Virus record (IMG/VR): IMGVR_UViG_3300028840_001395
Location: 62,001-126,000 of that record
DNA from: a virus
DNA: 64,000 bases
Strand: one strand, 5' to 3'
The translations under genes were made by a program, and so were the position numbers. Numbering within the stretch: the stretch's first letter is position 1; the number at the start of each line of letters is the position of its first letter. Below, piece after piece: positions 1-64,000 of this stretch. Under the pieces are notes generated by a model, which did not search any database, was not told the DNA's origin, and worked only from the letters and a program-made list of their open reading frames with translations.

Positions 1-1540
1 CCACGGGAACCTGCTGGTGATACTTCTGGATGGTCTTGGCCTCGTTGACCACCTTCCGGCCCAGGTAGGCCTTGAGCTTGCCCCCGGCGACGGACTTGGG
101 GGTCTCCGCGCCCTTCTTGATCTTGTCGCCTAGATTCTTCCCGGCCTCGTAGGGGGGACGCTTGAGGCCGGACTCGGAACCATCGAAGCTGAGGCCCATC
201 AGCGCGGAGTTGAGGATGTCGAAGGGCTCGATGGGCACGCTGTAGGTTCTGGCGGTCGCCTTGATCGCCATCTCCAGGATGCCATACATCCCCGAGTACT
301 TCTTGTCGAACCACTCCGGCTGGACAGAGAAGCCGTTGTCCGCGAACCAGGCCCGTGCCTGGTCGAGTCCACGCTGGCCCTTGTCGAACCAGGTGCCCAC
401 CTTGACTCCGGCAGCCCCTTCGAGCACCTGGGCGCGGAGCATCTTGTCGTAATCGTCCGCCATCGAGGCCAGAATCCAGCGTGCGGCGACTCGGAAACGG
501 GCATCCTTGATGCTGGCTGCCCTGAGCAGCTTGAGCACGGTTCTCGCGGTCTTGATGTTCATTTCACACCTATCCGATCTTGATGCCTTACGTCGGCGGA
601 ACTTCTTGGAAAAGAGTATCTCGGGGTCAGGCCTCTGTTGGAACCAGGGGAGCCCTTCCATCTCGTATCGCTTCTGGAGCTGTGCCTGGAGACTCTGATT
701 GGCCCAAAGGGCGTCGAACACCCTTCGCCAAGCCCTTGGCCAGTACTTCTGGCTCAAGTCCTGTGGGAGGACTCCGGCTCGTTGAGCGACTTCCTTCTTC
801 GGGGGGATACGCTTCTCGGTCTCCACGATGTCGAGCCAGGTGTTCATCACCTCTTCGGTGCGGCCCGTGCCCGCCCAGGTTTTCCTCATGAAGTCGCGGA
901 TCTTCCTGCCCAGTGAATCTTGAGGTTGTCTGAAGATGATCTCCAAGAGGAAATCTCCGGCTTCCTCATCGCTGGCTGGCACAGGGGCGTCGTAGTCTTC
1001 AGGCAGGGATTCAAACTTCTTCTGTCGATTGGCCTCGGTGTATATCCCTCTTACCATGTAGCCCTGAAGGTCACGGTTGGCGGCCACGTTTGGACTCATC
1101 CTTCCAGAGAGGATAGCCTCAGCCTGATTCTTCCCGGCCTCGAAGACGGGACGCGACTTCTTCAGCTTCTCCGGGTCGATGATGCTCAGACCCATGAGGT
1201 AGTCGTGGATGACCTCGTAGGGGTCGAGCGACAAGTTGAGCCTCTTGAGTGCCCGCTGGATCTCCTTCATCACGATGTTGTAGACCACGGTGGAATCCAT
1301 GTCGAACCAGCGAGGGTCGAGTTCGTATCCTCGGTCGAGGAAGTACTTCTCGGCCTGCTGGAGACCCTTCTTTCCACGCTTCCACCAGGTATCGGGACGG
1401 ACTCCAGCGACCCCTTCAAGCATCTGCGTCCGCATGAAACGGTCGTATTCGGTGGACATCGAGGCCAGAATCACCCGAACACGGGGGTCTGATCTCCCGA
1501 GGAGCTTGATGATCGCTGCCGCTACACGAATATCCATCAT
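1..1540 (-). CDS. Duplicated-domain protein, C-terminus beyond window
   Basis: Reading from ATG 1540 the frame stays open to the left edge, so at least 513 codons; the end is outside the window. Two related units lie in one frame: the first from residue 1, the second from an internal Met at 562 (about residue 327). Both share the order RVA..., ILASM..DYD/EYD, ML(R/T)..LEG.AGV..TW(W/F), a W-F-D step and (Y/A)LMGLS. The linker of about 150 residues has no duplicate. The short elements RVAAAIIKLL and RVAARWILASM recur in neighbouring proteins. No known family recognised. The second unit could be an internal start, but there is no stop between the units. Last gene of the minus-strand block seen here. 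Confidence 0.7.
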   Translation of the reverse strand, partial: MMDIRVAAAIIKLLGRSDPRVRVILASMSTEYDRFMRTQMLEGVAGVRPDTWWKRGKKGLQQAEKYFLDRGYELDPRWFDMDSTVVYNIVMKEIQRALKRLNLSLDPYEVIHDYLMGLSIIDPEKLKKSRPVFEAGKNQAEAILSGRMSPNVAANRDLQGYMVRGIYTEANRQKKFESLPEDYDAPVPASDEEAGDFLLEIIFRQPQDSLGRKIRDFMRKTWAGTGRTEEVMNTWLDIVETEKRIPPKKEVAQRAGVLPQDLSQKYWPRAWRRVFDALWANQSLQAQLQKRYEMEGLPWFQQRPDPEILFSKKFRRRKASRSDRCEMNIKTARTVLKLLRAASIKDARFRVAARWILASMADDYDKMLRAQVLEGAAGVKVGTWFDKGQRGLDQARAWFADNGFSVQPEWFDKKYSGMYGILEMAIKATARTYSVPIEPFDILNSALMGLSFDGSESGLKRPPYEAGKNLGDKIKKGAETPKSVAGGKLKAYLGRKVVNEAKTIQKYHQQVPV

Positions 1541-1628
1541 CCACCCACACCAGGTTCCTGTCTTTACAGGGATATAGGCGGGCAACCGAAAAAGTTGTCG
1601 CCTCCCCCCGATTTCTTGGTGTCAGAGG

Positions 1629-1656
1629 TTGACTTGTCAGGGGGGTCTGGTATTGT
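1629..1656 (+). promoter_or_regulatory. Sigma70-like promoter for sigma-like gene
   Basis: TTGACT, 16-bp spacer, TATTGT. It lies about 105 bp before the start at 1762, leaving a leader of roughly 100 nt in which I see no ORF. Confidence 0.5.
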
Positions 1657-1761
1657 GGTCTGCAAGCTACGACCCGGACCCGCTGGTCATTAAGCTCAGT
1701 CCTGTCGTGGCCCGATACATAACCGTGGCTCAGGCCAATGGCCCCAGCCCAGGAGGAAGCG

Positions 1762-2910
1762 ATGCCCCAGTCCAGAGATCCCAGTCTCCCCCCTGTTCTG
1801 ACCATCTTCATCGAGCCGTTGCTCAAGGTGCTCGGTCGAAAGGTCAACTTCAAACCCGGCGTGTTCGTCAATCGCAAAGAGGTCATCCACGACGCCATCC
1901 GTGAAGCCGGTTTCGACCCCGACAATCTGGCCCAGTACGGCGACCCCGACAAGGGCTGGAAGTTCAGTGGGCAGAAGCCGATGGGGTTCCAGCGCCGTGT
2001 CTGGTTGGCCCACCGCAAGTGCTATGACCAGGGCAAGGGCTGGCTCCCCAAGGGTCAGGTTCCCCTCACCCTCAAGGGGAAGAAGCGGGGCTACCTGGCG
2101 CTCACCGAGGCGGGAGCCGAGAAGGCCAAGGCCCTCTGCGGAACCACCGAGGACGACACGGGTGGGAGCGGAGGGAACCTCACCGCTGACTTCCTCAACA
2201 AGCGGCTGACCGATACCGGGGGCCTCGACGGCACGCTCTACTCCTTGATGAAGGCGGCGGTCCGGGTCAAGCTCCCCCTGTCCGCGACCATCGGCATCGT
2301 GGACGACCACATCCAGACCTGCTTCATGAAGCTCATCCAGCGGGACGCCCTCCGCGAGCGCATCCTGCGGGGCAAGAACATCACCGACAGTCACCTCGCC
2401 ACCTACGCCGTCCGTAGCGGCTTCACCGACATCCGGCGCGACGGCACGGAGCCCGTGTGCCGGGAGATGTACGGTGCCCAGACGGAGCGGGAGCGGGCCA
2501 AGCTGCGGGAAGAAAGGGCGAGGCGGCAAGAGGAGAACAAGGATCTCTATGAGGCCCGCCCCTCCACCTCCATCGCCTCTGGGCGTCGTGTCACCTGGGA
2601 CAAGGACGACAAGGACTGGAAGACCATCGCGGACGTGGAAGATACCCAGGCCGTGGACGGCGACGAAGCGATGGCGAAGCGGGCCTTCGATGACCTGTGG
2701 GAGCGCATCGAGGTCGTCGTCCGCTACAAGAAGCCCAACGCCTGGAAGCGGTACATGACCATCCTCCGCATGGTCTCGAACGGCTGGTCTGTCAAGGAGA
2801 TCGCCCATGCGGAAGGCGTGTCCCGCAACCGGGCGGCTACGCTGGTGGCTCAGGCCCGGAAGTGTGTCCGTGAGGGTCGGAACTCGGATATGCTGGCGGC
2901 TGTCCTCTAG
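1762..2910 (+). CDS. Putative sigma-like transcription factor (divergent, ECF-like layout)
   Basis: 382 residues. A stretch near residues 165-225 (VDDHIQTCFMKLIQRD, then LATYAVRSGFTDIRRD) resembles sigma-70 region 2, where an acidic core-binding helix is followed by an aromatic/basic DNA-melting part. Near residues 330-375, GWSVKEIAHAEGVSRN fits a region-4 helix-turn-helix. An N-terminal ~150 residues and an acidic/basic linker (RERAKLREERARRQEE) are unassigned. Start chosen at 1762 because AGGAGG sits 5 nt upstream; an in-frame ATG at 1738 lacks this. It is the only plus-strand gene in the first 16 kb and has its own promoter. It is a candidate to recognise the GGnCTTA/GAGTAGTCT promoters. 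Alternative: a generic HTH regulator. Confidence 0.55.
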   Translation: MPQSRDPSLPPVLTIFIEPLLKVLGRKVNFKPGVFVNRKEVIHDAIREAGFDPDNLAQYGDPDKGWKFSGQKPMGFQRRVWLAHRKCYDQGKGWLPKGQVPLTLKGKKRGYLALTEAGAEKAKALCGTTEDDTGGSGGNLTADFLNKRLTDTGGLDGTLYSLMKAAVRVKLPLSATIGIVDDHIQTCFMKLIQRDALRERILRGKNITDSHLATYAVRSGFTDIRRDGTEPVCREMYGAQTERERAKLREERARRQEENKDLYEARPSTSIASGRRVTWDKDDKDWKTIADVEDTQAVDGDEAMAKRAFDDLWERIEVVVRYKKPNAWKRYMTILRMVSNGWSVKEIAHAEGVSRNRAATLVAQARKCVREGRNSDMLAAVL

Positions 2911-3257
2911 GGAAGATCCAAGAACTCGTCCTCTTCATCTTCGGGCTCTGGCGGAGGATTGGCCGCGAGCATCTCCGCATCCTCCTCGCTCATCACCTGC
3001 ATCTCCCGGCACACCGGGTCAGCGAGAGCCATTCCGGGCATGTCATAGAGCCCGCTGGTGGGGATCTTCTGCCCTGTGGCGACGAACTGCCGGACGAAGA
3101 ACAGGATGATCTGGGCCACGTCGTCGGTGGTGAACCCGTGCGTGGCCATGCTCTGGGTGAATCCGACCGTGTTGGCGTTGATGCCCTTGGATCGCAGCGG
3201 CTGCCCCGCGAGCTGCTGGATGTAGGCTTCCCACTCTTCCAACGTCTGCAAGACCAT
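2907..3257 (-). CDS. Hypothetical protein with acidic tail
   Basis: 116 residues; starts in a TGATG overlap with the stop of the helicase gene, so probably translationally coupled. Contains a predicted helical core (ATHGFTTDDVAQIILFFVRQ) and a Pro/Glu/Asp-rich C-terminus (PPPEPEDEEDEFLDLP). Its stop overlaps the convergent sigma-like gene by 4 nt. No family recognised. Confidence 0.75.
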   Translation of the reverse strand: MVLQTLEEWEAYIQQLAGQPLRSKGINANTVGFTQSMATHGFTTDDVAQIILFFVRQFVATGQKIPTSGLYDMPGMALADPVCREMQVMSEEDAEMLAANPPPEPEDEEDEFLDLP

Positions 3258-6200
3258 CAGGCTTCTCCGGACTTGCCCACGAAGGGCGACATCATCAGCT
3301 CCGCCACCTTGTCATCCAGGTCAGCCAGGGACGCATCCCGCTGAACCATCTCGGCCCACTTGCCCCCAAGCTCGGTCTTCATGGACTCGATCATGATGTC
3401 GTCAAAGACCTTCTTCCCGACCGCCTGCTGCGCCGCCTTGATCTGGTCGAGCGTCAGGTCGTGCTCATCACGGGGCTTCCCATCATCGTCGTCCGCCGAG
3501 TAGGTCGCGTCCAGGGTGAACTCATCAACCGGGTTCTTCTGACCCTGCCGCCAGGCTCGGGCCGTCCTCTGCTTCATCGTCTCTGACTGGGCGCTGTCCC
3601 GGTCGAGGTGAATCACCGTGTCGAACATCTGGAGGTTCAACCCGTAGGCGTACTCGGAACCCAACAAGACTACGGCCTTGATACCCTGGTCAGGGCCGAT
3701 GACCTGCTCGAAGGCGAACGACTGCCACATGTCCGGCCTGTAGTACTTGTTGTCCGTCATGTTCCGCCTGACCAGCGGGTGAGGCTTGTACTTCTTCTTC
3801 CGCAGCGGGAGGGGGATGACGGACACTTTGCCGCCCTTGTCGAAGTCAGCCTTGGTGACCGACTTGACGAGCCTGTCCCTCATGGACGGGGTGCGCTCGA
3901 ACACAACCTCCTTGAGAGGCGTCGTGCCCTGGTAGATATAGATCTTGTCCTTCAGGGCCACGGCAACCTTGCCGCCCATCTTCTGTCCGAGGAACTTCAC
4001 CGCGTCCATGCAGAACTCAGGGTCGTCCGCGAACAGCAACGCCCGGCTCGGGTTCGGCCCTCGCTGTGTCTGGGCGAGCTTCTGGGTGACGATCCTCTCG
4101 GCCTCTTGGAGCTTCGGGTTCTCCATCTGACGGGCGACCTCTCGAAGCTCTGCCTCGGTGGCCATCTTCCGCCACTTGGTCACGACTCGGGACAGAATCC
4201 GAGGGATGGGCTCGCCATCCGGCATCCGGTTCGTCCCGACCATCGTGGCGATGGTCTCCAGGGCCTTCTCGGGCCGGTTGGACAGATCTCGCATGAGCTT
4301 GACCACGGGCCGGAACTCCAGGCGGGCGAACCGCTTGACATCCTCTCCGCCCGTCCCGGCTCCGCCACCTTCCGTCCACTTCTTCGCCAGGCCGAACATG
4401 GTCTTGGAGAACTGCCTGGTGAGCGTCTGGTAGGCGTTCTGCACCGTAGGATCCATCTCGATGGCGACAGGGGTTCGGGTCGGCTTGTCCAGAACCTTCC
4501 CCTCGGGGTCAACCACATCGGACTTCTCGGCGTAGAACACGTTGCGCTTGACCCACTGATCAAGCTCACGCTTCAAGGAGGGATCCTCCTTGACCCCGAC
4601 CACATCGCCGCCCACGGTCTCGCAGTACCGCTTCTTGAAACGGCGCTTCACGGCCTGGGCTTCGCGGACAGCCTGGGTCTGGGCCGCGTTGTCACCTGGG
4701 AGGCTGAACGTCCGGATGTTGTTGGACACGGCAGCCAGGATGTAGGCTTCCATCGGCTCCTTGTCCATCGGGCTGGCCGTGAAACAGACCTTGCGGGGGT
4801 GCCAGAGCTTGAGAGCAGCCTTGGACGCCTGGTTGGTGCCCTTGAGCTGATGGGCCTCATCGAAGTAGATGGAGATGTAGAACTTGGCGTCGAACCTGTA
4901 GCCTCTGTCCTTCCAGAACTGCTGCTTCCGCAGACGGGAGTTCTTCGGGATCCTTCCGTGCTTCTGGGCTCTCCCGAACTCCTTGTAGTCCATGATGTCC
5001 ACCCGCTCACGCAGGGCTGCGGGGTCTGACATGAACTTCACGGCCTGCGAGGGCAGGTTGCCCTTGAGATGCCTCGGGCAGACGTAGAGGAAGCGCCCGT
5101 TGGTCTCGATCTCCTCACCATCCGGGGTCGTGTAGGAGGCACCCTCCTCGGCCATCCCGTCCCGGAGCAGCTTCTGCATCGCCGCGATGGCGGTCAGAGT
5201 CTTGCCGATTCCGGTGTCGAGCGCACAGACGCCCGAGCCACCGTTGGCATCGAGCCACGCCAACGCCTGCTTCTGCTTGTCGATGAGCTTGGTACGTGGA
5301 CGGAATCCACCAATAGCCTCCGCCGTGTAGTGCGGGAGGTTCTCCTCGGTGGTGGCCCTATCGGAGTAGGCCTGCTCCTGGGTGTACTTCTGCATCATCT
5401 CCATCGCGGACTGGGAGAGCGACATGCCCGCGAGGTTGTCCATGATGGTGGCGTAGTCCTTGGGGTCGAAGTAGAACTCTGCCGCCCGGCTACCGGGAAC
5501 CTTGTGGTAGGAGATGCTCTGGATGCAGTTACCCTTGGGGCTCGGCACGTTGCAGGCCAAGGCCTTGATCGCATCCCGGATTTCCTTGTCCGTGTTCCTC
5601 CCCGAGATACGCATGAACAGCTTCTTCGTCTTCTTCTTGACCCGCTTGCCCTTGATCACCATCGTCTCGGTCATGTCCGCGACCGTGGTGTAGGGCTCAC
5701 GCTGGGCCGGGTCGATGCGCTTGGGAGCCTTCCCCTTGCGGCCCGAGATCGGGCTGTAGGTGTAGGCCGTACCCTCGATCATCCGACCGAGGCCATTCAC
5801 CATGTCATCGAGGAAGATGCCCTTGTAGCGACCACCGACGATGACCTTGACCCCCTCATAGCGGAGAACGTCCCCTTCCTCATCCAGAATGGGCACCTGG
5901 GTCACCTTCGTCGGGAACACGCGGGTCAGCTTGCCCTGCTTGGCCAGGTCATCCGTCAGGGCGTCCCACTGCACATCACCGTCGAGGGCGTCCACTTCGC
6001 CCTCGGTGAGCATCCGCATCTTCTTGAGCGGAACCTCTGTTCTGGTCGAGATCAGTGCGAGCCTGGTGCGAGCCTTGTCCTTGCCCCGCATGTGCTGGCT
6101 GTACTGCTGCTCCGCTGTGCCGTCCCAGTTCCACTTTTCCTTGCCGGTCTCGGGGTTGATGACCCGGACAGGGGGTGGGCCTCGGAACTCGGTTCCGTCA

Positions 6201-6898
6201 CGGGCCAGGATGACGTGTTCCTTGGTCTTGGGGTCGATGCCGACGAGGATGGGCTTTCCAGCGAGGGGCTTGCGCTCGATCACGAGGCCCTGGGCCTTCA
6301 TGTGAGCTTCGATGTTCTCATCGATCTCTGCGAGGGTCTTCTTGCGCTTCACCGTCAGGGCGTAGGACTCGGGATCGGTGTCCCGCATCTTCTCCCGGCG
6401 CTGCTGCTTGGGGGACAGAGGGAAGAAGATGGCCCACCGCTCCATCCCCTTCTGCCGGGGCTTGAGGTAGATCTCCTTGTCACGGGCGACCTGGATGAGA
6501 AGCGGGACAAACAGTTCGTTGAGTTGCCGCCAGTGAGTGGGGCTGAGCATCCCCTGCCGGACGAGCCGGGCGAAGTGAATGTTGAGATCAGACCTCAGCT
6601 CTGCGATCTGATTCGTGATGGCCGGGGAGACGTTCTTCCCATCCACGGGACTCGTGATCTGGTTGAGCCGGTTCGTCGCCCTCCTGAACTGCATCCGAAG
6701 ATCGTCAGGGATGGGGTATCCCCGATTGATGGACTTCAACAAACCGTAGAAGTTGAAGAACTCCAGACCCTTCGGGGTAAACGCCTTGCGGAGACGCTGC
6801 ATGATGGGTCGAGAGAATCCCGGCAGGAGCTTGGGCTCGTCCTCATCCCCCTCGGGGGCTCCCAGACGGAGGATGGGCCTATCATGCGGGTAGATCAC
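3257..6898 (-). CDS. SNF2/DEAH-type helicase-like ATPase, very large
   Basis: 1,213 residues. Superfamily 2 motifs are visible: Walker A DTGIGKT near residue 560, DEAH in IYFDEAHQLKG near 677, motif III-like FTASPMD near 710, and motif VI-like QRTARAWRQGQK near 1113. The last, with the long insert between the two RecA-like halves, points to the SNF2 branch rather than DExH RNA helicases. The first ~540 residues hold no motif I recognise. Expected role: ATP-driven remodelling of or translocation on DNA. It sits in the operon of presumed virion or co-packaged proteins rather than in a replication cluster, which raises the possibility that it is delivered with the DNA. Coupled to the downstream 116-residue gene by TGATG. 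Confidence 0.85.
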   Translation of the reverse strand: MIYPHDRPILRLGAPEGDEDEPKLLPGFSRPIMQRLRKAFTPKGLEFFNFYGLLKSINRGYPIPDDLRMQFRRATNRLNQITSPVDGKNVSPAITNQIAELRSDLNIHFARLVRQGMLSPTHWRQLNELFVPLLIQVARDKEIYLKPRQKGMERWAIFFPLSPKQQRREKMRDTDPESYALTVKRKKTLAEIDENIEAHMKAQGLVIERKPLAGKPILVGIDPKTKEHVILARDGTEFRGPPPVRVINPETGKEKWNWDGTAEQQYSQHMRGKDKARTRLALISTRTEVPLKKMRMLTEGEVDALDGDVQWDALTDDLAKQGKLTRVFPTKVTQVPILDEEGDVLRYEGVKVIVGGRYKGIFLDDMVNGLGRMIEGTAYTYSPISGRKGKAPKRIDPAQREPYTTVADMTETMVIKGKRVKKKTKKLFMRISGRNTDKEIRDAIKALACNVPSPKGNCIQSISYHKVPGSRAAEFYFDPKDYATIMDNLAGMSLSQSAMEMMQKYTQEQAYSDRATTEENLPHYTAEAIGGFRPRTKLIDKQKQALAWLDANGGSGVCALDTGIGKTLTAIAAMQKLLRDGMAEEGASYTTPDGEEIETNGRFLYVCPRHLKGNLPSQAVKFMSDPAALRERVDIMDYKEFGRAQKHGRIPKNSRLRKQQFWKDRGYRFDAKFYISIYFDEAHQLKGTNQASKAALKLWHPRKVCFTASPMDKEPMEAYILAAVSNNIRTFSLPGDNAAQTQAVREAQAVKRRFKKRYCETVGGDVVGVKEDPSLKRELDQWVKRNVFYAEKSDVVDPEGKVLDKPTRTPVAIEMDPTVQNAYQTLTRQFSKTMFGLAKKWTEGGGAGTGGEDVKRFARLEFRPVVKLMRDLSNRPEKALETIATMVGTNRMPDGEPIPRILSRVVTKWRKMATEAELREVARQMENPKLQEAERIVTQKLAQTQRGPNPSRALLFADDPEFCMDAVKFLGQKMGGKVAVALKDKIYIYQGTTPLKEVVFERTPSMRDRLVKSVTKADFDKGGKVSVIPLPLRKKKYKPHPLVRRNMTDNKYYRPDMWQSFAFEQVIGPDQGIKAVVLLGSEYAYGLNLQMFDTVIHLDRDSAQSETMKQRTARAWRQGQKNPVDEFTLDATYSADDDDGKPRDEHDLTLDQIKAAQQAVGKKVFDDIMIESMKTELGGKWAEMVQRDASLADLDDKVAELMMSPFVGKSGEA

Positions 6899-6910
6899 AG
6901 CAGCCTCCAG

Positions 6911-7110
6911 CTAATCCACCGTCACACCGAGAGTCTTGGAGATGTCCTTCGGAGGCGGGGCATACGTCCGGGCGAACTGGAGGAAGACCGTGAGAGTCCA
7001 GTTGTATGACCCATACTCTCCGGCCTTCCAGGCTTCCATCTGTACTGACGCTTGCCCCGAATGGCCGCGTGCTTGATCGTCGGCCCCCACTGCTTCGACA
7101 GGGTGCTCAT
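6911..7110 (-). CDS. Short paralogue of the 7107-7340 gene, frame split
   Basis: ATG 7110 overlaps the upstream stop (ATGA) and begins MSTLSKQWGPTIKHAA, nearly the same as the start of the upstream gene (MSTLGKQWGPTIKEAK). In that frame it ends at 6922 in a low-complexity Ser/Arg tail that looks non-coding. In the next frame, ATG 7039 to stop 6911 gives a protein-like 42-residue segment (WTLTVFLQFARTYAPPPKD) that ends 12 nt before the helicase start. Either two overlapping small genes or one gene joined by a -1 shift (or sequence error) between about 7040 and 7090. No canonical slippery heptamer is obvious. Confidence 0.4.
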
Positions 7111-7340
7111 GCTCGCCTCCCGTCTTCCCATCCCATTGCGGCCATGTTCAGGAAGAAGATGAGATCCCCCATGTTGGTCTTCCGGTCCACCTTCAACCGA
7201 ATGGCGTTCAGCCGTTGGGCATCGCCCACGGCCAGGTTCCAGAAGCCATCCGAGTCCTGGAGGCGGTTGAAGTCCATCGCCTTGGGCGGGTACTTCGCCT
7301 CCTTGATGGTCGGTCCCCACTGCTTCCCCAGGGTACTCAT
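7107..7340 (-). CDS. Small protein with QWGPTIKEA motif
   Basis: 77 residues, hypothetical. The N-terminus carries QWGPTIKEA, also present in the next small gene and, as QWGRTIKEA and IGRTIKEA, in the proteins at 12567-14141 and 14632-16239. Lies 4 nt after the large gene at 7345 and overlaps the following ATG by 4 nt, so part of the same operon. No family recognised. Confidence 0.65.
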   Translation of the reverse strand: MSTLGKQWGPTIKEAKYPPKAMDFNRLQDSDGFWNLAVGDAQRLNAIRLKVDRKTNMGDLIFFLNMAAMGWEDGRRA

Positions 7341-7344
7341 CTCT

Positions 7345-10300
7345 CTAGTCCTCCCAGGCCAGCCACTCGTTCACGCTGGCGGGCTTCACACTGGCGACCT
7401 TCATCTCGGCGTCCGGGTAGCTCCGAACCAGCATCCGGGAGTAGAGGCAGCGGCCCCGCTTGCTTCGGTTCCGGAGGAACTCGGTGATGCGGGCGTGCTT
7501 CTCGGCCCGACGACCGTGGAGATCCGAGGCGATGCGCCCGGCTTCCCGGCGGATGGCGTTGCAGGACTTGAGGCCCAGGTCAGCCGTCTTGGCCTTGAAG
7601 CCGTAGAGGCCGTACTTGGCGTTGCCCGCCGTCTTGCCCTCGACCTTCTCGGGCTTCTCGGCAGCCTCGACCCCACGCTCGGCGCGAAGCTCCGCGAGCC
7701 GGGCCTGCTTCTTGATCTCGGCGGCGACCTTGGGGCCGATCTCCTGCATCGCCTTGACCAGAATCTGAGCCGAGAGGCTGCCCGACCGCTCCGCGTGCGT
7801 AGCCAGGAAGCGGGCGACCCGCTCGTCCTTGCGGTAGGCGGCCTTGGCCGTGGTGATGGCGGCCTTGGCGAGCTTGCGGGAAGCGGACTCGCAGTCGGCC
7901 TGGATCTTCTTGGGGAAGCCGTAGAGGCCACCCGGCTCACGGGCAGCCGTGCGCTGCAAGGCCAGCTTCTTGATGCTACGTCCATCAGGGCTGACCTTGA
8001 TGAGACCCCGGCGGGCGAGCTTCTTGATCTCGGCCTGGAGTTGTTCCTTGGACTGGAAATGGCGGGTCATGTCATTGACCCGAATCCAACCGCCGGTCTC
8101 ATACCCCATGTGGGGCAGTTCCAGCAACTCCATCACGGGACTCTGGGACTTGGCCTCGCGCTGGGTCATGCGGTCACGGGCCGCGTGCTTGCCGCCCTTC
8201 TCGCCCCACTCGGGGTGCTTCTTGAAGGTCTGGGCCAGGTTGTACTGCGGGCTGCCTTCGGGGCAGTCGTAGTTCGGGCTGCCCGGAGTGCAGCGGCCCT
8301 TCTCCAGATCCTTGGGAATCCAGTTCTTCTTCTCACCTTCGCGCTTCGACGCCGTGCGGGGAGGAGACCAGCGGATGCCGTTCTTCTTCGCCGCCTCGGA
8401 GAGCGGCATGGGCCGGAAACTCGTGTCCCGCTCGATCTGCTGGAGACCCGGCATCTTCTCCAGGCTTTCCAGTTCCGAGAGGCTCACGTAGCCCAGCTCC
8501 GGGAAGCCCAGGTCGGCCAGGCCGAACATCGTGTCCCGACCATCGAACTCGGTGATGAGCCAGGTGCCCCGCCCGTAGGCGTTGAAGAACTTGACCCAGG
8601 CGATGGGGTCAGGGTTGTCCTCCTGCGAGTAGAGCTTCGGGATCTTGCTGCGGATGTTCTTGGGCAGGAGCATCTGCTTGCGGGCCGTCATCCGCTTGCG
8701 GGCCGGAACCTCGTCCATCGAGCCACGCTTCTGGAAGGTGTCCTTGAGCCACTTCTTCAGCTTCTTCTCGCCGCCCTTGGACAGCATGGAGTTCATCTTG
8801 GCCTTGTCGAGGTCAGTGAAGTCGTCCAGCACGTCCTCGGCCCGGCCCTTGTTGCTGATGGCCCGACCCAGACCGTCGATGGCCTTCTCCCAGGGCAGCG
8901 AGTCGAACTTCTTGCCGACCTCGGAGAACCAGTTGAAGGCCCGCTCGGACACGTCTGCGATCTCGGCAGCCTGCTTGTCGAAAGCCACCTTGGCTGAAGA
9001 CGGGATACGGTCGCCATCCTTCCAGTTCCGGGGCAGCCCGAGCAGCTTCCGTGCCTGGGCCATGACCCGCTCACGATCCCCTCGGGCGTCCCAGTCCCTG
9101 TCATAGATGAACCGGCCCATCGAGGAGACCGCGATCTCCCCTCGTCCCCGATCCTCATAGAGGATGTAGTTGAAGGGGCCGTCCTCGACACGGTTCACCT
9201 CAGCGACGGCCTGCTTGTCGGAGGCCCAGATCTTCACGGGCCGACCGTCATCCGTGCTGACATCGATCTTCTTCGGGGCCGTCTTCTTGGCCCACCACAG
9301 GACGGAGGCCACGGCCATGTCGTAGGGCTTCCGCTCCGTCTTGCAGAATCCACCACCCTTCTTGTTCTCGAAGAAGAAGTCCTCGTGGGCCAAGTCCGTG
9401 GAGTAGGGGAAGGTGCGTCCGCCCACGCTCTCGATCTCGACGTCGATCCGGGCTGACCCATCACCGTTGAACGCGATGAACTCGTCGGTGATCTCGGGAC
9501 GGCCCGAGCCATTCTGTCCCTTGAGGACGACGCCATTCTCAGCCACGTAGCCCGCGAAGGCCTTGTCCCACACGGGACTCTTGGGCGGGATCTTCTTCAT
9601 CCGGCGACCCTGGTCCCAGGCCTTGGCGGCAGCCAGCTTGATGACATTCCACTCGTCGGGGGTGAACGGCTCCTTGATCTTCCAGTAGTTCGTGTAGCCC
9701 GCCGTCTTGCCCATCGAGGCCGACTTGTCCTTGTCGAACTTGTCCTTGTACTTCTCGGTGTTGTTCCGCCACTCCTCGCATTCCTCGTCCGTCATGTTCT
9801 CACACGGGTCAGCGGGCTTGCCCTCCTCGAAGCGGCCCAGCATCTCGTCGCCGGGAAGCTCACTTCCGTCAGGATCCTCCAGCCCAGCCATCTGGCAGTC
9901 GGGGGTGCCGCTATGAGGCCCCGTCCCATCCGGGACGCCCGGCCCCAGGACGGAACCGGCGAGGCGCTCCAAAGCACCCATCGAGGCCATCACCATCGAC
10001 CCGGCCCGCATGTCGTCAAGCTCCTGCTCCCAACCACGAGGGCGCTTGCCGAAGATGCCCAGGTAGTGAACCTGGCCCTTGGAGGGGTTGAACGACCGGA
10101 CAGCATACCCGGCCTCGGACGGCCCCTTCTGCGGATCCACCTGGCGGCGCTGCTGCGGGAAAAGCTGGAAGTAGACGGTGCCATCCTTGGCGTAGCGGGC
10201 GCTGAAGGCGTGGCCCGTGTAGTAGTTGGCGCTCTTCGCCACAGACCGGCCCCGACCCATGTACTGCTGGACAGCGACCTGCTGATCCTTGGTCGGCTTC

Positions 10301-11592
10301 CCGCCCGCGAAGTAGATGATCTCGATCTTCTTCGACCCCTGCATCACGAAGGCGGGGGTGTACTTGTAGAGGCCGATGCCCCGAGGCTTCATGCCGTCCG
10401 GGAACTGCACCGGCTGTCCCGACTTGAACTGGACGAAGACGGCCATGCCCTCGACGCCGACCACGACGCCGACCTTGCCGTCGTTCTCCTTGTAGATCTC
10501 GTAGGTGTCGGCACTGCTCGGGTGCTTGTCCGCCCGGACGTACACATCGTCACCGACCGCGAAGCGGGGCTTGCCCTTCTCGCGCTTGATGGGCGGCAGG
10601 ATCTCCTTGAGGCCCGCCCGCTTGAGCGCCCGGATGACCTCGTTCTGGCTCATCACGGGCTGGTTGACGGCCCACTCGATGAAGTCCTTGGTCACCTGGT
10701 TGATGGCCTGCTTCTCGGTGCTGGCCATGCGCTCCAGGTCAGCCATCGCCCCCTTGTCGAACTTGTCCTTGTACTTCTCGGTGTTGGCGTTCCATTCGTC
10801 GCACTCGGCCTCGGACATGTTCTCGCACGGGTCGGCAGGCTTGCCTTCCTCGAAGCGACCCATGATCTCGTCACCGTCGATGGCGACGACTTCGGCCTCG
10901 TTCATGTCATCGTCCGGCACCAGGTAGGCGAAGACGAACGACCCGCGACGTTCTTCGAGGCCAGGGATGAGACTGCCTTCGCCCTCGGGAAGATCGGCGT
11001 CCTCGTCAACGTGTCCGGTCTCCCAGGTCGCCAGCTTCTTCAGTTCGTCCATCGCACTCATGGTCTTGGCCTCCCTATCCGGTGCGTTCGGGGCATCCGG
11101 CTGACTCTTGAACTTGTCCTTGTGCTGCTCGTGCATCACCGTCCACCTGTCGGCAGCTTCGGGATTCCCGTGCTCCTTCAGGTAGGTCGGGACATCCACG
11201 GGCTCTCCCTCGGGGAACCGGGCCAGAACCCACGACCCCCGGCGGAAGTTGGTCTTGAAGCCCCGGAGATGATCCTGAATCCACTTCTTCGTGATGACGT
11301 GCTCCGAGTGGGGGTCAACCTTCTCCAACGTCGCTCCGACGTACTCGAAGGTCTTCCCCCGCTGCTTCGACTCACCCCAGTCGAGACCCTGGGGAGCCAG
11401 TCGAAGCTCACCACGGGCGGCACGGAGAAGCTGCTCAACCGCGTGGCTGAGCTTCTTCTTGGCCTTCTCCATGCTCCACTGATCCTTGATGCCCACGAGG
11501 CCCAACGTCACGTCCAGAAAGCTGTCGCGGACGTTGATTGCCCCGAGTCCGGGGTCAATCATCTGACGTTGGAGGGCTTCCTTCTCGCTCAT
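7345..11592 (-). CDS. 1,415-residue multi-domain protein with internal repeats and DUF2958
   Basis: Mosaic protein. A ~45-residue unit is repeated (GRFEEGKPADPCENM... ending TEKYKDKFDK) near residues 245-290 and 590-640. Near residues 970-1070 is a good DUF2958 domain (GRGTWLITEFDGRD, FGLADLGFPELGYVSLSELE, FRPMPLSE), a family best known from plasmids and mobile elements. The C-terminus has two related Lys/Arg-rich units, each beginning LYGF. K/R-T-A tripeptides (GKTAGYTN, PRTASKR, QRTAAREP, GKTAGNAK, AKTADL) lie between the apparent units and could be processing sites. The start overlaps the upstream stop (ATGA). Function unknown; it may be a polyprotein of co-packaged factors. Confidence 0.75.
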   Translation of the reverse strand: MSEKEALQRQMIDPGLGAINVRDSFLDVTLGLVGIKDQWSMEKAKKKLSHAVEQLLRAARGELRLAPQGLDWGESKQRGKTFEYVGATLEKVDPHSEHVITKKWIQDHLRGFKTNFRRGSWVLARFPEGEPVDVPTYLKEHGNPEAADRWTVMHEQHKDKFKSQPDAPNAPDREAKTMSAMDELKKLATWETGHVDEDADLPEGEGSLIPGLEERRGSFVFAYLVPDDDMNEAEVVAIDGDEIMGRFEEGKPADPCENMSEAECDEWNANTEKYKDKFDKGAMADLERMASTEKQAINQVTKDFIEWAVNQPVMSQNEVIRALKRAGLKEILPPIKREKGKPRFAVGDDVYVRADKHPSSADTYEIYKENDGKVGVVVGVEGMAVFVQFKSGQPVQFPDGMKPRGIGLYKYTPAFVMQGSKKIEIIYFAGGKPTKDQQVAVQQYMGRGRSVAKSANYYTGHAFSARYAKDGTVYFQLFPQQRRQVDPQKGPSEAGYAVRSFNPSKGQVHYLGIFGKRPRGWEQELDDMRAGSMVMASMGALERLAGSVLGPGVPDGTGPHSGTPDCQMAGLEDPDGSELPGDEMLGRFEEGKPADPCENMTDEECEEWRNNTEKYKDKFDKDKSASMGKTAGYTNYWKIKEPFTPDEWNVIKLAAAKAWDQGRRMKKIPPKSPVWDKAFAGYVAENGVVLKGQNGSGRPEITDEFIAFNGDGSARIDVEIESVGGRTFPYSTDLAHEDFFFENKKGGGFCKTERKPYDMAVASVLWWAKKTAPKKIDVSTDDGRPVKIWASDKQAVAEVNRVEDGPFNYILYEDRGRGEIAVSSMGRFIYDRDWDARGDRERVMAQARKLLGLPRNWKDGDRIPSSAKVAFDKQAAEIADVSERAFNWFSEVGKKFDSLPWEKAIDGLGRAISNKGRAEDVLDDFTDLDKAKMNSMLSKGGEKKLKKWLKDTFQKRGSMDEVPARKRMTARKQMLLPKNIRSKIPKLYSQEDNPDPIAWVKFFNAYGRGTWLITEFDGRDTMFGLADLGFPELGYVSLSELESLEKMPGLQQIERDTSFRPMPLSEAAKKNGIRWSPPRTASKREGEKKNWIPKDLEKGRCTPGSPNYDCPEGSPQYNLAQTFKKHPEWGEKGGKHAARDRMTQREAKSQSPVMELLELPHMGYETGGWIRVNDMTRHFQSKEQLQAEIKKLARRGLIKVSPDGRSIKKLALQRTAAREPGGLYGFPKKIQADCESASRKLAKAAITTAKAAYRKDERVARFLATHAERSGSLSAQILVKAMQEIGPKVAAEIKKQARLAELRAERGVEAAEKPEKVEGKTAGNAKYGLYGFKAKTADLGLKSCNAIRREAGRIASDLHGRRAEKHARITEFLRNRSKRGRCLYSRMLVRSYPDAEMKVASVKPASVNEWLAWED

Positions 11593-12566
11593 GGCTTCCT
11601 CGCCTTGCGTCCCAGATACCGAGCAGCGATTCTATCCGCTGCCGTCTTCGGCGGACGGAACAGATCAGCTTCCGAACGCATCCGGGCCTGATACAGATTC
11701 CGGCGGATAGTGGAGAGCTGCTTCTCCGTCAACTTCCGCTTCTTTTGAATGAGATCCCGCATGGCGGACATGAACTTGTTGTTCGGCCTCTGCGCCAGAT
11801 ACGTGTCCAGCACTTGCAGATGATCCTTGCCGAAACTCATCTCGACACGGGGCTTGGGAGTCTTCTTCGGCTTCTTCAGCGGCTCCGGGGGCTTGTCCCG
11901 CAGACCCATCTCATAATCGGCCCAGTCGAGATTATACTGGTCTTGCTCTGTCCAACGCCGACCCCGAGGTCTGCCGTATCCCTCATCATCGATGACAGTC
12001 CGATGTCTCTTGCCTCGCCAGTCCCGGTAGGATCCGGCTGCCGTCTTGGAAGCGACCATCTGCCGACCCTCGGGGCTGATCTCAGGCTCGATGGCCATCG
12101 CCGGACGCCGGACGAGATAGTTCGGCCACTTCTCGAACCACTTCTTGTAGAAGTCACCCTTGGGAACGACCCGGACGGTCTCATCCGGGTCGGGGATGTT
12201 CGGGTCAGCTACATGGACGTTGAGGTCGTCATCCACATCGAACACGACCGAAGCGTGCGACCAGTCCCGGCCCTCGGGGTTCCAGGCGATCATCAACGGG
12301 ATGCCCCGGTCGGTGAACTCCTTGAGTTGCCGGACGGTGGCGGGGCAGATGAGATGAACACGCGCGCCGTAGTGCTGCGCGCACGCGATAGCGTCCTCCC
12401 AGGAAGCACCCTGCATGGGCTTCGCGCCCATCACCCGGTTGACCTCATCCTCGTTGGTGTCGATGTCCAGCGCCCGGAGGCACATCATCATGGACGTGGA
12501 CATGCACGAGTACTGCGTCCGTTGGCGGACCGGGTTGACGTTCGCGGCAGCCTGCTTCTTCATCAT
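11589..12566 (-). CDS. C39/papain-like cysteine peptidase with C-terminal RIAARY motif
   Basis: 325 residues. Residues ~10-130 look like a peptidase C39-type fold: Q15 and C21 in RQRTQYSCMSTSMMMCL, a helix, then His in DWSHASVVFDVDDD and Asp in HVADPN as plausible triad partners. Members of this family cleave leader or precursor peptides, often after small residues. The rest is basic and unassigned; it has SKTAAG near residue 173 and ends PPKTAADRIAARYLGRKARKP-like. Two ATGs in tandem directly follow the upstream stop. In this operon it is a candidate maturation protease for the neighbouring proteins; that role is inference. Peptidase activity has not been shown, and the domain could be degenerate. 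Confidence 0.6.
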   Translation of the reverse strand: MMKKQAAANVNPVRQRTQYSCMSTSMMMCLRALDIDTNEDEVNRVMGAKPMQGASWEDAIACAQHYGARVHLICPATVRQLKEFTDRGIPLMIAWNPEGRDWSHASVVFDVDDDLNVHVADPNIPDPDETVRVVPKGDFYKKWFEKWPNYLVRRPAMAIEPEISPEGRQMVASKTAAGSYRDWRGKRHRTVIDDEGYGRPRGRRWTEQDQYNLDWADYEMGLRDKPPEPLKKPKKTPKPRVEMSFGKDHLQVLDTYLAQRPNNKFMSAMRDLIQKKRKLTEKQLSTIRRNLYQARMRSEADLFRPPKTAADRIAARYLGRKARKP

Positions 12567-14141
12567 CTACCCGTTGATATAGTCGTGCCAGGGGCCGTAT
12601 TCGTCGTCGTAGCCAAACCTATCCTCGGGATCAGGGAAGTCTCTGGCGGATTCCGCATCGACCTCGAAGTCACTGGGCTTGAGTTCGATCTTGGCCAGCA
12701 CATCGAACCAGATCTGACGACCCTGGGGCTTCGCCACCACCTTGGGCGTACCGACCACCTTCGCGTTGAGATGATTCGGGAACACGTACTCATAGAAAGC
12801 CCCGATCCCCCCATCCATCCAGAATCGCCAGCTCTGCCGGAGGCTGTCCTCGAAGATGTGGGAGCCGCTGAGGATGTTCTTCATCCCGTCAACCAGCAGC
12901 TTGAAGAACATCTTGGCCGACCGGCCCTCGAAGAGACCGAGAAGCTCTGCCCGAAACCCCTTCTCGTCCGCCACAAACCGCTTCAGGGCGAGTCGAAGCT
13001 CGGTGACGAATACCCGGATGTTGACCGGGATCTGGTAGGATGCCTGGATAGCAGTGGGGTATTCGTAGCGTTCGTAGCCCAGTTCTTCCAGCGTGACAGA
13101 GGACTCCTGAAGTGCCTTGAATCTGCCTACATCGACTTCGTAATCGCCGTTGCCGTAGTCCATCGGCTCCGAGAGGTCTTCCCAGATGCAGGTCTCCAGG
13201 GCCTCTATCATTGCTGGCCCGAAAGCCTTGAGAAGCTGTGAGTAGTTGGTCGTGTAGGGCCGCAGAGGTTCGAGCATCGGGCCGAGAACCCGGCGGATGT
13301 CGGCGGCCTCCTTGATGGTCCGCCCCCACTGGGTAGCGAGCTTGACTGGGGTCTTCTCCGCGAAACGCCGGACATCGTGGTAGAGGTTCTCCAACCACGC
13401 ACCCGAAGTCAGCGGGTTGTCAGAACCCCCGCCCCAAGTGGGTTTCCCGCCCATCATCTTGAGCTTGGCCTCGTAGTTCCGCTGCATCTTCTTGAAGAGG
13501 GGGATGACCGTCCTCTCGGTGTCAAGGAACGCTTCGACCTGGCCCGCAGCCATCATCTCCAGGGCTGACACGATGACCAGGGCGTCCCGGTGCAGGGACT
13601 TGAGAGCCCGGTTCTGGGTGATGTGCTCCTGGAAGGCGTGAATGAGCTTGGTCGCCCAGCGGGTGTAGTGCTTGATGTTCAGCGAGGCATAGTCACTGCG
13701 GCTCGGGAAGGCGTAGGAGAAGGACTCCGTGTACGTGCCCTTCTGCGCCCGCTCCCACCCACGCTTGGGATCCTTCATCACGGCGTCGTATTCACGCTTG
13801 CCGAGACCGATGATGTGGTTGATGAGGTCGGAGAACCCGTCATCTCCGACCCCGAAGGACATGTCCTCTGCGTCCCCCCAACGGTCGAGCCGGTCGTAGA
13901 GGTCATCGAACAGTTGGCTCCGGATGTTGCCCAGCGCCGCAGCTTCCTGCGGGCTGTACTTGAGCATGATGGCCTTCTCGATGGCGTCGGTGTCGGTGGT
14001 CTTGGTACCCCAACCGATCTTGTCCACGAGCTTCCAGAAGTCCGACAGAGAGACCCTTGCTGCTGATATCCAGTGAGAAGCAACGCGGACAGCCGATGTC
14101 TTGCCTTGACTCATCGCAGTGACAGCCTGCTTCCGATTCAT
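12567..14141 (-). CDS. Hypothetical operon protein with RVASHW and TIKEA motifs
   Basis: 524 residues, mostly helical, rich in Trp and Tyr; no family recognised. Start at 14141 chosen because GAGGTGA precedes it by about 6 nt and the upstream gene stops 5 nt earlier. N-terminus includes QGKTSAVRVASHWISAARVS, shared almost exactly with the next upstream protein. Residues ~285-300 carry QWGRTIKEAADIRR. Acidic C-terminus. Likely a structural or co-packaged protein, by company only. Confidence 0.7.
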   Translation of the reverse strand: MNRKQAVTAMSQGKTSAVRVASHWISAARVSLSDFWKLVDKIGWGTKTTDTDAIEKAIMLKYSPQEAAALGNIRSQLFDDLYDRLDRWGDAEDMSFGVGDDGFSDLINHIIGLGKREYDAVMKDPKRGWERAQKGTYTESFSYAFPSRSDYASLNIKHYTRWATKLIHAFQEHITQNRALKSLHRDALVIVSALEMMAAGQVEAFLDTERTVIPLFKKMQRNYEAKLKMMGGKPTWGGGSDNPLTSGAWLENLYHDVRRFAEKTPVKLATQWGRTIKEAADIRRVLGPMLEPLRPYTTNYSQLLKAFGPAMIEALETCIWEDLSEPMDYGNGDYEVDVGRFKALQESSVTLEELGYERYEYPTAIQASYQIPVNIRVFVTELRLALKRFVADEKGFRAELLGLFEGRSAKMFFKLLVDGMKNILSGSHIFEDSLRQSWRFWMDGGIGAFYEYVFPNHLNAKVVGTPKVVAKPQGRQIWFDVLAKIELKPSDFEVDAESARDFPDPEDRFGYDDEYGPWHDYING

Positions 14142-14146
14142 CCGGT

Positions 14147-14635
14147 TCACCTCAAGAAGTACTGGCACATCTCTTGGACATGCTTCCGTGCTTCTGCGAG
14201 AACCTCCTGGGGGTTCTCCCAGATCATCCGATCCTTCGTCTTCATCCGTGTACGGGTTCCGATTCCCCCCTGGAACGTCCCGAACCACGGTTCGGACTTC
14301 CTGAGAACTCTAGGCGCACCACGCACAAGAACATCGCGCCTGACCTCATGCAGACTGACGACATTCTCCGTGGTTTCGCCAGTCTTGGGATCAGTTACGA
14401 GTGCTGGGGTTTTCAAGGTCACAGATCCACCGGCTACCCGAGAATCCGCCCAGCGAGAAGCAACACGGACAGCCGATGTCTTGCCTCGGTTCATCCAGGC
14501 ATCGTTGACGATCTTGAAGAAGCCCCGGCGCTTCAACTCCTGCACGGTGTCGTCCAGGCCCGCCTTCTCCAAGGCTCCCTTGAGTGCTGCCAGCACCTCG
14601 GGGGCGTTGAACTTGTTGAGCGCCTCACGTCTCAT
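14147..14635 (-). CDS. Hypothetical operon protein with GKTSAVRVASRW motif
   Basis: 162 residues. ATG 14635 overlaps the upstream stop (ATGA). Residues ~50-65 read RGKTSAVRVASRWADSRVAG, matching the N-terminal element of the downstream gene, so the element is internal here. The remainder is a short soluble domain ending in a helix with VLAEARKHVQEMCQYFLR. No family recognised. Confidence 0.7.
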   Translation of the reverse strand: MRREALNKFNAPEVLAALKGALEKAGLDDTVQELKRRGFFKIVNDAWMNRGKTSAVRVASRWADSRVAGGSVTLKTPALVTDPKTGETTENVVSLHEVRRDVLVRGAPRVLRKSEPWFGTFQGGIGTRTRMKTKDRMIWENPQEVLAEARKHVQEMCQYFLR

Positions 14636-16239
14636 CGGATCACCCTCATCCGCTTGAGAGCCCGCATGTCGTGCTTCTGCCACGCCTTGTCGATGGCCTG
14701 GGACTCCTTGCGGTGATCCCACGCAATCTGGCGGAGCGACTCGATGGCCTCCTTGATAGTCCGACCGATCTCACCCATGTAGCGGTCGTCGGAGTCCTCG
14801 GAGGCCATCACCTTCTGGATGTACTGTATCTCACGTCGGGAGAGAACCTGATGGCTGGCCAGCGTCCGCAGATCCCACTTCTTCCAGGCTTTCTCGATCT
14901 CGTCGGCCATCTCGTCGTTCTCGACAGCCTCGCTGTTGTGGAACTGGATGGCCTGCTGAATCTTCTCCGCCTCGTAGGACGGAATGGGCTCGACCCGAAG
15001 GGCCATTCTGCCAGAGGCCAGCCTGACCACGGCGACCTGGGTGTTCCGCTTGAACCGGATGTTGACCGCCGAGAACCCGGCCCGCATGGCGTCCGCCTTG
15101 TTGATGGGCTTGCCGTCCCACCGGGAGGTGATGTCCTGAAGGATGAAGTCCTTGCCCGCCTCCCAGTCCGCGATGGCCTTGGCCTTGGAGGTGTAGTCCC
15201 GTCCGTAGGCCGGAGTCACGACGATGTGCTTGGCCTGAAGGTAACGGGCAGCAACCCGCGTGGCATGGCCGTGGACTCTCTTCCCGCCCTTGGCATTCTG
15301 ACCCTTGGTGGTGATCTTCATGGCTCCATTCCGCATGATCTTGATGAGACCCATCTTGGCCAGTTCGATGAGGAGGGGGTTCTTCGGGCTGTACTCGCCC
15401 AGGCGGTGGCTCCTGAAGTACTCCTTACGGTAGCCGCTCTTGATTCCACTGATGATGGCCAGGGCCGTCTTCTGATCCTCGGTGATGTCGTCCTCATCTC
15501 CGGCCCCCAGGAGCTTCGTCAGGTTGTCCGGATGAGCCTTGATGGTCGCGTAGGTGGGCTGACCCCCTCCCACGACACCACTGATGACCACGTTGTTCGG
15601 TGGAATGGGTCGGGGCTTCGTGTCCAGGTCAACGGGGTTGTCGGGGTTGAACATGTTGGCCCCACCCCAAGACCCCCACTCGACCTGGTATCGGCCCGTC
15701 CCCAGGTTCACAGCGATGGTGAATCCTTGCCGACCTGCCCCCGAGAGGGAGGACATCTGGTAGGTGCGGGACTCTACGACCATGATGTTCTTGCGACCGT
15801 ATTTGACCTCCCGGAGTGCCTTCTGGATGGGGGCCGGAAGCTCGCGTACATCCACGTAGACTTCCTTGCGGGCCTTCTTCAGATGACGGACAGCGACCCG
15901 AGCAGCAGCCTTCCGCTTCTCGTGACGCCAGGCGGTGCCCTCCACCTTGTCGCAGAGAGAGGCGCAGAAAGCTCCGGGATCGACCCCCTTGCCTTCCATC
16001 TCCTTGATGCACTTGGTCACCTTGTGCTTCACGTCCCCGGTCATCGAGTCCCAGAACTTCTTGACCGACTCGTCTGTCCAGCCCTTCGGGAGCTTCCCCT
16101 CCCACTTGGCCGCTTCCTTGTAGCTCTGGGTCAGGAAATTCCGCACTTCGGGCTCCTGCCGGGCCAGCTTCAGGAAGGCCATGTCGGTCGCAGAGCGAAG
16201 GTTGAAGAACCCAACTGGGGGGAGAATCCATCTAGCCAT
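14632..16239 (-). CDS. Hypothetical operon protein with two RVA(A/V)R motifs
   Basis: 535 residues from ATG 16239, which has AAGGA 7 nt upstream; an in-frame ATG at 16296 is possible but less well placed. KAAARVAVRHLKKARKEV (about residue 117) and HGHATRVAARYLQAKHIV (about 330) divide the protein into three parts. The middle part is Gly-rich and beta-like (TIAVNLGTGRYQVEWGSWGG). The C-terminal part has IGRTIKEAIESLRQIAWD. No enzyme motif seen. First gene of this sub-block after the divergent HU-like gene. Confidence 0.7.
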   Translation of the reverse strand: MARWILPPVGFFNLRSATDMAFLKLARQEPEVRNFLTQSYKEAAKWEGKLPKGWTDESVKKFWDSMTGDVKHKVTKCIKEMEGKGVDPGAFCASLCDKVEGTAWRHEKRKAAARVAVRHLKKARKEVYVDVRELPAPIQKALREVKYGRKNIMVVESRTYQMSSLSGAGRQGFTIAVNLGTGRYQVEWGSWGGANMFNPDNPVDLDTKPRPIPPNNVVISGVVGGGQPTYATIKAHPDNLTKLLGAGDEDDITEDQKTALAIISGIKSGYRKEYFRSHRLGEYSPKNPLLIELAKMGLIKIMRNGAMKITTKGQNAKGGKRVHGHATRVAARYLQAKHIVVTPAYGRDYTSKAKAIADWEAGKDFILQDITSRWDGKPINKADAMRAGFSAVNIRFKRNTQVAVVRLASGRMALRVEPIPSYEAEKIQQAIQFHNSEAVENDEMADEIEKAWKKWDLRTLASHQVLSRREIQYIQKVMASEDSDDRYMGEIGRTIKEAIESLRQIAWDHRKESQAIDKAWQKHDMRALKRMRVIR

Positions 16240-16295
16240 TGGATTTTCCTTGTCTTTTCTCCCTGACACGCGCCCTCCCGTGCGGGTGGCGTTCA

Positions 16296-16322
16296 TTGAA
16301 TCTTCTATGAGGGGTCTATAAT
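16296..16322 (+). promoter_or_regulatory. Possible promoter for HU-like gene
   Basis: TATAAT at 16317-16322 is a perfect -10; TTGAAT 15 bp upstream is a weak, short-spaced -35. About 60 bp before the start at 16384. Confidence 0.4.
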
Positions 16323-16383
16323 AGGGAAATCACCGGGTAGAGTGGAGCCATGAGCTGCATCACCCAGAAGCGGAGTGACGACA

Positions 16384-16653
16384 ATGACCTATGAGAAGCT
16401 GGTGACTCAACTGTCGGAGATGACGGGTCAGCCCGAGGAGGCTGTCCGGAATATCCTCTTTGCGCTGCCTGATGCCCTCATCAAGATGGATGAGAAGGAC
16501 GTGGTTCGGACTCCGATGGGGGTGTTCCGTATGACCAAGCGGGCCTCGCGGAAGATCAAGCCGCCCAAGGGCGATCAGGTGGTCACGGTGCCGGAGGAGA
16601 TGGTCGTGAAGTTGCGGGCCGGAAAGCGGCTGCGGAAGCCGGTGGAGGGCTAG
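16384..16653 (+). CDS. HU/IHF-like DNA-binding protein
   Basis: 89 residues. The N-terminal helices (YEKLVTQLSEMTGQPEEAVRNIL) and the turn before the beta arm (VVRTPMGVFRMTKRASRKIK) follow the HU/IHF pattern, including the PxxGxF step. The C-terminus VVKLRAGKRLRKPV matches the closing helix of HU. It would bend or compact DNA. Start at ATG 16384 with GGAG 8 nt upstream; a GTG at 16375 is in frame but overlaps that site. Transcribed against its neighbours; convergent 4-nt overlap with 16650-16925. Confidence 0.8.
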   Translation: MTYEKLVTQLSEMTGQPEEAVRNILFALPDALIKMDEKDVVRTPMGVFRMTKRASRKIKPPKGDQVVTVPEEMVVKLRAGKRLRKPVEG

Positions 16654-16925
16654 TTCAAGCTGTCGTTGGGGTCAGACACTCCGGCGACGATATCGACTCC
16701 AACATCCATCCCCAGATCGACTCCATCTGCGAGCCCCTCGCCGTAGCCCGTCTGAAGACCCAGACGATAGCCCAACGCCAATGCCTCCTCCGGAGAATCC
16801 GGGGTCTCGACATCCTCGGGAGGCCGAAGATGAAGAAGGCTGAGGAACCGCCCCCACAGGGTCGGTTTCTTGGCAGCGAGCACGCGATCACCAGAGATCA
16901 TACTACGGGCCTCCTCCACCCCCAT
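16650..16925 (-). CDS. Hypothetical small protein with Gly-rich repeat
   Basis: 91 residues from ATG 16925. A Trp/Leu-rich N-terminal part (LWGRFLSLLHLRPPED) is followed by a glycine-spaced stretch (ALGYRLGLQTGYGEGLADGV, then DLGMDVGVD) with a G every 2-4 residues, possibly a membrane-interacting or repeat segment. No family recognised. Confidence 0.55.
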   Translation of the reverse strand: MGVEEARSMISGDRVLAAKKPTLWGRFLSLLHLRPPEDVETPDSPEEALALGYRLGLQTGYGEGLADGVDLGMDVGVDIVAGVSDPNDSLN

Positions 16926-16977
16926 GATACACCATCTTGCGGTCGGGTAAACCCCCCACCGCAAGGGCTGGGCAGAG

Positions 16978-17376
16978 TCAGACCTGCTGGGCGAGCATCT
17001 GGAGGATCTCCTTGGCAATGGAATCCCCCATTTTTAGGGCGGAGTTGGACAGAACCGTCTGGATGGCCAGACTCAGGTCAGACTCCATCTTGGCCTTCCC
17101 CTTGTCGTCTGACTCCTTGTATTTCTTGAGGAAACCCTTGTCCTTGGACATCTCGACCAGGGTGCCTGTGTAGGCTTCCCGGCGGAGGGCCTCGGTCAGG
17201 AAGGCGTAGGCCAACTGGCGGGCTCCCCCTCCGGGCCAGTGAAAAGTCTTCTGTTCGTCCGCCGGACTTCGGAACTGATGCACCGACCAGACCTGGCCAT
17301 TCTCATCTTGATGGACACGGATTTCGAGTGCCGCCGTGTTCGGGCCGTCCTTCCAAAGTTCTTCAGGGGCTTCCAT
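16978..17376 (-). CDS. Hypothetical protein following groEL
   Basis: 132 residues; its start lies 14 nt inside the 3' end of the GroEL gene, so the two are probably co-translated. Mixed alpha/beta start (AALEIRVHQDENGQVWSVHQ) and a basic helical C-terminus. It is the only gene directly coupled to GroEL, but its sequence does not resemble GroES or gp31. Confidence 0.7.
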   Translation of the reverse strand: MEAPEELWKDGPNTAALEIRVHQDENGQVWSVHQFRSPADEQKTFHWPGGGARQLAYAFLTEALRREAYTGTLVEMSKDKGFLKKYKESDDKGKAKMESDLSLAIQTVLSNSALKMGDSIAKEILQMLAQQV

Positions 17377-18973
17377 CAGACCTCCGAGCGACAGAAGCCT
17401 CGACCGTCAGGAGGGTCGAGGCCACCGACACCGCCGTCTCGATGACCGTCACCACCACATCCGCAGGGTCAATCACGGGCGGCTCATCACTCATGTTGCG
17501 GAACTTCAGGGCCTTGGCATCCCAGCCCTCCCAGCTTTCAAGCTCGCCATCTTCCAGAACCTTGCGGACGATGTAGGCCCCGTTCTCCCCGGCGTTCTCC
17601 GCCAGATACTCCAGGGGCTTCGTGAGAGCCTCGACCACGATGTTGGAACCCGCCTCCATCTCGTCCACGCAGTAGGCCATCTTCTCCCTGTCGGCCAAGA
17701 CCGCCAACCCAGCACGGAGGTAGGCGATACCCCCGCCGGGCACCACACCACCGTTCAGAGCCGCCTGGACGGAGCCCAACGCATCCTCGACCCGAGCCCG
17801 GCGCTCCTTGAGAGCAGCCTCGGTAGTCCCACCGACACGGAGAATGGCGATGCCTCCCGCCAGCTTGGAGATGCGCTCCTTGAGCCTGTCGGCATCGTAG
17901 TCCGAAGCACAGGACGCCTGCTCCGCCTTGAGCCACTCCATGCGCTCCTTGATACCCTCCTGAGCCTCGGGATACGCCTCGAAGAGGGTCGTCCGGGCCT
18001 TGATCGTCGCCTTCCGCACCGACCCGAACCACTCCTGCTGCCACTTGGTATGGTCGAGCCCGATCTCCTTGGACACGTAGGTTGCCCCCGAGAGGGCAGC
18101 GATGTCCTTGAGTTGCTCTGACTTGTGAGGCCCGAAGCCCGGAGCCTTGATGGCGCAGCACTGGACTACGCCCTGGTTGTGGTTGATCGCCATGACGGAA
18201 AGGGCCGGGCCTTCGACCTCCTGGGCTATCACGAGAAGCTCGTTCTTCTCGAAGCCCCCGGCGATCTCCATCATCTCCTTGATGTCGTCCAGGCTCACGA
18301 GCTTGGCGTCGATCACCGCGACCAGCGCCCCCTCGATGACCCGCTCCAGCTTCTCACCCGAGGCGAACACCGGACTGACGTAGCCTTGGTCGATCTCCAT
18401 CCCCTCCTTGAACTCCAGGATGGTCTCGACACCGTGGCTGTCCTCGATGGACAGCGTGCCGTCCTTCCCCACTGCCATGCAGCCCTCGGCCATGTTCTCG
18501 GCAATCTCTTCGTCGCCGTTGCTGGCGATGAGGGCGACCTGGTGGAGATCCTCCTTGGTCTCGACCGGGACGGAGAAGTCCCTGATGAAGCTGGTGGCGA
18601 TATCACGGACATCCCGCATCCCCTTGACCAGGTTCACGGGCGACATCCCTGCCGTGATGCGCTTGTGCCCCTCTCGGAGAAGCTCCGCCGTGAGGATGGC
18701 GGCGGAGGTCGTCCCGTCACCCACCTCATCATTGACCCGGACACAGGCTCCCTTCAAGAGCTGACAGCCCTGGTTCTCCAGGGGGTCTTCCAGGTCAAGC
18801 TCTCGGGCGACGGTCACGCCATCCTTGGTCGCCAGGAGGCCCATCGCCCTGTCCAGGATCGCGGTTCGTCCCGCAGGGCCATAGGTTCCAGAAACGGTCT
18901 TGGCGAGCTTCAGAGCACCGTCGAGGATCTTCTCTCGGGCGGCCAGGCCAATTTCGATCTCACGTCCGTCCAT
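17363..18973 (-). CDS. groEL: GroEL-family chaperonin
   Basis: 536 residues, near the usual ~545. Diagnostic stretches are present: TYGPAGRTAIL near residue 30, the nucleotide loop VGDGTTSAAIL near 86, GGTTEAALKERRARVEDAL near 400 including the catalytic-type Asp, and GGVVPGGGIAYLRA near 430. The C-terminus lacks the GGM repeats of bacterial GroEL. Start ATG 18973 has GGGAG 6 nt upstream. It would fold phage proteins, as the chaperonins of some large phages do. No GroES gene is visible in the window, so it may use the host co-chaperonin or none. Confidence 0.95.
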   Translation of the reverse strand: MDGREIEIGLAAREKILDGALKLAKTVSGTYGPAGRTAILDRAMGLLATKDGVTVARELDLEDPLENQGCQLLKGACVRVNDEVGDGTTSAAILTAELLREGHKRITAGMSPVNLVKGMRDVRDIATSFIRDFSVPVETKEDLHQVALIASNGDEEIAENMAEGCMAVGKDGTLSIEDSHGVETILEFKEGMEIDQGYVSPVFASGEKLERVIEGALVAVIDAKLVSLDDIKEMMEIAGGFEKNELLVIAQEVEGPALSVMAINHNQGVVQCCAIKAPGFGPHKSEQLKDIAALSGATYVSKEIGLDHTKWQQEWFGSVRKATIKARTTLFEAYPEAQEGIKERMEWLKAEQASCASDYDADRLKERISKLAGGIAILRVGGTTEAALKERRARVEDALGSVQAALNGGVVPGGGIAYLRAGLAVLADREKMAYCVDEMEAGSNIVVEALTKPLEYLAENAGENGAYIVRKVLEDGELESWEGWDAKALKFRNMSDEPPVIDPADVVVTVIETAVSVASTLLTVEASVARRSDGSP

Positions 18974-19024
18974 CGGTCACTCCCATGCGCGAGGTGTACT
19001 CGGCTATCATACCCGCACGGGAGT

Positions 19025-21982
19025 CTACTTGATCTTCCTCTTCCCTGTATATCCCAGCGCCTTGCGGAACTCCTTGACGGCCTTGACCCACTTGGCCCGC
19101 GTGGTGGGGATGCGCTTCAACTCGTAGAAGAAGCGAGTGTTGTCCATGATGCCCCGGTAGAGGGTCTTGTCCTTGTCGGACTTCGCGGCAACTCCTGTAA
19201 AGAAATCAATGGCTTTGTTCTTCTGGGCCTTGGTCTTCAGCTCCGAGATCTGCCCCTTGAACTCATCGACGGCATCATCGAGTCGGGTGTAGAACTCGAT
19301 GTCATCCATCGCGTGGAAGTCGAAGTCCTTGGGATTCTGCTTCACCACCCGGCCATGCCCGAAGTCCCGGTCACCGAACCCCTGCTCCCTCAGCTCCCTG
19401 AGTGCGTGCTGCAATTTGGGGTCATCCTCACGGAAGCCCTGGCTCCTGGGATTCATCCATTGCTGATACTGGGGTGTCCGCAGCTTCTTCGGAGGCAGAC
19501 CCGCCTTGCCACCCACTGCATCGGAGAGGAAGCTCTGGGCGAAATGCTGGCTCTCATGCCGGACGATTCTCCGAAGCTGGTTGCGGCTCCAGTCGTAGAT
19601 GCTGTTGGGCAGCGTGATCTTCATCGTCCTGATGATGTCCGCCCAGGTCGCCAAGGCCCCGGGGATCTCATCAGTGGTCAGGATGACTCTGACCTTCTGG
19701 AAGGGGGTGATTGGCTTGCCCGCCTTGAGGGCCTTGACCTCGGCCCGGAGATCCTTGAGTTCTTGGATCTCGATCTTCCTGAGCTTGGCCAGGCCAGGAT
19801 CTAGCTTCTCACCCCGAGCCTTGAGGGCCTTGATCTTCTTCTCGTCGTCCTTGTTCCACTGCTCCCGCATCTTCAGCCGCTTCTCTGCTCCGGCCAGATA
19901 CTTCTTGATGCGGCCCTGGTCGGCCAGGATGCCCTCGTACTTCCAGCCCTTCAGGAGCGGGGCCACCTCAAACTCCCGCTCCACGTTGCCGGGGGTGGCC
20001 TTCTTGTACTCGGACACCTGGAACTTCTTGAGGTGGGCCTTCTCCTTCTCCAGACGCTCGTTCTCCCCAGCCCCCCACATCTGCTGGGCGTTGACCCGTT
20101 CCTCGATGCCCTTGAACATGCGATCCATCGTGGCGGCGAGCTTGCCCTCACGGTAGAGCTTGTAGAAGTCCCGCGACTTGATGCCGGGTCGCCCGGGGAC
20201 ACCCACGGCTGTCCAGGCGAACTGGCTGGTCACCAGATGCACGATGCTGTTCTTGCCCTTCTGGCCCGCGTACATCTCCCAGAGGGCCTTGGGCTTGGTC
20301 TTCGCTCGGAGGGCCTTGCGGAACGCGGTGAAGGCCTTCTTGATCTTCTGGCCTTCCTTCTTCTTCTCGATGTCCAACTGGCGGTTGTATTCCATGCTCT
20401 TGTCGATGTCCGCCATGATCTTCGTGGCAGCTACCGACAAGGCCCACTTGGAGATCTCTTCGACCATCAAGGGCGGGGCTTCCAGGCGACCCGACGTGCG
20501 CTGGCTTGTCGCTCCAATCCACCTGGCGGCGACCCGGACAGCCACATCCTCATCTTCCAGGTCATCGAGGATGTCCTGCAACGAAGCCGTCTTGCCCAGC
20601 GCCTTCTGCACGAAGGTCTGGGGGTCGAATAGCAGCTTGGTCTTGCCGCCCAGGATGGCCTTCTCCAACGTGTCGGCCACTCCGCCTTGGCTCAGGAAGC
20701 GCAAGATGATCTCGGGGTTCACGTAGGAGCGGATGGTCGTCGCCACATCCTCGTGGCTCAACGCCTCCTGGGCCTTGTGGTAGGCCGCGTCGAGCGTCGC
20801 TGCGATCTCCTGGGCGACCCGTTCGGCCAGGTCGTCACCCTGCTTCTTGGAGAAGCCCTTGATTCTGGCGTAGAGTTCGGCCTGAGCTTCGCGCAGGTTG
20901 TCGAGGACGGTCTCGGTCGCCTTGAGCTTGCGGAAGTCGGTCGGGGAGAAGTCCCCGAGCTGCTCCCGAAAGTACCGCTGCAGGTCGGTGTAGGTGAACT
21001 GCTGACCCTTGGAGGTCGTGAAGATGAACTTCGACCCGCCCTTCTTCGCCTTCTCCACGTAGTCCTTGAGGATCTTGACGATGGAGGCGTCCGAGAGGTT
21101 GGCGACGTTGGTGCCGCCCTTCTTTCCGAGGAACTCCATCGTGACGAAGTTGTTTCGGACGAACTTGACGTGCTTGGGGCCGAGGGTGATGGCCCCGAAG
21201 GTCTCGATCTCGACCTCCTTGCCGTCCTGAATCTTGACGACCTTGTTGCCCTCCTTGCCGGGCCGGATGCCAGTCTCCATGATGATGGCGGTGATGAGGG
21301 CAGCCATCTGGGTCAGTTCATCGCTGCTCTTGAGGTCTTTCTTCACCTGGCGGGCGATCTTGTTGTAGTGCTTGATGAGCTTGTGCATTTTCTGGATCTT
21401 CTTCGCCAGCGTCAGATGCTCGTTCTCGAAGCGGTCGGTGACCTTGGAGATCACCCCGCTCTCGTCCACCTCAACCACGATGTTCTTCGGCAGGAACGCC
21501 CGGATGTCCTCGGGCACGACCTCCCGCAAGGGGGCCTGACTCTCCGCGATGGCGATGGCCTCAAAGCCCTTGTCGGCCTGCTTGCCGACCTCGACCAGCA
21601 CCTTCTTGAGCGGGAACTTGTTGGGGTAGCAGAGCCGGTTCCTCGCCTGATACAAGACCTGGGAGCGCCACGACTTCGCCTTGGGATTCTGTGCCTCTGA
21701 CCCTATCCAGGTGTTCAGGTAGTTCTCGACCTGGGGGAGCACCTTGATCATCTTGATGAAGACCCGTCCCCTGCGGGAGAGGCTCACCTTGTCCTTGCCG
21801 GGCTGGGCGGCGTTGGCCTGGTCAGCGTAGGGCTGCAGCTCCTTCAGGAGCGCCTTGAAGGCATTGAGAGCGCCCTTGATGTGCTTCTCACGGGCCTTGA
21901 TGTCCGCCTGCCAGGCCCGGCTCTCGGGCGTAGGACGCCGAGCACAGACCCAACGGGCAGCTACTCGGGAGGCCGTGGTCAT
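19025..21982 (-). CDS. Topoisomerase IB-like domain fused to HExxH metallopeptidase-like domain
   Basis: 985 residues. Start ATG 21982 in an ATGA overlap. Opens with MTTASRVAARW. Residues ~200-430 carry type IB topoisomerase signatures: METGIRPGKE with the first catalytic Arg near 237, LGPKHVKF...MEFLGKKGG, FSPTDFRKLKAT (compare the family's KDFRTW), and SYVNPEIILRF near 419, which matches the SYIHP site of the nucleophilic Tyr. A second RVAARWIGATSQ near 484 separates this from a charged, helical half. That half contains RRIVRHESQHFAQSF (HExxH zinc motif, H-E-S-Q-H near 811) and a distal FDFHAMDDIEFYTR. Role: relaxing DNA, and possibly a peptidase. The fusion is unusual. Confidence 0.75.
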   Translation of the reverse strand: MTTASRVAARWVCARRPTPESRAWQADIKAREKHIKGALNAFKALLKELQPYADQANAAQPGKDKVSLSRRGRVFIKMIKVLPQVENYLNTWIGSEAQNPKAKSWRSQVLYQARNRLCYPNKFPLKKVLVEVGKQADKGFEAIAIAESQAPLREVVPEDIRAFLPKNIVVEVDESGVISKVTDRFENEHLTLAKKIQKMHKLIKHYNKIARQVKKDLKSSDELTQMAALITAIIMETGIRPGKEGNKVVKIQDGKEVEIETFGAITLGPKHVKFVRNNFVTMEFLGKKGGTNVANLSDASIVKILKDYVEKAKKGGSKFIFTTSKGQQFTYTDLQRYFREQLGDFSPTDFRKLKATETVLDNLREAQAELYARIKGFSKKQGDDLAERVAQEIAATLDAAYHKAQEALSHEDVATTIRSYVNPEIILRFLSQGGVADTLEKAILGGKTKLLFDPQTFVQKALGKTASLQDILDDLEDEDVAVRVAARWIGATSQRTSGRLEAPPLMVEEISKWALSVAATKIMADIDKSMEYNRQLDIEKKKEGQKIKKAFTAFRKALRAKTKPKALWEMYAGQKGKNSIVHLVTSQFAWTAVGVPGRPGIKSRDFYKLYREGKLAATMDRMFKGIEERVNAQQMWGAGENERLEKEKAHLKKFQVSEYKKATPGNVEREFEVAPLLKGWKYEGILADQGRIKKYLAGAEKRLKMREQWNKDDEKKIKALKARGEKLDPGLAKLRKIEIQELKDLRAEVKALKAGKPITPFQKVRVILTTDEIPGALATWADIIRTMKITLPNSIYDWSRNQLRRIVRHESQHFAQSFLSDAVGGKAGLPPKKLRTPQYQQWMNPRSQGFREDDPKLQHALRELREQGFGDRDFGHGRVVKQNPKDFDFHAMDDIEFYTRLDDAVDEFKGQISELKTKAQKNKAIDFFTGVAAKSDKDKTLYRGIMDNTRFFYELKRIPTTRAKWVKAVKEFRKALGYTGKRKIK

Positions 21983-22575
21983 CCCAGCCTGCGGAGCCAG
22001 CGGGCAGCGACCCTCGTTGCCACGACCTTGCGCCACTTCGACCAGCCCTCGTCAGCCAACCCTTGCACATCTTCTTCGGTGCAGACCACCTCATGGGGGG
22101 TCGCCCGGACAGGATGGGCCACGAAAGACTTGTCGAGGCCCTCCACGAAGCGAGCGATCTTCTTGATGTTGTGGAGGTTGTCCTCCCAGACATGGACGGT
22201 ATCGATCTGGGGATGCTTGGCCAGGATACCAGATACCACGGCCACCTTGTAGCCGCCCGTCGAGTCCCCGGGGTTCAGATAGACCTCATCGAAGTTGAGT
22301 CCCGCCTGCTTGAGCAGTTCACCGACACGCAGGCGGTGGGCGCTCTGAAGAGGGCGACCTGTGCAGAGGATGGCCCAGGTGTCCCGGTCGCTGATGCTCT
22401 GCTTGGCTGCCTGGACGGTCTTGCCGATCCACCAGTCGCGGCCCGGCTTGAGGGGAACGCAGGGAGGCCCCAGTGACTCGGGGGCCATGATCCAAGAGTC
22501 CTTGCCCCACCAGTCGGGGCGCTGTGGCGACCGGAAGAGAGTGCCGTCGAAGTCGTAGAGGTGGAGTTCGGCCAT
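21979..22575 (-). CDS. HAD-superfamily protein of Swiss-army-knife (HAD_SAK) type with C-terminal RVAARW
   Basis: 198 residues. HAD motif I is LYDFDGTLFRSP at the N-terminus; WW pairs and ILCTGRP (motif II-like) follow, then LNFDEVYLNP, a Lys in GGYKVAVV and VHVWEDNLHNIKK (motif IV-like). This pattern matches the HAD_SAK group, some members of which belong to RNA-repair proteins. The last residues are VVATRVAARWLRRLG, the motif shared by this operon, here at the extreme C-terminus. Overlaps the next start by 4 nt. Likely a phosphatase or hydrolase; substrate unknown. Confidence 0.7.
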   Translation of the reverse strand: MAELHLYDFDGTLFRSPQRPDWWGKDSWIMAPESLGPPCVPLKPGRDWWIGKTVQAAKQSISDRDTWAILCTGRPLQSAHRLRVGELLKQAGLNFDEVYLNPGDSTGGYKVAVVSGILAKHPQIDTVHVWEDNLHNIKKIARFVEGLDKSFVAHPVRATPHEVVCTEEDVQGLADEGWSKWRKVVATRVAARWLRRLG

Positions 22576-22841
22576 CAGATCTTCATCCGCTTGAGCTTGG
22601 CGATCTGCGGCCCCAGAATCTTGCCGACCTGGCGCATGACGCTGGCGGACTCTGCCACGTCGGGATGTCCATCGGCCAGGCCCGGAGTGCGGCCCTTGGG
22701 TGCCCAGTGGATGAGGACTTCCTCGATGTCATCGAGGGCCTTGTCGAGCTTCTTGACGCCCCAGTCGAGTTCCTTCTGGGCTTCGGTTGCCCCCTGGCGC
22801 TGAAGATGGCGGGCGGCGACTTTCTTGGCGAGGGCATCCAT
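22575..22841 (-). CDS. Small operon-leading protein with KVAARHLQRQG motif
   Basis: 88 residues. GGAGG lies 6 nt before ATG 22841. Begins MDALAKKVAARHLQRQGA, another copy of the operon's motif, followed by a helical body (LDWGVKKLDKALDDIEEVL). TGATG overlap with the HAD gene. No family recognised. It is the first gene of the 19.0-22.8 kb unit; no strong promoter is obvious upstream. Confidence 0.7.
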   Translation of the reverse strand: MDALAKKVAARHLQRQGATEAQKELDWGVKKLDKALDDIEEVLIHWAPKGRTPGLADGHPDVAESASVMRQVGKILGPQIAKLKRMKI

Positions 22842-22894
22842 CGGGAACCTCCGTGGCTCTACACGGGAGCGAATCATAGGGAATCTACCGACAT

Positions 22895-22928
22895 CATCTT
22901 ATCTCTCGGGCCTCCGAAGTAGTCTGGG
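22895..22928 (+). promoter_or_regulatory. Phage-type promoter before plus tRNA array
   Basis: CTTA at 22898, 15-bp spacer, AAGTAGTCTGGG. One mismatch to the window consensus. Lies just upstream of a sigma70-like promoter. Confidence 0.7.
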
Positions 22929-22940
22929 CGAAAAAAGTGC

Positions 22941-22968
22941 TTGACAACTTTGCCCAGAGGTGTATCCT
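22941..22968 (+). promoter_or_regulatory. Sigma70-like promoter of plus tRNA array
   Basis: TTGACA, 16-bp spacer, TATCCT. Strongest -35 in the window together with 61866-61871; transcription would start near 22975. Confidence 0.7.
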
Positions 22969-22996
22969 GGGAAGCCACGAAAGGGAACGACCCGAG

Positions 22997-23098
22997 ATGA
23001 ACCGCTTGTTTACCACCACCTCAACGACCACACTGAGCCTTACCTGGCTCAGCCGGTCGTACCTGTCCGAGCGCAGGCCGGAGGTGGTGAGCGGGTAG
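22997..23098 (+). CDS. Possible Thr/Ser-rich leader peptide
   Basis: 33 codons starting about 22 nt after the presumed transcription start: MNRLFTTTSTTTLSLTWLSR and onward. Seven Thr and six Ser codons, with two runs of three Thr. The layout (promoter, short amino-acid-biased ORF, hairpin at 23123-23157, then genes) is that of an amino-acid attenuator such as thrL, and the peptide resembles thrL in style. Against it: the ribosome site is poor (AAGGG about 12 nt upstream) and the downstream genes are tRNAs, not biosynthetic enzymes. Confidence 0.3.
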   Translation: MNRLFTTTSTTTLSLTWLSRSYLSERRPEVVSG

Positions 23099-23122
23099 TT
23101 CCTACGCCAAGTGAGAACACCC

Positions 23123-23157
23123 GAAACCCCCTCCGGCGACTGGCCGGAGGGGGTTTC
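23123..23157 (+). terminator. 14-bp perfect hairpin in leader (terminator or attenuator)
   Basis: Arms 23123-23136 and 23144-23157 pair perfectly around a 7-nt loop; the stem is GC-rich with AAA/TTT at its base and no further U-run. The rest of 22842-23245 holds two promoters, the leader ORF and the repeat below; no other gene is seen. Confidence 0.5.
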
Positions 23158-23163
23158 GTGCTT

Positions 23164-23205
23164 AGAGGGCCTGAGAGTGGGCCGCGACCTTTGACAAGTG
23201 AATAG
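23164..23205 (+). repeat. Array-leader repeat, copy A
   Basis: AGGGCCTGAGAGTGGGCC then TTTGACAAGTGAATAG. The same sequence with few changes occurs on the minus strand at 61103-61152, before the minus tRNA array; part of it is at 46080-46107. Confidence 0.7.
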
Positions 23206-23245
23206 GATTTCCCGTGCTGACGGAATGCCACTGCCGTCAGCACAT

Positions 23246-23332
23246 GCTGGGATGGCGGAATTGGTAGACGCGCCGGTTCGAGAGGCCGGTGGACTTAGTG
23301 CCGTGGGGGTTCGACTCCCCCTCCCAGCACCA
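23246..23332 (+). tRNA. tRNA-Leu (anticodon GAG, C33)
   Basis: Leu-type D arm, long variable arm, 7-bp acceptor GCTGGGA/TCCCAGC, encoded CCA. Anticodon loop TCGAGAG reads GAG but has C instead of the near-universal U at position 33, so identity is less sure than for its neighbours. Confidence 0.75.
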
Positions 23333-23334
23333 AT

Positions 23335-23427
23335 GGAGAGGCAAGCCGATGGGTGACGGCAGCCGCTTGGAAAGCGGTCGAGGTCTGTTGAAGGCCCTTG
23401 AGGGTTCGACTCCCTCTCTCTCCGCCA
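23335..23427 (+). tRNA. tRNA-Ser (GGA)
   Basis: Long variable arm, loop TTGGAAA, encoded CCA. Confidence 0.9.
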
Positions 23428-23439
23428 AAGAAACGCAGT

Positions 23440-23528
23440 GCTGGGGTGGCGGAATGGTAGACGCGCCAGGCTCAGAACCTGGTGGGACGCAAGTGCCCGT
23501 GGGAGTTCGACTCTCCCCCTCAGCACCA
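23440..23528 (+). tRNA. tRNA-Leu (CAG)
   Basis: Stem CCAGG/CCTGG with loop CTCAGAA; long variable arm; CCA encoded. Confidence 0.92.
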
Positions 23529-23530
23529 AC

Positions 23531-23620
23531 GGAAGGTCAAGCAGATTGGCGACTGCAGCGGCTTGCTAAGCCGTCGAGGTGTAAAAGCCCTTGGGGGTTC
23601 GACTCCCCCACCTTCCGCCA
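23531..23620 (+). tRNA. tRNA-Ser (GCU)
   Basis: Loop TTGCTAA, long variable arm, CCA encoded. Confidence 0.92.
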
Positions 23621-23630
23621 ACTTCGCTAC

Positions 23631-23706
23631 AGGGGGCGCTCTGGGTAAGCGGGCTGGTCTCCAAAACCGGCTGATCTGGGGAGTTCGATTCTCCCGCCCC
23701 CTGCCA
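23631..23706 (+). tRNA. tRNA-Trp (CCA)
   Basis: Stem CTGGT/ACCGG, loop CTCCAAA; acceptor AGGGGGC/GCCCCCT; CCA encoded. Confidence 0.9.
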
Positions 23707-23723
23707 GATGATGCAAAGCGCGT

Positions 23724-23809
23724 GCGGTGGTGGTGGAATGGTAGACACGCCAGCTTGAGGGGCTGGTCCTGGAAACAGGGTGGAGGTTCGACTCCTCTTC
23801 ACCGCACCA
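23724..23809 (+). tRNA. tRNA-Leu (GAG)
   Basis: Stem CCAGC/GCTGG, loop TTGAGGG with normal U33; CCA encoded. Second GAG reader in the array. Confidence 0.92.
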
Positions 23810-23817
23810 ATCTTCGT

Positions 23818-23892
23818 GCTGGGGTAGCTCATTGGTAGAGCACCTGAGTGAAGCCCAGGGTGTAGGTGGTTCGATTCCACTCCCCAGCACCA
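23818..23892 (+). tRNA. tRNA-Phe (GAA), weak anticodon stem
   Basis: Good D and T arms and CCA; loop GTGAAGC gives GAA, but the last anticodon-stem pair is A-C. Confidence 0.75.
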
Positions 23893-23903
23893 CAAACTTC
23901 GTT

Positions 23904-23980
<77 letters not shown>

Positions 23981-23989
23981 AGACCCGTT

Positions 23990-24076
23990 CGGAGAGTTGA
24001 GCAGTGTGGTGAGCTTAGCGGGCTGTAACCCCGTGGCCGATTGGCTTTGGAGGTTCGATTCCTCTCTCTCCGACCA
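23990..24076 (+). tRNA. tRNA-Tyr (GUA)
   Basis: Stem GCGGG/CCCGT, loop CTGTAAC, long variable arm, CCA encoded. Confidence 0.9.
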
Positions 24077-24085
24077 AGAACGCAT

Positions 24086-24173
24086 GGCGCGGGAAGCGTG
24101 TGGCTGGGACCGCCGGTTGACTGTAAATCAACTGCCTGATGGCTGAGGGGTTCGATTCCTCACCGCGCCACCA
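24086..24173 (+). tRNA. tRNA-Tyr (GUA)
   Basis: Stem GTTGA/TCAAC, loop CTGTAAA, acceptor GGCGCGG/CCGCGCC; sequence clearly different from the preceding Tyr gene. Confidence 0.92.
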
Positions 24174-24195
24174 ACTTCGGGGGTATCATGCCCTC

Positions 24196-24666
24196 ATGAG
24201 CGTCTGGTTCCACGGAACGACCCAGGAGAACGCCGAGAAGATCCTACAAGAGGGCTTCCAGCCCGGCACCTACTTCGGTGAGCACCTGGAGGATGCTGTC
24301 CACTTCGGCGGTGGGTTCGTCTTTGAGGTGTACTTCAAGGAGGCACCCTCCAAGAACTGGCAGTGGCGCTGCTCCGAGGTCATCCCCGTGAGCGCGATCC
24401 TCAACCTCATCAGGTATCAACCCGAGGTCGTTCACTGGAGTCCAGAAGCAGCCCGCCGGATGAAGGCGGATCACTTCGAGGAGGAAGGCTACACCATCTG
24501 TGACACCTGCGATGGCAGAGGTCAGATGGAAGCCTACCCGCCCCTCACCCACTGGCGCGACCGGGAGAAATGCACCCTCTGCCCCGACTGTAGGGGGTAT
24601 GGCTCCCCAGACAAACGCGACGCCTGGGATGAAATGTCCAGGAAGATGGAAGAGGCAAAGGGTTAA
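24196..24666 (+). CDS. ADP-ribosyltransferase-like protein with DnaJ-type zinc motif
   Basis: 156 residues. The start WFHGTTQENAEKILQEGF and GTYFGEHLEDAVHFGGG follow the PARP/ART-fold pattern (H-G-T, helix, then a Y-F/G turn and second helix); a glutamate in VFEVYF or the later VVHWSPEAARR would be the candidate catalytic acid. The C-terminal third has CDTCDGRG and CTLCPDCRGYG, a DnaJ-like CxxCxGxG zinc site. It sits among tRNA genes and its stop codon abuts tRNA-Leu(UAA) with no gap. It could modify a protein, RNA or NAD-linked target; assignment is from fold pattern only. Alternative: an uncharacterised phage family. Confidence 0.5.
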   Translation: MSVWFHGTTQENAEKILQEGFQPGTYFGEHLEDAVHFGGGFVFEVYFKEAPSKNWQWRCSEVIPVSAILNLIRYQPEVVHWSPEAARRMKADHFEEEGYTICDTCDGRGQMEAYPPLTHWRDREKCTLCPDCRGYGSPDKRDAWDEMSRKMEEAKG

Positions 24667-24752
24667 GGCCCTGTGGCGGAATTGGGAGACGCGCCCGCCT
24701 TAAAACTGGGTGTCCTAGCGGCGTCCGGGTTCGAGTCCCGGCGGGGCCACCA
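24667..24752 (+). tRNA. tRNA-Leu (UAA)
   Basis: Leu D arm, loop CTTAAAA, CCA encoded. Begins the base after the stop codon of the previous gene; lower part of anticodon stem has mismatches. Confidence 0.8.
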
Positions 24753-24757
24753 CCTGC

Positions 24758-24836
24758 GAGGGGCGGAGCCAGTCATTGCCGTAGGCTGGCGGGTAGGCAA
24801 AACGGGCCAGGGTTCGAGTCCCTCAGCCCCTCATCA
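24758..24836 (+). ncRNA. tRNA-like element without clear anticodon arm
   Basis: Acceptor GAGGGGC/GCCCCTC, D stem AGCC/GGCT and a T arm with TTCGAGT are present, but the middle does not give a 5-bp anticodon stem with a 7-nt loop, and the 3' end is TCA not CCA. Possibly a decayed tRNA. Confidence 0.45.
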
Positions 24837-24851
24837 AGACGCTTTGCGTGT

Positions 24852-24938
24852 GCGAGGGTGGCGGAATTGGTAGACGCGCCGGTCTTAGGAGCCGGTGTCC
24901 TCCGTGGCGTAGGGGTTCAAGTCCCCTCTCTCGCACCA
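24852..24938 (+). tRNA. tRNA-Leu (UAG)
   Basis: Stem CCGGT/GCCGG, loop CTTAGGA, CCA encoded. Confidence 0.92.
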
Positions 24939-24946
24939 TCTTCGTT

Positions 24947-25032
24947 GCCAGAGTGGCGGAATGGTAGACGCGGCTGGCTCAAACCCAGTTGTCCGAAAGG
25001 GCGTGAAGGTTCGACTCCTTTCTCTGGCACCA
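24947..25032 (+). tRNA. tRNA-Leu (CAA)
   Basis: Stem GCTGG/CCAGT, loop CTCAAAC, CCA encoded. Confidence 0.92.
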
Positions 25033-25044
25033 ACTTCGATCAAT

Positions 25045-25119
25045 GCCAACGTGGCTCAAAGGTAGAGCAGTCGCCTCGTAAGCGACAGGTTGTCGGTTCA
25101 AGTCCGACCGTTGGCTCCA
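25045..25119 (+). tRNA. tRNA-Thr (CGU)
   Basis: Stem GTCGC/GCGAC, loop CTCGTAA, acceptor GCCAACG/CGTTGGC, CCA encoded. Confidence 0.93.
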
Positions 25120-25126
25120 GATTCGT

Positions 25127-25202
25127 GCCAGTGTAGCTCAGTTGGTAGAGCGCCTCCCTTGTAAGGAGGATGTCGCGGGTTCGATCCCTGTCACTGGCTC
25201 CA
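25127..25202 (+). tRNA. tRNA-Thr (UGU)
   Basis: Stem CCTCC/GGAGG, loop CTTGTAA, CCA encoded. Confidence 0.93.
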
Positions 25203-25217
25203 CGGTATAATCCCCAG

Positions 25218-25304
25218 GCCCCCTCGGTGAGTGGGAATGGGCAAGGCGGCGGTCAAGGTCCCCCACCGGCCTTGGCGTGAAGTGTCGCGGCTCACCTTGG
25301 GGGC
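25218..25304 (+). ncRNA. Unassigned structured RNA inside tRNA array
   Basis: Outer arms GCCCCC..GGTGAG (25218-25231) and CTCACC..GGGGGC (25291-25304) pair over 12 bp with a 2x2 internal loop; inside, CAAGGC/GCCTTG and CGGT/ACCG form a second hairpin. TATAAT at 25206-25211 precedes it. Not a cloverleaf and I recognise no family. Confidence 0.5.
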
Positions 25305-25316
25305 TTCATCAACAAC

Positions 25317-25391
25317 GCCAACGTGGCCAAGTGGTAAGGCACCGCCTTGGTAAGGCGGCGATCCCCGGTTCAAGTCCGGGCGTTGGCTCCA
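25317..25391 (+). tRNA. tRNA-Thr (GGU)
   Basis: Stem CCGCC/GGCGG, loop TTGGTAA, CCA encoded; acceptor identical to the CGU gene. Confidence 0.93.
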
Positions 25392-25400
25392 AAGTTGTGA

Positions 25401-25555
25401 GGGGGAGTGGCGAAATTGGTAAACGCGCTGACTCAAACTGGCGTTTCCACCCTACCCTCCCGGCGAGGAGGAACTGCGAAGCGGCTTCAGAGTATCTGGG
25501 CTTGAAACCCAGTGCCTTTCGAGGCTTGTAGGTTCGATTCCTACCTCCCCCTCCA
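25401..25555 (+). tRNA. 155-nt split tRNA-Ser-like gene (UGA) with ~68-nt insertion
   Basis: Ends pair (GGGGGAG/CTCCCCC) and CCA is encoded. The 5' part has a Leu-like D arm. The 3' part has a full anticodon arm CTGGG-CTTGAAA-CCCAG (UGA), a variable arm GCCT/AGGC and a T arm. Between D and anticodon arms lie about 68 extra nt containing a CCTCC/GGAGG hairpin. Either an insertion outside the usual intron site or a fusion of two tRNA genes. Confidence 0.55.
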
Positions 25556-25558
25556 TTC

Positions 25559-25633
25559 GGCCCCTTCTTCTAGTGGTTAGGATACCAGACTCTCAATCTG
25601 GCGACACGGGTTCAACTCCCGTAGGGGTCACCA
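25559..25633 (+). tRNA. tRNA-Glu (CUC)
   Basis: Stem CCAGA/TCTGG, loop CTCTCAA, CCA encoded. Confidence 0.92.
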
Positions 25634-25643
25634 CAGTTCTCAT

Positions 25644-25719
25644 GGCCCGGTGGTCTAGTGGGCAGGACGCTGGACTCTCAATCCAGAGGTCGCGGGTTCA
25701 AACCCCGTCCGGGTCACCA
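25644..25719 (+). tRNA. tRNA-Glu (CUC)
   Basis: Stem CTGGA/TCCAG, loop CTCTCAA, CCA encoded; second CUC gene with a different acceptor. Confidence 0.92.
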
Positions 25720-25885
25720 TCTATTCCCTTGCCGCCCCCTGTTTCCGTCGTCAGATGGATGCGGGCGCGGTAGGTTTCCCGCCTGGGCATTCCAACCGTC
25801 CGGGGTCAAGGGTCCGGAGGCCCTGATGGGGGTGACCTCATCGGGAGGCCCGAGAGAAGGTATCCGGTATGGGAACCAGCAGGGG

Positions 25886-25920
25886 GCGGCTTACCTCTTC
25901 GCCCGTGAGAGTAGTATAGG
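25886..25920 (+). promoter_or_regulatory. Phage-type promoter before ABC ATPase
   Basis: GGCTTA, 15-bp spacer from CTTA, GAGTAGTATAGG. Start codon follows within 20 nt. Confidence 0.8.
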
Positions 25921-25934
25921 TGTGGAGGTGTCCC

Positions 25935-26801
25935 GTGATCACCGCGATTCGCATCAGCAACCCCGAGACCGCCTGTGTCCCCTGGTGGTCAGAGGTGGAG
26001 CAACTCAAGGGCCTCAAGAGCATCAAGTTCGACCCTGGACTCAATGTCCTGGTTGGCCCCAATGGCTCGGGCAAGAGCACCATCCTGATGGCCCTGGCCC
26101 GGATGCTTCACTGCGCCCAAGGGGATGTCCAAGTTGTCACGCAGACCTCCGTGATTGACATCTGTGGGCCTGGTCTTGGCTCGAAGATCATGAAGGGCGT
26201 GATGCCCGTCCATGATGGCCTCCCGGTGATGCACTTCGACCCGTCCAAGACGGTCGGTCTCTTCGGCGGCTCTTTCGACTGGGACTTCGGGATGGAGGGC
26301 ATCCAGAACACGATGGCCAAAGGGTCAGCGGGGCAGACCACCCTCATCAGATTCGACCGAGTGGGAGCGGTACTCCTGGGTCACAAGGAACCAGAGGGTG
26401 TCGAGTGGAAGCACACCCCCTACAAGGACACGACCAAGAATCAGATCGAGAAGATCCTCGCGGGCAAGCCGATCAAGGGGAAGAAAAGCCGACCGACCCT
26501 CCTGCTGGATGAACCGACTCGCAGCCTCGACATGAGGTACCAGATGGGGGTCTGGGTCAACATCGCAAGAGCGGCCCAGAAGCGTCTCCAGATCATCGTG
26601 GCGGCGCACTCTCCCCTGGCGCTCCTCATCCCAGGGGCGAACATCATCGAGATGGAGAAGGGCTACGCGGAAGCGGTCAAGCTCAACCTGGACGCGCTCA
26701 TCAACACGGAGCGGATGATCGAACTCATCAACCAGGAACCGCAGAAGCCCAAGAAGAAGGCTGTCAAGAAGCCCAAGAAGAAGGCTGCCAAGAAGAAGTG
26801 A
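25935..26801 (+). CDS. ABC-type ATPase with basic C-terminal tail
   Basis: 288 residues. Walker A GPNGSGKST near residue 43, Q-loop region following, signature-like GSAGQTT near 130, Walker B PTLLLDEPTRSLD near 190 and a switch His in VAAHSPLAL. No membrane segments, so closer to the SMC/Rad50/AAA_21 type than to a transporter. The last ~25 residues are Lys/Ala/Pro repeats (KPKKKAVKKPKKKAAKKK), suggesting nucleic-acid binding. Start GTG 25935 chosen for GGAGG 6 nt upstream. Has its own phage promoter. Function unknown; some phage ATPases of this kind act in defence or DNA repair. Confidence 0.75.
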   Translation: MITAIRISNPETACVPWWSEVEQLKGLKSIKFDPGLNVLVGPNGSGKSTILMALARMLHCAQGDVQVVTQTSVIDICGPGLGSKIMKGVMPVHDGLPVMHFDPSKTVGLFGGSFDWDFGMEGIQNTMAKGSAGQTTLIRFDRVGAVLLGHKEPEGVEWKHTPYKDTTKNQIEKILAGKPIKGKKSRPTLLLDEPTRSLDMRYQMGVWVNIARAAQKRLQIIVAAHSPLALLIPGANIIEMEKGYAEAVKLNLDALINTERMIELINQEPQKPKKKAVKKPKKKAAKKK

Positions 26802-26857
26802 GTTCTCCGGGTTCGGGGCCAGGGCCGGAAGGCAGCAACCTCGAACCCAACTTCAAT

Positions 26858-26934
26858 ACCCTCGTAGCTCAGGGGATAGAGCACTGGCCTCCGAAGCCAG
26901 GTTAGCACAGGTTCAATTCCTGTCGAGGGTACCA
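26858..26934 (+). tRNA. tRNA-Arg (CCG)
   Basis: Stem CTGGC/GCCAG, loop CTCCGAA, CCA encoded. Confidence 0.93.
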
Positions 26935-26935
26935 C

Positions 26936-27025
26936 GGAGGGGCAAGCAGATTGGCGACTGCACCCGCCTCGAAAGCGGACGAGCTGTGAAAGGCCTTGGG
27001 GGTTCGACTCCCCCTCCCTCCGCCA
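26936..27025 (+). tRNA. tRNA-Ser (CGA)
   Basis: Loop CTCGAAA, long variable arm, CCA encoded; one base after the Arg gene. Confidence 0.92.
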
Positions 27026-27038
27026 AAAAGAAAACCAC

Positions 27039-27124
27039 GGAGGCGATCTGGCTGGATGAAGGCCTCGCCTTGAAAGCGAGTGGTCCGAAAGGGCTTGGGG
27101 GTTCGAGTCCCTCCGCCTCCGCCA
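27039..27124 (+). tRNA. tRNA-Ser (UGA)
   Basis: Stem CTCGC/GCGAG, loop CTTGAAA, long variable arm, CCA encoded. Confidence 0.92.
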
Positions 27125-27148
27125 ACGACTCGTGCGCGGGAAATCCTG

Positions 27149-27177
27149 TTCACTTGACCCCTCCCTCATGGTATAGT
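27149..27177 (+). promoter_or_regulatory. Possible sigma70-like promoter
   Basis: TTCACT, 17 bp, TATAGT, about 60 bp before the gene at 27239. Weak -35. Confidence 0.35.
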
Positions 27178-27238
27178 CCTCCCAGGTTTCGCGTCGGGGA
27201 CGGCCTGACGCTTCACGCCAACGACCAGGGAGGTCACC

Positions 27239-28192
27239 ATGTTCTTCGTCAGGGACTCTTGGCTCCAGTACGAACCCTTCAACCACTACCGGCTGCCCGA
27301 GATCATCCCCCAGCCCGGAAGCTATGGGGAGCACAAGACCCCCCAGGCCACCGCCTTGTTCAACGACAAGGACACGGGCAAGCTCCGGTTCAAGCGGCCC
27401 ATGTACCGACTTCGGTGGCCCGGAGAGCGCGACCGTCAGCACGATGACGGCATCCCCACCTCCATCATCCAGCACTGGCCCAACCCGATGGCTCGGGCGG
27501 TCAAGGAGCGCATCGAGTGTGCCGACAAGGGTGCCCATGTGGCGATGCCCCTGGATCAGATTCTCATCGCTCGAATGCTCCCCCCGGACGACCAGATCCC
27601 CGAGGCCATCGCCTACCACCTGGCCATGAACTACAAGCTCTACGAAGAGATCAAGGACGCGGGCGTCCAGTTCCCGGTCGCGGGTCTTCCGGCCCGGCGA
27701 GTTCAGCAGATTCTGGATGCCACCTTCGCCCTCGATGACAAGCACCTGGCTGCCCTCAAGTACCTCAAGTGGATGGCCGAGGGTCACCACGAGCACCCTT
27801 TGCTCCACGACTTCGGCTCCGCCGTCCGGGGGACTCTCGGGATTCTGGGCCAGACGGCGGCGGAGTTGTTCTTCTATCTTCTCTTCGACTGCCAGTATGA
27901 CGTGAAGACCCAGTGGTGGGCGCGGAACGAAGGCGGGCTGGCCTACCAGATCCCGCTCTATCTGCACTGGGTCGGGCGGACCGGGATGGGCATGTACTCG
28001 CACATGGCGACCATCCCCCCTCCGGCCCGGCACTGCTCCGACCCGCCCTGGGATGAGCGGTATCCCGATGTCCTCGACCAGCTCAAGCGGTGGGACATGG
28101 ACAAGATGCGCCGTTTCATGCACGAGGACGGGAAGGTGCCCGAAGCCAAGGGGGATCATCCCCGTGTCCAGTTCCCGGAGTCAACGCGGTAG
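27239..28192 (+). CDS. Hypothetical protein
   Basis: 317 residues with a clean ribosome site (GGGAGG, 5 nt before ATG). Rich in Trp, Tyr and Pro. A helical middle part (GSAVRGTLGILGQTAAELFF) is flanked by polar regions. No signal peptide, no enzyme motif, no family recognised. Overlaps the convergent gene at 28181 by 12 nt. Confidence 0.7.
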   Translation: MFFVRDSWLQYEPFNHYRLPEIIPQPGSYGEHKTPQATALFNDKDTGKLRFKRPMYRLRWPGERDRQHDDGIPTSIIQHWPNPMARAVKERIECADKGAHVAMPLDQILIARMLPPDDQIPEAIAYHLAMNYKLYEEIKDAGVQFPVAGLPARRVQQILDATFALDDKHLAALKYLKWMAEGHHEHPLLHDFGSAVRGTLGILGQTAAELFFYLLFDCQYDVKTQWWARNEGGLAYQIPLYLHWVGRTGMGMYSHMATIPPPARHCSDPPWDERYPDVLDQLKRWDMDKMRRFMHEDGKVPEAKGDHPRVQFPESTR

Positions 28193-28591
28193 GCAGCAGA
28201 GGGTCTCCCGAGGGATGATGCTCACGTAGAAGTCGGTGTCTGTCCAGGCGAACCCTACGACCTGGACGTTGCCCTCGATGGGGCGCACGTTGGTGATCTT
28301 GCCCCGCTCTCCGAGGTAGTAGATGTGGCCCGGCGTGAGGCCCTTGCCGAAGTCCGGGACACGCCCCCTCGTCACGATGAAGCAGGTCGTGGAGTTCTTG
28401 ATGTGGACAACGAAGCCGATGGCGTTGTGCCCCTGGGAGTGGTAGGCCCGATTCACCTCGCCCGGCCCCGAGAGGTAGACCGCATCGTACAAGGCCACGC
28501 CATTCTTCGGGTTTCTGCACTCCTCCATGTTGTCGGCGTCCGGCACCTTGACCATCTTGCCGTGTCGTGGAGTGAGTTTTTCGCCCTTCAT
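28181..28591 (-). CDS. Putative small virion decoration-like protein
   Basis: 136 residues, beta-rich. The order DAVYLSGPGEVNRA, GFVVHIKNSTTCFIVTRGRV, LTPGHIYYLGERGKITN and VGFAWTDTDFYVSI resembles small phage capsid or tail decoration proteins of the DUF2190-like kind, whose repeats read G-DAVY, TPG-YYLG and VG-A. Assignment is by pattern only. Cys-containing C-terminus. Lies opposite the tmRNA promoter region. Confidence 0.45.
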   Translation of the reverse strand: MKGEKLTPRHGKMVKVPDADNMEECRNPKNGVALYDAVYLSGPGEVNRAYHSQGHNAIGFVVHIKNSTTCFIVTRGRVPDFGKGLTPGHIYYLGERGKITNVRPIEGNVQVVGFAWTDTDFYVSIIPRETLCCLPR

Positions 28592-28632
28592 GGCCTTTGT
28601 CTCCTATCTTCGGAGGACTATAGGCCAAATAG

Positions 28633-28669
28633 GGGGCTTACTTTTTGGCTCTGATGGAGTAGTATAGGG
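28633..28669 (+). promoter_or_regulatory. Phage-type promoter of tmRNA
   Basis: GGCTTA, GAGTAGTATAGGGG with a 16-bp spacer, the only one not 15. Mature tmRNA begins about 20 nt later. Confidence 0.8.
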
Positions 28670-28687
28670 GAGGTTCTCTGAAAACAT

Positions 28688-29048
28688 GGGGGCGAAATGG
28701 CTTCGACTGGGGTGTTGAAGCTCAGGGCGCGTTCCGTGATTGTCGCAGGTCACGTTAAACGGCGGCACACTACAACTGCCAACGACGAGGCGGTTCTCCA
28801 GGCGGCTTAGGCCACCTCGTCCGACCGGGAACCCGTATCCCCGAGGGGTCCTGGGAGGGCGTAAGCAAAATCGAGGATAGGGTCTGCTGCTAGCTGCCCG
28901 GCTCGGCAACCTGAAACGTGCTAGGGATGCTGGTCACGAGAGTCTGCCACTGGACGCTCGGGGTCAAAAGACAAACCAGGGGCTATGAACGTAGGGCCTT
29001 GAAGTGGATTGCTTCAGGACAGGGGTTCGACTCCCCTCGCCTCCACCA
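28688..29048 (+). ncRNA. ssrA: tmRNA (transfer-messenger RNA)
   Basis: 361 nt. Ends form a tRNA-like domain: GGGGGCG pairs with CGCCTCC, a T arm with TTCGACT, and ACCA is encoded. The 5' GGCTTCGAC segment is typical. The tag reading frame runs from about 28778 to the TAG at 28808-28810 and encodes ANDEAVLQAA, compared with ANDENYALAA in E. coli. It would free stalled ribosomes and tag incomplete proteins for proteolysis. One-piece form. Confidence 0.95.
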
Positions 29049-29056
29049 TTCAATCC

Positions 29057-29085
29057 TTGACACCTCCACACCACGCTGATACAGT
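29057..29085 (+). promoter_or_regulatory. Sigma70-like promoter of endonuclease gene
   Basis: TTGACA, 17 bp, TACAGT, 9 bp after the tmRNA 3' end. Confidence 0.6.
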
Positions 29086-29101
29086 GGGTGTCGGAGGTCA
29101 G

Positions 29102-29743
29102 GTGGGCCGGAAGAAGATTGAAGTTGTCTGCATGAATCCTGCTTGTGGAAAGCCCCACATGAAGGCCCTCAGCGAGGTCAACAGGTCAAAGAAGCTGGGC
29201 CGGGGTTTCTACTGCTGTCGTTCCTGCTCGGTCACACACGCCAACGAGTTCCTGGGCCGGAAGGCCAAGGAGGAGACCCGGACGTGCGAGGTCTGCGGAA
29301 CCACCTTCCAGGTGCTCGGCAAGGCCAAGTCCAGAATCACCTGCTCCAACGAGTGTGCCGACACCCTCCGCTACAAGAAGATGAACCCAGACTCCAAGGA
29401 GCGACAGCGGGAAGCCGGTCGGCAGACAGGCAACCTGAGTGTGTCCGCCTCCCTCAAGAGTCGGGAGATGCCGAAGTATGCGAAGCTCGTCCCGTATCTG
29501 AAAAGCAAGGGCGTGAACTTCGAGTTCGAGGCAGAGATTGGCCCCTACGTGGTTGATCTCTGCCTGCCTGACCACGGTATTGTAGTGGAGTTCGATGGCC
29601 CCTACCACTCTTGGCATGAGGTGGTGGCCAGCGATGCCCAGAGAGATAACTACCTCACCAGGGCAACCTGGCGGGTGTTCCGAATCGGAGTCGAGGCCGG
29701 AGCAGTGATTTCACCCTCCGCCCTGGCTCCACTTGGTCTTTGA
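29102..29743 (+). CDS. Vsr/DUF559-like endonuclease with zinc fingers, next to tmRNA
   Basis: 213 residues from GTG 29102, with GGAGG 4 nt upstream; ATG 29132 is the alternative. Two Cys clusters (CMNPACGK with FYCCRSC, and CEVCGTTF with ITCSNEC) form zinc ribbons. The C-terminal half has the very-short-patch-repair-like core: FEAEIGPYVVDLCLP, IVVEFDGPYHSW, then D-x2-R and TWRVFRIG, i.e. E, D and E-x-D positions of a PD-(D/E)XK fold. Directly follows the tmRNA and is bounded downstream by a second copy of its 3' end (29753-29775), the arrangement expected of a mobile endonuclease gene. Own promoter. Confidence 0.75.
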   Translation: MGRKKIEVVCMNPACGKPHMKALSEVNRSKKLGRGFYCCRSCSVTHANEFLGRKAKEETRTCEVCGTTFQVLGKAKSRITCSNECADTLRYKKMNPDSKERQREAGRQTGNLSVSASLKSREMPKYAKLVPYLKSKGVNFEFEAEIGPYVVDLCLPDHGIVVEFDGPYHSWHEVVASDAQRDNYLTRATWRVFRIGVEAGAVISPSALAPLGL

Positions 29744-29752
29744 AAGTGGGAG

Positions 29753-29775
29753 GTGGACTCCCGCCGCCTCCACCA
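29753..29775 (+). repeat. Partial copy of tmRNA 3' end
   Basis: 19 of 23 positions match the last 23 nt of the tmRNA, including an exact 11-nt CGCCTCCACCA. With 29026-29048 it brackets the endonuclease gene. Confidence 0.7.
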
Positions 29776-29874
29776 GACTTGTCCCTCTGCTGGCACTACC
29801 GCGTTGCCGTGGCTGGTTGTTTGACCGGACATGGGATTGGGCCGGACAGGGGTGTTCGCAACTACGCTTCAATG

Positions 29875-29926
29875 AGCGGGGTCGCAACGCCTTCGGGAGG
29901 ATGTAGAATCCCGTCGCCCGCTTTTT
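29875..29926 (+). terminator. Possible rho-independent terminator
   Basis: AGCGGG (29875) pairs with CCCGCT (29917); inside is CGGGA/TCCCG; a run of five T follows. Confidence 0.5.
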
Positions 29927-29942
29927 GGTTACAAGGACACTG

Positions 29943-30203
29943 ATGCCCGACAAGAACGACATCTACCAAGCTGCCCTACAAATCCTCCGAGAGAAGCTGG
30001 ACGGCTGTGCAGTCATCGATCACTTCAAGGTCGAGGTAGAGCATGACCAGGTAGACATCGTGCCCCAGAGAGGCGCTCAGCTCTCTCTGGCCCGGACTGA
30101 ACCCACCTCATTCAAGGTCACTATCACGGCCCTGAGTCCTTGGGGGCAGCAGATGCTCCGCCAGGCCAACCTCACTGGCAATCTCTCGATCACAACCTAC
30201 TAA
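29943..30203 (+). CDS. Hypothetical small protein
   Basis: 86 residues; AAGGA 6 nt before ATG 29943. Beta-rich middle (HFKVEVEHDQVDIVPQ) and a polar end. No family recognised. Isolated between the terminator-like hairpin and the convergent gene at 30219. Confidence 0.55.
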   Translation: MPDKNDIYQAALQILREKLDGCAVIDHFKVEVEHDQVDIVPQRGAQLSLARTEPTSFKVTITALSPWGQQMLRQANLTGNLSITTY

Positions 30204-30218
30204 ACTGCGTGGGCGAGG

Positions 30219-30761
30219 TCACGCCCTGAAGGCCACCACAGCACCTGATGGTTCCCGTTCCCACTTGACCCACTTCTGACCATCGAAGGTCTCGGCGTGG
30301 CCTGTGAGTGCTTCGCAGAGCGCCCTCTCCACGTACACAGAGTCACCCCGCCTGGGCCGGTCGGGCTTATCTTCGAGCCAGTGCAGCTTGACCTTCTTGA
30401 GGATATCCAGGTCGTCTTCCTCGACGCTGGGGCAGCCCTGTCGGTGCCACTCGTTGAGGTCGAACAGGATCATGTTCGTGGCCGTGTCGAAGGTGACGAG
30501 CCCCAGCTTGTAGCACTCCCAGGTGCCGGGCCAAATGCCGTCCCATACGACCTCGCAAGGATTCTGGTCGCACTCGTCGCACGGGGCCTGGAGCGCCTGG
30601 ATCTTGTGGAGAGGGCACTGGGCCACATCGCAGTAGTAGCCGTGGTTCTCTCCGGGTTTGGCCCCGCAGTCGTGACAGGGCTTGCCTTGGAGCTTCCTGT
30701 CTCGCTCCCACAGCCAGTCGAGGAGTCCCTGGTCGGCGTTCTTGATGGGATGGAAGGCCAT
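30219..30761 (-). CDS. Hypothetical Cys-rich, probably zinc-binding protein
   Basis: 180 residues from ATG 30761, one base after the upstream stop. Cys/His groups CHDCGAKPGENHGYYC and CPLHKIQ...CDECDQNPC suggest one or two zinc sites in the first 85 residues. The rest (WPGTWECYKLGLVTFD, then a polar domain) is unassigned. Downstream member of a three-gene minus unit driven from the promoter at 31569. Confidence 0.65.
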   Translation of the reverse strand: MAFHPIKNADQGLLDWLWERDRKLQGKPCHDCGAKPGENHGYYCDVAQCPLHKIQALQAPCDECDQNPCEVVWDGIWPGTWECYKLGLVTFDTATNMILFDLNEWHRQGCPSVEEDDLDILKKVKLHWLEDKPDRPRRGDSVYVERALCEALTGHAETFDGQKWVKWEREPSGAVVAFRA

Positions 30762-30762
30762 G

Positions 30763-31044
30763 TCAGTCCCAGTCTTCCGTGAGGTCGGCGCAGTGGTTGG
30801 CGACCATCCTCCGGATGTCACGGATCTCGGCCTCGGACAGCTCGACCGATTCTCGGGTGTCCACTCGGGTCACCGATAGCGGGATGAGGAATCTCGCATC
30901 GGGCTTCGTGAAGTCGTCCGAGAACTCCACCTCGAACGTCGCTTCGAGAATCGGGGCATCGGCGTCGGGGACGTTACGTTCCCATCGGGCCGTGACGATG
31001 AGGCGACCCTCGGTGGAGCGGTCGTGTGTGATCTGGACTTGCAT
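30763..31044 (-). CDS. Hypothetical small beta-rich protein
   Basis: 93 residues; strands GRLIVTARWERN and ILEATFEVEFSD, then a C-terminal helix (LSEAEIRDIRRMVANHC). Four bases after the upstream stop. No family recognised. Confidence 0.65.
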   Translation of the reverse strand: MQVQITHDRSTEGRLIVTARWERNVPDADAPILEATFEVEFSDDFTKPDARFLIPLSVTRVDTRESVELSEAEIRDIRRMVANHCADLTEDWD

Positions 31045-31048
31045 GGTG

Positions 31049-31531
31049 TCACTCCGCCTTGGTCGCCACCCCCGTCACCGACAGCTTCGCGCCCTTGGCC
31101 TTGGCGGACTTCTTCACGGGGGTGCGGGGCAGGGTGGCGATGACCTTCTCCTTGACCAGCTTCTCGGCCTCCGCGACCCCGGCCTCCTGCATCAGCGCCT
31201 TGGCGGCGTCCTTGTCGAGGGCGAGGGCCTCCTCCATCGCGCCCTTGATGGCGTCGAGGGCGGCGTCGCGGGTGACGCCCATGCGCTTCACGAGCAGCGC
31301 GAGCGTCGGGAGCAGGGGGATGCTCGCCGTGGGGGCCTTGTCGGAGTCGTGCCCGATGGTCAGGGTGTCGATCTCCAGGGTCATGTTGATGACCAGCCCG
31401 TTGAGGGTCTGGTCGGGCTCGGCCCGCTCGCGGGCGTCCCCGGCGGTCTTGGCCACCTTCTTCAGGGCGTCCTTGACTCCGGCCTCGATGGCGAGGTGCA
31501 GTGCGGGCGTGTCGGCAATCGCGGTATCCAT
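31049..31531 (-). CDS. Hypothetical protein with Ala/Lys-rich helical C-terminus
   Basis: 160 residues from ATG 31531 (a GTG at 31552 is in frame but overlaps the ribosome site). Central beta part (LNGLVINMTLEIDTLTIG), then Ala-rich helices and a basic tail (RTPVKKSAKAKGAKLSV). No family recognised. First gene after the promoter at 31569-31603. Confidence 0.65.
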   Translation of the reverse strand: MDTAIADTPALHLAIEAGVKDALKKVAKTAGDARERAEPDQTLNGLVINMTLEIDTLTIGHDSDKAPTASIPLLPTLALLVKRMGVTRDAALDAIKGAMEEALALDKDAAKALMQEAGVAEAEKLVKEKVIATLPRTPVKKSAKAKGAKLSVTGVATKAE

Positions 31532-31568
31532 CCTTAGTCCCTCCTCCCCCACCGTGGGGGATGTTCTA

Positions 31569-31603
31569 TGCAGACTACTCTCGGATGGGGAGGGATAAGC
31601 CCC
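31569..31603 (-). promoter_or_regulatory. Phage-type promoter
   Basis: Minus strand GGGCTTA, 15 bp, GAGTAGTCTG. Sits directly after the stop codon of the upstream gene. Confidence 0.8.
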
Positions 31604-32779
31604 CTAGACCGTGATATTTTCCCGGCGCTTCGTTTCCAGTTCGATAGCCTGCATCGCCCGATTGAAGTCTTCCTGGTGCATGAGGCAGCACTCGGAGAAG
31701 ATAGGATAGCCGTTGACACTCCGGGGGAACGTGTGGTGCTTAGCCGTATCGGCCCAGACACACCCGAAGTCCTTGAGGTATTGCTCCCCGACACCTCGGG
31801 TGACGGCATCCCATCGGGCCTTGGCCTCGACCCAGGCGGCGTGCTTGGGCGGGAAGTCCGAGTTGACGGTCTCCCAGGTGATCATCGCGGCCTTGTGCTT
31901 GGCCTCGATGAGATCGATCTTCTCCTGCACCTGGGCGCACTCGGCCTGCCACGCTTTGACCTGGGCCTCGTAGTCGGCTTGTAGCTCGGCGTTCTGTTCT
32001 TCGATCTTGGCCTTGTAGGAGGCGATGTCCTGGCTGTCCTTGTCCTGCCAGTCGATGCCCATCTTGATCTCCTTGAGCACCTCGGGGTCAGGCTTGATGG
32101 GCTCGGGCTTCTCGGGCTTCTCGGGCTTCTCCGGTAGCTCGTCCATCTTGGGCTTGTCGGGACACTCGGGCTCGGGGCCGGGGTCGTCCATCAGGTTCTT
32201 GAAGATCCGCTTCTGCACCTTCTCCGGAATCGACATGCACCCGAAGGCAACGGGCATGAACACCATCCCGATGTCGGTTCCCCTGATGTGGCGGCTTGTC
32301 CAGATGGTGTTGTTGCTGAAGCTGATCACGAACTCCCGGAGATCCTTGTCATCCATCCGGGGGAGCCGCATCTCATGGCCACGGGCGGCGTTACGACCCT
32401 CCATCTCCAGGCGGAACTCCTCCGAGAGCCGTAGCACGGGCTTGTAGGAGATGCCCAGGATCTCCTCATAGAGGCCGAAGTTGTCGAGGGCCTCGTCCAC
32501 GGTCAGGGTTGGGTCAACCTCGACACCGATGCCTTTCTGGTTGTTCACGAACAGCCGCAGCGGAGGTAGATCCCAGATCCAGTAGCGATGAACACCCGTC
32601 CAGCAGAAGCTCTGCCGACCCAGACGGGTTCGGTGGAAGTCCACGGCGGGGAAGTTCCGCAGGATATCGGCCACGCGAAGCTGACGCCTCGTGTAGAACT
32701 CCATCGCCCCCGGCTCCGTCTGGAGGATGTTGGCGATAGGGGTCGAGGGCTTCTCTTCGAGGATACGGCTCTTGCTCAT
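31604..32779 (-). CDS. Hypothetical protein with Pro/Glu/Lys linker and coiled coil
   Basis: 391 residues. ATG 32779 overlaps the upstream stop (ATGA). Residues ~1-190 form an aromatic-rich domain (SFCWTGVHRYWIWDLPP). A linker of repeated EKP units (DELPEKPEKPEKPEPIKP) follows, then a helical segment likely to coil (ASYKAKIEEQNAELQADYEA) and a C-terminal domain with Cys/His. No family recognised; second gene after the VWA gene. Confidence 0.65.
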   Translation of the reverse strand: MSKSRILEEKPSTPIANILQTEPGAMEFYTRRQLRVADILRNFPAVDFHRTRLGRQSFCWTGVHRYWIWDLPPLRLFVNNQKGIGVEVDPTLTVDEALDNFGLYEEILGISYKPVLRLSEEFRLEMEGRNAARGHEMRLPRMDDKDLREFVISFSNNTIWTSRHIRGTDIGMVFMPVAFGCMSIPEKVQKRIFKNLMDDPGPEPECPDKPKMDELPEKPEKPEKPEPIKPDPEVLKEIKMGIDWQDKDSQDIASYKAKIEEQNAELQADYEAQVKAWQAECAQVQEKIDLIEAKHKAAMITWETVNSDFPPKHAAWVEAKARWDAVTRGVGEQYLKDFGCVWADTAKHHTFPRSVNGYPIFSECCLMHQEDFNRAMQAIELETKRRENITV

Positions 32780-33333
32780 GGCCTCCATCCGATGCCCAGG
32801 AAGTTCTTGTCCTTCAGCCGGATCGCCTCCCGGATGGCAGCTTCGGCCTTGTGGAAGTCCGGGTTCTCCCGCTCTACCCCCATGCACTCCATGCAGATGA
32901 CCTGGCTGCTGAACCGGCTCGGGGTTGATGCCTTGGCTCGCTTCCCGCAGCGCTGGCAGTAGCCGTTCCACTGCGAGGTTCCCCCGAAAAGAACCTGCAC
33001 ATCCTCGAAGGACACATTCCTGGCGAGCACCTTCCACCCGAAGCTACGCCAGCGACCCTCCGTGGGAGCCCTCCACTTCCCTACGGGCTGGCGGGTAGCC
33101 AGCACCACCGTCCGCTTCGGCTGGAGGGGATCCTCGGGGTCGCCCAGGCCCGTGATGGCCCAGGAGCGGTCGTAGCGCAGCATGTCAGCCGGGAAGTGGC
33201 CCCGGCCCTCGACCATGTAGTAGCGCGTCTTGGCCCGCTTCACACCTTCCGGAGTGACGGGCATGTAGGGATCGAACTCCCGGCCTTGCTCGTCCTTCCA
33301 GATGGGAGGATCTTCCAGCATTGGCAGTCCCAT
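32776..33333 (-). CDS. Hypothetical zinc-ribbon protein
   Basis: 185 residues. CQRCGKRAKAST...VICMECMG forms a CxxC...CxxC zinc ribbon near residues 125-150, followed by a helix (KAEAAIREAIRLKDKNF) and GIGW. The order CxxCGKR, ICMxC, NFxGIGW is shared by small phage proteins of unknown function. Two bases after the VWA gene's promoter-driven neighbour, so co-transcribed with it. Confidence 0.65.
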   Translation of the reverse strand: MGLPMLEDPPIWKDEQGREFDPYMPVTPEGVKRAKTRYYMVEGRGHFPADMLRYDRSWAITGLGDPEDPLQPKRTVVLATRQPVGKWRAPTEGRWRSFGWKVLARNVSFEDVQVLFGGTSQWNGYCQRCGKRAKASTPSRFSSQVICMECMGVERENPDFHKAEAAIREAIRLKDKNFLGIGWRP

Positions 33334-33334
33334 G

Positions 33335-35953
33335 TCAACCTCTCACCTTGCTCGGCTTCATTCTACCGCCCCGGATGTCGGCAAGCTCGTTGAGCTTGGC
33401 CACCAGGAGCTTGGGGATCTCCGAGAGCTTGTCCGACCAGATGTGGTCGGGGAACAAGGTCTGCACGTAGTCGGCCCCGTGGCCCAGGCCCACACCGACG
33501 ATGTGAATCCCGGCCTCCTTCGCCAGCCGGAGCTGACGGTTGATGACCGGCATGTGCTCGTGGTTCGGGCACCCGTCCGTGACCACGAAGATGAACCGAT
33601 GCGCCTGCGGAGCCATCGCAGCGAGGTCGAGCGCGAACTGGATGCCGTCCGACATCGGGGTGCTCCCCTGCGCCCGCGTGTTGGCGAAGCGCCAGCGGAT
33701 GTTCTTGAACTTCTCGTGCGGAGCCTTGAAGATGTCGTAGCGAATCCCGTGGGTTCGGTGGTAGTCGTCCCGCTTCTCCCCGTCGCTCACGTTCGGGTTG
33801 GAGTACCAGCGATGGCCCCGACCATCGCGGAAGCCGATGGCCAGGGTCGGGCAGTTGAGCGCGTCGAACGGCTCGGTCAGGGCCACCAGCATCCGGCTGG
33901 CGTCTTGAAGCTGTCCGCACATCGAGCCGGACTCATCGAGAACCACCCCACACCACATGGTCATGTCGATCTTGATGCCCTGGCGGAAGTAGGCCTTCTC
34001 GGGCTGGTCACCGGCCCGCAGCGAAGCCTTGGTGTCCACCAGGAACTTGCTCGACAGGCCCTTGCCCTTCGGCACCCCGTGGACGGTGCTGGTCATCTCC
34101 AGCGCCCGGACGATGGTGCGGAGTCGCGCCCGCAGGTAGGAGGTCTCGGCCTTGACCGACTTGATCAGGTGGTCGGCCTGCTGTGTGTCGTGGTTCTTGC
34201 CCTGGTGCGAGGGCTTGACGTACTCGGCCTTGTCGAGGCCCTGGTCGTAGGGTCGCCACGCGGCCTCGTCGCCCTTGACCGTGCGCTCCTCCCGCTCCTG
34301 CTCGGCGTCGAAGGCCTCTTCCAGGGCTTCGTTGCCATCCTTCAGCCCGGTATCCTCACCGGACTCGATGCCGTCGCAGGCATCGTTGGCGATGTCGCTC
34401 CAGTCGTTGCCCTGGTGATCCTCGCCCGCGTCCTGGTGCCCGCCCGCGCCGTCGCCACCCTCCGCGTCGTCACCCTCGCTGGCCTCGCCCTCACCGCCCT
34501 GGTCACCGTCGCCGTCCTGGTCACCCTGCTCGGAGCTACCGCCGCCCTGGCCGTCCTGGTCATCGTCGGCGTCATCCCCGGAACCGGAGCCATCGGCGGT
34601 GTCGTCGTCATCCTGGTCGTCGCCCGAACCACCGGCCCCGTCCTGGTCGTCGCCGGAACCGCCACCACCCTGACCATCTTGCTCGTCTCCGTCGTCCCCG
34701 TCGCTGCCGCCCCCGCCGCCGGATGACCCGTCCTGGTCGGCGTCATCGTCCTGGTCGTCGCCAGAGCCCCCCTGGCCGTCCTGCTCCTCGCCATCCTGCT
34801 TGTCACCGCTGTCCTGGCCATCCTGCGGGTCGGCATCCTCGGGGTCGAACCCCTCCATGTCCGGGCCGTCCTGCTTCTTGCCGCCCTTGCCGTCCTGTGG
34901 CTTCAACTCGATGTCGATCTCGTCCTGCCAGCCGCAGGCGGTGCAGGTGATGGTTCCCTTGCCCTTGACCTTGCCGCCCTTGCCGTCCGAGAGCGGGCGG
35001 ATCTTGAGCTTGTTCGCGGGAGCGCCGCAGTTGGGGCACGGCTGCGGCTTGTCACCGTCGCCGTCCTTTGGCTGGTGATCTTCCTTGTCGCGCCCGGCCA
35101 GCTCGCCCAGGATGGCGATCACGTCCATTGCCACACGGATGCAGCCGATGTCGTCGTCGTTGGGGAGGTCGATGGCCTCGCGGAGCATCGGGGCGAGCGG
35201 GCCGTCGAGCACCATCTTGACCGCATCGGCGTTGTCGTTGCGGTACTGCATCATCACGATGCCCTGGCGCTCGGTGTTGTAGCCCAGGCCCACGTCACGG
35301 AACACACCCTCGATGATGGAGAACGCGCCCGGCTTGCCACCGTGCGCCCGGAGGTTGTCCTTGCCCTTGGCCTCCATCGAGAGGATGAAGTCCTGCAAGT
35401 CGCAGAGCTTGACGTGGACGCCATCGAACTTCTCGCGGCCCCGGCGCTCGATGCGGATATCCTCGATGATGTTCGACCAGCGCTGGATCGCCTCGTGGTA
35501 CTTGCTCCAGTCCTTGAGCCGCGCCCACCGAGGCAGCACGACATCCGCGACCTCTCGGGCGACCAGCGGGCGGCGGCAGGAGTAGAGCGAGTGGAACGCC
35601 TCGTGATACGCTCCCCCCGTGAGGGCCAGCGCCACCCGCAGCGGCAGCTTGTCCGGAGTGTTGGCGATCACGATCTCGCGGTTGGGCACCGTCTCCGCGT
35701 TCGCCGCCTTGACCCACCCCCGCACGTCATCGAGCGTCGGGGTGCAGTCCGGGTTCTCCTTGGCCCACTTGCACATGTGGGTGACAACCGCTCGCACCGT
35801 CCAGCGGTCGCGGTTGTAGAACATGCTCCCCTTGGAGAACACGTCCGGGGCATCGGAACCCAGGATGCCCACGACCGACGCCTTGTGCGTCCGGCGGTAT
35901 TGGTCGCCCCGCAGCATCGGGGCGGGGTCAGCCTTGACCTTCTTCGGATCCAT
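33335..35953 (-). CDS. CobT-like von Willebrand factor A protein with acidic repeat region
   Basis: 872 residues. N-terminal domain with GGAYHEAFHSLYS near residue 115, an HExxH-like site as in many CobT/VWA-metallopeptidase proteins. A zinc ribbon (CPNCGAPANK...CTACGW) is near 304-337. A ~190-residue stretch of G/D/Q/E repeats (GDDQDDD, GGGSGDDQDG) follows, then the VWA domain with MIDAS motif DESGSM near 674 and VVTDGCP near 794. In cobaltochelatase and MoxR-VWA systems such proteins work with an AAA+ partner; the divergent gene at 36200 fits. Two promoters lie immediately upstream. Role here unknown, possibly remodelling or metal insertion. Confidence 0.8.
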   Translation of the reverse strand: MDPKKVKADPAPMLRGDQYRRTHKASVVGILGSDAPDVFSKGSMFYNRDRWTVRAVVTHMCKWAKENPDCTPTLDDVRGWVKAANAETVPNREIVIANTPDKLPLRVALALTGGAYHEAFHSLYSCRRPLVAREVADVVLPRWARLKDWSKYHEAIQRWSNIIEDIRIERRGREKFDGVHVKLCDLQDFILSMEAKGKDNLRAHGGKPGAFSIIEGVFRDVGLGYNTERQGIVMMQYRNDNADAVKMVLDGPLAPMLREAIDLPNDDDIGCIRVAMDVIAILGELAGRDKEDHQPKDGDGDKPQPCPNCGAPANKLKIRPLSDGKGGKVKGKGTITCTACGWQDEIDIELKPQDGKGGKKQDGPDMEGFDPEDADPQDGQDSGDKQDGEEQDGQGGSGDDQDDDADQDGSSGGGGGSDGDDGDEQDGQGGGGSGDDQDGAGGSGDDQDDDDTADGSGSGDDADDDQDGQGGGSSEQGDQDGDGDQGGEGEASEGDDAEGGDGAGGHQDAGEDHQGNDWSDIANDACDGIESGEDTGLKDGNEALEEAFDAEQEREERTVKGDEAAWRPYDQGLDKAEYVKPSHQGKNHDTQQADHLIKSVKAETSYLRARLRTIVRALEMTSTVHGVPKGKGLSSKFLVDTKASLRAGDQPEKAYFRQGIKIDMTMWCGVVLDESGSMCGQLQDASRMLVALTEPFDALNCPTLAIGFRDGRGHRWYSNPNVSDGEKRDDYHRTHGIRYDIFKAPHEKFKNIRWRFANTRAQGSTPMSDGIQFALDLAAMAPQAHRFIFVVTDGCPNHEHMPVINRQLRLAKEAGIHIVGVGLGHGADYVQTLFPDHIWSDKLSEIPKLLVAKLNELADIRGGRMKPSKVRG

Positions 35954-35965
35954 CCTGCCTCCTCC

Positions 35966-36000
35966 CCCAGACTACTCGGCCAAACGGCGAGATAAGACCT
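35966..36000 (-). promoter_or_regulatory. Phage-type promoter (proximal) of VWA gene
   Basis: Minus strand GGTCTTA, 15 bp, GAGTAGTCTGGG, ending 13 bp before the VWA start. Confidence 0.85.
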
Positions 36001-36012
36001 GGGGGCCTTTCA

Positions 36013-36047
36013 CCTAGACTACTCTCTCGGCGCAAGAAATAAGACCC
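36013..36047 (-). promoter_or_regulatory. Phage-type promoter (distal) of VWA gene
   Basis: Minus strand GGTCTTA, 15 bp, GAGTAGTCTAGG; 47 bp from the proximal copy. Confidence 0.85.
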
Positions 36048-36085
36048 CTACGCGCATACGATCATCATATAATTTTTTCGGCAGG

Positions 36086-36120
36086 GGGTCTTATTTCGGG
36101 TCTGGACAGAGTAGTCTGGG
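36086..36120 (+). promoter_or_regulatory. Phage-type promoter (distal) of AAA+ gene
   Basis: GGTCTTA, 15 bp, GAGTAGTCTGGGTGAGG. Confidence 0.85.
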
Positions 36121-36152
36121 TGAGGCAACAGGCTTCAGGTCGAATCGGCAGG

Positions 36153-36187
36153 GAGGCTTACTTCGACCTGGAACAGAGTAGTCTGGG
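36153..36187 (+). promoter_or_regulatory. Phage-type promoter (proximal) of AAA+ gene
   Basis: GGCTTA, 15 bp, GAGTAGTCTGGGTGAGG; the GAGG end doubles as part of the ribosome site region before ATG 36200. Confidence 0.85.
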
Positions 36188-36199
36188 TGAGGAGGCAGG

Positions 36200-37429
36200 A
36201 TGCCCAAGACGAACAAGGCTGGAATCGAGTGCCGCGAGTGCGGTCACGTCGAGCAGGACTTCCTGGGGGATCACCTCTTGGAGGCCCACGGACTCACGGT
36301 TCAGGAGTACCTGGACAAGCACCCCGACGCACCGACCGCCAGCAAGCGACTGCTCGACCGCTTCGGGAAGAAGCACAAGAACCCGCGCCGGGCGGCACCC
36401 CCGGCCCCGGACGCCTTGGAGGTCAACTTCTCCAACGTCCGGTTCCCGCTCCACTCGGACGTGCCCGAGAACGCCTGCCTGCCGATGCCCCCGCACTACC
36501 GGCTCCCGGAGCACGGGAAGCTGAGCCAGGACATCCAGCACGCGGTCGTGGCCCTGTCCCACGGTCGAAGCGTGTACATCTGGGGCCTGCCCGGCAGCGG
36601 CAAGGACGCGCTGCTCCACGCTTGGAGCGCCTCCACCCGCCGCCCCGCGCTGATGCGCCAGGTCACGCCGGGCTCCGACATCGAGAGCTGGTTCTTCACC
36701 CGAGCGTTCAACGAGCAGGGGACGTACTGGGAAGAGGGCGAGGTTCTCACGGCCCTGCGCGACGGGTACGAGACCCCGAGCGGACAGCGGCTCCCCTACC
36801 TGTTCCTGGTCACGGACTTCGACCGGGCGACGCGGGAACAGGCCGAGCACCTCCGCCTGATCACCGACTCCATCCAGGGTCGGATCTCCGGGCCGACCGG
36901 CAAGACCTACACGGTCTTCCCCGGCACGGTCATCGCGGTCACGGCCAACACCAGCGGGTCGGGCGACGACCGGGGGCGCATGATCAGCGCCAACCCCATC
37001 GACGCCAGCATCCTCGACCGCTTCCAGCGGACGTTCCAGTTCCGCTGGATGGACTGGAAGGATGAGGAGATCATCTGCCGGGCCAAGTTCCCGGTGCTGG
37101 CGCAGCGGTGCCCCAGCGTGTTCGCCAAGCTGGGGGCGGCGACGGTCGCACTCCGCGAGGCCATCCTGAACGGCGACCTCTACGCGGAGTTCTCGCACCG
37201 GGGCGTCTGCAAGATCCTCGGGCACGCCCAGGACATGCTGGAGTGCCAAAAGGGGCGCAAGGTTCCCGCGAACCTGCTCAAGATGGCCTCGCGGGCATGG
37301 CTCGACGGTCTGCCCGATGAGGAGAGCCGGGACTTCGCCAAGAAGACGATGGATCCGCACTTCAAGATGCTCGATGAGGGCGACACGTCGCACGTCGGCT
37401 CCGGTGGAGTCGCGGACGGCTGGAAGTAG
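36200..37429 (+). CDS. CobS/MoxR-like AAA+ ATPase
   Basis: 409 residues. N-terminal C2H2-like zinc finger (C11, C14, H25, H30 in CRECGHVEQD and HLLEAH). Walker A GLPGSGKD near residue 131. The Walker B region reads YLFLVTDFDRA near 199, with Asp-Phe-Asp in place of the usual Asp-Glu. Sensor-1-type VIAVTANTSG and an arginine-bearing SILDRFQRTFQF near 270 follow. The FPGTVIAVTANT...LDRF order is that of CobS and MoxR proteins, which act with VWA partners. Divergent from the CobT-like gene, with mirrored tandem promoters, so the two are probably made together as a complex. Confidence 0.8.
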   Translation: MPKTNKAGIECRECGHVEQDFLGDHLLEAHGLTVQEYLDKHPDAPTASKRLLDRFGKKHKNPRRAAPPAPDALEVNFSNVRFPLHSDVPENACLPMPPHYRLPEHGKLSQDIQHAVVALSHGRSVYIWGLPGSGKDALLHAWSASTRRPALMRQVTPGSDIESWFFTRAFNEQGTYWEEGEVLTALRDGYETPSGQRLPYLFLVTDFDRATREQAEHLRLITDSIQGRISGPTGKTYTVFPGTVIAVTANTSGSGDDRGRMISANPIDASILDRFQRTFQFRWMDWKDEEIICRAKFPVLAQRCPSVFAKLGAATVALREAILNGDLYAEFSHRGVCKILGHAQDMLECQKGRKVPANLLKMASRAWLDGLPDEESRDFAKKTMDPHFKMLDEGDTSHVGSGGVADGWK

Positions 37430-37438
37430 GAGGAAGAG

Positions 37439-38293
37439 ATGGCCAAGCAGGAGATGAGCGCCAAGGACTTCCGCGAGGATCTCCTTCGGGTTCTCGCGGA
37501 CAAGACGGGGCTCAAGGCCAACAAGCCGGTCAAGCACGGTGACGTGTATGACTCGGTGGCGACCCTCAAGGGCGTCACCCGCGACCAGTACGGTCAGCAG
37601 GCCAACACCAACATCCTGTGGGTGGATCGCTGGATTCAGTGGGCCTTCAAGTCCCTGGTCGATGAGGGACTCGGCAAGCGGGCCGGGCGTGGCCAGTGGG
37701 CGCTGACCCCCCAGGGCGTCAAGGAAGCATCCGGGCTCGTCGCCGGGACGGCGGACGCGACCGCCAACACCGACACGGACGCCGACGAACAGGACACCCC
37801 CGCTCCGACCAAGCCGGTCGAGGCGGTCAGCCTCTCGGTCGGGCCGGGCCAGGACGAGAACTCCTACCACACCGACCCCTACATCCGGGCGCTGGCGGCG
37901 CAGGACACCTCCTGCTTCGAGGCCTACTCGGACAAGAGCACGACCTGCTCCGCCTGCCCCCTCGCGGGCGCGTGCATGAACGCGATGGCTGCCGAGCTGT
38001 CCACGCTGGCCCGCGAGCTTGCCGAGGAGGACAGGGAGGCCGAGGCCCGCGCGAAGATGGGCATCTCCGACCCGAAGCCGAAGAAGGACAAGGATCAGGG
38101 GGCCAAGTCCAGCGGGGGCGGCTCGAAGACCAAGGTGTCGCAGAGCAACGCCAACCTGATCGTCGTCCAGCAGCAGGCCATCTGCCGGGGCTGTGGCAAG
38201 ACCATCCCGAAGGGCGATGAGGGCTGGTGGGTGCGCTCGACCAACACGAGCGAGGGTGGTCTCTACCACGCGGACTGCCTGGAGGTCGAGTGA
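37439..38293 (+). CDS. Winged-helix (Mrr-N-like) and zinc-binding protein
   Basis: 284 residues. Residues ~8-95 (RVLADKTGL, VKHGDVYDSVATLKGVT, WIQWAFKSLVDEGLGKRAGRGQWALTPQG) resemble the Mrr N-terminal winged helix. A Thr/Asp linker follows, then CFEAYSDKSTTCSACPLAGAC and C-terminal CRGCGKTIPKGDEGWW...HADCLE, two probable metal sites. Ten bases after the AAA+ gene. The polar middle (KPKKDKDQGAKSSGGG) is low-complexity. A DNA- or protein-binding adaptor for the AAA+/VWA pair is possible. Confidence 0.6.
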   Translation: MAKQEMSAKDFREDLLRVLADKTGLKANKPVKHGDVYDSVATLKGVTRDQYGQQANTNILWVDRWIQWAFKSLVDEGLGKRAGRGQWALTPQGVKEASGLVAGTADATANTDTDADEQDTPAPTKPVEAVSLSVGPGQDENSYHTDPYIRALAAQDTSCFEAYSDKSTTCSACPLAGACMNAMAAELSTLARELAEEDREAEARAKMGISDPKPKKDKDQGAKSSGGGSKTKVSQSNANLIVVQQQAICRGCGKTIPKGDEGWWVRSTNTSEGGLYHADCLEVE

Positions 38294-38778
38294 GCAACCG
38301 GATTGATGATCTGCGGAAGCTGGTGCAGGCCACCGAACTGGTGGCCCGCGCCGTGTCCACCGAGCTTCGAGCCGGAACGCTGGACACCGACGACCAGGTG
38401 GCCGTAGGACAACTTCTCGACACCATCTCCAAGCGGGCGAACAAGGCGCTCGACCCTATCAAGGTGGCGCTCCGCGAGAATGCCGTGCAGCAAGGCGGCA
38501 AGCCGGGGCCGGTCTACCACAACTCGACCCACGGGCCGAGCTGTACGGTGGTCATCCCCAAGCCCGCCTTGAAGATCCTCAAGGATGCGGACATGGACGG
38601 TCTGCGGGCACTCCTGGGGGATCGGTTCGATGGGTTCTTCGAGACCATCACCAAGTACAAGCCACGCCAGGAGTTCGAGAACCGAACCGCCACCTGCAAG
38701 GACGCCGCCGAGCGTCAAGCCGTGCTGGACGTGGTGGAGCTTGATGAGGGGACGCCCCGCGTCTCCTTCAAGGGGTGA
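38290..38778 (+). CDS. Hypothetical protein
   Basis: 162 residues from GTG 38290, overlapping the upstream stop by 4 nt (GTGA). Helical N-terminal half (LRKLVQATELVARAVSTEL) and a beta-containing middle (CTVVIPKPALKILKDAD). No family recognised. Part of the 36.2-44.3 kb plus operon. Confidence 0.65.
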   Translation: MSNRIDDLRKLVQATELVARAVSTELRAGTLDTDDQVAVGQLLDTISKRANKALDPIKVALRENAVQQGGKPGPVYHNSTHGPSCTVVIPKPALKILKDADMDGLRALLGDRFDGFFETITKYKPRQEFENRTATCKDAAERQAVLDVVELDEGTPRVSFKG

Positions 38779-38781
38779 AGC

Positions 38782-39105
38782 ATGAAGCCGAACCAGGCCG
38801 AGATCATCGAGGTCATGCGCGTGGTCTCGCAGATCGAACGCGAGATCAAGGAGCGTGACGAGGCCGAGGGTACCAGACGACCGGATGGCCCGAGCGAAGG
38901 GCGGCTCTACGAGCGCCTGGGTATCTTCCTGGTGGCCATGTGCCGCTCCGGGGTTCACCCTGGCCGGGCGCTCGACCTGATAGGCAAGATGGCCAACATG
39001 CCCGAGGTGAGCAAGGACTACTTGATCCTCCTGGGCTCGATTCAGATGGAGGGCGATGGGGCCTTCCTGGTGCCGCCCAACATGCAAGGGCTGATGGAGT
39101 GCTGA
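38782..39105 (+). CDS. Hypothetical protein
   Basis: 107 residues, mostly helical with a charged start (VSQIEREIKERDEAEGT) and a Met/Leu-rich C-terminus. Three bases after the previous stop, one base before RtcB. No family recognised. Confidence 0.65.
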   Translation: MKPNQAEIIEVMRVVSQIEREIKERDEAEGTRRPDGPSEGRLYERLGIFLVAMCRSGVHPGRALDLIGKMANMPEVSKDYLILLGSIQMEGDGAFLVPPNMQGLMEC

Positions 39106-39106
39106 T

Positions 39107-40513
39107 ATGTCGTTCAAGTACCAGGTCATCCGGGACGGGGACAACCGCTTCGTGCTCCCGCAAGTCGGGGAGATGAACTGCGAGGTCGTGGCCTTCCTGA
39201 CCGACGAACTCTTCGACGGAACCGACGAGAAGCTCTGGTCGCAAGCGGCGAACAGCGCCTCGTATCCGGGTGTCACCCACGTCTACCTGATGCCGGACAC
39301 CCACCTGGGCTACGGGGTGCCCATCGGCGGCGTCGTGATCACGGACGGCACGCTCATCCAGGCCGGGAGCGGCTACGACATCTCCTGCGGTGTCCTCTAC
39401 ATGAAGGCCCACATGGGAGCCATCGAGGTCACCGACCCGGAGAAGCGGCTCGCCTGGATCCGGGAGATCGAGAAGCGCGTCGCCACGGGTGTCGGCTCGC
39501 ACCAGCCGGAGTTGATGAAGTCGGCAGACCACAACGTCATTCAGTCCGCCTTCCTCAACGGGGCGGCTCCGCTCAACGTCTCCGCGACGCAGTGCGAGCG
39601 CCTGTGCATCCCGGTGGACGAGCAGTACTTCGACCCGAACCGTATCGAGCGAGCCATCACCAAGGCGGCTCCGCAGATGGGCAGCCTGGGCGGCGGGAAC
39701 CACTTCATCGAGATGCAGGTTGACCCGAGGGACTCGTCCGTCTGGCTCATGGTTCACTGCGGCTCGCGTGGGTTCGGCTGGCAGACGGCCAACCACTACT
39801 ACTACGCCGGGGCCGAGGCCCGTGGACTCGTGCCGAAGAAGCGGGAACAGTCCTGGCTCTACATGGACGAGCCGCTGGGCCGGGAGTACTGGGCGCACCA
39901 CAACGCGGCGGCGAACTACGCCATCGTCAACCGGCACGTCATCGCGGAGCGTCTGCGCGAGGCCACCCAGGAGGTGTTCAACGCCGACGCCAGCGTGTAC
40001 TACGAGATCAGTCACAACCTCATCCAAGAGGAGACCATCTTCCTGCCGGACGGATCCGTGGCCACGGGTTTCGTCCACCGCAAGGGCGCGACTCGCGCTC
40101 TGCCCCCGAAGCATCCGGAGCTGACGGGCACCGCCTGGATCGAGTCGGGGCACCCCTGCCTCATCCCCGGCTCGATGCAGGCGGGTGCGGCCATCCTGTT
40201 CGCCAAGGACTCCGCGAAGTCGGGCCAGTCGGTCAACCACGGCTCCGGGCGTCTCCTGGGTCGCGGCCAGGCCAAGCGGGAGTTCTCCGAGATGCAGGGC
40301 ATGATCGATGAGGAGATGAGCGAGGCCAAGGTCACCTGCGACGATGGCACCGAGGTCGAGGGCATCGTCCTCAACACGGACAAGACGCCGCTGGACGAGT
40401 GCGGCCACGCCTACAAGGATCTCGACACCGTTCTGGGTGTCCTCGAAGCCGAGGGCATCGCGGAGGTCAAGCACCGGATGTTCCCCGTAGCGAACATCAA
40501 GGGTCTGGACTGA
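39107..40513 (+). CDS. rtcB: RtcB-type RNA-splicing/repair ligase
   Basis: 468 residues, a normal length. Family signatures: MPDTHLGYGVPIGGV near residue 63, SGYDISCGV near 89 with the metal-binding Cys, SLGGGNHFIE near 190, HCGSRGFGWQ near 213, EISHNLIQEE near 301 and VNHGSGRLLGRGQAKREF near 371, containing the HGxGR active-site His that takes GMP. RtcB joins 2',3'-cyclic phosphate or 3'-phosphate ends to 5'-OH ends, the ends left by tRNA-cleaving toxins. With 60-odd tRNAs in this window, repair of cut tRNAs is the obvious role, but substrates are inferred. Confidence 0.95.
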   Translation: MSFKYQVIRDGDNRFVLPQVGEMNCEVVAFLTDELFDGTDEKLWSQAANSASYPGVTHVYLMPDTHLGYGVPIGGVVITDGTLIQAGSGYDISCGVLYMKAHMGAIEVTDPEKRLAWIREIEKRVATGVGSHQPELMKSADHNVIQSAFLNGAAPLNVSATQCERLCIPVDEQYFDPNRIERAITKAAPQMGSLGGGNHFIEMQVDPRDSSVWLMVHCGSRGFGWQTANHYYYAGAEARGLVPKKREQSWLYMDEPLGREYWAHHNAAANYAIVNRHVIAERLREATQEVFNADASVYYEISHNLIQEETIFLPDGSVATGFVHRKGATRALPPKHPELTGTAWIESGHPCLIPGSMQAGAAILFAKDSAKSGQSVNHGSGRLLGRGQAKREFSEMQGMIDEEMSEAKVTCDDGTEVEGIVLNTDKTPLDECGHAYKDLDTVLGVLEAEGIAEVKHRMFPVANIKGLD

Positions 40514-40701
40514 TGAAGGACCACCCCGGCGGATCAACCAACCTGCAAGCCTTCCCCGAGGAGAAGGGGCCTCCCCTGGAGTACCAGCGGAACTCGCACA
40601 ACTCCAACCAGAGGCAGATCGCCAAGAAGGCCCAGCGGAAGAAGCGCCGGGGATGGGACAAGGAGAAGATCCAAGAAGGGCTGAAGGAAGACAATGGCTG
40701 A
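40513..40701 (+). CDS. Hypothetical small basic protein
   Basis: 62 residues; ATG overlaps the RtcB stop (TGATG). Lys/Gln-rich (QIAKKAQRKKRRGWDKEK). No family recognised. Confidence 0.55.
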   Translation: MKDHPGGSTNLQAFPEEKGPPLEYQRNSHNSNQRQIAKKAQRKKRRGWDKEKIQEGLKEDNG

Positions 40702-40924
40702 CAAGGGCCTGAGCCTTGATGACTTCGTGGCCGAGCTTCGCCGGGACGTGGACGCCTTCGAGAAGTGGTGGCGGGAGCAGAACGCCAAGAACCCCGAACA
40801 CTTCGAGATGGCATTCCCCGAGGACAACTCCGGCCTCTGGTTCGAGCAGTTCCTCTACTTCATGACGGAGGGCGGCAGTGAGCGAGAAGAAGATCCGGGT
40901 GCTGGGGCCGCTCCCACATCCTGA
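40694..40924 (+). CDS. Hypothetical small acidic protein
   Basis: 76 residues; overlaps both neighbours (8 nt and 47 nt). Helical body with Trp (DAFEKWWREQNAKN) and a Gly/Ala/Pro end. No family recognised. Confidence 0.55.
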   Translation: MADKGLSLDDFVAELRRDVDAFEKWWREQNAKNPEHFEMAFPEDNSGLWFEQFLYFMTEGGSEREEDPGAGAAPTS

Positions 40925-41177
40925 CGAGCTTCCCCGACTCAACATCGAGCGCATCCCCCGCAAGGAAATCTGCGAGATGTGCCAGAATCTCTTCGGCAGC
41001 CTGCTGGAGTTCGGTCGGGAGTGTGAGGAGAATGGCATCGAGTTCCGCCGCTTCGACATGTTCGAGGATCAGACTGTGGCCGACGCCCAGCGCCAGGCCG
41101 AGGAGGACGAGAAGTTCTTCAAGGCGCTCGATTCTGTCACGGATGGGGTAGAAGTATCCGAGGAGGACGACGGATGA
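40878..41177 (+). CDS. Hypothetical small acidic protein
   Basis: 99 residues from GTG 40878. CEMCQNLFGSLLEFGREC has Cys residues but no clear metal site; acidic end (EVSEEDDG). Overlaps the next start by 4 nt. Confidence 0.55.
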   Translation: MSEKKIRVLGPLPHPDELPRLNIERIPRKEICEMCQNLFGSLLEFGRECEENGIEFRRFDMFEDQTVADAQRQAEEDEKFFKALDSVTDGVEVSEEDDG

Positions 41178-42304
41178 GCACCTGGGTCTGGCCAGTTCCC
41201 GGAGTCGTGCCGTGGGAGATCCCCAACAGGGAGACTACCCCAGGTTCGTTCGCAGCCCGAAGGAAGCACGACATCCACACGGGCATCGACATCTACGTGC
41301 CCGAAGGCCAGCCCGTCCACGCCGTCGAGGCTGGGACGGTCATCACCGTGGACGACTTCACCGGCCCCAAGGCGGACTCCCCCTGGTGGGAATCCACCCG
41401 AGCCGTGTTCATCCAGGGCGCATCGGGCGTCGTCGGTTACGGGGAGATCCTGGAGGTCGAGGGCATCGAGCCGGGAGCACAGGTCGAGCAGAGCCAGCTC
41501 ATCGGCCACGTCAAGCGGGTGATCAAGCAGAACAAGAAGCACCCGAACCCCAAGGCCATGCTCCACATCGAGCTGTACGAGGAGGGCTACAACGGAGAGG
41601 GTGAGTGGTGGAAGCTCGATGAGGAGAAGCCCCACCTCCTGCTCGACCCGACCCAGAATCTCCGGGGAGCCTGGGCGCGCGTGACCGAGCGTGACCACCG
41701 CGACCTCCCGCCCCTGCCGACCGACCTGGTGGAGCGCAAGGAACTCGTCGGGTTCGCCATCGACCACCGCCTGTTCACCTACCCGTTCCCCCTCGGGGAT
41801 GAGACCGAGGAACAGGCGATGGCCAAGGACTACTGGGCTGGGGGCAGCTTCGATGAGTGCGTCAGCGTCGAACTCCAGTACGTCGATCCCACGACCGAAT
41901 CCCTGCGTGGAGAAAGGGCCTCCTGGGATGACCCCCGCAACACGACGCCCCGCGTCTGGATCGAGGGTGGCGGCTGGAGCGACGAGTCCAAGGGTGATAG
42001 TGGGCACCCCGAGCCGCCCGAGGGATGGAACCAGTACAACAAGTGGCAGAGCGTCCACGACTACCGGCTCAACACCGGGGGCTACACTCTGGAGGAAGCC
42101 TACCTGAACTTCGCCCGGCTGGTGAAGTTCTTCTACAACGACGACGGGACAGACCGTGAGGACGCCCCAGAGCAGTGTGAGGGCGATTTCACGCTCCCGA
42201 ACGAGCGCGGATACAAGTCGGGATGCAAAGACGCCGGAGACGGCTTCTGCGAGGTCTGCGGCTTCCTCATCAAGCCCCACGAGGACGAGGAGGAGGACGA
42301 ATGA
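41174..42304 (+). CDS. M23-type (LytM) metallopeptidase-like protein
   Basis: 376 residues. Residues ~30-135 follow the M23 pattern: HDIHTGIDIYVPEGQPVHAV (H35, D39), GYGEILEV, GAQVEQSQLIGHVK and MLHIELYEE, where the family's HxH is LHIE, so one ligand may differ. The remainder holds aromatic and acidic stretches and a C-terminal CEVCGFLI pair. M23 enzymes cut peptidoglycan cross-bridges; here it would serve entry or lysis. No signal peptide. Internal to the plus operon, with 4-nt overlaps at both ends. Confidence 0.7.
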   Translation: MSTWVWPVPGVVPWEIPNRETTPGSFAARRKHDIHTGIDIYVPEGQPVHAVEAGTVITVDDFTGPKADSPWWESTRAVFIQGASGVVGYGEILEVEGIEPGAQVEQSQLIGHVKRVIKQNKKHPNPKAMLHIELYEEGYNGEGEWWKLDEEKPHLLLDPTQNLRGAWARVTERDHRDLPPLPTDLVERKELVGFAIDHRLFTYPFPLGDETEEQAMAKDYWAGGSFDECVSVELQYVDPTTESLRGERASWDDPRNTTPRVWIEGGGWSDESKGDSGHPEPPEGWNQYNKWQSVHDYRLNTGGYTLEEAYLNFARLVKFFYNDDGTDREDAPEQCEGDFTLPNERGYKSGCKDAGDGFCEVCGFLIKPHEDEEEDE

Positions 42305-42516
42305 GAACCAAGACGTTCGAGGTCGTCCACTGGAATCGTCGGGAACCGCCCCTTGTCGGGCTGAAGCCCAATGCCGAGGGCAAATACATCGTGGAGTTGA
42401 GCGGGGATGAGATTCTGGATCTCCTCGATACCCACAATATCAAGTTCCAGCGGACAGCCGCAGGACAGATACGTCTCTGGGTGGCTCCGCCGACCGAGAA
42501 CTTCTCGCAGAGGTGA
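42301..42516 (+). CDS. Hypothetical small protein
   Basis: 71 residues; ATG overlaps the M23 stop (ATGA). A short beta/alpha domain (VGLKPNAEGKYIVELSGDEI). No family recognised. Confidence 0.6.
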   Translation: MRTKTFEVVHWNRREPPLVGLKPNAEGKYIVELSGDEILDLLDTHNIKFQRTAAGQIRLWVAPPTENFSQR

Positions 42517-43064
42517 CAGAGATGGGTGACCCACACCGCAAGGAACGCTACGGCGAGACCTGGCCCCAGCACCGCATCGACGGCTACCTCGAAGAGATGG
42601 AGTATCTCCGTGACCTGGTGACCATCTCCGGCGGCTGGGCCTGGCACTTCATGTGCCCGCTGGGGCACACTGAACTGAAGCACGGACACGACCACAAGGA
42701 TCTGGACATCTACGTTGACCCGAATCGGCTCTGGGAGGTCATCGAGCGTCTCATCCAGCGAGACTTCGAGCGCAAGAGCACCAAGTACGACAGCAACGAG
42801 TTCATGCGCTACCAGAAGACCCTCAAGCTCAAGGGCGAGAAGCCCTTCAAGATGGTCATTGACCTGTTCGTAGGCGAGGTGTCCAAGCGCCAGGTCGGAG
42901 ACGGCTGGTTCGTGGTCGAGCCGGTCACGTTGCTGTCCTTCTACACCAAGGGGCATCACGGGTCGAGCGAGAGCTTCGCCGTCCAGGCGGCGAGGGAACT
43001 CGTCGCTCACGGGGTTGACCCCGTAGATCGGCAGGAGTTGATCGCCATCCCCACGGAGGAGTGA
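42513..43064 (+). CDS. Nucleotidyltransferase-fold-like protein
   Basis: 183 residues from GTG 42513 (ATG 42522 also possible). The stretch SGGWAWHFMCPLGHTE...KDLDIYVDP, then MVIDLFVGEV, gives a G-G-x, D-x-D and later D arrangement typical of small nucleotidyltransferases, with an unusual Trp/His-rich loop. Could transfer NMP to a small molecule, RNA or protein; not certain. Confidence 0.5.
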   Translation: MTEMGDPHRKERYGETWPQHRIDGYLEEMEYLRDLVTISGGWAWHFMCPLGHTELKHGHDHKDLDIYVDPNRLWEVIERLIQRDFERKSTKYDSNEFMRYQKTLKLKGEKPFKMVIDLFVGEVSKRQVGDGWFVVEPVTLLSFYTKGHHGSSESFAVQAARELVAHGVDPVDRQELIAIPTEE

Positions 43065-43330
43065 TGACAGTCCGAGTAGGAAGCTCTGAACTGGTTCCCG
43101 TCGAGGGTGGGAGAGAACTCACCTTCCGGGTGGACAGGCTCATCCTGAAGAGTGAGGTGTTCCAGATCGTCAAGAGCCATGCCCCCTCGAAGGCGCTTGC
43201 CGAGCACCTCAAGGAGATGGGCCTCCCCGAGAAGTTCACCCACGCCTCGTTCGCGACTTGGGAGCGGGCTTCCTCTTCCGAGGGCCTGACGGTCGTGGAA
43301 GGGATCACCCTCCAGCTACGGGAGGGCTGA
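43064..43330 (+). CDS. Hypothetical protein
   Basis: 88 residues from ATG 43064 (GTG 43061 is the alternative). Mixed alpha/beta, no recognised motif. TGATG-type overlap with the next gene. Confidence 0.55.
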   Translation: MTVRVGSSELVPVEGGRELTFRVDRLILKSEVFQIVKSHAPSKALAEHLKEMGLPEKFTHASFATWERASSSEGLTVVEGITLQLREG

Positions 43331-43752
43331 TGCAGAATCTCGCCACCGCTGGAGGACTGCTGTTCCTCCTGACCTTCTTCCACTTCATCTTCGACTGGGT
43401 GCCCCAGAACCACGAGGAGGCCACCACCAAGTCGAAGGACTCGTGGGTTCGGGCTCTTCACGTCAGCCTCTACACGTCCTTGATGTTGATCCCGATGGCC
43501 GCGATGTTCTGGCACTTCCCTCCCCAGAAGATGACCTGGTACTGCATCTCCAGCTACGCGGTGACCTGGGTGACCCACTTCATCGGGGACAGCTACCTCA
43601 TCGTGTTCGCGTGGGCCAAGTATGTCCGGAAGATCCCTCCTGAGCTTCAGACGCCCAAGGAGCCACTGACCCTGATTCTGGCAATCGTGATCGACCAGCT
43701 ATGGCACATCGCTTGGCTCGGAGTGCCGGTCGCGTTGGCCGTGTGGGGGTGA
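43330..43752 (+). CDS. DUF3307-like integral membrane protein
   Basis: 140 residues, four hydrophobic segments (ATAGGLLFLLTFFHFIFDW, VSLYTSLMLIPMAAMFW, CISSYAVTWVTHFIGDSYL, LILAIVIDQLWHIAWLGVPV). HFIFDWVPQ near the start, HFIGD in the middle and DQLWH near the end match conserved H-D and DQxxH positions of DUF3307 proteins. Inner-membrane location expected. Role unknown; a holin-like part in lysis with the nearby M23 gene is possible but unsupported. Confidence 0.65.
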   Translation: MQNLATAGGLLFLLTFFHFIFDWVPQNHEEATTKSKDSWVRALHVSLYTSLMLIPMAAMFWHFPPQKMTWYCISSYAVTWVTHFIGDSYLIVFAWAKYVRKIPPELQTPKEPLTLILAIVIDQLWHIAWLGVPVALAVWG

Positions 43753-43755
43753 CTC

Positions 43756-44016
43756 GTGCCTGACGAGAACAAGTTCGCTATGCTCGGAGAGGTCTGCTAC
43801 ACCGTGCGGGCCTGCTGCGAGATCTGCACCCACGGGACGTTCATCTCGACCTCCATGTGGGGCACCTGCGCCAAGCACACCTATGAGCACAAGAAGCACA
43901 CCGGGAAGCCCCGGCAGATGAGCATCAACCGTGTCGGTGTCTGCAAGACCTTCGACGCCGACGAGTCCAAGCTCGACCGGCTCCAGAGCTTCCGGAACTT
44001 CTTCGTGGGGGAATGA
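43756..44016 (+). CDS. Hypothetical Cys-rich protein
   Basis: 86 residues from GTG 43756. CCEICTHGTF, GTCAKHTYEHKKHT and a final GVCKTF give a C-x2-C...C...H...C pattern that could bind zinc or iron-sulfur. Small proteins with MSI..GVC endings occur in phages without a known function. Confidence 0.6.
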   Translation: MPDENKFAMLGEVCYTVRACCEICTHGTFISTSMWGTCAKHTYEHKKHTGKPRQMSINRVGVCKTFDADESKLDRLQSFRNFFVGE

Positions 44017-44258
44017 TGGCCAAACCCACCGTCAGGGACATCCATGAGATAGTGGCCCGTCTCGACCGGGATGCTTCTGCCTTCAAGGAAGTGGCGAACG
44101 CCACACCTCTCGAAGATTCTATCCAGCCCGCTGTTCCGTTGACCATCGTGAGCGTGCTCGAACACGCGACCTTCCTCGAAGGTCTGTCGGCCACACTGAA
44201 GAAGCTGATTCCCGAGGACGAAGTCAGCGTAGAGACTGATATCGCTCCAGAAAAGTAG
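44013..44258 (+). CDS. Hypothetical small protein
   Basis: 81 residues; overlaps the previous stop by 4 nt and the convergent HD gene by 35 nt. Helical, no motif. Last gene of the plus operon that starts at 36200. Confidence 0.55.
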   Translation: MMAKPTVRDIHEIVARLDRDASAFKEVANATPLEDSIQPAVPLTIVSVLEHATFLEGLSATLKKLIPEDEVSVETDIAPEK

Positions 44259-44838
44259 CCCTCGCCACCTCGGAAGAGTCGAAGCGCACCTCGATGTGCT
44301 CTATCTCCTGCGGGATAGGTGGCAATCCCCAGTTCATGTTGCGGATGGACGGACACTGGGACTTCTCCAGACACAGTGCCAGCAAGTCCGCCGCCTTGAC
44401 CTCGGATCTGGCGTAGAACCGCTTGTTCAGCCCCAGCGCCTTGGCGACAACCCCGTTGATCTTCCGCTCCAGGTCACCCCAGGTGATCTGCTCTCCGTTG
44501 GGCATGTCCACCTTGATGAACTGTCGGACAGGGGCCTGGATGTCGTGTGTGTAGGCTTCACAGGCATCGTGCATCAGTCCCGAGAGCATCTGCTTCGACT
44601 CGGGCCACAGAATCTCGATGATGAGCGACACCAGGACGCTGTGCTCGGCTACCGTGATAGGCTCGACCTGACCCCCGTACCGATACGTGTAGGAGAGCCC
44701 GTAGGCGATGTCCTCCAGTCGGACATCCTCGGGCTTGGGGTCGATGAGGAAGAAGCCGTTGCCAGTGTGGGTCGGAATCCATCCTTCCCAGCGGGGCGGA
44801 CGGCGGAGCTGTCTGGTGATTGTTGAGGGCTTGACCAT
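44224..44838 (-). CDS. HD-domain phosphohydrolase (YfbR-like)
   Basis: 204 residues. Metal-binding HD signature: VAEHSVLVS (first His), LMHDACEAYTHDI (HD pair near residue 89) and a distal Asp in VKAADLLAL. The AEHS...HDxxEAYTxDIxxP order is that of YfbR-type 5'-nucleotidases acting on deoxynucleoside monophosphates; phages carry relatives to steer nucleotide pools. N-terminal 45 residues (GWIPTHTGNGFFLIDPKPED) are typical of the phage version. Lies 7 nt after the Nudix gene. Confidence 0.8.
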   Translation of the reverse strand: MVKPSTITRQLRRPPRWEGWIPTHTGNGFFLIDPKPEDVRLEDIAYGLSYTYRYGGQVEPITVAEHSVLVSLIIEILWPESKQMLSGLMHDACEAYTHDIQAPVRQFIKVDMPNGEQITWGDLERKINGVVAKALGLNKRFYARSEVKAADLLALCLEKSQCPSIRNMNWGLPPIPQEIEHIEVRFDSSEVARATFLERYQSLR

Positions 44839-44845
44839 CCTTGCC

Positions 44846-45403
44846 TCAGAGATTGAGTCGTGCCCACATCACGGACACGAGCGGGTCGTCACATGTCGAG
44901 GGGTCGTTCGACCAGGCAGTGCTGGCCTCATCTTCGAGCCGGGAGCCATCACCCGTTGCCTCGCCAGGCTCCACGCCCGTCACGTCCACGGCGAAGAGAT
45001 GGAACACGGTGTCAGTGGACTTGGTGCCTCTGCAGGTGTTGAGGGAGGTGAGGGACTCGATGGGAACGTCGTAGCCAGCCTCTTCCCGGAGTTCCCGCTG
45101 GGCGACCTCGACAGGTTCCTCGTCTTCGTGGTCACAGCCGCCCGTGATGGCGCAAAGGGAAGAGGAAAGGCCCCACGGCGGGACAACTTCGTCCCGCAGC
45201 AGGGCTTCCCAAGCATCACGGCCAACCCTCCGATAGGGCAGAATCGCTACGATGTTGCCATTGCAGCGACCCTCGTGGCTGAAGACGTATCCGTCGATTC
45301 CCAGGTGGGGGGCCTTGAGGTTGCGGAGGGCCAGCCACTCGTTGTCGGCCAGAGTCTCGACGGTTGCGTCGTGGAAATCTAACTCCAGCGGGTCTATGGG
45401 CAT
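44846..45403 (-). CDS. Nudix hydrolase
   Basis: 185 residues. Complete Nudix box: GGCDHEDEEPVEVAQREL then REEAGYDV (G-x5-E-x7-RE-L-x-EE-x-G-hydrophobic) near residues 87-110. N-terminal part (LRNLKAPHLGIDGYVFSHEG) resembles ADP-ribose or NDP-sugar type Nudix proteins. Substrate unknown; a role in NAD or nucleotide turnover fits the nearby HD and the NadD-like genes. Confidence 0.85.
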   Translation of the reverse strand: MPIDPLELDFHDATVETLADNEWLALRNLKAPHLGIDGYVFSHEGRCNGNIVAILPYRRVGRDAWEALLRDEVVPPWGLSSSLCAITGGCDHEDEEPVEVAQRELREEAGYDVPIESLTSLNTCRGTKSTDTVFHLFAVDVTGVEPGEATGDGSRLEDEASTAWSNDPSTCDDPLVSVMWARLNL

Positions 45404-45463
45404 GGGCTCCTCCTCTCAGAGCGACCCCTCCATAATACCCGCTGGGGATAGAAAAGCTACCAG

Positions 45464-46012
45464 CTACCCGGACTCCAAGGCTCCGTCCCAGTACTGCACG
45501 GTGCCGAGGTAATCCTGCCACGTCGGCGGCATCCCCTCCGTCCACGAGAGAACGGGGAAGCTGACACCGGGCAGCGACTTCGGCTTGACCGGCTTCGAGC
45601 GGAGCTTCATCCTGGCCTGCTCCGGCGTCCTGTCCTTCTTGCGCTGGTTGCACTCCATGCAGGACACGACGATGTTCTCCCAGCGAGTCCGGCCCCCTGC
45701 AGCCTGCGGGATGACGTGATCGAAGGTGAACTCCGCCATCGACACCTTGGTGCCGCAGTACTGGCAGGTGCCCTTGTCACGCAGCCAGACGTTCTTCCGG
45801 TTGAACTTGACGCCCTTGCGGAAGATGCCGGTGACCTTGTGGACGAAGCGCACGATGGACGGCATCGGGAACACCTGTGACGGCGACCGAATTGTCCGAT
45901 CCTCATACTCCTCCACCACCGCTGCGCGTCCCGAGATGACCCAGGTGATCGCCTTCTGCCAGCTTACGCGGCTGATCGGCATGTAGGTGTTGGTGAGTAC
46001 TAGCGTGTCCAT
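45464..46012 (-). CDS. HNH endonuclease
   Basis: 182 residues. HNH core: CQYCGTKVSM, FTFDHVIPQAAGGRTRWEN, VVSCMECNQRKKDR, with the two CxxC zinc pairs and the H and N positions. N-terminal half (LVLTNTYMPISRVSWQKAI, VFPMPSIVRFVHK) is the RAMP-like front part found in bacterial HNH proteins of the same layout. Driven by the phage-type promoter at 46048. Confidence 0.85.
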   Translation of the reverse strand: MDTLVLTNTYMPISRVSWQKAITWVISGRAAVVEEYEDRTIRSPSQVFPMPSIVRFVHKVTGIFRKGVKFNRKNVWLRDKGTCQYCGTKVSMAEFTFDHVIPQAAGGRTRWENIVVSCMECNQRKKDRTPEQARMKLRSKPVKPKSLPGVSFPVLSWTEGMPPTWQDYLGTVQYWDGALESG

Positions 46013-46047
46013 CTCCGCATCCGTCCCTTCTGAAGCCTAGTCCTTTC

Positions 46048-46082
46048 CCTATCCTACTCTCGACGTGAAGCCAATAAGCCTC
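46048..46082 (-). promoter_or_regulatory. Phage-type promoter of HNH-Nudix-HD unit
   Basis: Minus strand GGCTTA, 15 bp, GAGTAGGATAGG. The C-to-G change in the -10 block makes it the weakest of the thirteen. Confidence 0.65.
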
Positions 46083-46107
46083 TGACGAAGTGAATAGCAA
46101 CGCGATT
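46080..46107 (+). repeat. Array-leader repeat, copy B (inverted relative to copy C)
   Basis: 26 of 27 positions match copy C (61103-61130, opposite strand). Lies just past the 3' end of the minus tRNA array. Confidence 0.7.
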
Positions 46108-46116
46108 CTGTGATGG

Positions 46117-46193
46117 TGGTCAGGGTGACTGGAATCGAACCAGCGACTTCCTGCGTCCAAGGCAGGTACTCTACCAGACTGAGCTACACCCTG
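46117..46193 (-). tRNA. tRNA-Pro (UGG)
   Basis: Stem CCTGC/GCAGG, loop CTTGGAC, acceptor CAGGGTG/CACCCTG, CCA encoded. Confidence 0.93.
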
Positions 46194-46194
46194 A

Positions 46195-46271
46195 TGGTGA
46201 CCCCGGCGGGAGTTGAACCCGCGCCTCCGGCTTGAAAGGCCAGCGTCCTAACCGTTAGACTGTACGGGGCC
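46195..46271 (-). tRNA. tRNA-Glu (UUC)
   Basis: Stem CTGGC/GCCGG, loop CTTTCAA, CCA encoded. Confidence 0.93.
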
Positions 46272-46276
46272 GCGAA

Positions 46277-46355
46277 TGGTACTCCGGAGAGGACTTGAAC
46301 CTCCAACAGTCCCAGGTTCGTAGCCTGGCGCTCTATCCAGTTGAGCTACCGGAGC
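46277..46355 (-). tRNA. tRNA-Arg (ACG)
   Basis: Stem CCAGG/CCTGG, loop CTACGAA, CCA encoded. Confidence 0.93.
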
Positions 46356-46367
46356 ATCGTATGAAGT

Positions 46368-46443
46368 TGGTACCCCCAGCAGGACTCGAACCTGCGACCT
46401 CGTGGTCCGCAACCACGCGCTCTTTCCTCTGAGCTATGGGGGT
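46368..46443 (-). tRNA. tRNA-Arg (GCG)
   Basis: Stem CGTGG/CCACG, loop TTGCGGA, CCA encoded. GCG is uncommon where ACG also exists. Confidence 0.9.
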
Positions 46444-46445
46444 AC

Positions 46446-46522
46446 TGGAACGACGGGTGAGAGTCGAACTCACATCCTCCTGGGGCACAACCAGGCGCTG
46501 CTTCCTACTGAGCTTCCGTCGC
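46446..46522 (-). tRNA. tRNA-His (GUG)
   Basis: Stem CCTGG/CCAGG, loop TTGTGCC, CCA encoded. Confidence 0.9.
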
Positions 46523-46524
46523 AT

Positions 46525-46598
46525 TGGTCCTGGCGAGAAGAGTCGAACTTCTGTTTCCTGATCCACAGTCAGGCGTCCTACCACTAGACGACGCCAGG
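46525..46598 (-). tRNA. tRNA-His (GUG)
   Basis: Stem CCTGA/TCAGG, loop CTGTGGA, CCA encoded; different acceptor from the adjacent His gene. Confidence 0.9.
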
Positions 46599-46602
46599 GA
46601 TG

Positions 46603-46905
46603 TCAGTGGCGGCGCTTCCGCCTTCGGCGCTCGCGGGGCAGCTTCGCCTTGATGCGCTTCCCCGGTCTGATCTTGCGGATGAAGACCAGCGCCTTCTGGA
46701 TCTGCGGGTGGGCCTGTAGTCCTTCGATGGTGTCAAGGCCCAGTGTCTCGTCCCGCAGCTCCTTGTTCGAGAACAAGGTGTGGATGGTCTTGTGGCACGC
46801 TGCACAGAGCAGGGCCGTGTCGAACCTGTCCTTGCCCCTCGTTTTCAGGTGGTGGTCCGACATCCGGTGCTGGGGGACATCTTGCTCGCACAGCGCACAG
46901 ATCAT
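46603..46905 (-). CDS. Small HNH endonuclease inside tRNA array
   Basis: 100 residues: CALCEQDVPQHRMSDHHLKT, LLCAACHKTIHTLFSN, i.e. CxxC, the central HH, CxxCH and N of a compact HNH nuclease, then a very basic tail (PRERRRRKRRH). Stops 4 bp before the His tRNA. One of several endonuclease genes placed between tRNAs; probably a free-standing homing endonuclease. Confidence 0.8.
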   Translation of the reverse strand: MICALCEQDVPQHRMSDHHLKTRGKDRFDTALLCAACHKTIHTLFSNKELRDETLGLDTIEGLQAHPQIQKALVFIRKIRPGKRIKAKLPRERRRRKRRH

Positions 46906-46974
46906 CTCACGATTCCTCCCGTCGTGCCTATTCTACTCCAACAGGGGCCACTCCGGGCCTCCTGCTTTCATTCT

Positions 46975-47051
46975 TGGTCGGGGTGACTGGATTTGAACCA
47001 GCGGCCTCCGCGTCCCGAACGCGGCGCTCCACCAGGCTGAGCTACACCCCG
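46975..47051 (-). tRNA. tRNA-Pro (CGG)
   Basis: Stem CCGCG/CGCGG, loop TTCGGGA, CCA encoded. Confidence 0.93.
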
Positions 47052-47072
47052 ATCTGTGGTATAGTGGCGGTC

Positions 47073-47651
47073 ATGACAAAGCCCATCACGAAGAAGGAGA
47101 TCCGGGAAGTCGTCCAAGGCGTCCACGGAGAGGACATCCAGATCGAGCACGCCCCACAGGAGGAGGTGGTCGATCTGTCCGAAGAAATCACCACCATCCT
47201 GAAGGCCATCGGCTTCCCGACCGCCTGGGTGTCCGACGAGTCAACCCTCTGGGACTTCTGGTTCTCCCGCGACCCCGACGAGGTGCAGAAGGAAGAAGCC
47301 GCGCTCACCGAGACAGTCGGCTTCGAGGTGTCCATCAAGGACTACCTGGTGGACATCGCCCGGCGCATGAAGGGCCTCCCGCCTCGTCCCGAAGTCTGGA
47401 AGTTCCCCAAGGAGGTTGAGATCCTCTTGGCCATCGTGGACCGCGATGATGCGGTGGTCACAGACCAGACCACCTTCCGGGACTTCATGGACCCCGGAGA
47501 CCCCGAGGGCCTGGCCAGGATCTCCCGTCGCTGCAAGACGCTGGAGAAGCGGTATGAGTTCCTGGTCGATCACGACGACACCTTCCTCGATGTCGCCCGC
47601 AAGATGCGGAAGTTCCGCAACGAGCACCGGGCCAAGAGTGGTAGGCGGTAG
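47073..47651 (+). CDS. Hypothetical acidic protein on opposite strand of tRNA array
   Basis: 192 residues from ATG 47073, with TATAGT at 47060 as a possible -10. The N-terminal helix is acidic; Trp-rich STLWDFWFSRDPDE and two related segments (SIKDYLVDIARRMKGLPP, TFLDVARKMRKFRNEH) suggest an internal duplication. The only plus gene between 44.3 and 64 kb; its last codons overlap the 3' end of tRNA-Val on the other strand. No family recognised. Confidence 0.6.
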   Translation: MTKPITKKEIREVVQGVHGEDIQIEHAPQEEVVDLSEEITTILKAIGFPTAWVSDESTLWDFWFSRDPDEVQKEEAALTETVGFEVSIKDYLVDIARRMKGLPPRPEVWKFPKEVEILLAIVDRDDAVVTDQTTFRDFMDPGDPEGLARISRRCKTLEKRYEFLVDHDDTFLDVARKMRKFRNEHRAKSGRR

Positions 47652-47714
47652 GGGACTTGAACCCCTGACCTCCGCCTTGTAAGGGCGGCATTCTCCCAAC
47701 TGAACTAACCGCCT
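47639..47714 (-). tRNA. tRNA-Val (UAC)
   Basis: Stem CCGCC/GGCGG, loop CTTACAA, CCA encoded. Confidence 0.93.
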
Positions 47715-47722
47715 ATCGAAGT

Positions 47723-47797
47723 TGGTGGGCCTGACTGGACTCGAACCAGCGACTTCTACCGTGTGAAGGTAGCACTCTCCCACTGAGTTACAGGCCC
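47723..47797 (-). tRNA. tRNA-Val (CAC)
   Basis: Stem CTACC/GGTAG, loop TTCACAC, CCA encoded. Confidence 0.93.
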
Positions 47798-47803
47798 GAA
47801 GAT

Positions 47804-47880
47804 TGGTCGGGGTGACTGGACTCGAACCAGCGACCTTCGGTCCCCCAGACCGACGCGCTACCAGGCTGCGCCACACCCCG
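47804..47880 (-). tRNA. tRNA-Pro (GGG)
   Basis: Stem TCGGT/ACCGA, loop CTGGGGG, CCA encoded. Confidence 0.92.
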
Positions 47881-47884
47881 ATAT

Positions 47885-48505
47885 CTACTCCCCGAACAGG
47901 TCGAGGATGTCTCCAATGTCATCGTGTTTCGTGAAGTTCCGGCAGAAGGTCGCCCGGTGCAGAGGCGTCAACCCGTGTTCCCGGATGGCCTCGATGTGGC
48001 CCTTCGACCCGTAGCCCTTGTTGCCCTCCCAGCCGTACTGGGGATACTGCTTGGCCATCTGCACCATGTAGGCATCTCGCTCGACCTTGGCCACGATGCT
48101 CGCAGCCCCGATGATCCAGTCCTTCGCGTCACCCTTGACGATGAACTCGGTCGGGATGGGCCGGAAGTCCACCCCGATGGGCTTGCCGTCGATGCGGACA
48201 GCTTCGACCGGGAGATCGAGAGCTAGCAGACCCTCGATGGCCTCCCAGAAGCACTCCAAGAGGGCGGGGTTGATGCCCACCTCGTCCACCCTGGCAGCCG
48301 TTCGGATGCTGACCCGATGGTGGAGGCCCGGATGTTCAGTTATCGCCTTGTGGAGCCTCTCACGCTTCCTGGGGGTCAGCTTCTTGCTGTCCGTCACGCC
48401 CTCGATGGGGGCCATATCGGCGGGGGCCATCACAGCACAGACGTAGCACCCACCGGCCAGGGGGCCTCGCCCAACCTCGTCTGCACCGATGATGTAAGTG
48501 CTCAT
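47885..48505 (-). CDS. rnhB: Ribonuclease HII
   Basis: 206 residues. GADEVGRGPLAGG near residue 7 (D-E-G catalytic start), TDSKKLTPRKRE near 38, the catalytic Asp region VRIDGKP, SIVAKVERDAYM near 136 and YGWEGNKGYGSKGHIEAI, ending with LTPLHRATFCRNF. All four acidic positions appear present. It removes RNA primers or single ribonucleotides from DNA. A degenerate promoter-like GGGTAGTATAGGG lies 10 bp before the start. Located inside the tRNA array, 4 bp after tRNA-Pro. Confidence 0.95.
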   Translation of the reverse strand: MSTYIIGADEVGRGPLAGGCYVCAVMAPADMAPIEGVTDSKKLTPRKRERLHKAITEHPGLHHRVSIRTAARVDEVGINPALLECFWEAIEGLLALDLPVEAVRIDGKPIGVDFRPIPTEFIVKGDAKDWIIGAASIVAKVERDAYMVQMAKQYPQYGWEGNKGYGSKGHIEAIREHGLTPLHRATFCRNFTKHDDIGDILDLFGE

Positions 48506-48533
48506 GCCCTATACTACCCTATCTCGGATGGGA

Positions 48534-48628
48534 TGGTAGCCCCGGAGGGAGTCGAACCCTCGGTGGAGCCCCTACGTCTCCGGCACGGTTTATAAGACCG
48601 CCGCTGTGACCGTTCAGCTTACGGGGCC
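48534..48628 (-). tRNA. Long-variable-arm tRNA with anticodon UAU (Ile codon AUA)
   Basis: Acceptor GGCCCCG/CGGGGCT, stem GCGGT/ACCGT, loop CTTATAA, CCA encoded. The 23-nt variable region with a GGAG/CTCC stem is type II, which bacteria use for Leu, Ser and Tyr, not Ile. Charging identity is therefore unclear. Its 5' end overlaps the stop codon of the next gene. Confidence 0.75.
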
Positions 48629-49452
48629 AGCCCGTCCGCGAGGGCGAAGGTCTTGTCGGCCAGGTCGGGGTCGAGTCCCTTCATGGCCTCGGGGATGTCC
48701 TTCTGCTTGTAGCGGTCGGAGAAATGGGTCAAGACCAGCGCCTCGACCTGGGCCAACAGATGCTCCCGCACCCCGATCTGGAGCAGGTGCGTGTGGCCCC
48801 GGCTCTCCGCGAACTCCCCGGTGTGCTCGTTGGTCAGGAAGGTCGCCTCGGTGATAAGGATGCGGGCCTTCCGGATGCCGGAGATCCGGTCAAGGGTGCT
48901 GATACGGGTGTCCCCCGTGTACACGACCTCCAGGGTCTTGACCTCATCCGTGACCTCGACGCCCTCCTCCTGCCGGAGCCGTCCGATCTCCTTGCCAGGC
49001 AGGTCTGCGAACTCGGGCTTGAGCTTTCTCTTCGCCCGGAAGATGGCGTAGCCCTGCGACGGAACCGTGTGGTCAGTCGGGAACGCCGCCACCGACAGCC
49101 CCTTACCGAGCTTCATCTCTTCGTCGCCCGGAGCCAGGGGGAGCACGTCGCACTTGAAGCCGCCGTGCTGGAGAGGTTCCCACAGGGCGAACATCTGGTG
49201 GATGGGCTTGACCAGGTGAGGCGGCACGATGAAGCGGGAGGGCTTCATCCCCATCATGTTTCGGGTGAAGGCGTGCCGGACGATGCCCGCCATGTGGTCA
49301 ACGTGTCCGTGCGTGATGAGCACCGTTCGGATGCGCTGGGCCTCGCGGGGGCATACCCCCATGTCGAAGACCAGCTTGAAGTCGGGCATCCAGATGCAGG
49401 TTCCCAGGCCGCTGACGGACTCTCCTCGGATCTCGGTGTTCAGGATTCGCAT
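48619..49452 (-). CDS. tRNase Z-like metallo-beta-lactamase RNA-processing enzyme
   Basis: 277 residues from ATG 49452. Metallo-beta-lactamase motifs: THGHVDHMAG near residue 48 (HxHxDH), FPTDHTVPSQGYA with a conserved His, VVYTGDTR with the metal Asp, ITEATF, RGHTHLLQ and LTHFSDRY. The ITEATF / GHTH / LTHFS series is characteristic of tRNase Z and relatives. It would trim tRNA 3' ends. Most tRNAs here encode CCA, which tRNase Z usually avoids, so it may serve the CCA-less ones or mature other RNAs. Its stop codon lies inside the adjacent tRNA gene. Phage-type promoter upstream. Confidence 0.8.
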   Translation of the reverse strand: MRILNTEIRGESVSGLGTCIWMPDFKLVFDMGVCPREAQRIRTVLITHGHVDHMAGIVRHAFTRNMMGMKPSRFIVPPHLVKPIHQMFALWEPLQHGGFKCDVLPLAPGDEEMKLGKGLSVAAFPTDHTVPSQGYAIFRAKRKLKPEFADLPGKEIGRLRQEEGVEVTDEVKTLEVVYTGDTRISTLDRISGIRKARILITEATFLTNEHTGEFAESRGHTHLLQIGVREHLLAQVEALVLTHFSDRYKQKDIPEAMKGLDPDLADKTFALADGLAP

Positions 49453-49547
49453 GGCTCTTTTTCCTCCCGAGGCTCCATGCCTCACCTGTTCTTAGCAACC
49501 TCGCGCAACCTGGCGGGCTGCGGCGTCAGTGGAAGAACAGGTGTCCA

Positions 49548-49582
49548 CCGAGACTACTCTATGAGAAGGAAAAGTAAGCGAC
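49548..49582 (-). promoter_or_regulatory. Phage-type promoter of tRNase Z-like gene
   Basis: Minus strand CGCTTA, 15 bp, GAGTAGTCTCGG, about 95 bp before ATG 49452. Confidence 0.8.
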
Positions 49583-49681
49583 CCCCTGCCCCGTTCCCGG
49601 TGCTCCGCTGGCGAGTCCTGGGTGGCGAGGCTTGTCCCCAGCGTGGTGGCCCTACCTCACTAAAGCCGTTCGCAGGGGGTC
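49580..49681 (-). ncRNA. Unassigned structured element before tRNase Z-like gene
   Basis: GACCCCCTG and CAGGGGGTC pair over 9 bp at the two ends; inside, CGCTGG/CCAGCG pair. It fills the gap between the promoter and tRNA-Cys. Strand uncertain; no similarity seen to the element at 25218. Confidence 0.35.
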
Positions 49682-49688
49682 ACGAAGT

Positions 49689-49762
49689 TGGAGACAGCGG
49701 TCGGATTTGAACCGACGATCAGGGGGTTGCAGCCCCTAGCCTTACCGCTTGGCTACGCTGTC
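49689..49762 (-). tRNA. tRNA-Cys (GCA)
   Basis: Stem AGGGG/CCCCT, loop CTGCAAC, CCA encoded. Confidence 0.93.
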
Positions 49763-49770
49763 ATGTTCCT

Positions 49771-49845
49771 TGGTCGCTATGGAGGGACTCGAACCCCCGA
49801 CACAGTGGATATGAGCCACTTGCTCTGCCTCTGAGCTACATAGCG
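49771..49845 (-). tRNA. tRNA-Met (CAU)
   Basis: Stem AGTGG/CCACT, loop CTCATAT; normal 1-72 pair, so elongator Met or a lysidine-type Ile tRNA. Confidence 0.9.
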
Positions 49846-49847
49846 AT

Positions 49848-49921
49848 TGGCTGAGGCATGAGGACTCGAACCTCAACTTCCGGGGCCAGAACCCGGCGTC
49901 CTGCCATTAGACGATGCCTCA
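49848..49921 (-). tRNA. tRNA-Gln (CUG)
   Basis: Stem CCGGG/CCCGG, loop TTCTGGC, CCA encoded. Confidence 0.92.
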
Positions 49922-49945
49922 GTAGAAATCAGGAGAGGGCAGGAG

Positions 49946-50281
49946 CTACACGCCACCCAGTTCCTTCTGGGCCTCGTGGATCCCCTTCATGATGTGACGC
50001 GGGAACTGGATCTTCCGGCTCTTGAACAAGCCCCTCCCCTTGTCAACCAGTTCGGAGTCACCCCGGCTCGACCCTGGGCGGCGGGAGTTCTCATCCCACA
50101 TGAAGACCGTCCAGGTGCCGTCGTTGACCAGGCCGACCTTGACCAACACCCCGGCATCCTTGTCGCGGATCTCGATGGTATCGAACATCTTCGCGGTCTT
50201 CTTGAGCAGGGGCACCAGATGCTTCCTGGTCTCGGGCACTTCCCCTGCCAGCTTGATGAGGGCCTCGCGGAGTTGAGACAT
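49946..50281 (-). CDS. Hypothetical protein
   Basis: 111 residues. GGAGG precedes ATG 50281. N-terminal helix LREALIKLAGEVPETRKHLV then LLKK, a pattern seen in uncharacterised phage proteins; the middle (DAGVLVKVGLVNDGTWTVFM) is beta-like, the end basic. No family recognised. Lies between two Gln tRNAs. Confidence 0.6.
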   Translation of the reverse strand: MSQLREALIKLAGEVPETRKHLVPLLKKTAKMFDTIEIRDKDAGVLVKVGLVNDGTWTVFMWDENSRRPGSSRGDSELVDKGRGLFKSRKIQFPRHIMKGIHEAQKELGGV

Positions 50282-50327
50282 CAGACACCTCCTTGTCTCT
50301 ACTCCAGGGTGACCATAGACGAAAAAT

Positions 50328-50403
50328 TGGCTGGGGCAGAGGGATTTGAACCCCCGATCACAGGGTCAGAGCCTGCTGCCTTACCAGACTTGGCTATGCC
50401 CCA
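50328..50403 (-). tRNA. tRNA-Gln (CUG)
   Basis: Stem GCAGG/CCTGT, loop CTCTGAC, CCA encoded; second CUG gene. Confidence 0.9.
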
Positions 50404-50408
50404 GCGGA

Positions 50409-50674
50409 TGGTGCGGGTGGTGGGAGTCGAACCCACAAGACCAGAACGTCTCTTATCGGGACTCACGCTTCCCTGTGGGGGGATGAGGTTCCCCAACCCC
50501 TGCCATTACTGACAGCGGCCCCAACCCGGTGCTTCTGAAGCCTAGAGACCGTGCCCCGTCCGGGAACGCCACAACGCAGCTTTTTACCTTCCGGTAGCAC
50601 CCTGGCCCCTCAATCACGAGGTTTCCGGTTTCACCTTGGTTTTCCGGTTCCGTTGCCTGTTAGGTCACACCCGC
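50409..50674 (-). ncRNA. RNA with tRNA-like 3' domain, possible large insert
   Basis: At 50409-50451 are CCA, an acceptor strand CACCCGC, a T arm GTGGG-TTCGACT-CCCAC and a small AGAC/GTCT hairpin. No normal D or anticodon arm follows. The exact partner GCGGGTG occurs 249 nt upstream at 50668-50674, inside the end of the next gene. Possibly an interrupted tRNA or a tmRNA-like RNA; the pairing could be chance. Confidence 0.35.
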
Positions 50675-50914
50675 ATTCGTGTCCACGCTCTGACGAGCCT
50701 CGATGCCTTCCTGCTCCAGCTTCAGGTGCTTCCTGATGTAGCGCATGAACAGAAGAGCCTTGTCCTCGGCCAGAAAGGTCGCGGTCCCCACGTCATCGAT
50801 GGGAACCGGGAACTCGAACCCGCATTCGGTGCGGTACCAGAGGTTGCTGTCGCAGTAGAACGCGAAGCGAACCTTCTTCCCTGACTTCACCATCTCTGTG
50901 AGTCGCTGTGCCAT
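50660..50914 (-). CDS. Hypothetical small protein
   Basis: 84 residues; GGAGG 6 nt before ATG 50914. Beta-like first half (KKVRFAFYCDSNLWYRTECG) and a helix (KALLFMRYIRKHLKLEQ). No family recognised. Confidence 0.6.
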   Translation of the reverse strand: MAQRLTEMVKSGKKVRFAFYCDSNLWYRTECGFEFPVPIDDVGTATFLAEDKALLFMRYIRKHLKLEQEGIEARQSVDTNAGVT

Positions 50915-50934
50915 TTCTGGCCTCCTCCCGAAGT

Positions 50935-51009
50935 TGGCAGGGGCGGAGGGAATTGAACCCATCATCTCAGGAATCAAAGGCCTGTGTCCTACCGTTGAAC
51001 GACACCCCC
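50935..51009 (-). tRNA. tRNA-Gln (UUG)
   Basis: Acceptor GGGGGTG/CGCCCCT with two G-U pairs, loop CTTTGAT, CCA encoded; last anticodon-stem pair mismatched. Confidence 0.8.
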
Positions 51010-51052
51010 ACTGGGCAGGTCGTCAACTTTGACGACCGCCAGATTTGACGAC

Positions 51053-51128
51053 TGGTGGAGCTGAGGGGAATCGAACCCCTGACCTCGGCATTGCGAACGC
51101 CGCGCTCTCCCAACTGAGCTACAGCCCC
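51053..51128 (-). tRNA. tRNA-Ala (CGC)
   Basis: Stem CGGCG/TGCCG, loop TTCGCAA, CCA encoded. Confidence 0.92.
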
Positions 51129-51141
51129 ATCTATGTGTCCG

Positions 51142-51217
51142 TGGTGGAGCTAGCCGGGATCGAACCGGCGACCCCCTGCTTGCAAAGCAGGCGCTCTCCC
51201 AACTGAGCTATAGCCCC
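51142..51217 (-). tRNA. tRNA-Ala (UGC)
   Basis: Stem CCTGC/GCAGG, loop TTTGCAA, CCA encoded. Confidence 0.93.
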
Positions 51218-51230
51218 ACGGATTGATTGT

Positions 51231-51306
51231 TGGAGCGGACGACCAGGATCGAACTGGCGACCTCCTGCTTGGCAAGCAGGTGCTCTACCGGCTGAGCTAC
51301 GTCCGC
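51231..51306 (-). tRNA. tRNA-Gly (GCC)
   Basis: Stem CCTGC/GCAGG, loop TTGCCAA, CCA encoded; its first 10 nt supply the stop codon of the endonuclease gene. Confidence 0.93.
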
Positions 51307-51926
51307 ATCTTGTCCCACCCCTCGGCTGCGGACGGGCTAACCGCCACGCACCTTTTCAGGTGAGCCACTTCCTCGGATGACCACACATAACAGGTGTCCG
51401 CGTAGAGGTCATACCCGACGATGAAGTCGAAGTCTGCCTTCTGGTATCGAACCGCCTTGTTGTGGCCTTGGACACACTTGAGAGACACAGAGGGAAGACC
51501 CTTCCCCGAGGCATGTGCCCACTTGACCTGCACCTTCAAGATTCGACCTGTCTCTGGAATCTCCACTACCCAGTCGGCCTTGTCTCCATCGAAAGGCGAC
51601 CCAAAGACATTGAACCCACAGACGGTCATCCTAAACAAGACGGCTGCCTCAGCGATCTTCGCCTTCTGAAGGCGCGAGGCATTGGGGTTCATCATCCGAT
51701 AAAGAGGGGACTCTGCCCCGCGTGACTTTTTGGGGTGCCCCCCTCGTTGATTTTCCTTACGCTTGGCTGCCTGCTCACTCTTTGTCAAAGGATGGGGCTT
51801 GAGCCATCCACTCAGAGAACCTTTCGAGGCCCCTGTCCGTTGGTGGATTTCTCGCAGAGACAAGCCTTCCTCAACTCGGAGCCGAATGCACTCCGCCTTC
51901 AATTTAGGATTAGACTTTCCGCGCAA
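51297..51926 (-). CDS. PD-(D/E)XK homing-type endonuclease between Gly tRNAs
   Basis: 209 residues. N-terminal helix-turn-helix (VEEGLSLREIHQRTGASKGS). C-terminal nuclease core: GSPFDGDKADWVVEIPETG, ILKVQVKWAH (the D and QxK of the fold) and YQKADFDFIVGYD, as in PDDEXK endonucleases linked to group I introns. The stop codon TAG is formed by tRNA-Gly sequence (51297-51306), so the gene probably arrived next to the tRNA. Own sigma70-like promoter. Confidence 0.8.
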   Translation of the reverse strand: MRGKSNPKLKAECIRLRVEEGLSLREIHQRTGASKGSLSGWLKPHPLTKSEQAAKRKENQRGGHPKKSRGAESPLYRMMNPNASRLQKAKIAEAAVLFRMTVCGFNVFGSPFDGDKADWVVEIPETGRILKVQVKWAHASGKGLPSVSLKCVQGHNKAVRYQKADFDFIVGYDLYADTCYVWSSEEVAHLKRCVAVSPSAAEGWDKMRT

Positions 51927-51950
51927 AATGAACCTCCAATCTCCACAAGG

Positions 51951-51979
51951 AGTATAGCACTTGAAGGTTCACAGGTAAA
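51951..51979 (-). promoter_or_regulatory. Sigma70-like promoter of endonuclease gene
   Basis: Minus strand TTTACC, 17 bp, TATACT, 25 bp before ATG 51926. Confidence 0.5.
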
Positions 51980-51981
51980 GC

Positions 51982-52057
51982 TGGTGTGGATGACGGGGTA
52001 TGATCCCGCAACCCCTGCCCTGGCAAGGCAGTACTCTTCCAGTTGAGCTACATCCAC
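51982..52057 (-). tRNA. tRNA-Gly (GCC)
   Basis: Stem CTGCC/GGCAG, loop TTGCCAG, CCA encoded; differs from the 51231 gene. Confidence 0.92.
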
Positions 52058-52092
52058 AGATGGTGGGGAGAGACGGTGTTGCCGACTGTCAG

Positions 52093-52161
52093 TAGGGCTA
52101 CGGGAATCGAACCCGCATCTCCGGGCCTCACCCGGCGTGTTGTCCATTACACCAAGTCCTT
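52093..52161 (-). tRNA. Degenerate tRNA-like gene (anticodon reads GAG)
   Basis: D arm, anticodon arm GCCGG-GTGAGGC-CCGGA and T arm are good, but the acceptor pairs at only 5 of 7 positions, the variable arm is short (not Leu-like) and no CCA is encoded. Probably decaying or edited. Confidence 0.5.
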
Positions 52162-52297
52162 GTCGGCGGCGTCCCGTGCCCACCGAGAACAAGATGGAGA
52201 GGGCCGTTCCAGAACTGCACCCCCAGAACCCAGGAAGGCCCGCGCCCGCCAGGGTAGGAGGACACAGCCCGACAGGCCCGTGTCCATCTGATTTACT

Positions 52298-52373
52298 TGG
52301 AGCGAGTGACCGGGATCGAACCGGCGACCTTCTGGATGGGAACCAGATGCTCTGCCAACTGAGCTACACTCGC
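52298..52373 (-). tRNA. tRNA-Gly (CCC)
   Basis: Stem TCTGG/CCAGA, loop TTCCCAT, CCA encoded. Confidence 0.93.
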
Positions 52374-52404
52374 AACGGGTCGAGGCAAGGTGTGTGTCGC
52401 GTAC

Positions 52405-52481
52405 AGGTGAAGAAAACGGGTCTCGAACCCGCAACCTTCGGCTTGATAAGGCCGACGCTCAACCATTTGAGCTATCTCTTC
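52405..52481 (-). tRNA. tRNA with 8-nt anticodon loop
   Basis: Acceptor GAAGAGA/TTTCTTC, D and T arms intact. The anticodon stem TCGGC/GCCGA is perfect but encloses eight bases, CTTATCAA. Reading from the 5' side gives UAU, from the 3' side AUC. The encoded 3' end is ACCT, not ACCA. Confidence 0.7.
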
Positions 52482-52512
52482 TGAAACGACACCGCAGTCC
52501 TCGACCGCGAAC

Positions 52513-52588
52513 TGGTGGAGCTGAGGGGACTCGAACCCCTGACCCTCTGGATGCCATCCAGATGCTCTCCCAACTGAGCTACAGCCCC
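52513..52588 (-). tRNA. tRNA-Ala (GGC)
   Basis: Stem TCTGG/CCAGA, loop ATGGCAT, CCA encoded. Confidence 0.9.
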
Positions 52589-52596
52589 ACATGTGC

Positions 52597-52673
52597 TGGA
52601 GGCGGAGGCGGGAATCGAACCCGCGTGGCCCGGCTCATGAGGCCGGGGCGGCAAGACCAACAGCCTCTCCGCA
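52597..52673 (-). tRNA. tRNA-Met (CAU), initiator-like end
   Basis: Stem CCGGC/GCCGG, loop CTCATGA. First acceptor position is T-C mismatched, an initiator feature. CCA encoded. Confidence 0.8.
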
Positions 52674-52680
52674 CAGATGA

Positions 52681-52758
52681 TGGTAGCGGGGGCGGGATTT
52701 GAACCCGCGATCTCCAGGTTATGAGCCTAGCGGGATGACCAGACTTCCCTACCCCGCA
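52681..52758 (-). tRNA. tRNA-fMet (CAU)
   Basis: Mismatch at 1-72 (T-T), loop CTCATAA, T arm TTCAAAT and a D arm much like E. coli initiator tRNA; CCA encoded. Confidence 0.88.
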
Positions 52759-52763
52759 ACAAG

Positions 52764-52854
52764 TGGTCTCGGGGGGATGGCTGCGAACCATCCAACTCCT
52801 GCCGATGAGAGGGCCTCACCAGCCCCTGCAAGAGTCGCCTTGCTTGGCCCCGAT
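52764..52854 (-). tRNA. Aberrant long tRNA-like gene, anticodon unclear
   Basis: Encoded CCA, T arm GATGG-TTCGCAG-CCATC and 6 of 7 acceptor pairs. A CAAG/CTTG D-like stem and GGGGC/GCCCT stem exist, but the 7-nt loop TGGTGAG lacks U33. 91 nt long. Confidence 0.45.
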
Positions 52855-52862
52855 AGTGAATG

Positions 52863-52938
52863 TGGTTGTCCCGAGGGGACTCGAACCCCCAACCTCCCGG
52901 ATATCAGCCGGACGCTCCACCAGTTGAGCTTCGGGACA
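52863..52938 (-). tRNA. tRNA-Ile (GAU)
   Basis: Stem TCCGG/CCGGG, loop CTGATAT, CCA encoded. Confidence 0.92.
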
Positions 52939-52948
52939 ATAGATGACT

Positions 52949-53025
52949 TGGTACTCCCGAGTGGAATTGAACCACCGACCCCGCGCTTATCAGGCGCGTG
53001 CTCTAAACCGCTGAGCTACGGGAGC
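52949..53025 (-). tRNA. tRNA-Ile (GAU)
   Basis: Stem CGCGC/GCGCG, loop CTGATAA, CCA encoded; second GAU gene. Confidence 0.93.
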
Positions 53026-53031
53026 GAAGAA

Positions 53032-53793
53032 CTAGGGACAGGCTGTGGCATCCTCACAGGACGGGCAGGAAGCCGCGTCACAGCCTGTGGGACAGAACTC
53101 GACCTTGTAGCCCACCGCCTTGTTGAACGTGTCCTGACAGCCGCCCTGGGGGCTTCTGCCATCCTTGCAGCCACCCTGCGTGGGGTTGGCGTAGGCGTCC
53201 GGGCACTTCTCATCGCCGCACCAGAGCGGGCGGCAGTCGTGATTCGCATGGTCAACCGCACACGTCAGGTCCGGTGCGAACTTGACCGGGACCGAGAAGC
53301 CCAGCTCCAGGTCGAGGTTGTAGGAGTCGAACTTGCCGTAGGTGTCACCCTCGTTGCCCGCGCTGAACTCGATGCGGGTGCCCTCGGTGCAGTTCGGGGC
53401 GTCCTTGTGCGCCATGACCTCGAAGCCTTCGGTCAGGCAATCTGGCTTCCAGGGGGTGCAGGAACCGGGCGCGTAGTTGGCGTTGACGATGTGCCAGAAG
53501 GTGCTCTTGCCAGCGGCCAGGAGGGGCAGCTTCGTGCAGTCACACTGCGGAGCGCCCTTCGTCCCGTCGCCATTGCAGCCGACCTGGTAGGCCACGCCCA
53601 CGTCGTAGGTGCAGGAGTTGTGGAACTCGATGCACCGCTCACCTGCGGGACAGGCTTTGACCCAGTACTTCGTGTAGTCGGTGCAGGCGTTGGTGCAGAC
53701 CGGCGCAGCCGCAGCTTCCTTCTCGGGAGCAGCAGGCGGGTCGTCAGTGCATCCGACCAAGAGAAGTGCGAGAACCAAGGCCCAGGATTTCAT
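53032..53793 (-). CDS. Thaumatin-like lipoprotein
   Basis: 253 residues. Signal peptide MKSWALVLALLLVGC with lipobox LVGC, so Cys15 would be acylated and the protein exported to the membrane. After an Ala/Pro linker comes a Cys-rich domain of thaumatin type: CIEFHNSCTYDVGVAY, GRIEFS-like TRIEFSAG, YNLDLELGFSVPVKFAPD (compare the family's VDGFNVP), CRPLWCGDEKCPDAY, GGCKDGRSPQGGC and a final YKVEFCPTGC. Eighteen or so Cys suggest many disulfides. Such proteins occur in plants, fungi and some bacteria including myxobacteria; in a phage it would be a lysogen- or infection-expressed surface protein. Likely host-derived. Confidence 0.8.
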   Translation of the reverse strand: MKSWALVLALLLVGCTDDPPAAPEKEAAAAPVCTNACTDYTKYWVKACPAGERCIEFHNSCTYDVGVAYQVGCNGDGTKGAPQCDCTKLPLLAAGKSTFWHIVNANYAPGSCTPWKPDCLTEGFEVMAHKDAPNCTEGTRIEFSAGNEGDTYGKFDSYNLDLELGFSVPVKFAPDLTCAVDHANHDCRPLWCGDEKCPDAYANPTQGGCKDGRSPQGGCQDTFNKAVGYKVEFCPTGCDAASCPSCEDATACP

Positions 53794-53830
53794 GGGTCAC
53801 CTCCGTTACAGAGCCGGAGGTATAGGCTCT

Positions 53831-54160
53831 CTAGGGCTGGTTGAAAATCTCCGCGCGCCCTTCGGGGGTCCGAATAAGACGCAGGAGGTCTTTCCAAGTG
53901 AATCCGACACTTGGCCAATCCAGTTTCTTGTTCTCCTTGTCGGACAACGCCTTCACGCGCATAAGCCCGGTGGTGAAGAACTCACGGGTCTCCACATCGA
54001 AAAACCCGAAGCGGAATCCCACATGATTGTCAACCGCCTCAGTGGGGTGACCTGCTGCTTGCCGTTCTCGGAGAATTTGAAGTAGCTCATAAAGAGTGGG
54101 CACAAACTCCTCTACCCTGGTTCCATTCTCATCGTGTCCTATCACTCGCGTCAGAGCCAT
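53831..54160 (-). CDS. Hypothetical protein
   Basis: 109 residues, one alpha/beta domain (NHVGFRFGFFDVETREFFTT) and a basic end. No family recognised. Twelve bases after the cytidylyltransferase-like gene's end on the same strand, so probably in its unit. Confidence 0.6.
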   Translation of the reverse strand: MALTRVIGHDENGTRVEEFVPTLYELLQILRERQAAGHPTEAVDNHVGFRFGFFDVETREFFTTGLMRVKALSDKENKKLDWPSVGFTWKDLLRLIRTPEGRAEIFNQP

Positions 54161-54172
54161 CCAGATTACCTC

Positions 54173-54679
54173 CTAGAGGTCGTGCGCCCGCTTGACGATC
54201 TCGCTCGTGGAGGCAAGCTCATCGATGTCCGGGATGATGACGACCTCGACGGCCTTCTTCCCACTGCGGGGGAGCTTGCCCGTGGCCACCTCGTCCTCAC
54301 GTCCGGCGAACTCGTCGTTGCGAAACACCTTACCGCCCCGGACACCGAGAAGCTCCGTGGCGACGTTGGTGAAGTCCCAGAGGCCGTCTTGGATGTAGGC
54401 GAAGGTGACGAGCTTGTTCGCGTTCAGCAGCATCACCCGCTGGAACTCGCTCGTGAGGGGTCTGGTCGGCCCCTTGACCTTCCTGACGGCCTTGTCGCTG
54501 TCCACACCGACGATGAGGATGTCGCACTCCCGGCGACATCGGAGCAGGTAGCGCAGGTGGAAGTCGTGGAACAGGTCGAAGGTTCCCGAGGTCAGCCCGA
54601 CCGTCTTGTCCTTGGGCTGATGCTCAATCCAGAGCTTCGCCGCTTCCAGCGACGTGGACTCGTAGGGGTTGATGATCAC
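54173..54679 (-). CDS. Cytidylyltransferase-fold nucleotidyltransferase
   Basis: 168 residues. GLTSGTFDLFHDFHLRYL near residue 28 is the nucleotide-binding T-x-G-T-F-D-x-x-H-x-G-H motif with HDFH in place of HxGH; LIVGVDSDKAVRKVKG follows, then RP and a C-terminal ASTSEIVKR (the family's I-S-S-T-x-I-x-x-R). It would transfer CMP or AMP to a phosphate-bearing substrate, as in GCT or RfaE-type enzymes. Driven by the phage promoter at 54693. Substrate unknown. Confidence 0.75.
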   Translation of the reverse strand: MIINPYESTSLEAAKLWIEHQPKDKTVGLTSGTFDLFHDFHLRYLLRCRRECDILIVGVDSDKAVRKVKGPTRPLTSEFQRVMLLNANKLVTFAYIQDGLWDFTNVATELLGVRGGKVFRNDEFAGREDEVATGKLPRSGKKAVEVVIIPDIDELASTSEIVKRAHDL

Positions 54680-54692
54680 CCTTGCACCTCCA

Positions 54693-54727
54693 CCTAGACT
54701 ACTCTCTCGGTGGGGTGGATAAGCCTA
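54693..54727 (-). promoter_or_regulatory. Phage-type promoter of nucleotidyltransferase gene
   Basis: Minus strand GGCTTA, 15 bp, GAGTAGTCTAGG, 13 bp before ATG 54679. Confidence 0.85.
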
Positions 54728-54728
54728 G

Positions 54729-54804
54729 TGGAGCGGGCGACGAGAATCGAACTCGCAACCCTCGGCTTGGAAGGCCGATGCTCTAGCCGTTGAGCTACGC
54801 CCGC
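54729..54804 (-). tRNA. tRNA-Gly (UCC)
   Basis: Stem TCGGC/GCCGA, loop CTTCCAA, CCA encoded. Confidence 0.93.
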
Positions 54805-54811
54805 TTGGAAG

Positions 54812-55216
54812 CTATCCCTTGAACTCGTAATCAGAGGCCCATCGAATGTTCTTCTTCTGACCCTGCCGGGCTGCCTCCAGGCGCAGCCGCGCACATTTGA
54901 CGCCAACTTCATCCACAGGAACGAGATAGACCTTATCGAGTCCTGGGGCATAGACTGCGAAGATGTCAGCCTCGCCCCGGTAAGTCCGGGTTTTCTTCGT
55001 ATTCCAGTTGTTTGAACAGGTGGGAAACTGGATGTATCCAGGAAAGACCTGAGCAGTCTTGCACTGGACTCGGGTGAACTTCCCTCCCTCGTCCAACACC
55101 ATGTCGTATCTCTGGTTGTCCCCGAAGGGGGTGAGGACAACCTTCCCAGCCCGGAGAAAGGCGGCAAGAATCTGCCCCTCTGACCTTTCCCCAACTGCTT
55201 TGGGATTCATGTCCAT
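54812..55216 (-). CDS. PD-(D/E)XK homing-type endonuclease
   Basis: 134 residues from ATG 55216 (GGAGG 5 nt upstream). Core: TPFGDNQRYDMVLDEGG, FTRVQCKTAQV (D and QxK), then TYRGEADIFAVYAPGLDKVY, as in group-I-intron-type PDDEXK nucleases. Lies 8 bp before tRNA-Gly. Member of the endonuclease set interleaved with the tRNAs. Confidence 0.8.
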   Translation of the reverse strand: MDMNPKAVGERSEGQILAAFLRAGKVVLTPFGDNQRYDMVLDEGGKFTRVQCKTAQVFPGYIQFPTCSNNWNTKKTRTYRGEADIFAVYAPGLDKVYLVPVDEVGVKCARLRLEAARQGQKKNIRWASDYEFKG

Positions 55217-55263
55217 GTGAACCTCCAAAGAGAAGGTATCACATTCCCAAGGTTATATCTAGG

Positions 55264-55341
55264 TGGTGAGCCGGGCGGGACTCGAACCCGCGACCGCCTG
55301 ATTAAAAGTCAGATGCTCTAATCCAACTGAGCTACCGGCCC
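55264..55341 (-). tRNA. tRNA-Lys (UUU)
   Basis: Stem TCTGA/TCAGG, loop CTTTTAA, CCA encoded. Confidence 0.92.
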
Positions 55342-55342
55342 G

Positions 55343-55418
55343 TGGTGGGCCTGACAGGAATCGAACCTGCGTCTCTCCGCTTAAAAGGCGGCAGCAACCC
55401 AACTTTTGCTACAGACCC
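55343..55418 (-). tRNA. tRNA-Lys (UUU)
   Basis: Stem GCCGC/GCGGA, loop CTTTTAA, CCA encoded; unusual D arm. Confidence 0.88.
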
Positions 55419-55490
55419 ACGGAGAAGTCACCGCGAGCCCTGCGTTTCAGCCGAGTCATGATTGACCTCCTTGGGTCTGTGGAGTGTATC

Positions 55491-55566
55491 TGGTGCCCCC
55501 AGCAGGAGTCGAACCTGCGGCCATCCGCTTAGGAGGCGGGTGCTCTATCCTCTGAGCTATGGAGGC
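55491..55566 (-). tRNA. tRNA-Arg (CCU)
   Basis: Stem CCCGC/GCGGA, loop CTCCTAA, CCA encoded. Confidence 0.92.
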
Positions 55567-55573
55567 AGGGAGT

Positions 55574-56701
55574 CTAGGGCGGAGGATTTGGGTCAGAGAA
55601 TACGGTGAAATATCCAAGACCAGCTAGCACGAGTTCACCCTTGGTGATGTATGCCTTGATGAGCGCGTTGGACGTCGAATCTATGTTCAAGGAAAGCGCC
55701 CCACCGAGGGTCAACGTCCCAGGGAGGGCTGGTGGCTCCCGGCCCACGAATGACGATGCGGTCATGAAACGGGAAGACCCATCCTCGTTGATGGTGACAT
55801 CCCCGCCCAGCGACGACGTAATTATCTGTGCCATCTCTCCGATGGAAATGAAGTCCTTTGCGTAGATGATAGCGTTGTTCAAAACCACCCCACCAGCGGC
55901 GGGGGCGTCGATGCTGTTGATCAACATCCGGGAGTCAAAGACCGACAGTGTTGACCAACCCGGCAGATTCCGGTTTGCCTCGTAGGGGGCGGCACAGATG
56001 ATGTCGGATGTGTAGTTGGAAAGGAACCCGCCCGTGGCGATGTAGATCTCATACGGGGTGTCAACGTGAGGGAGAAGGATATCCCCCTGGAGTCCCGCAT
56101 TCACAAGGTTCAGGATGACCTTTCCCAACGGGGCAGTGTCCCCGACGATGCTCCCGAAAACCACGGACTCTGCCAAGGTGAGCTTGCGCCCGTAGTCGGC
56201 CCCAGGAGCCGGAGGCCACGCGGGTTCTCCCGTGAATGTGATATTCCCGGCAATGAACATGCCGCTGAATGAGGTTCCTCCAAGGTGCGGCCCCGGAGTG
56301 CCGTAGCTCCTGATGTTCAAGGTGGACTGGTTGATAGGCGGAGCCGAGCCGTTGGGCACGTTGAACGTGATATCCCCTCCAGGCCCCCCGATGCTGCTTG
56401 GGTCTCCGAGAAACACCGTACCCAGCGTGTAGATGTTGAATACACCCGCTGTCGAAATGGTGATGGACTCGTCGTAGATCCCCGGATAGACCCAGAGAGT
56501 CTGAATCCAGGTCGTAGGATCACCCGCGTCATACACGGGGAGCGCAGCTATGGCCTCCGTGATGGTTCGGAATGGGGCGACCCAGGAGCCATTCGCTTCG
56601 GGCGTCCCTGCGGGAGCCGGGCCAGGGGCCACGACCTTCATCTGCTCGTTGGGCGCTCCCGTGATGAGGTCTGCAAGCTCTGCCGGGATGTTGTAGGACA
56701 T
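55574..56701 (-). CDS. Pectin-lyase-like appendage or spike protein
   Basis: 375 residues. N-terminus MSYNIPAELADLITGAPNEQ, then SWVAPFRTITEAIAALP, matches the paralogue just upstream; this P-F/Y-RTI-AI step starts right-handed parallel beta-helix (DUF1565-like) proteins. The rest is Gly/Asn-rich beta sequence (LNIRSYGTPGPHLGGTSFSG, SIGEMAQIITSSLGGDVTIN). No catalytic motif. Probably a tail fibre or surface-binding protein. Two bases... no ribosome-site conflict: 9 bp separate it from the paralogue's stop. Confidence 0.65.
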   Translation of the reverse strand: MSYNIPAELADLITGAPNEQMKVVAPGPAPAGTPEANGSWVAPFRTITEAIAALPVYDAGDPTTWIQTLWVYPGIYDESITISTAGVFNIYTLGTVFLGDPSSIGGPGGDITFNVPNGSAPPINQSTLNIRSYGTPGPHLGGTSFSGMFIAGNITFTGEPAWPPAPGADYGRKLTLAESVVFGSIVGDTAPLGKVILNLVNAGLQGDILLPHVDTPYEIYIATGGFLSNYTSDIICAAPYEANRNLPGWSTLSVFDSRMLINSIDAPAAGGVVLNNAIIYAKDFISIGEMAQIITSSLGGDVTINEDGSSRFMTASSFVGREPPALPGTLTLGGALSLNIDSTSNALIKAYITKGELVLAGLGYFTVFSDPNPPP

Positions 56702-56710
56702 CGTGACCCC

Positions 56711-58033
56711 CTACGGGATGACCGCGTCGTTGAGGAGATTCGTCCCTGCGGGGAACGCCGACCCCGCGAGCTTCGTCATCGAGTTCGTGGCCAAGTCCAC
56801 GTAGAAGTTACCAGGAACCGTGAACGTGACCACCCCTGTCACCCGGCAGTCCAGGAAGTATGCCTCTGCGGAGGTGGCGTCCAGCGTATCGTTGAACCTG
56901 CATCCGTGGACAAGCCCCACACTCCCGAAGTCCACACCACCACTGAACAGGCAACCCTTGACATCGGGGTTCCCGGAGTCGTTCTCGAAGTTGGCCTGGA
57001 AGATACAGTCCTCGATCAAGGTGATGTCATGCACATCGACGTTCCCGTTGAACTCGCAACGGCGCATCTTGTCGGCATCGTCCGCCACGGTAACCGAGAA
57101 CCCGAACACGCTGTCGGTGAAGTGGGCGTCCTGGAGAGTCACACTGCCCCCCAAGAGAGAATCCTGATAGACTCCCTCACGGGCGGTCACGGCACCCTCG
57201 AATCTGCTCTGCTCTATGGCGATCATGTCGGACGCCTCTGGTGCCCAAACGGAAGCCGTCTGCATGGGAAGGCCATTCGGGGTGAATGTCCCCTGCCTCA
57301 CGTCCGTTCGCTCGAAGTTGAGTTGACGCTCACCCCCGACCTCCGACCCGCCGACAAAGACCCCATCACCAATTTCGCTATTCTCGAAGTACCATTTGTA
57401 GGTTACCTCGCGTCCGAACTGGATGGCATCACATCGACTCTGCACAAGAGCCATGCCGAGCTGCCCAGCCCACTCGGTCGGCTGGCCTGCGTCCTTGCCC
57501 ACGATGTTTCCGCCGATGTTGGTATTCCGGAACCAGCAGAAGCGGTCAACGGGGTCTCCATCGATGATTACATCCCCAGAGATATCGAAGAGCGTGATCT
57601 CTGTGTTCCCTACCTGTGGCATCGGGAGAACAATGAGGGAGGCCGGAACGTAATTCCCAGGAGGAGCCCCCGTGATCTGGGTGGGGGCGTCCTTGTCCCA
57701 GGTGACCGACTTGGGATCACCCTGCTCCCCGATACGGGCAGCACCCACCGTGTAGAAGAGCATGATCTTCGACTTGGTGATTGTGACATCCTCGTTGTAG
57801 ATGCCCGACATGATCCAGATCTGCTCAAACCAGGTGTTCTGGTCAGCCCCATCCACGGGAGCCATTGCATCTACGGCAGCCTGGATTGTCCGATAGGGAT
57901 TGGCCCATGTCCCGTCAGCAGGCTCCCCGGCCCCAGCGCCTCCGGCGGGGTCGTTGCTCACGACCTTGATGGCAGAGGGGAGCGCCCCGCTCTGGAGCAT
58001 ATCGAGAAGTGACTGCGGGATGTTGTAGGACAT
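56711..58033 (-). CDS. Pectin-lyase-like appendage or spike protein, paralogue
   Basis: 440 residues; GGAGG 5 nt before ATG 58033. Begins MSYNIPQSLLDMLQSGALPS, then TWANPYRTIQAAVDAMAP, the same layout as 55574-56701. Long run of short beta-helix turns (GDVIIDGDPVDRFCWFRNTN, CEFNGNVDVHDITLIEDCIF, CRFNDTLDATSAEAYFLDCR). Two adjacent divergent copies suggest host-range diversification by duplication. Cell-surface binding is expected; no enzyme site is visible. Confidence 0.7.
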   Translation of the reverse strand: MSYNIPQSLLDMLQSGALPSAIKVVSNDPAGGAGAGEPADGTWANPYRTIQAAVDAMAPVDGADQNTWFEQIWIMSGIYNEDVTITKSKIMLFYTVGAARIGEQGDPKSVTWDKDAPTQITGAPPGNYVPASLIVLPMPQVGNTEITLFDISGDVIIDGDPVDRFCWFRNTNIGGNIVGKDAGQPTEWAGQLGMALVQSRCDAIQFGREVTYKWYFENSEIGDGVFVGGSEVGGERQLNFERTDVRQGTFTPNGLPMQTASVWAPEASDMIAIEQSRFEGAVTAREGVYQDSLLGGSVTLQDAHFTDSVFGFSVTVADDADKMRRCEFNGNVDVHDITLIEDCIFQANFENDSGNPDVKGCLFSGGVDFGSVGLVHGCRFNDTLDATSAEAYFLDCRVTGVVTFTVPGNFYVDLATNSMTKLAGSAFPAGTNLLNDAVIP

Positions 58034-58077
58034 GGACGCCTCCTTGGCCCTACACTGTACCCCGGATAGGCAGATTA

Positions 58078-58154
58078 TGGCACCCCCGGAGGGACTCGAA
58101 CCCCCACCGTCCTGATTAGAAGTCAGGCATCCTCTCCAATTAGACCACGGAGGC
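58078..58154 (-). tRNA. tRNA-Arg (UCU)
   Basis: Stem CCTGA/TCAGG, loop CTTCTAA, CCA encoded. Confidence 0.92.
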
Positions 58155-58211
58155 ACAGGGGCCATCCAGGGTCGCGGGTGAACGCGCCTCGCTGGACGGC
58201 AGGACGGAACT

Positions 58212-58288
58212 TGGTGGGCCTGACTGGGCTTGAACCAGCGAACCTCCGCCGTGTCGAGGCGGCGCTCTCCCAACTGAGCTACAGGCCC
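58212..58288 (-). tRNA. tRNA-Val (GAC), C33
   Basis: Stem CCGCC/GGCGG, loop TCGACAC with C at position 33; CCA encoded. Confidence 0.8.
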
Positions 58289-58295
58289 ATGATTT

Positions 58296-59102
58296 TTAGG
58301 AATTGATGACTTCTCCGACCGCCCTGACGACTTTGTTCAGGTCACAGGCGTAGAGGCCAGCACAGGACAGACACCCAACTTCGAGGACTCTCCACTCACC
58401 GCTCTCGGTCTGGCAGGTGTCCAAGACCCACATCGGGTCAGGACTGAAATCCGTCTTGTCCAAGAACTCACGGGCAATGTGGAACGCCTCATTGCCCGGC
58501 TCCACGACCTCGTGCTTGAGGGTGCTCTTGACCTTGTAGAGACTCCCTGTGACGACCTCCCGGCCCTTCACGATGAACCGGAACTCACGGGCGATGTTCG
58601 TGGCCGGGGCCACGACAATCAGCGTGTCCGGTGGGATGTCGCTGTATCGCTCGATGAACTCGATGTCCTGCCCCAGCGTCTTGCGGCACATCACGATGCC
58701 CGTGAAGGTCTTGAGCCCACTGCTGGGCCGGACGAAGAAACACTCATGTTCCCCGCGCCCAAACCTCTCGAAGAGATGGGCTGCGTCATCCCGGAGTTGC
58801 CGGTAGGGAATCATGGTGCATTCGTCGTTGAGCAGCAGTCCCTTGAAGGCCGGGTAGTAGGACGAGCACTCGTAGGCTTCTACCGTGTGAAACACATTGC
58901 AGGTGGGCGAGTCCTTCATGACCCGCAGCGAGAACTCCAGGCTACCAAAGAGGAAGTCCTGGGGTCCGAAGCGGCTGAAGTCTCCTCCACCGAAGGGGAT
59001 GTAGTCCACGATCTCGTAGGTCATCCCCGCCCTGGTGATAGCGGCTTCGAGCCCCTGTTGGTTCTCCTCGAAGGTGTGGTTTTCCAAGATCCAGTTCAAC
59101 AT
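58296..59102 (-). CDS. ATP-grasp fold protein (DUF4343-like)
   Basis: 268 residues from ATG 59102. CFFVRPSSGLKTFTGIVMCR, VVAPATNIAREFRFIVKGRE, VVTGSLYK and WRVLEVGCLSCAGLYACDLN follow the ATP-grasp order of an F-V-R-P/K phosphate loop, an I-x-x-E-x-R strand and a terminal E-x-x...AGLY. ATP-grasp enzymes join a carboxylate to an amine or thiol; phage members of this group are common but uncharacterised. Overlaps the HNH gene by 7 nt. Confidence 0.7.
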   Translation of the reverse strand: MLNWILENHTFEENQQGLEAAITRAGMTYEIVDYIPFGGGDFSRFGPQDFLFGSLEFSLRVMKDSPTCNVFHTVEAYECSSYYPAFKGLLLNDECTMIPYRQLRDDAAHLFERFGRGEHECFFVRPSSGLKTFTGIVMCRKTLGQDIEFIERYSDIPPDTLIVVAPATNIAREFRFIVKGREVVTGSLYKVKSTLKHEVVEPGNEAFHIAREFLDKTDFSPDPMWVLDTCQTESGEWRVLEVGCLSCAGLYACDLNKVVRAVGEVINS

Positions 59103-59554
59103 GGGAGGCCCATTTCTTGTAGAATCTTGACCCGAAGGTCGCCTCGCTCGATAGCCGACTTCCGCCGATGGCATTTTGCACAGCGGACCTCGCATTTCGC
59201 AAGCTCCGCTTCGACTCGGTGCCACGCAGGTAGCCGATGGTAGATGGTTGACAGACCCATGACCTTCTTACCTCGCACATGGTCGAAATCAAGGACGAGG
59301 GGGTCTGTCTCTCCACAGTCCACACACGGATGAGCGAGAAGATACGCCACGATGCGGCGCGTGTACAACTCCCTTCGGGCAGCGTTGTTCTTTCCGACGT
59401 TCTTCCGATGGGATGTCTTGTTCTTCTTGTACCAGGACTTGCGGTACTCCGCCTGGCACCGTTTGCACATGGACTGGTAGCCGTCCTTCTTGCTCTTGTT
59501 GGTGTTGAACTCCTTGAGAGGAAGGGAACGCCCACATTTTCCACAAGTCTTCAT
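59096..59554 (-). CDS. HNH endonuclease with N-terminal zinc finger
   Basis: 152 residues from ATG 59554. CGKCGRSLPLKEF and CKRCQAEYRKSWYKKN form a first zinc domain; CVDCGETDPLVLDFDHVRGK, RCAKCHRRKSA give the HNH core. This two-part layout is shared with the endonuclease VII-like gene at 61166. Sits between tRNA-Val and tRNA-Lys genes. Confidence 0.85.
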   Translation of the reverse strand: MKTCGKCGRSLPLKEFNTNKSKKDGYQSMCKRCQAEYRKSWYKKNKTSHRKNVGKNNAARRELYTRRIVAYLLAHPCVDCGETDPLVLDFDHVRGKKVMGLSTIYHRLPAWHRVEAELAKCEVRCAKCHRRKSAIERGDLRVKILQEMGLPC

Positions 59555-59560
59555 ACGGGG

Positions 59561-59589
59561 AGTGTACCAAGGGCGGCTCCTAAAAGCAA
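59561..59589 (-). promoter_or_regulatory. Possible sigma70-like promoter of HNH gene
   Basis: Minus strand TTGCTT, 17 bp, TACACT; 7 bp before ATG 59554, so any leader would be very short. Confidence 0.35.
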
Positions 59590-59606
59590 TCACCCTTTCA
59601 AATTCA

Positions 59607-59682
59607 TGGTGGGCCGAGAAGGATTTGAACCTTCAACCTTCAGGGTAAGAGCCTGCTGCACTATCCGTTGTGCTACCGACCC
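59607..59682 (-). tRNA. tRNA-Lys (CUU)
   Basis: Stem GCAGG/CCTGA, loop CTCTTAC, CCA encoded. Confidence 0.9.
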
Positions 59683-59695
59683 ATGAATGAAAATG

Positions 59696-59771
59696 TGGTA
59701 GGCCCGGAGGGAGTCGAACCCTCAACTTCCCGGTTAAGAGCCGGGTACTCTGCCAGTTGAGCTACGGACCC
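59696..59771 (-). tRNA. tRNA-Lys (CUU)
   Basis: Stem CCCGG/CCGGG, loop CTCTTAA, CCA encoded. Confidence 0.93.
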
Positions 59772-59820
59772 ACATGCTCGTGAAGGACGCCGTTTTAGAC
59801 AGGATTCGGGAGAGAGGCCC

Positions 59821-59907
59821 GGTCATCGGTGGGGGTCGAACCCACGACCTCCGGGTTGAAAAAGCCGTCAAGCCGTCCCGACGCTCTGCCGACTGAGCTA
59901 CGACTAC
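59821..59907 (-). tRNA. tRNA-like gene with 21-nt anticodon loop, no CCA
   Basis: D arm, T arm and 6 of 7 acceptor pairs are good. The anticodon stem TCGGG/CCCGG encloses 21 nt that include a tandem GACGGCTT repeat. Removing about 14 nt would restore a loop like CTTTCAA (UUC). Either a pseudogene or a tRNA with a tiny insertion; 3' end is CGGG. Confidence 0.5.
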
Positions 59908-60066
59908 GTGGACTTCATCCCGTCCCCTGAATGACTACTGACCTGAACCGTTCCAAGGTTCCCCACTGGCACCCTCGCGGGGGCGGAAAGGTAGGCTTGA
60001 CGGCCCCACCCCCAGGCACCAGGCTTCGCCAGGGTTCAGTCCAGGCGTTCATCCGGCGATAGAACT

Positions 60067-60143
60067 TGGTCGGGAAGACAGGATTTGAACCTGCGACCGC
60101 TCGGCCCCCAGCCGAGTGCTCTACCAGACTGAGCTACTTCCCG
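60067..60143 (-). tRNA. tRNA-Pro (GGG)
   Basis: Stem CTCGG/CCGAG, loop CTGGGGG, CCA encoded; second GGG gene. Confidence 0.92.
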
Positions 60144-60152
60144 AATGTCTCT

Positions 60153-60229
60153 TGGCGGGAATGACGGGAGTTGAACCCGCTTCCTCTGGCGTGACAGGCC
60201 AGCGCCTCCTCCACTTCGGCCTCATCCCC
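60153..60229 (-). tRNA. tRNA-Asp (GUC)
   Basis: Stem CTGGC/GCCAG, loop CTGTCAC, acceptor GGGGATG/CATTCCC, CCA encoded. Confidence 0.9.
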
Positions 60230-60238
60230 TTGCGTTCT

Positions 60239-60315
60239 TGGTCGGGGCGACTGGATTTGAACCAGCGACCTCTCGGATCCGAACCGAGTACTCTTCCAGA
60301 CTGAGCTACACCCCG
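60239..60315 (-). tRNA. tRNA-Pro (CGG)
   Basis: Stem CTCGG/CCGAG, loop TTCGGAT, CCA encoded; second CGG gene. Confidence 0.92.
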
Positions 60316-60325
60316 AAAATGACTG

Positions 60326-60403
60326 TGGCAGGGACGACGGGACTCGAACCCGCGACCTCCTGGGCGACAACCAGGTGTCCTAAACCAACTAGACCACGCC
60401 CCT
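60326..60403 (-). tRNA. tRNA-Asp (GUC)
   Basis: Stem CCTGG/CCAGG, loop TTGTCGC, CCA encoded. Confidence 0.9.
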
Positions 60404-60412
60404 GCGGCGTGT

Positions 60413-60487
60413 TGGCAGGAGTGACGGGAATCGAACCCGCCTCACTCGGGAGACAGCCGAGCTGCATCACCAGATGCACACACCCCT
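60413..60487 (-). tRNA. tRNA-Asp (GUC)
   Basis: Stem CTCGG/CCGAG, loop CTGTCTC, CCA encoded; third Asp gene, atypical D arm. Confidence 0.85.
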
Positions 60488-60707
60488 ATCGAATGGACGG
60501 ATGGGAAGGGTGTGACCCCTCCATCCCCGTGTCGCGTGGCTGGCCGTGTCACAGCCCTTTGGACTCGCGCCACAGGGACCCACATCTACGGGCACCCCAT
60601 CGTCGGTTACCCCGTCAGGAGTCTCACCTGCTCCTCCTCTCCCGTCCTTCCTCTGTCCGAGGCGACTTGGGTCTGGTGTGCATCTACACCACGGGGTCAT
60701 TGATCTT

Positions 60708-60781
60708 GGCTCCTCGGGAGGGAATCGAACCCCCGACACACTGGTTAACAGCCAGCCGTTCTACCGCTGAACTACCGAGGA
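60708..60781 (-). tRNA. tRNA-Asn (GUU)
   Basis: Stem GCTGG/CCAGT, loop CTGTTAA, CCA encoded. The 220 bp between this and the Asp gene hold only a GGATGG/CCATCC hairpin that I can see. Confidence 0.92.
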
Positions 60782-60793
60782 ACATTTGACTTT

Positions 60794-60868
60794 TGGCTTA
60801 CCGGACGGGACTCGAACCCGCGCGCTTTACGTTAACAACGTAGTGCTCTGCCGCTGAGCTACCGGCAA
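60794..60868 (-). tRNA. tRNA-Asn (GUU)
   Basis: Loop TTGTTAA, CCA encoded; first tRNA of the minus array. One anticodon-stem mismatch. Confidence 0.85.
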
Positions 60869-61027
60869 GACAGACGATTCGTGTCCCTTGAGCTACCGGG
60901 AGGAGGGCCTTGGCCGCAACCCCAGAGGACTCTGCGTGGATGGCCTGCGGGGACTTCGCAGATTTCCGGGCGGGTGGACTCACCGCTCTGGGGGTCGCAC
61001 GCTGCCGAACCACAACCGCGCACCGAA

Positions 61028-61100
61028 GGCGTCCCTCTGGTCGGGGACGCCGAGTTCATGAAGCCGGGGGCCGGTTGGGAGCCGACCCCCGGCGATTTTT
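61028..61100 (+). terminator. Two GC-rich hairpins, the second with T5
   Basis: GGCGTCCC/GGGACGCC (61028-61051) and GCCGGGGG/CCCCCGGC (61063-61093), the latter followed by GATTTTT on the plus strand. As no plus transcript is known here, these may instead be leader structure of the minus array. The 60869-61165 gap holds these, copy C of the leader repeat and no ORF I would call. Confidence 0.35.
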
Positions 61101-61102
61101 GC

Positions 61103-61152
61103 AATCGCGTTGCTATTCACTTGTCAGAGACCGTGGCCCACTCTCAGGCCCT
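61103..61152 (-). repeat. Array-leader repeat, copy C
   Basis: Minus strand: AGGGCCTGAGAGTGGGCC, then TCTGACAAGTGAATAG and CAACGCGATT. Matches copy A (before the plus array) and, inverted, copy B. Confidence 0.7.
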
Positions 61153-61165
61153 AAAAACGAATGGG

Positions 61166-61573
61166 TCACTTTTCAAGGTACGCCTTGGCTTTTCCCAGTA
61201 GCTCCTTGTCGTCCTTGAAACTCCCCAGCCCCAAATTACAAGGCTGGCACAGCAACCCTCTTATCTTTCCCGACTCATGGCAATGATCTACGGAGAGCCT
61301 CTGATTCTCAGGAATCTCTCCACAGATAGCACACCTCCCACCCTGGGCCTTTTCTAGAGCCTCGTACTCATCCCAGGTGATATTGATGCCGAGTTTCCTC
61401 CATTTGGCCCGTGCTTTCTTCCGATACCATGTCTCCGGGTTCCTCAGTGCAGGGGATGAGCGACAAGTTCGACAAGCATACACCCGAAGATTCTTGTTCC
61501 TCGCCTGTCGGGGGAACTTCTCCAGGGGCTTCTCTTTCCCACACTTCTTACAAACCCGCGTTTCCATCCGCAC
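61166..61573 (-). CDS. Recombination endonuclease VII-like nuclease
   Basis: 135 residues. N-terminal zinc finger CKKCGKEKPLEKF...CRTCRSS, then the endonuclease VII core CAICGEIPENQRLSVDHCHE, GKIRGLLCQPCNLGLGSFKD: the DHCHxxG...RGLLC..CN.GLG signature is diagnostic. T4 endonuclease VII resolves branched DNA; small versions like this often act as homing nucleases. Located directly upstream of the minus tRNA array. Confidence 0.9.
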   Translation of the reverse strand: MRMETRVCKKCGKEKPLEKFPRQARNKNLRVYACRTCRSSPALRNPETWYRKKARAKWRKLGINITWDEYEALEKAQGGRCAICGEIPENQRLSVDHCHESGKIRGLLCQPCNLGLGSFKDDKELLGKAKAYLEK

Positions 61574-61576
61574 CCC

Positions 61577-61612
61577 AAAAAAAAAGCCAGGCTCCTCTCG
61601 GTGCCCGGCTTT
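61577..61612 (-). terminator. Rho-independent terminator
   Basis: Minus strand AAAGCCGGGC pairs with GCCTGGCTTT (10 bp, one G-U) around a 10-nt loop, followed by a run of nine T. Confidence 0.8.
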
Positions 61613-61837
61613 CGCTCTCTTGACCTTTGCCCTTGAGCTTTAGCCAGGCACCTCCCGCTTGGGATCGCAACCATTGGCGGCGACCGGGGTCTGGTGCTGG
61701 CGAATTCGTCCGGTCATCCCAAACACCACTCCCGTCGCCCTGGCTGCTACCGCCATGCGTTCGGTTTTCGGTGCTGGGAATCTGGACAACATCGAACTCA
61801 AGCTCCTTCGGCCTCGGGTTGTTTCACTTTCGAGGCG
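61613..61837 (-). ncRNA. Candidate ~225-nt small RNA unit
   Basis: Bounded by a strong sigma70-like promoter (61844-61871) and the terminator at 61577. A GCCTCG/CGAGGC hairpin lies near the 5' end. A 50-codon frame inside (ATG about 61790) has a poorly spaced GGAG, so a small RNA or leader is more likely than a protein. Confidence 0.4.
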
Positions 61838-61843
61838 TCCACC

Positions 61844-61871
61844 ATGATACACGTCTTGGCTTCTTTGTCAA
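61844..61871 (-). promoter_or_regulatory. Sigma70-like promoter
   Basis: Minus strand TTGACA, 16 bp, TATCAT. Confidence 0.7.
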
Positions 61872-61967
61872 GCTCCTTCTTTGTCTCCCGCTCCCTTGAG
61901 CGCGGATGAGACACTACCTAAACACCTGATCTCTTGGGACTTCTACCGCCCCGAGTTGGTGCTCATA

Positions 61968-62002
61968 GCCAGACTACTCTGCCCGAGGGCTGAGTAAGAC
62001 CC
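61968..62002 (-). promoter_or_regulatory. Phage-type promoter
   Basis: Minus strand GGTCTTA, 15 bp, GAGTAGTCTGG, lying on the stop codon of the H1-like gene and 97 bp upstream of the sigma70-like promoter. Confidence 0.8.
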
Positions 62003-62304
62003 TACTTGGCCTGGTTCCTGATCAGGAAGGAGATGGCGACCCGGAAGCCTTCCTGCGTGACGATGCCCTTGGCGTTGACCCACTTCTTCGCCAAGGCGAA
62101 CTTGGCCTGCGGGGTCTCCATGTTCGGCACCGGCTTCTGCGCCAGGGTCAGTAGGCACCAGCGCGTGAGTGCCTCGACCGCCTGGCGCTGCATGGGAACT
62201 GCCGGAGCCTTCGGCTTCACCGGGGCCTTCTTCGCCGGAACGGCCTTCTTCACCGGGGCCTTGACGGGACGACGAGCAGGGCTTGCGGGCTTGCGGGCTG
62301 CCAT
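62002..62304 (-). CDS. Histone H1-like basic protein
   Basis: 100 residues; GGAGG 6 nt before ATG 62304. The first 40 residues are Lys/Ala/Pro repeats (KAPVKKAVPAKKAPVKPKAP) typical of H1-like DNA-binding tails; the rest is one small helical domain (ALTRWCLLTLAQKPV, GFRVAISFLIRN). Likely binds DNA or RNA. The ABC ATPase at 25935 carries a similar tail. Confidence 0.65.
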   Translation of the reverse strand: MAARKPASPARRPVKAPVKKAVPAKKAPVKPKAPAVPMQRQAVEALTRWCLLTLAQKPVPNMETPQAKFALAKKWVNAKGIVTQEGFRVAISFLIRNQAK

Positions 62305-62358
62305 CTCATACCTCCAGAGGGAGTGTTCTTTGGCTACTAGGTGGGGGGTATAGAGGCT

Positions 62359-62934
62359 CTAGTGAGATGTCCCGTAGAGCTTGTGCTCCAGAATGTAGTC
62401 CATCACCTTGGGCGGAACCATCTTCCGAGCATGACCCAGACCACCTGGGCCGCTCGCCAGGCTCATCCTGATGTCCGTGCTGCTGATGTCAGGGAGGACG
62501 AAGGGCATCTGGGACTCCGCACCATCGGGCCGGGGCATCACGAAGAATTCGACCAACCCGGCCAAGTCCTGCCAACGATGCCAGGAGTGCATCACGCCCT
62601 CATTGTCCGAGCCGATGATCAGGAACAGGTCGAAGTCCTCCTTCGGGTACTCGACCCGCATCTTCTCCATGAGATCCACCGTGTAGCGGATACGCAGGAG
62701 TCGCTCCATCGAGGACACATGGACGTCCGGCATACCACTGAACGCCCGTCCACACATGAAAAGCCGATGGTCGAAGTCGATGAGGTGGGAGTCCTTGTCG
62801 AAGGCGTGGTGCCAGCAGGGGTGGACGTAGATGCGGTCAAACTGGCCCATCACCTGGGCGTAGGCCAGGCCCATGACATGAGCGATGTGGGGTGGGTTGA
62901 ACCCGCCGCCGAAGAACGCGATACGCTGCTTCAT
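62359..62934 (-). CDS. NMN/nicotinate-mononucleotide adenylyltransferase-like enzyme
   Basis: 191 residues. FFGGGFNPPHIAHVMG at the N-terminus is the G-x-F-x-P-x-H-x-x-H motif; FDLFLIIGSDN near 105 and ISSTDIRMSLA near 155 (ISSTxxR) complete the NadD/NadM pattern. It would make NAD or its deamido form from ATP and the mononucleotide. Large phages often carry NAD genes, which can offset host NAD-depleting defences. ATG overlaps the upstream stop. Confidence 0.85.
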   Translation of the reverse strand: MKQRIAFFGGGFNPPHIAHVMGLAYAQVMGQFDRIYVHPCWHHAFDKDSHLIDFDHRLFMCGRAFSGMPDVHVSSMERLLRIRYTVDLMEKMRVEYPKEDFDLFLIIGSDNEGVMHSWHRWQDLAGLVEFFVMPRPDGAESQMPFVLPDISSTDIRMSLASGPGGLGHARKMVPPKVMDYILEHKLYGTSH

Positions 62935-63152
62935 GGTAACACCAACCCCCAGAAGCCAGGAGTGACCCGAGCTACGTCAGGGCAGAGGTAGGCCCGGCAG
63001 ACGGTGGGTCTCTCCTCACGAGGGAGGGTACATCCCGTGTCGCTCCAGTGGCGACAGTAGCCGTCCTTGCGGTAGGGCTTGGCGAAGCCGTAGCCAGGCT
63101 GGTAGCAGCACTCGCCGCATCCCGTGGGGCATTCCCAGTCCTGACCTTCCAT
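62931..63152 (-). CDS. CxxCxxCC (YkgJ-like) cysteine-cluster protein
   Basis: 73 residues with CPTGCGECCYQPGYG and YCRHWSDTGCTLPREERPTV then CRAYLC: the C-x3-C-x2-CC and R-P-x-x-CRxY pattern of small putative iron- or zinc-binding proteins. Function unknown; the first gene after the promoter at 63168. Confidence 0.75.
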   Translation of the reverse strand: MEGQDWECPTGCGECCYQPGYGFAKPYRKDGYCRHWSDTGCTLPREERPTVCRAYLCPDVARVTPGFWGLVLP

Positions 63153-63167
63153 CGGGGCCTCCAGTCA

Positions 63168-63202
63168 CCTAGACTACTCTCGCGTGTGCCCGTGTAAGCC
63201 CC
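63168..63202 (-). promoter_or_regulatory. Phage-type promoter of NadD-like unit
   Basis: Minus strand GGGCTTA, 15 bp, GAGTAGTCTAGG; it is embedded in the last codons of the upstream gene, whose stop is the TAG of the motif. Confidence 0.85.
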
Positions 63203-63504
63203 TGGATGGTCGCCATCACCCTGCCGGGGATATTCTGCTCGTAGGGGCGATAGTCCCAGGCGAGCATCTTGGTGAGCCTCTCCTGGTCGAAGGTGTCCTC
63301 GGAGCCTTCCGGATTCCACTCCTGGTCGAAGATGACCAGCATGGTCTTGATGAACTTCCGCAGGTAGTGGTGAACCGAAGGATCTCCGGAGATCTTCCTG
63401 AACACGTCCATGTACTCTACGGGAATGGCGTGGAAGCCCCGCCAGGTGAACGGGAGGAACGCTTGACTACCATCGGGGAGGGTCTTCTGAATCAGATGGT
63501 GCAT
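63169..63504 (-). CDS. Hypothetical protein
   Basis: 111 residues, aromatic-rich start (FLPFTWRGFHAIPVEYMDVF) and helical middle. No family recognised. Its 3' end contains the downstream promoter. Confidence 0.6.
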   Translation of the reverse strand: MHHLIQKTLPDGSQAFLPFTWRGFHAIPVEYMDVFRKISGDPSVHHYLRKFIKTMLVIFDQEWNPEGSEDTFDQERLTKMLAWDYRPYEQNIPGRVMATIQGLTRAHARVV

Positions 63505-63517
63505 CCTCGATGCCCTT

Positions 63518-63958
63518 TCACATCAACTTCAAGTGTCCCGTGATCTCATCGATGGCCTTGGGGTGTGCCGGACCGATGGCCACACAGGTCTTGGTAGGTA
63601 CCCCGTGGAACTCCGTCGCCCCCGAATCAGTGATGACTGCCGTGGGGAATCCGAGTTTCTGGGACTCCTCCGCCAGGGCGAGAAGCTCCTCCTCGTCCTT
63701 GCAGCCCACGACGACCTTGGTGAACAGCCCCTTGATCCAGCCCTCCAACCCCGCCGTGTCCAGCATGACGATGAGACAGGCCATCTCCTTGGTCGTCCTG
63801 CCGGGATTCTGAGGGTCGGCATCGACCTCGACCATCCCGAACTCTCCCCGGTCAAGCAGCACCTTCATCGAGGCATGGGCCACCTGGGCGGCAATCTTGC
63901 CCTTCCGCATCTTGAGATCCTTGCGGACGACGATCACCTGCTTCATCTCATCGGCCAT
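63518..63958 (-). CDS. pth2: Peptidyl-tRNA hydrolase 2
   Basis: 146 residues. QVIVVRKDLKMRKGKIAAQV then AHAS, WIKGLFTKVVVGCKDEEEL, VITDSGATEFHGVPTKT and VAIGPAHPKAIDEITGHLKL match Pth2 throughout, including the K-G-K-x-A-x-Q-x-A-H-A strand. Pth2 is the archaeal/eukaryotic type; most bacteria use unrelated Pth. It frees tRNA from prematurely dropped peptidyl-tRNA, and so fits the tRNA and tmRNA set of this genome. Thirteen bases upstream of the next gene. Confidence 0.93.
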   Translation of the reverse strand: MADEMKQVIVVRKDLKMRKGKIAAQVAHASMKVLLDRGEFGMVEVDADPQNPGRTTKEMACLIVMLDTAGLEGWIKGLFTKVVVGCKDEEELLALAEESQKLGFPTAVITDSGATEFHGVPTKTCVAIGPAHPKAIDEITGHLKLM

Positions 63959-63959
63959 G

Positions 63960-64000
63960 CTACACCTCGAAGAAGATGCCGTCCTTCTGGAGTCGGCGGT
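63960..64000 (-). CDS. 3' end of an upstream gene
   Basis: Minus frame reading RLQKDGIFFEV then TAG at 63960-63962, one base before the Pth2 start. Only the last 13 codons are in the window; nothing can be said about function. Confidence 0.5.
   Translation of the reverse strand, partial: RRLQKDGIFFEV

Follow-up and report, generated by a model that had tools for sequence, protein, structure and literature searches.

Introduction

In phage T4, the capsid-targeting sequence (CTS) is a short peptide present on the unrelated internal proteins IPI to IPIII and Alt, and it is thought to bind the prohead core, leading to the packaging and injection of these proteins (PMC5694885, PMC7411985). P1 DarB, a huge multidomain anti-restriction protein, is sent into the head by an N-terminal signal that also works on a reporter protein (PMC9024508). 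In the phiKZ-like phage SPN3US, the ejection proteins gp47, gp53, and gp54 have long propeptides thought to target the prohead, and the N-termini of gp53 and gp54 are identical (PMC5694885). The polyvalent proteins of phages and conjugative elements, giants with peptidase, ParB-nuclease, and anti-host domains, have been predicted or argued to be packaged and injected (PMC5512222).

The proteins that huge phages inject beside their DNA are mostly unknown. Here, we analyze a 64,000-nucleotide stretch of viral DNA (the window), bases 62001 to 126000 of a 435,804-bp (435.8-kb) virus record, in which a first-pass annotation had noticed a short motif shared by neighboring proteins. We describe two peptides, tag A and tag B, which we propose by analogy with T4 and P1, at a probability of about 0.6, to be capsid-targeting signals by which injected proteins enter the prohead.

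The phage and its relatives

Since the record encodes a major head protein (MCP), head maturation protease, portal, large terminase, and contractile sheath, it belongs to a tailed jumbo phage. Its MCP shares 87% identity with the MCP of the uncultured phage LR745208.1 (485 kb), 49% with that of Tunturiibacter phage Tunturi_5, and 38% with that of Bacillus phage G. LR745208.1 is a relative of the phage, and Bacillus phage G a more distant one. More than 500 IMG/VR contigs are related to the record. Six records were compared, namely, this one, LR745208.1, a 536-kb relative, a 619-kb relative (539 kb examined), phage G, and Tunturi_5. Genes of the record were called with a simple coding-potential model on 20-kb slices, which gave 463 genes, some of them with approximate starts or cut at slice borders owing to this home-made procedure.

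Tag A is a peptide-level motif shared by unrelated proteins

Ten copies of RVAxR[W/Y/H] in eight proteins had been pointed out by the first-pass annotation, and all of them lie in coding frames. A six-frame scan of the 64-kb window with [RK][VI]Ax[RH][WYH] gave exactly ten matches, all on the minus strand between 493 and 22823, in genes 65, 71, 72, 73, 74 (two copies), 79 (two copies), 80, and 81. The remark that the motif is confined to the block 1-22841 was correct for the window, the other 41 kb of which contain no copy. In the whole record, this block (record 61-85 kb) is not unique, further tag A carriers being found at record 9-31 kb, 180 kb, 252-269 kb, 311 kb, and 431-435 kb.

All of the following window genes are on the minus strand. 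Gene 65 (1..1540, with its 3' end before the window) encodes a protein of 695 aa in the record, composed of two similar repeats, the second of which contains RVAARWIL (473-493); no Pfam or PHROGs match above threshold was obtained for it. Gene 71 (11589..12566), a C39-like cysteine peptidase (PF13529, E 1.3e-8), has a C-terminal tag, RIAARYLGRKARKP, that ends at the stop codon (11613-11633). The DUF4240 protein of gene 72 (12567..14141) has an N-terminal tag, GKTSAVRVASHWI (14067-14087), and gene 73 (14147..14635; 162 aa) contains GKTSAVRVASRWA (14447-14467). In gene 74 (14632..16239; 535 aa), RVAVRHL (15880-15900) and RVAARYL (15238-15258) are both located at domain junctions, and a weak tag B (FLKLARQEPEVRNFL) is located close to the N-terminus. 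Gene 79 (19025..21982) combines a topoisomerase IB domain (PF01028, E 2.7e-17) with a C-terminal HExxH motif (HESQH) and harbors an N-terminal RVAARWV (21947-21967) and an internal RVAARWI (20516-20536). Its likely start is the ATG at 21982, which overlaps the stop of gene 80 (ATGA, 21979-21982) and makes the first tag truly N-terminal (MTTASRVAARW). The HAD_SAK RNA-repair phosphatase of gene 80 (21979..22575) terminates with RVAARWLRRLG (tag at 21994-22014), beyond its HAD domain (residues 43-171 of 198). This tag is less than 70 bp away from the one at the N-terminus of gene 79, which is read in a different frame. Gene 81 (22575..22841; 88 aa) has the N-terminal tag MDALAKKVAARHLQRQG (22803-22823). 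Two giants encoded in the same block are untagged, a 1415-aa protein with DUF2958 (7345-11592) and a 1213-aa SNF2-like helicase (3257-6898).

In the predicted proteins of the record, the strict pattern occurs 21 times, compared with 0 times in reversed and 0.8 times (maximum 3) in shuffled proteins, and a tighter pattern, R[VI]A[ASVHRMLQ][RK][WYF][LIVA], occurs 17 times (0 reversed, 0.06 shuffled). The tag A profile, [SA]-x-[RK]-V-A-[AS]-R-[YWFH]-[LM]-x-[RKA] with the core RVAxR[YWFH][LMIV], gave 219 matches clade-wide at a score of at least 17 versus 4 in reversed and 0-2 in shuffled proteins; the profile was trained on the set that it scans, and it is therefore the regular-expression counts and the reversed and shuffled controls that matter. 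A six-frame scan of 0.9 Mb of relatives gave 38 matches, every one of them on the head module's coding strand. A helical wheel of tag A separates the R residues from V, A, Y/W, and L, which occupy the opposite face, and the hydrophobic moment is 0.59, compared with 0.31 in random windows.

The motif is short and the genome is rich in R and A, features that might favor chance, low-complexity bias, or a mobile in-frame DNA repeat as its source. This is hardly credible in view of the reversed and shuffled controls, the sense-strand-only matches in relatives, and the lack of a shared-codon excess: tag A copies use the same codon in 31% of cases versus 35% expected from codon usage. As codons are shared no more than expected, it is the peptide and not the DNA that selection conserves, and DNA likeness beyond that of the peptide, which would mark a mobile repeat, was not seen.

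Tag A is carried by 22 proteins of the record and 174 proteins across the clade. With the tags masked, BLASTP (E<1e-3) joined 0 pairs among the 22, in agreement with the earlier view that the carriers are mutually unrelated; two of them nonetheless belong to the same Pfam family, topoisomerase IB. We also considered the topoisomerase IB catalytic-tyrosine stretch (LSLNYKRVA) as the identity of the tag; this does not hold generally, since relatives have F or H in place of the Y and other carriers lack a topoisomerase domain. The shared amphipathic basic address tag that had been suggested is thus well supported, with chance, a DNA repeat, and homology of the carrier proteins excluded.

At the same score threshold of at least 17, this record encodes 22 tag A proteins, LR745208.1 and the 536-kb relative 13 each, the examined 539 kb of the 619-kb relative 9, and phage G and Tunturi_5 none. 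As the latter two phages have related capsid proteins but no such tags, the tags are dispensable for this capsid type, a point against packaging. At least one tag is present in 39 of the 48 MCP neighborhoods that exceed 8 kb. Searches of IMG/VR for gene 79 relatives with single-protein patterns yielded none that was confirmed, a DNA search of known phages with the gene 73/72 sequence gave 0 matches, and a description of tag A or tag B was not found in the open-licence literature.

The tags are portable

Tags are kept while the flanking linkers change. In the gene-20 family, adjoining the terminase, a tag is present in 23 of 23 complete members (0 in shuffles), and in the aligned proteins it is N-terminal in 12, C-terminal in 5, at both ends in 4, and internal in 2. 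In an AlphaFold model of gene 20, each end forms a helix, and low-confidence stretches connect these helices to the core. Members of the gene-461 family, encoded downstream of the MCP gene, consist of a conserved helical core, a linker variable in length and sequence, and then the tag, which becomes internal where a further domain has been added. In the AlphaFold model of gene 461, the tag is a separate helix (117-127) after the linker; as shallow alignments lie behind both models, the placement of the tag helices serves as supporting evidence only. A Foldseek search with the gene-461 model gave no significant match. The gene 80 homologue in L257, 47% identical, has ~17 fewer linker residues and keeps KVASRYL at its end.

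Across the clade, 71 tag A copies are C-terminal and 45 are N-terminal, versus ~28 and ~26 expected from length, and others follow variable linkers or lie between polyprotein domains. The tag is therefore not limited to N-termini, as N-terminal, C-terminal, and internal positions occur even inside one family.

Tag B and its exchange with tag A

A search for other shared peptides revealed tag B, LRSKLIRLAHENPELRPHLLPLLKE, which had been overlooked in the first-pass annotation. It gave 77 matches clade-wide versus 0 in shuffled or reversed proteins, and in INPHARED it was found only in LR745208.1, in 11 places. Tag B is mostly N-terminal and, in other carriers, C-terminal or internal. In the window, it is represented by MSQLREALIKLAGEVPETRKHLVPLLKK at the N-terminus of gene 115 (49946..50281, minus strand; 111 aa; tag at ~50198-50275, score 67), a peptide common to unrelated proteins of the same phage clade. 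Like tag A, tag B is a real peptide-level motif.

The two tags replace each other on homologous domains. The C-terminus of a SWIM-containing protein is tag A in gene 460 and several relatives and tag B in L085 (16730-19369). The gene 315 domain is followed by tag A, as it is in the 536-kb relative, and by tag B in L073 (17340-19082); in the same L073 protein, tag B stands before a domain shared with gene 74, and in gene 74 tag A does. A domain that starts with tag B in L237 (4920-5771) is preceded by tag A in L255 (14584-17622) and LR745208.1. A SAM-lyase-like protein of the anti-restriction type has a C-terminal tag A in L034 (1671-2459, plus strand), and its homologue in the 619-kb relative has an N-terminal tag B.

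In total, 13 aligned domain ends have tag B in one protein and tag A in a homologue, compared with 2.3 (maximum 7) for random tag A positions; a single family accounts for many of the 13, which leaves ~4 independent cases. A mirrored-position control gave a mean of 7.8 and a maximum of 12 and is less sharp, because mirroring leaves half of the tags in place. Being exchanged at the same ends of homologous domains, tags A and B probably serve one job.

Tagged accessory proteins and the head module

Tags are confined to accessory enzymes and small proteins, a class that is enriched in the head module. Domains recognized in the carriers include topoisomerase IB, poly(A) polymerase/CCA-like, 2'-5' RNA ligase, HAD_SAK RNA-repair, GNAT, C39 peptidase, inorganic pyrophosphatase, tRNA-ligase CPD, SAM-lyase-like, and ParB-like nuclease (tag B) domains, as well as HExxH-type metallopeptidase motifs. 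There is also a UvrD-type helicase, whose divergent tag (RVSKRYL) counts against packaging. Gene 11 (record 9266-16693, minus strand) encodes a 2475-aa giant between the head protease and portal genes, in which 2'-5' RNA ligase, poly(A) polymerase, HExxH, topoisomerase IB, and GNAT domains are combined with at least three tags at their junctions. Genes 11 and 79 both display the polyvalent-type mix of peptidase, nucleic-acid, and anti-host domains, and many other carriers are small single-domain proteins. The last tag of the gene 11 giant and its relatives follows a conserved acidic stretch plus LSxN[YFH]K, seen in L002 (~10997-11077), L037, L059, L073, L085, and L278. Topoisomerase IB and polyprotein tags may go back to common descent, which also counts against packaging.

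No even spread over non-virion proteins was observed: neither tag occurs in any of ~355 homologues, from all relatives, of 17 families. These families comprise MCP, decoration-like, scaffold-like, protease, portal, terminase, and sheath proteins; clamp loader, sliding clamp, exonucleases, SbcCD, UvsX, and RuvC; and RecD/Dda helicase, RNR, and a nucleotidyltransferase. Carriers make up 8 of 45 head-module genes versus 14 of 418 genes elsewhere (Fisher p=0.0005) and are clustered along the record (17 versus 4.5 expected). About two thirds of the record's carriers are located outside the head module, another point against packaging.

The gene order in nearly every readable relative is a gene-9 family member or a large carrier, the protease, an acidic protein, a decoration-like protein, and the MCP. 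The acidic protein, encoded here at L002 4704-6335 (minus strand) and by syntenic genes in relatives, has 24-33% D+E in most relatives and a net charge of -41 to -108, and it is a likely scaffold or core protein. It contains an EF-hand-like stretch, DTDNDGFVSQDEW, and its conserved C-terminus reads ELxKLWExAPDVSxVFG. Tags A and B, sought inside the acidic scaffold-like proteins as a self-association segment, are absent from them. The gene-9 family (L002 7950-8549, minus strand), conserved upstream of the head protease, has an N-terminal SH3/KOW-like part, a tag-like RVAxAFVKKALYWA, and then a C4 zinc ribbon.

Possible destinations of the tagged proteins

The first-pass annotation had read the motif as an address for the capsid or an intracellular compartment. 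The address itself stands, and the enrichment in the head module, together with the anti-host and RNA-repair cargo, points to the capsid as the best-fitting destination. Activities directed early against the host or at RNA repair, partly encoded among the head genes, and the untagged shell and replication proteins agree with the pattern that packaged and injected proteins should show. It thus seems somewhat more probable than otherwise that, in this clade of huge phages, two unlike, interchangeable peptides load dozens of proteins, polyproteins among them, into the head for injection, whatever their position in the chain. Tag A as a short amphipathic basic helix and tag B as a two-helix unit would dock on the internal core of the growing prohead, where they would most likely bind the strongly acidic, scaffold-like product of the gene between those for the head protease and the MCP. 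Tagged proteins would then be enclosed in the shell and enter the next host together with the DNA, and there RNA-repair enzymes, SAM lyase, peptidases, topoisomerase, and other "polyvalent" domains could act at time zero. The tags at polyprotein junctions would be those of individual modules, retained after gene fusion, and the head protease may also cut near tags. Two further observations weigh against packaging: no conserved cleavage site is recognizable beside the tags, and they have no sequence likeness to the T4 CTS.

A destination inside the cell, such as a replication body, phage nucleus, or condensate, would be suited to a portable, position-independent docking peptide, and a helicase and topoisomerases are among the carriers. 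This reading is the poorer fit, since enzymes of replication and recombination are without a tag: clamp loader, sliding clamp, UvsX, RuvC, SbcCD, RecD/Dda helicase, and RNR are all untagged, as are their homologues, although their genes lie between two tag clusters. Moreover, tRNA repair and SAM hydrolysis are cytoplasmic activities, and a search with the phiKZ nuclear-shell protein (gp54) gave no sequence match, a weak argument for a protein that diverges fast. We therefore consider a compartment address rather unlikely.

Cleavage by the head maturation protease was also considered, with the motif as a recognition site at which polyproteins are split and termini trimmed and with targeting secondary or absent. 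The protease gene is in the same module, up to three or more tags occupy the domain junctions of giants (gene 11 in G000, L059, L257), and the T4 and SPN3US signals undergo cleavage (PMC5694885). However, a cut 10 residues from the end would be useless to small proteins with a single terminal tag, the usual substrates (shell and scaffold-like proteins) are without the motif, and tags A and B are interchangeable despite being unlike in sequence, so that we regard a protease site as improbable. The amphipathic, basic character of tag A and its high hydrophobic moment would also suit a general docking code by which enzymes are assembled, such as those of an RNA-repair complex, or nucleic acid or membrane binding with no packaging at all. 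Such a role would leave the clustering of carriers with head genes and the variety of unconnected activities unexplained, and we give it little credence.

If the tags are packaging signals, as we favor, the injected proteome could be read from the genome sequence alone. In this phage, ~22 A-tagged and ~5 B-tagged proteins would be injected, most of them of unknown function, and they would be prime candidates for counter-defence; foreign cargo could also be loaded into very large capsids by means of these peptides. Whatever the destination, an interchangeable, position-independent two-tag system would be an unusual form of protein addressing for a bacterial virus.

Comparison with known targeting systems

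The signals of T4 and P1 set a precedent for the tags, which we view as analogous to them. As with the 22 dissimilar carriers described here, the T4 CTS is a short peptide common to several otherwise unrelated proteins. The CTS, however, is N-terminal only, is present once per protein, and is removed by gp21, whereas here two unlike tags are N-terminal, C-terminal, or internal, often several per protein, and are found on ~6% of the proteome. The SPN3US propeptides are N-terminal, more than 100 residues long (or 20), and cleaved after [A/S]xE, and their sequence is unrelated to that of the tags. The P1 DarB signal was described for a single protein, with no shared motif found on many cargos. 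The tagged cargo resembles the polyvalent proteins in domain architecture; for these, no shared packaging peptide was found in the portion of PMC5512222 considered, while the junctions of the giants described here carry recognizable tags.
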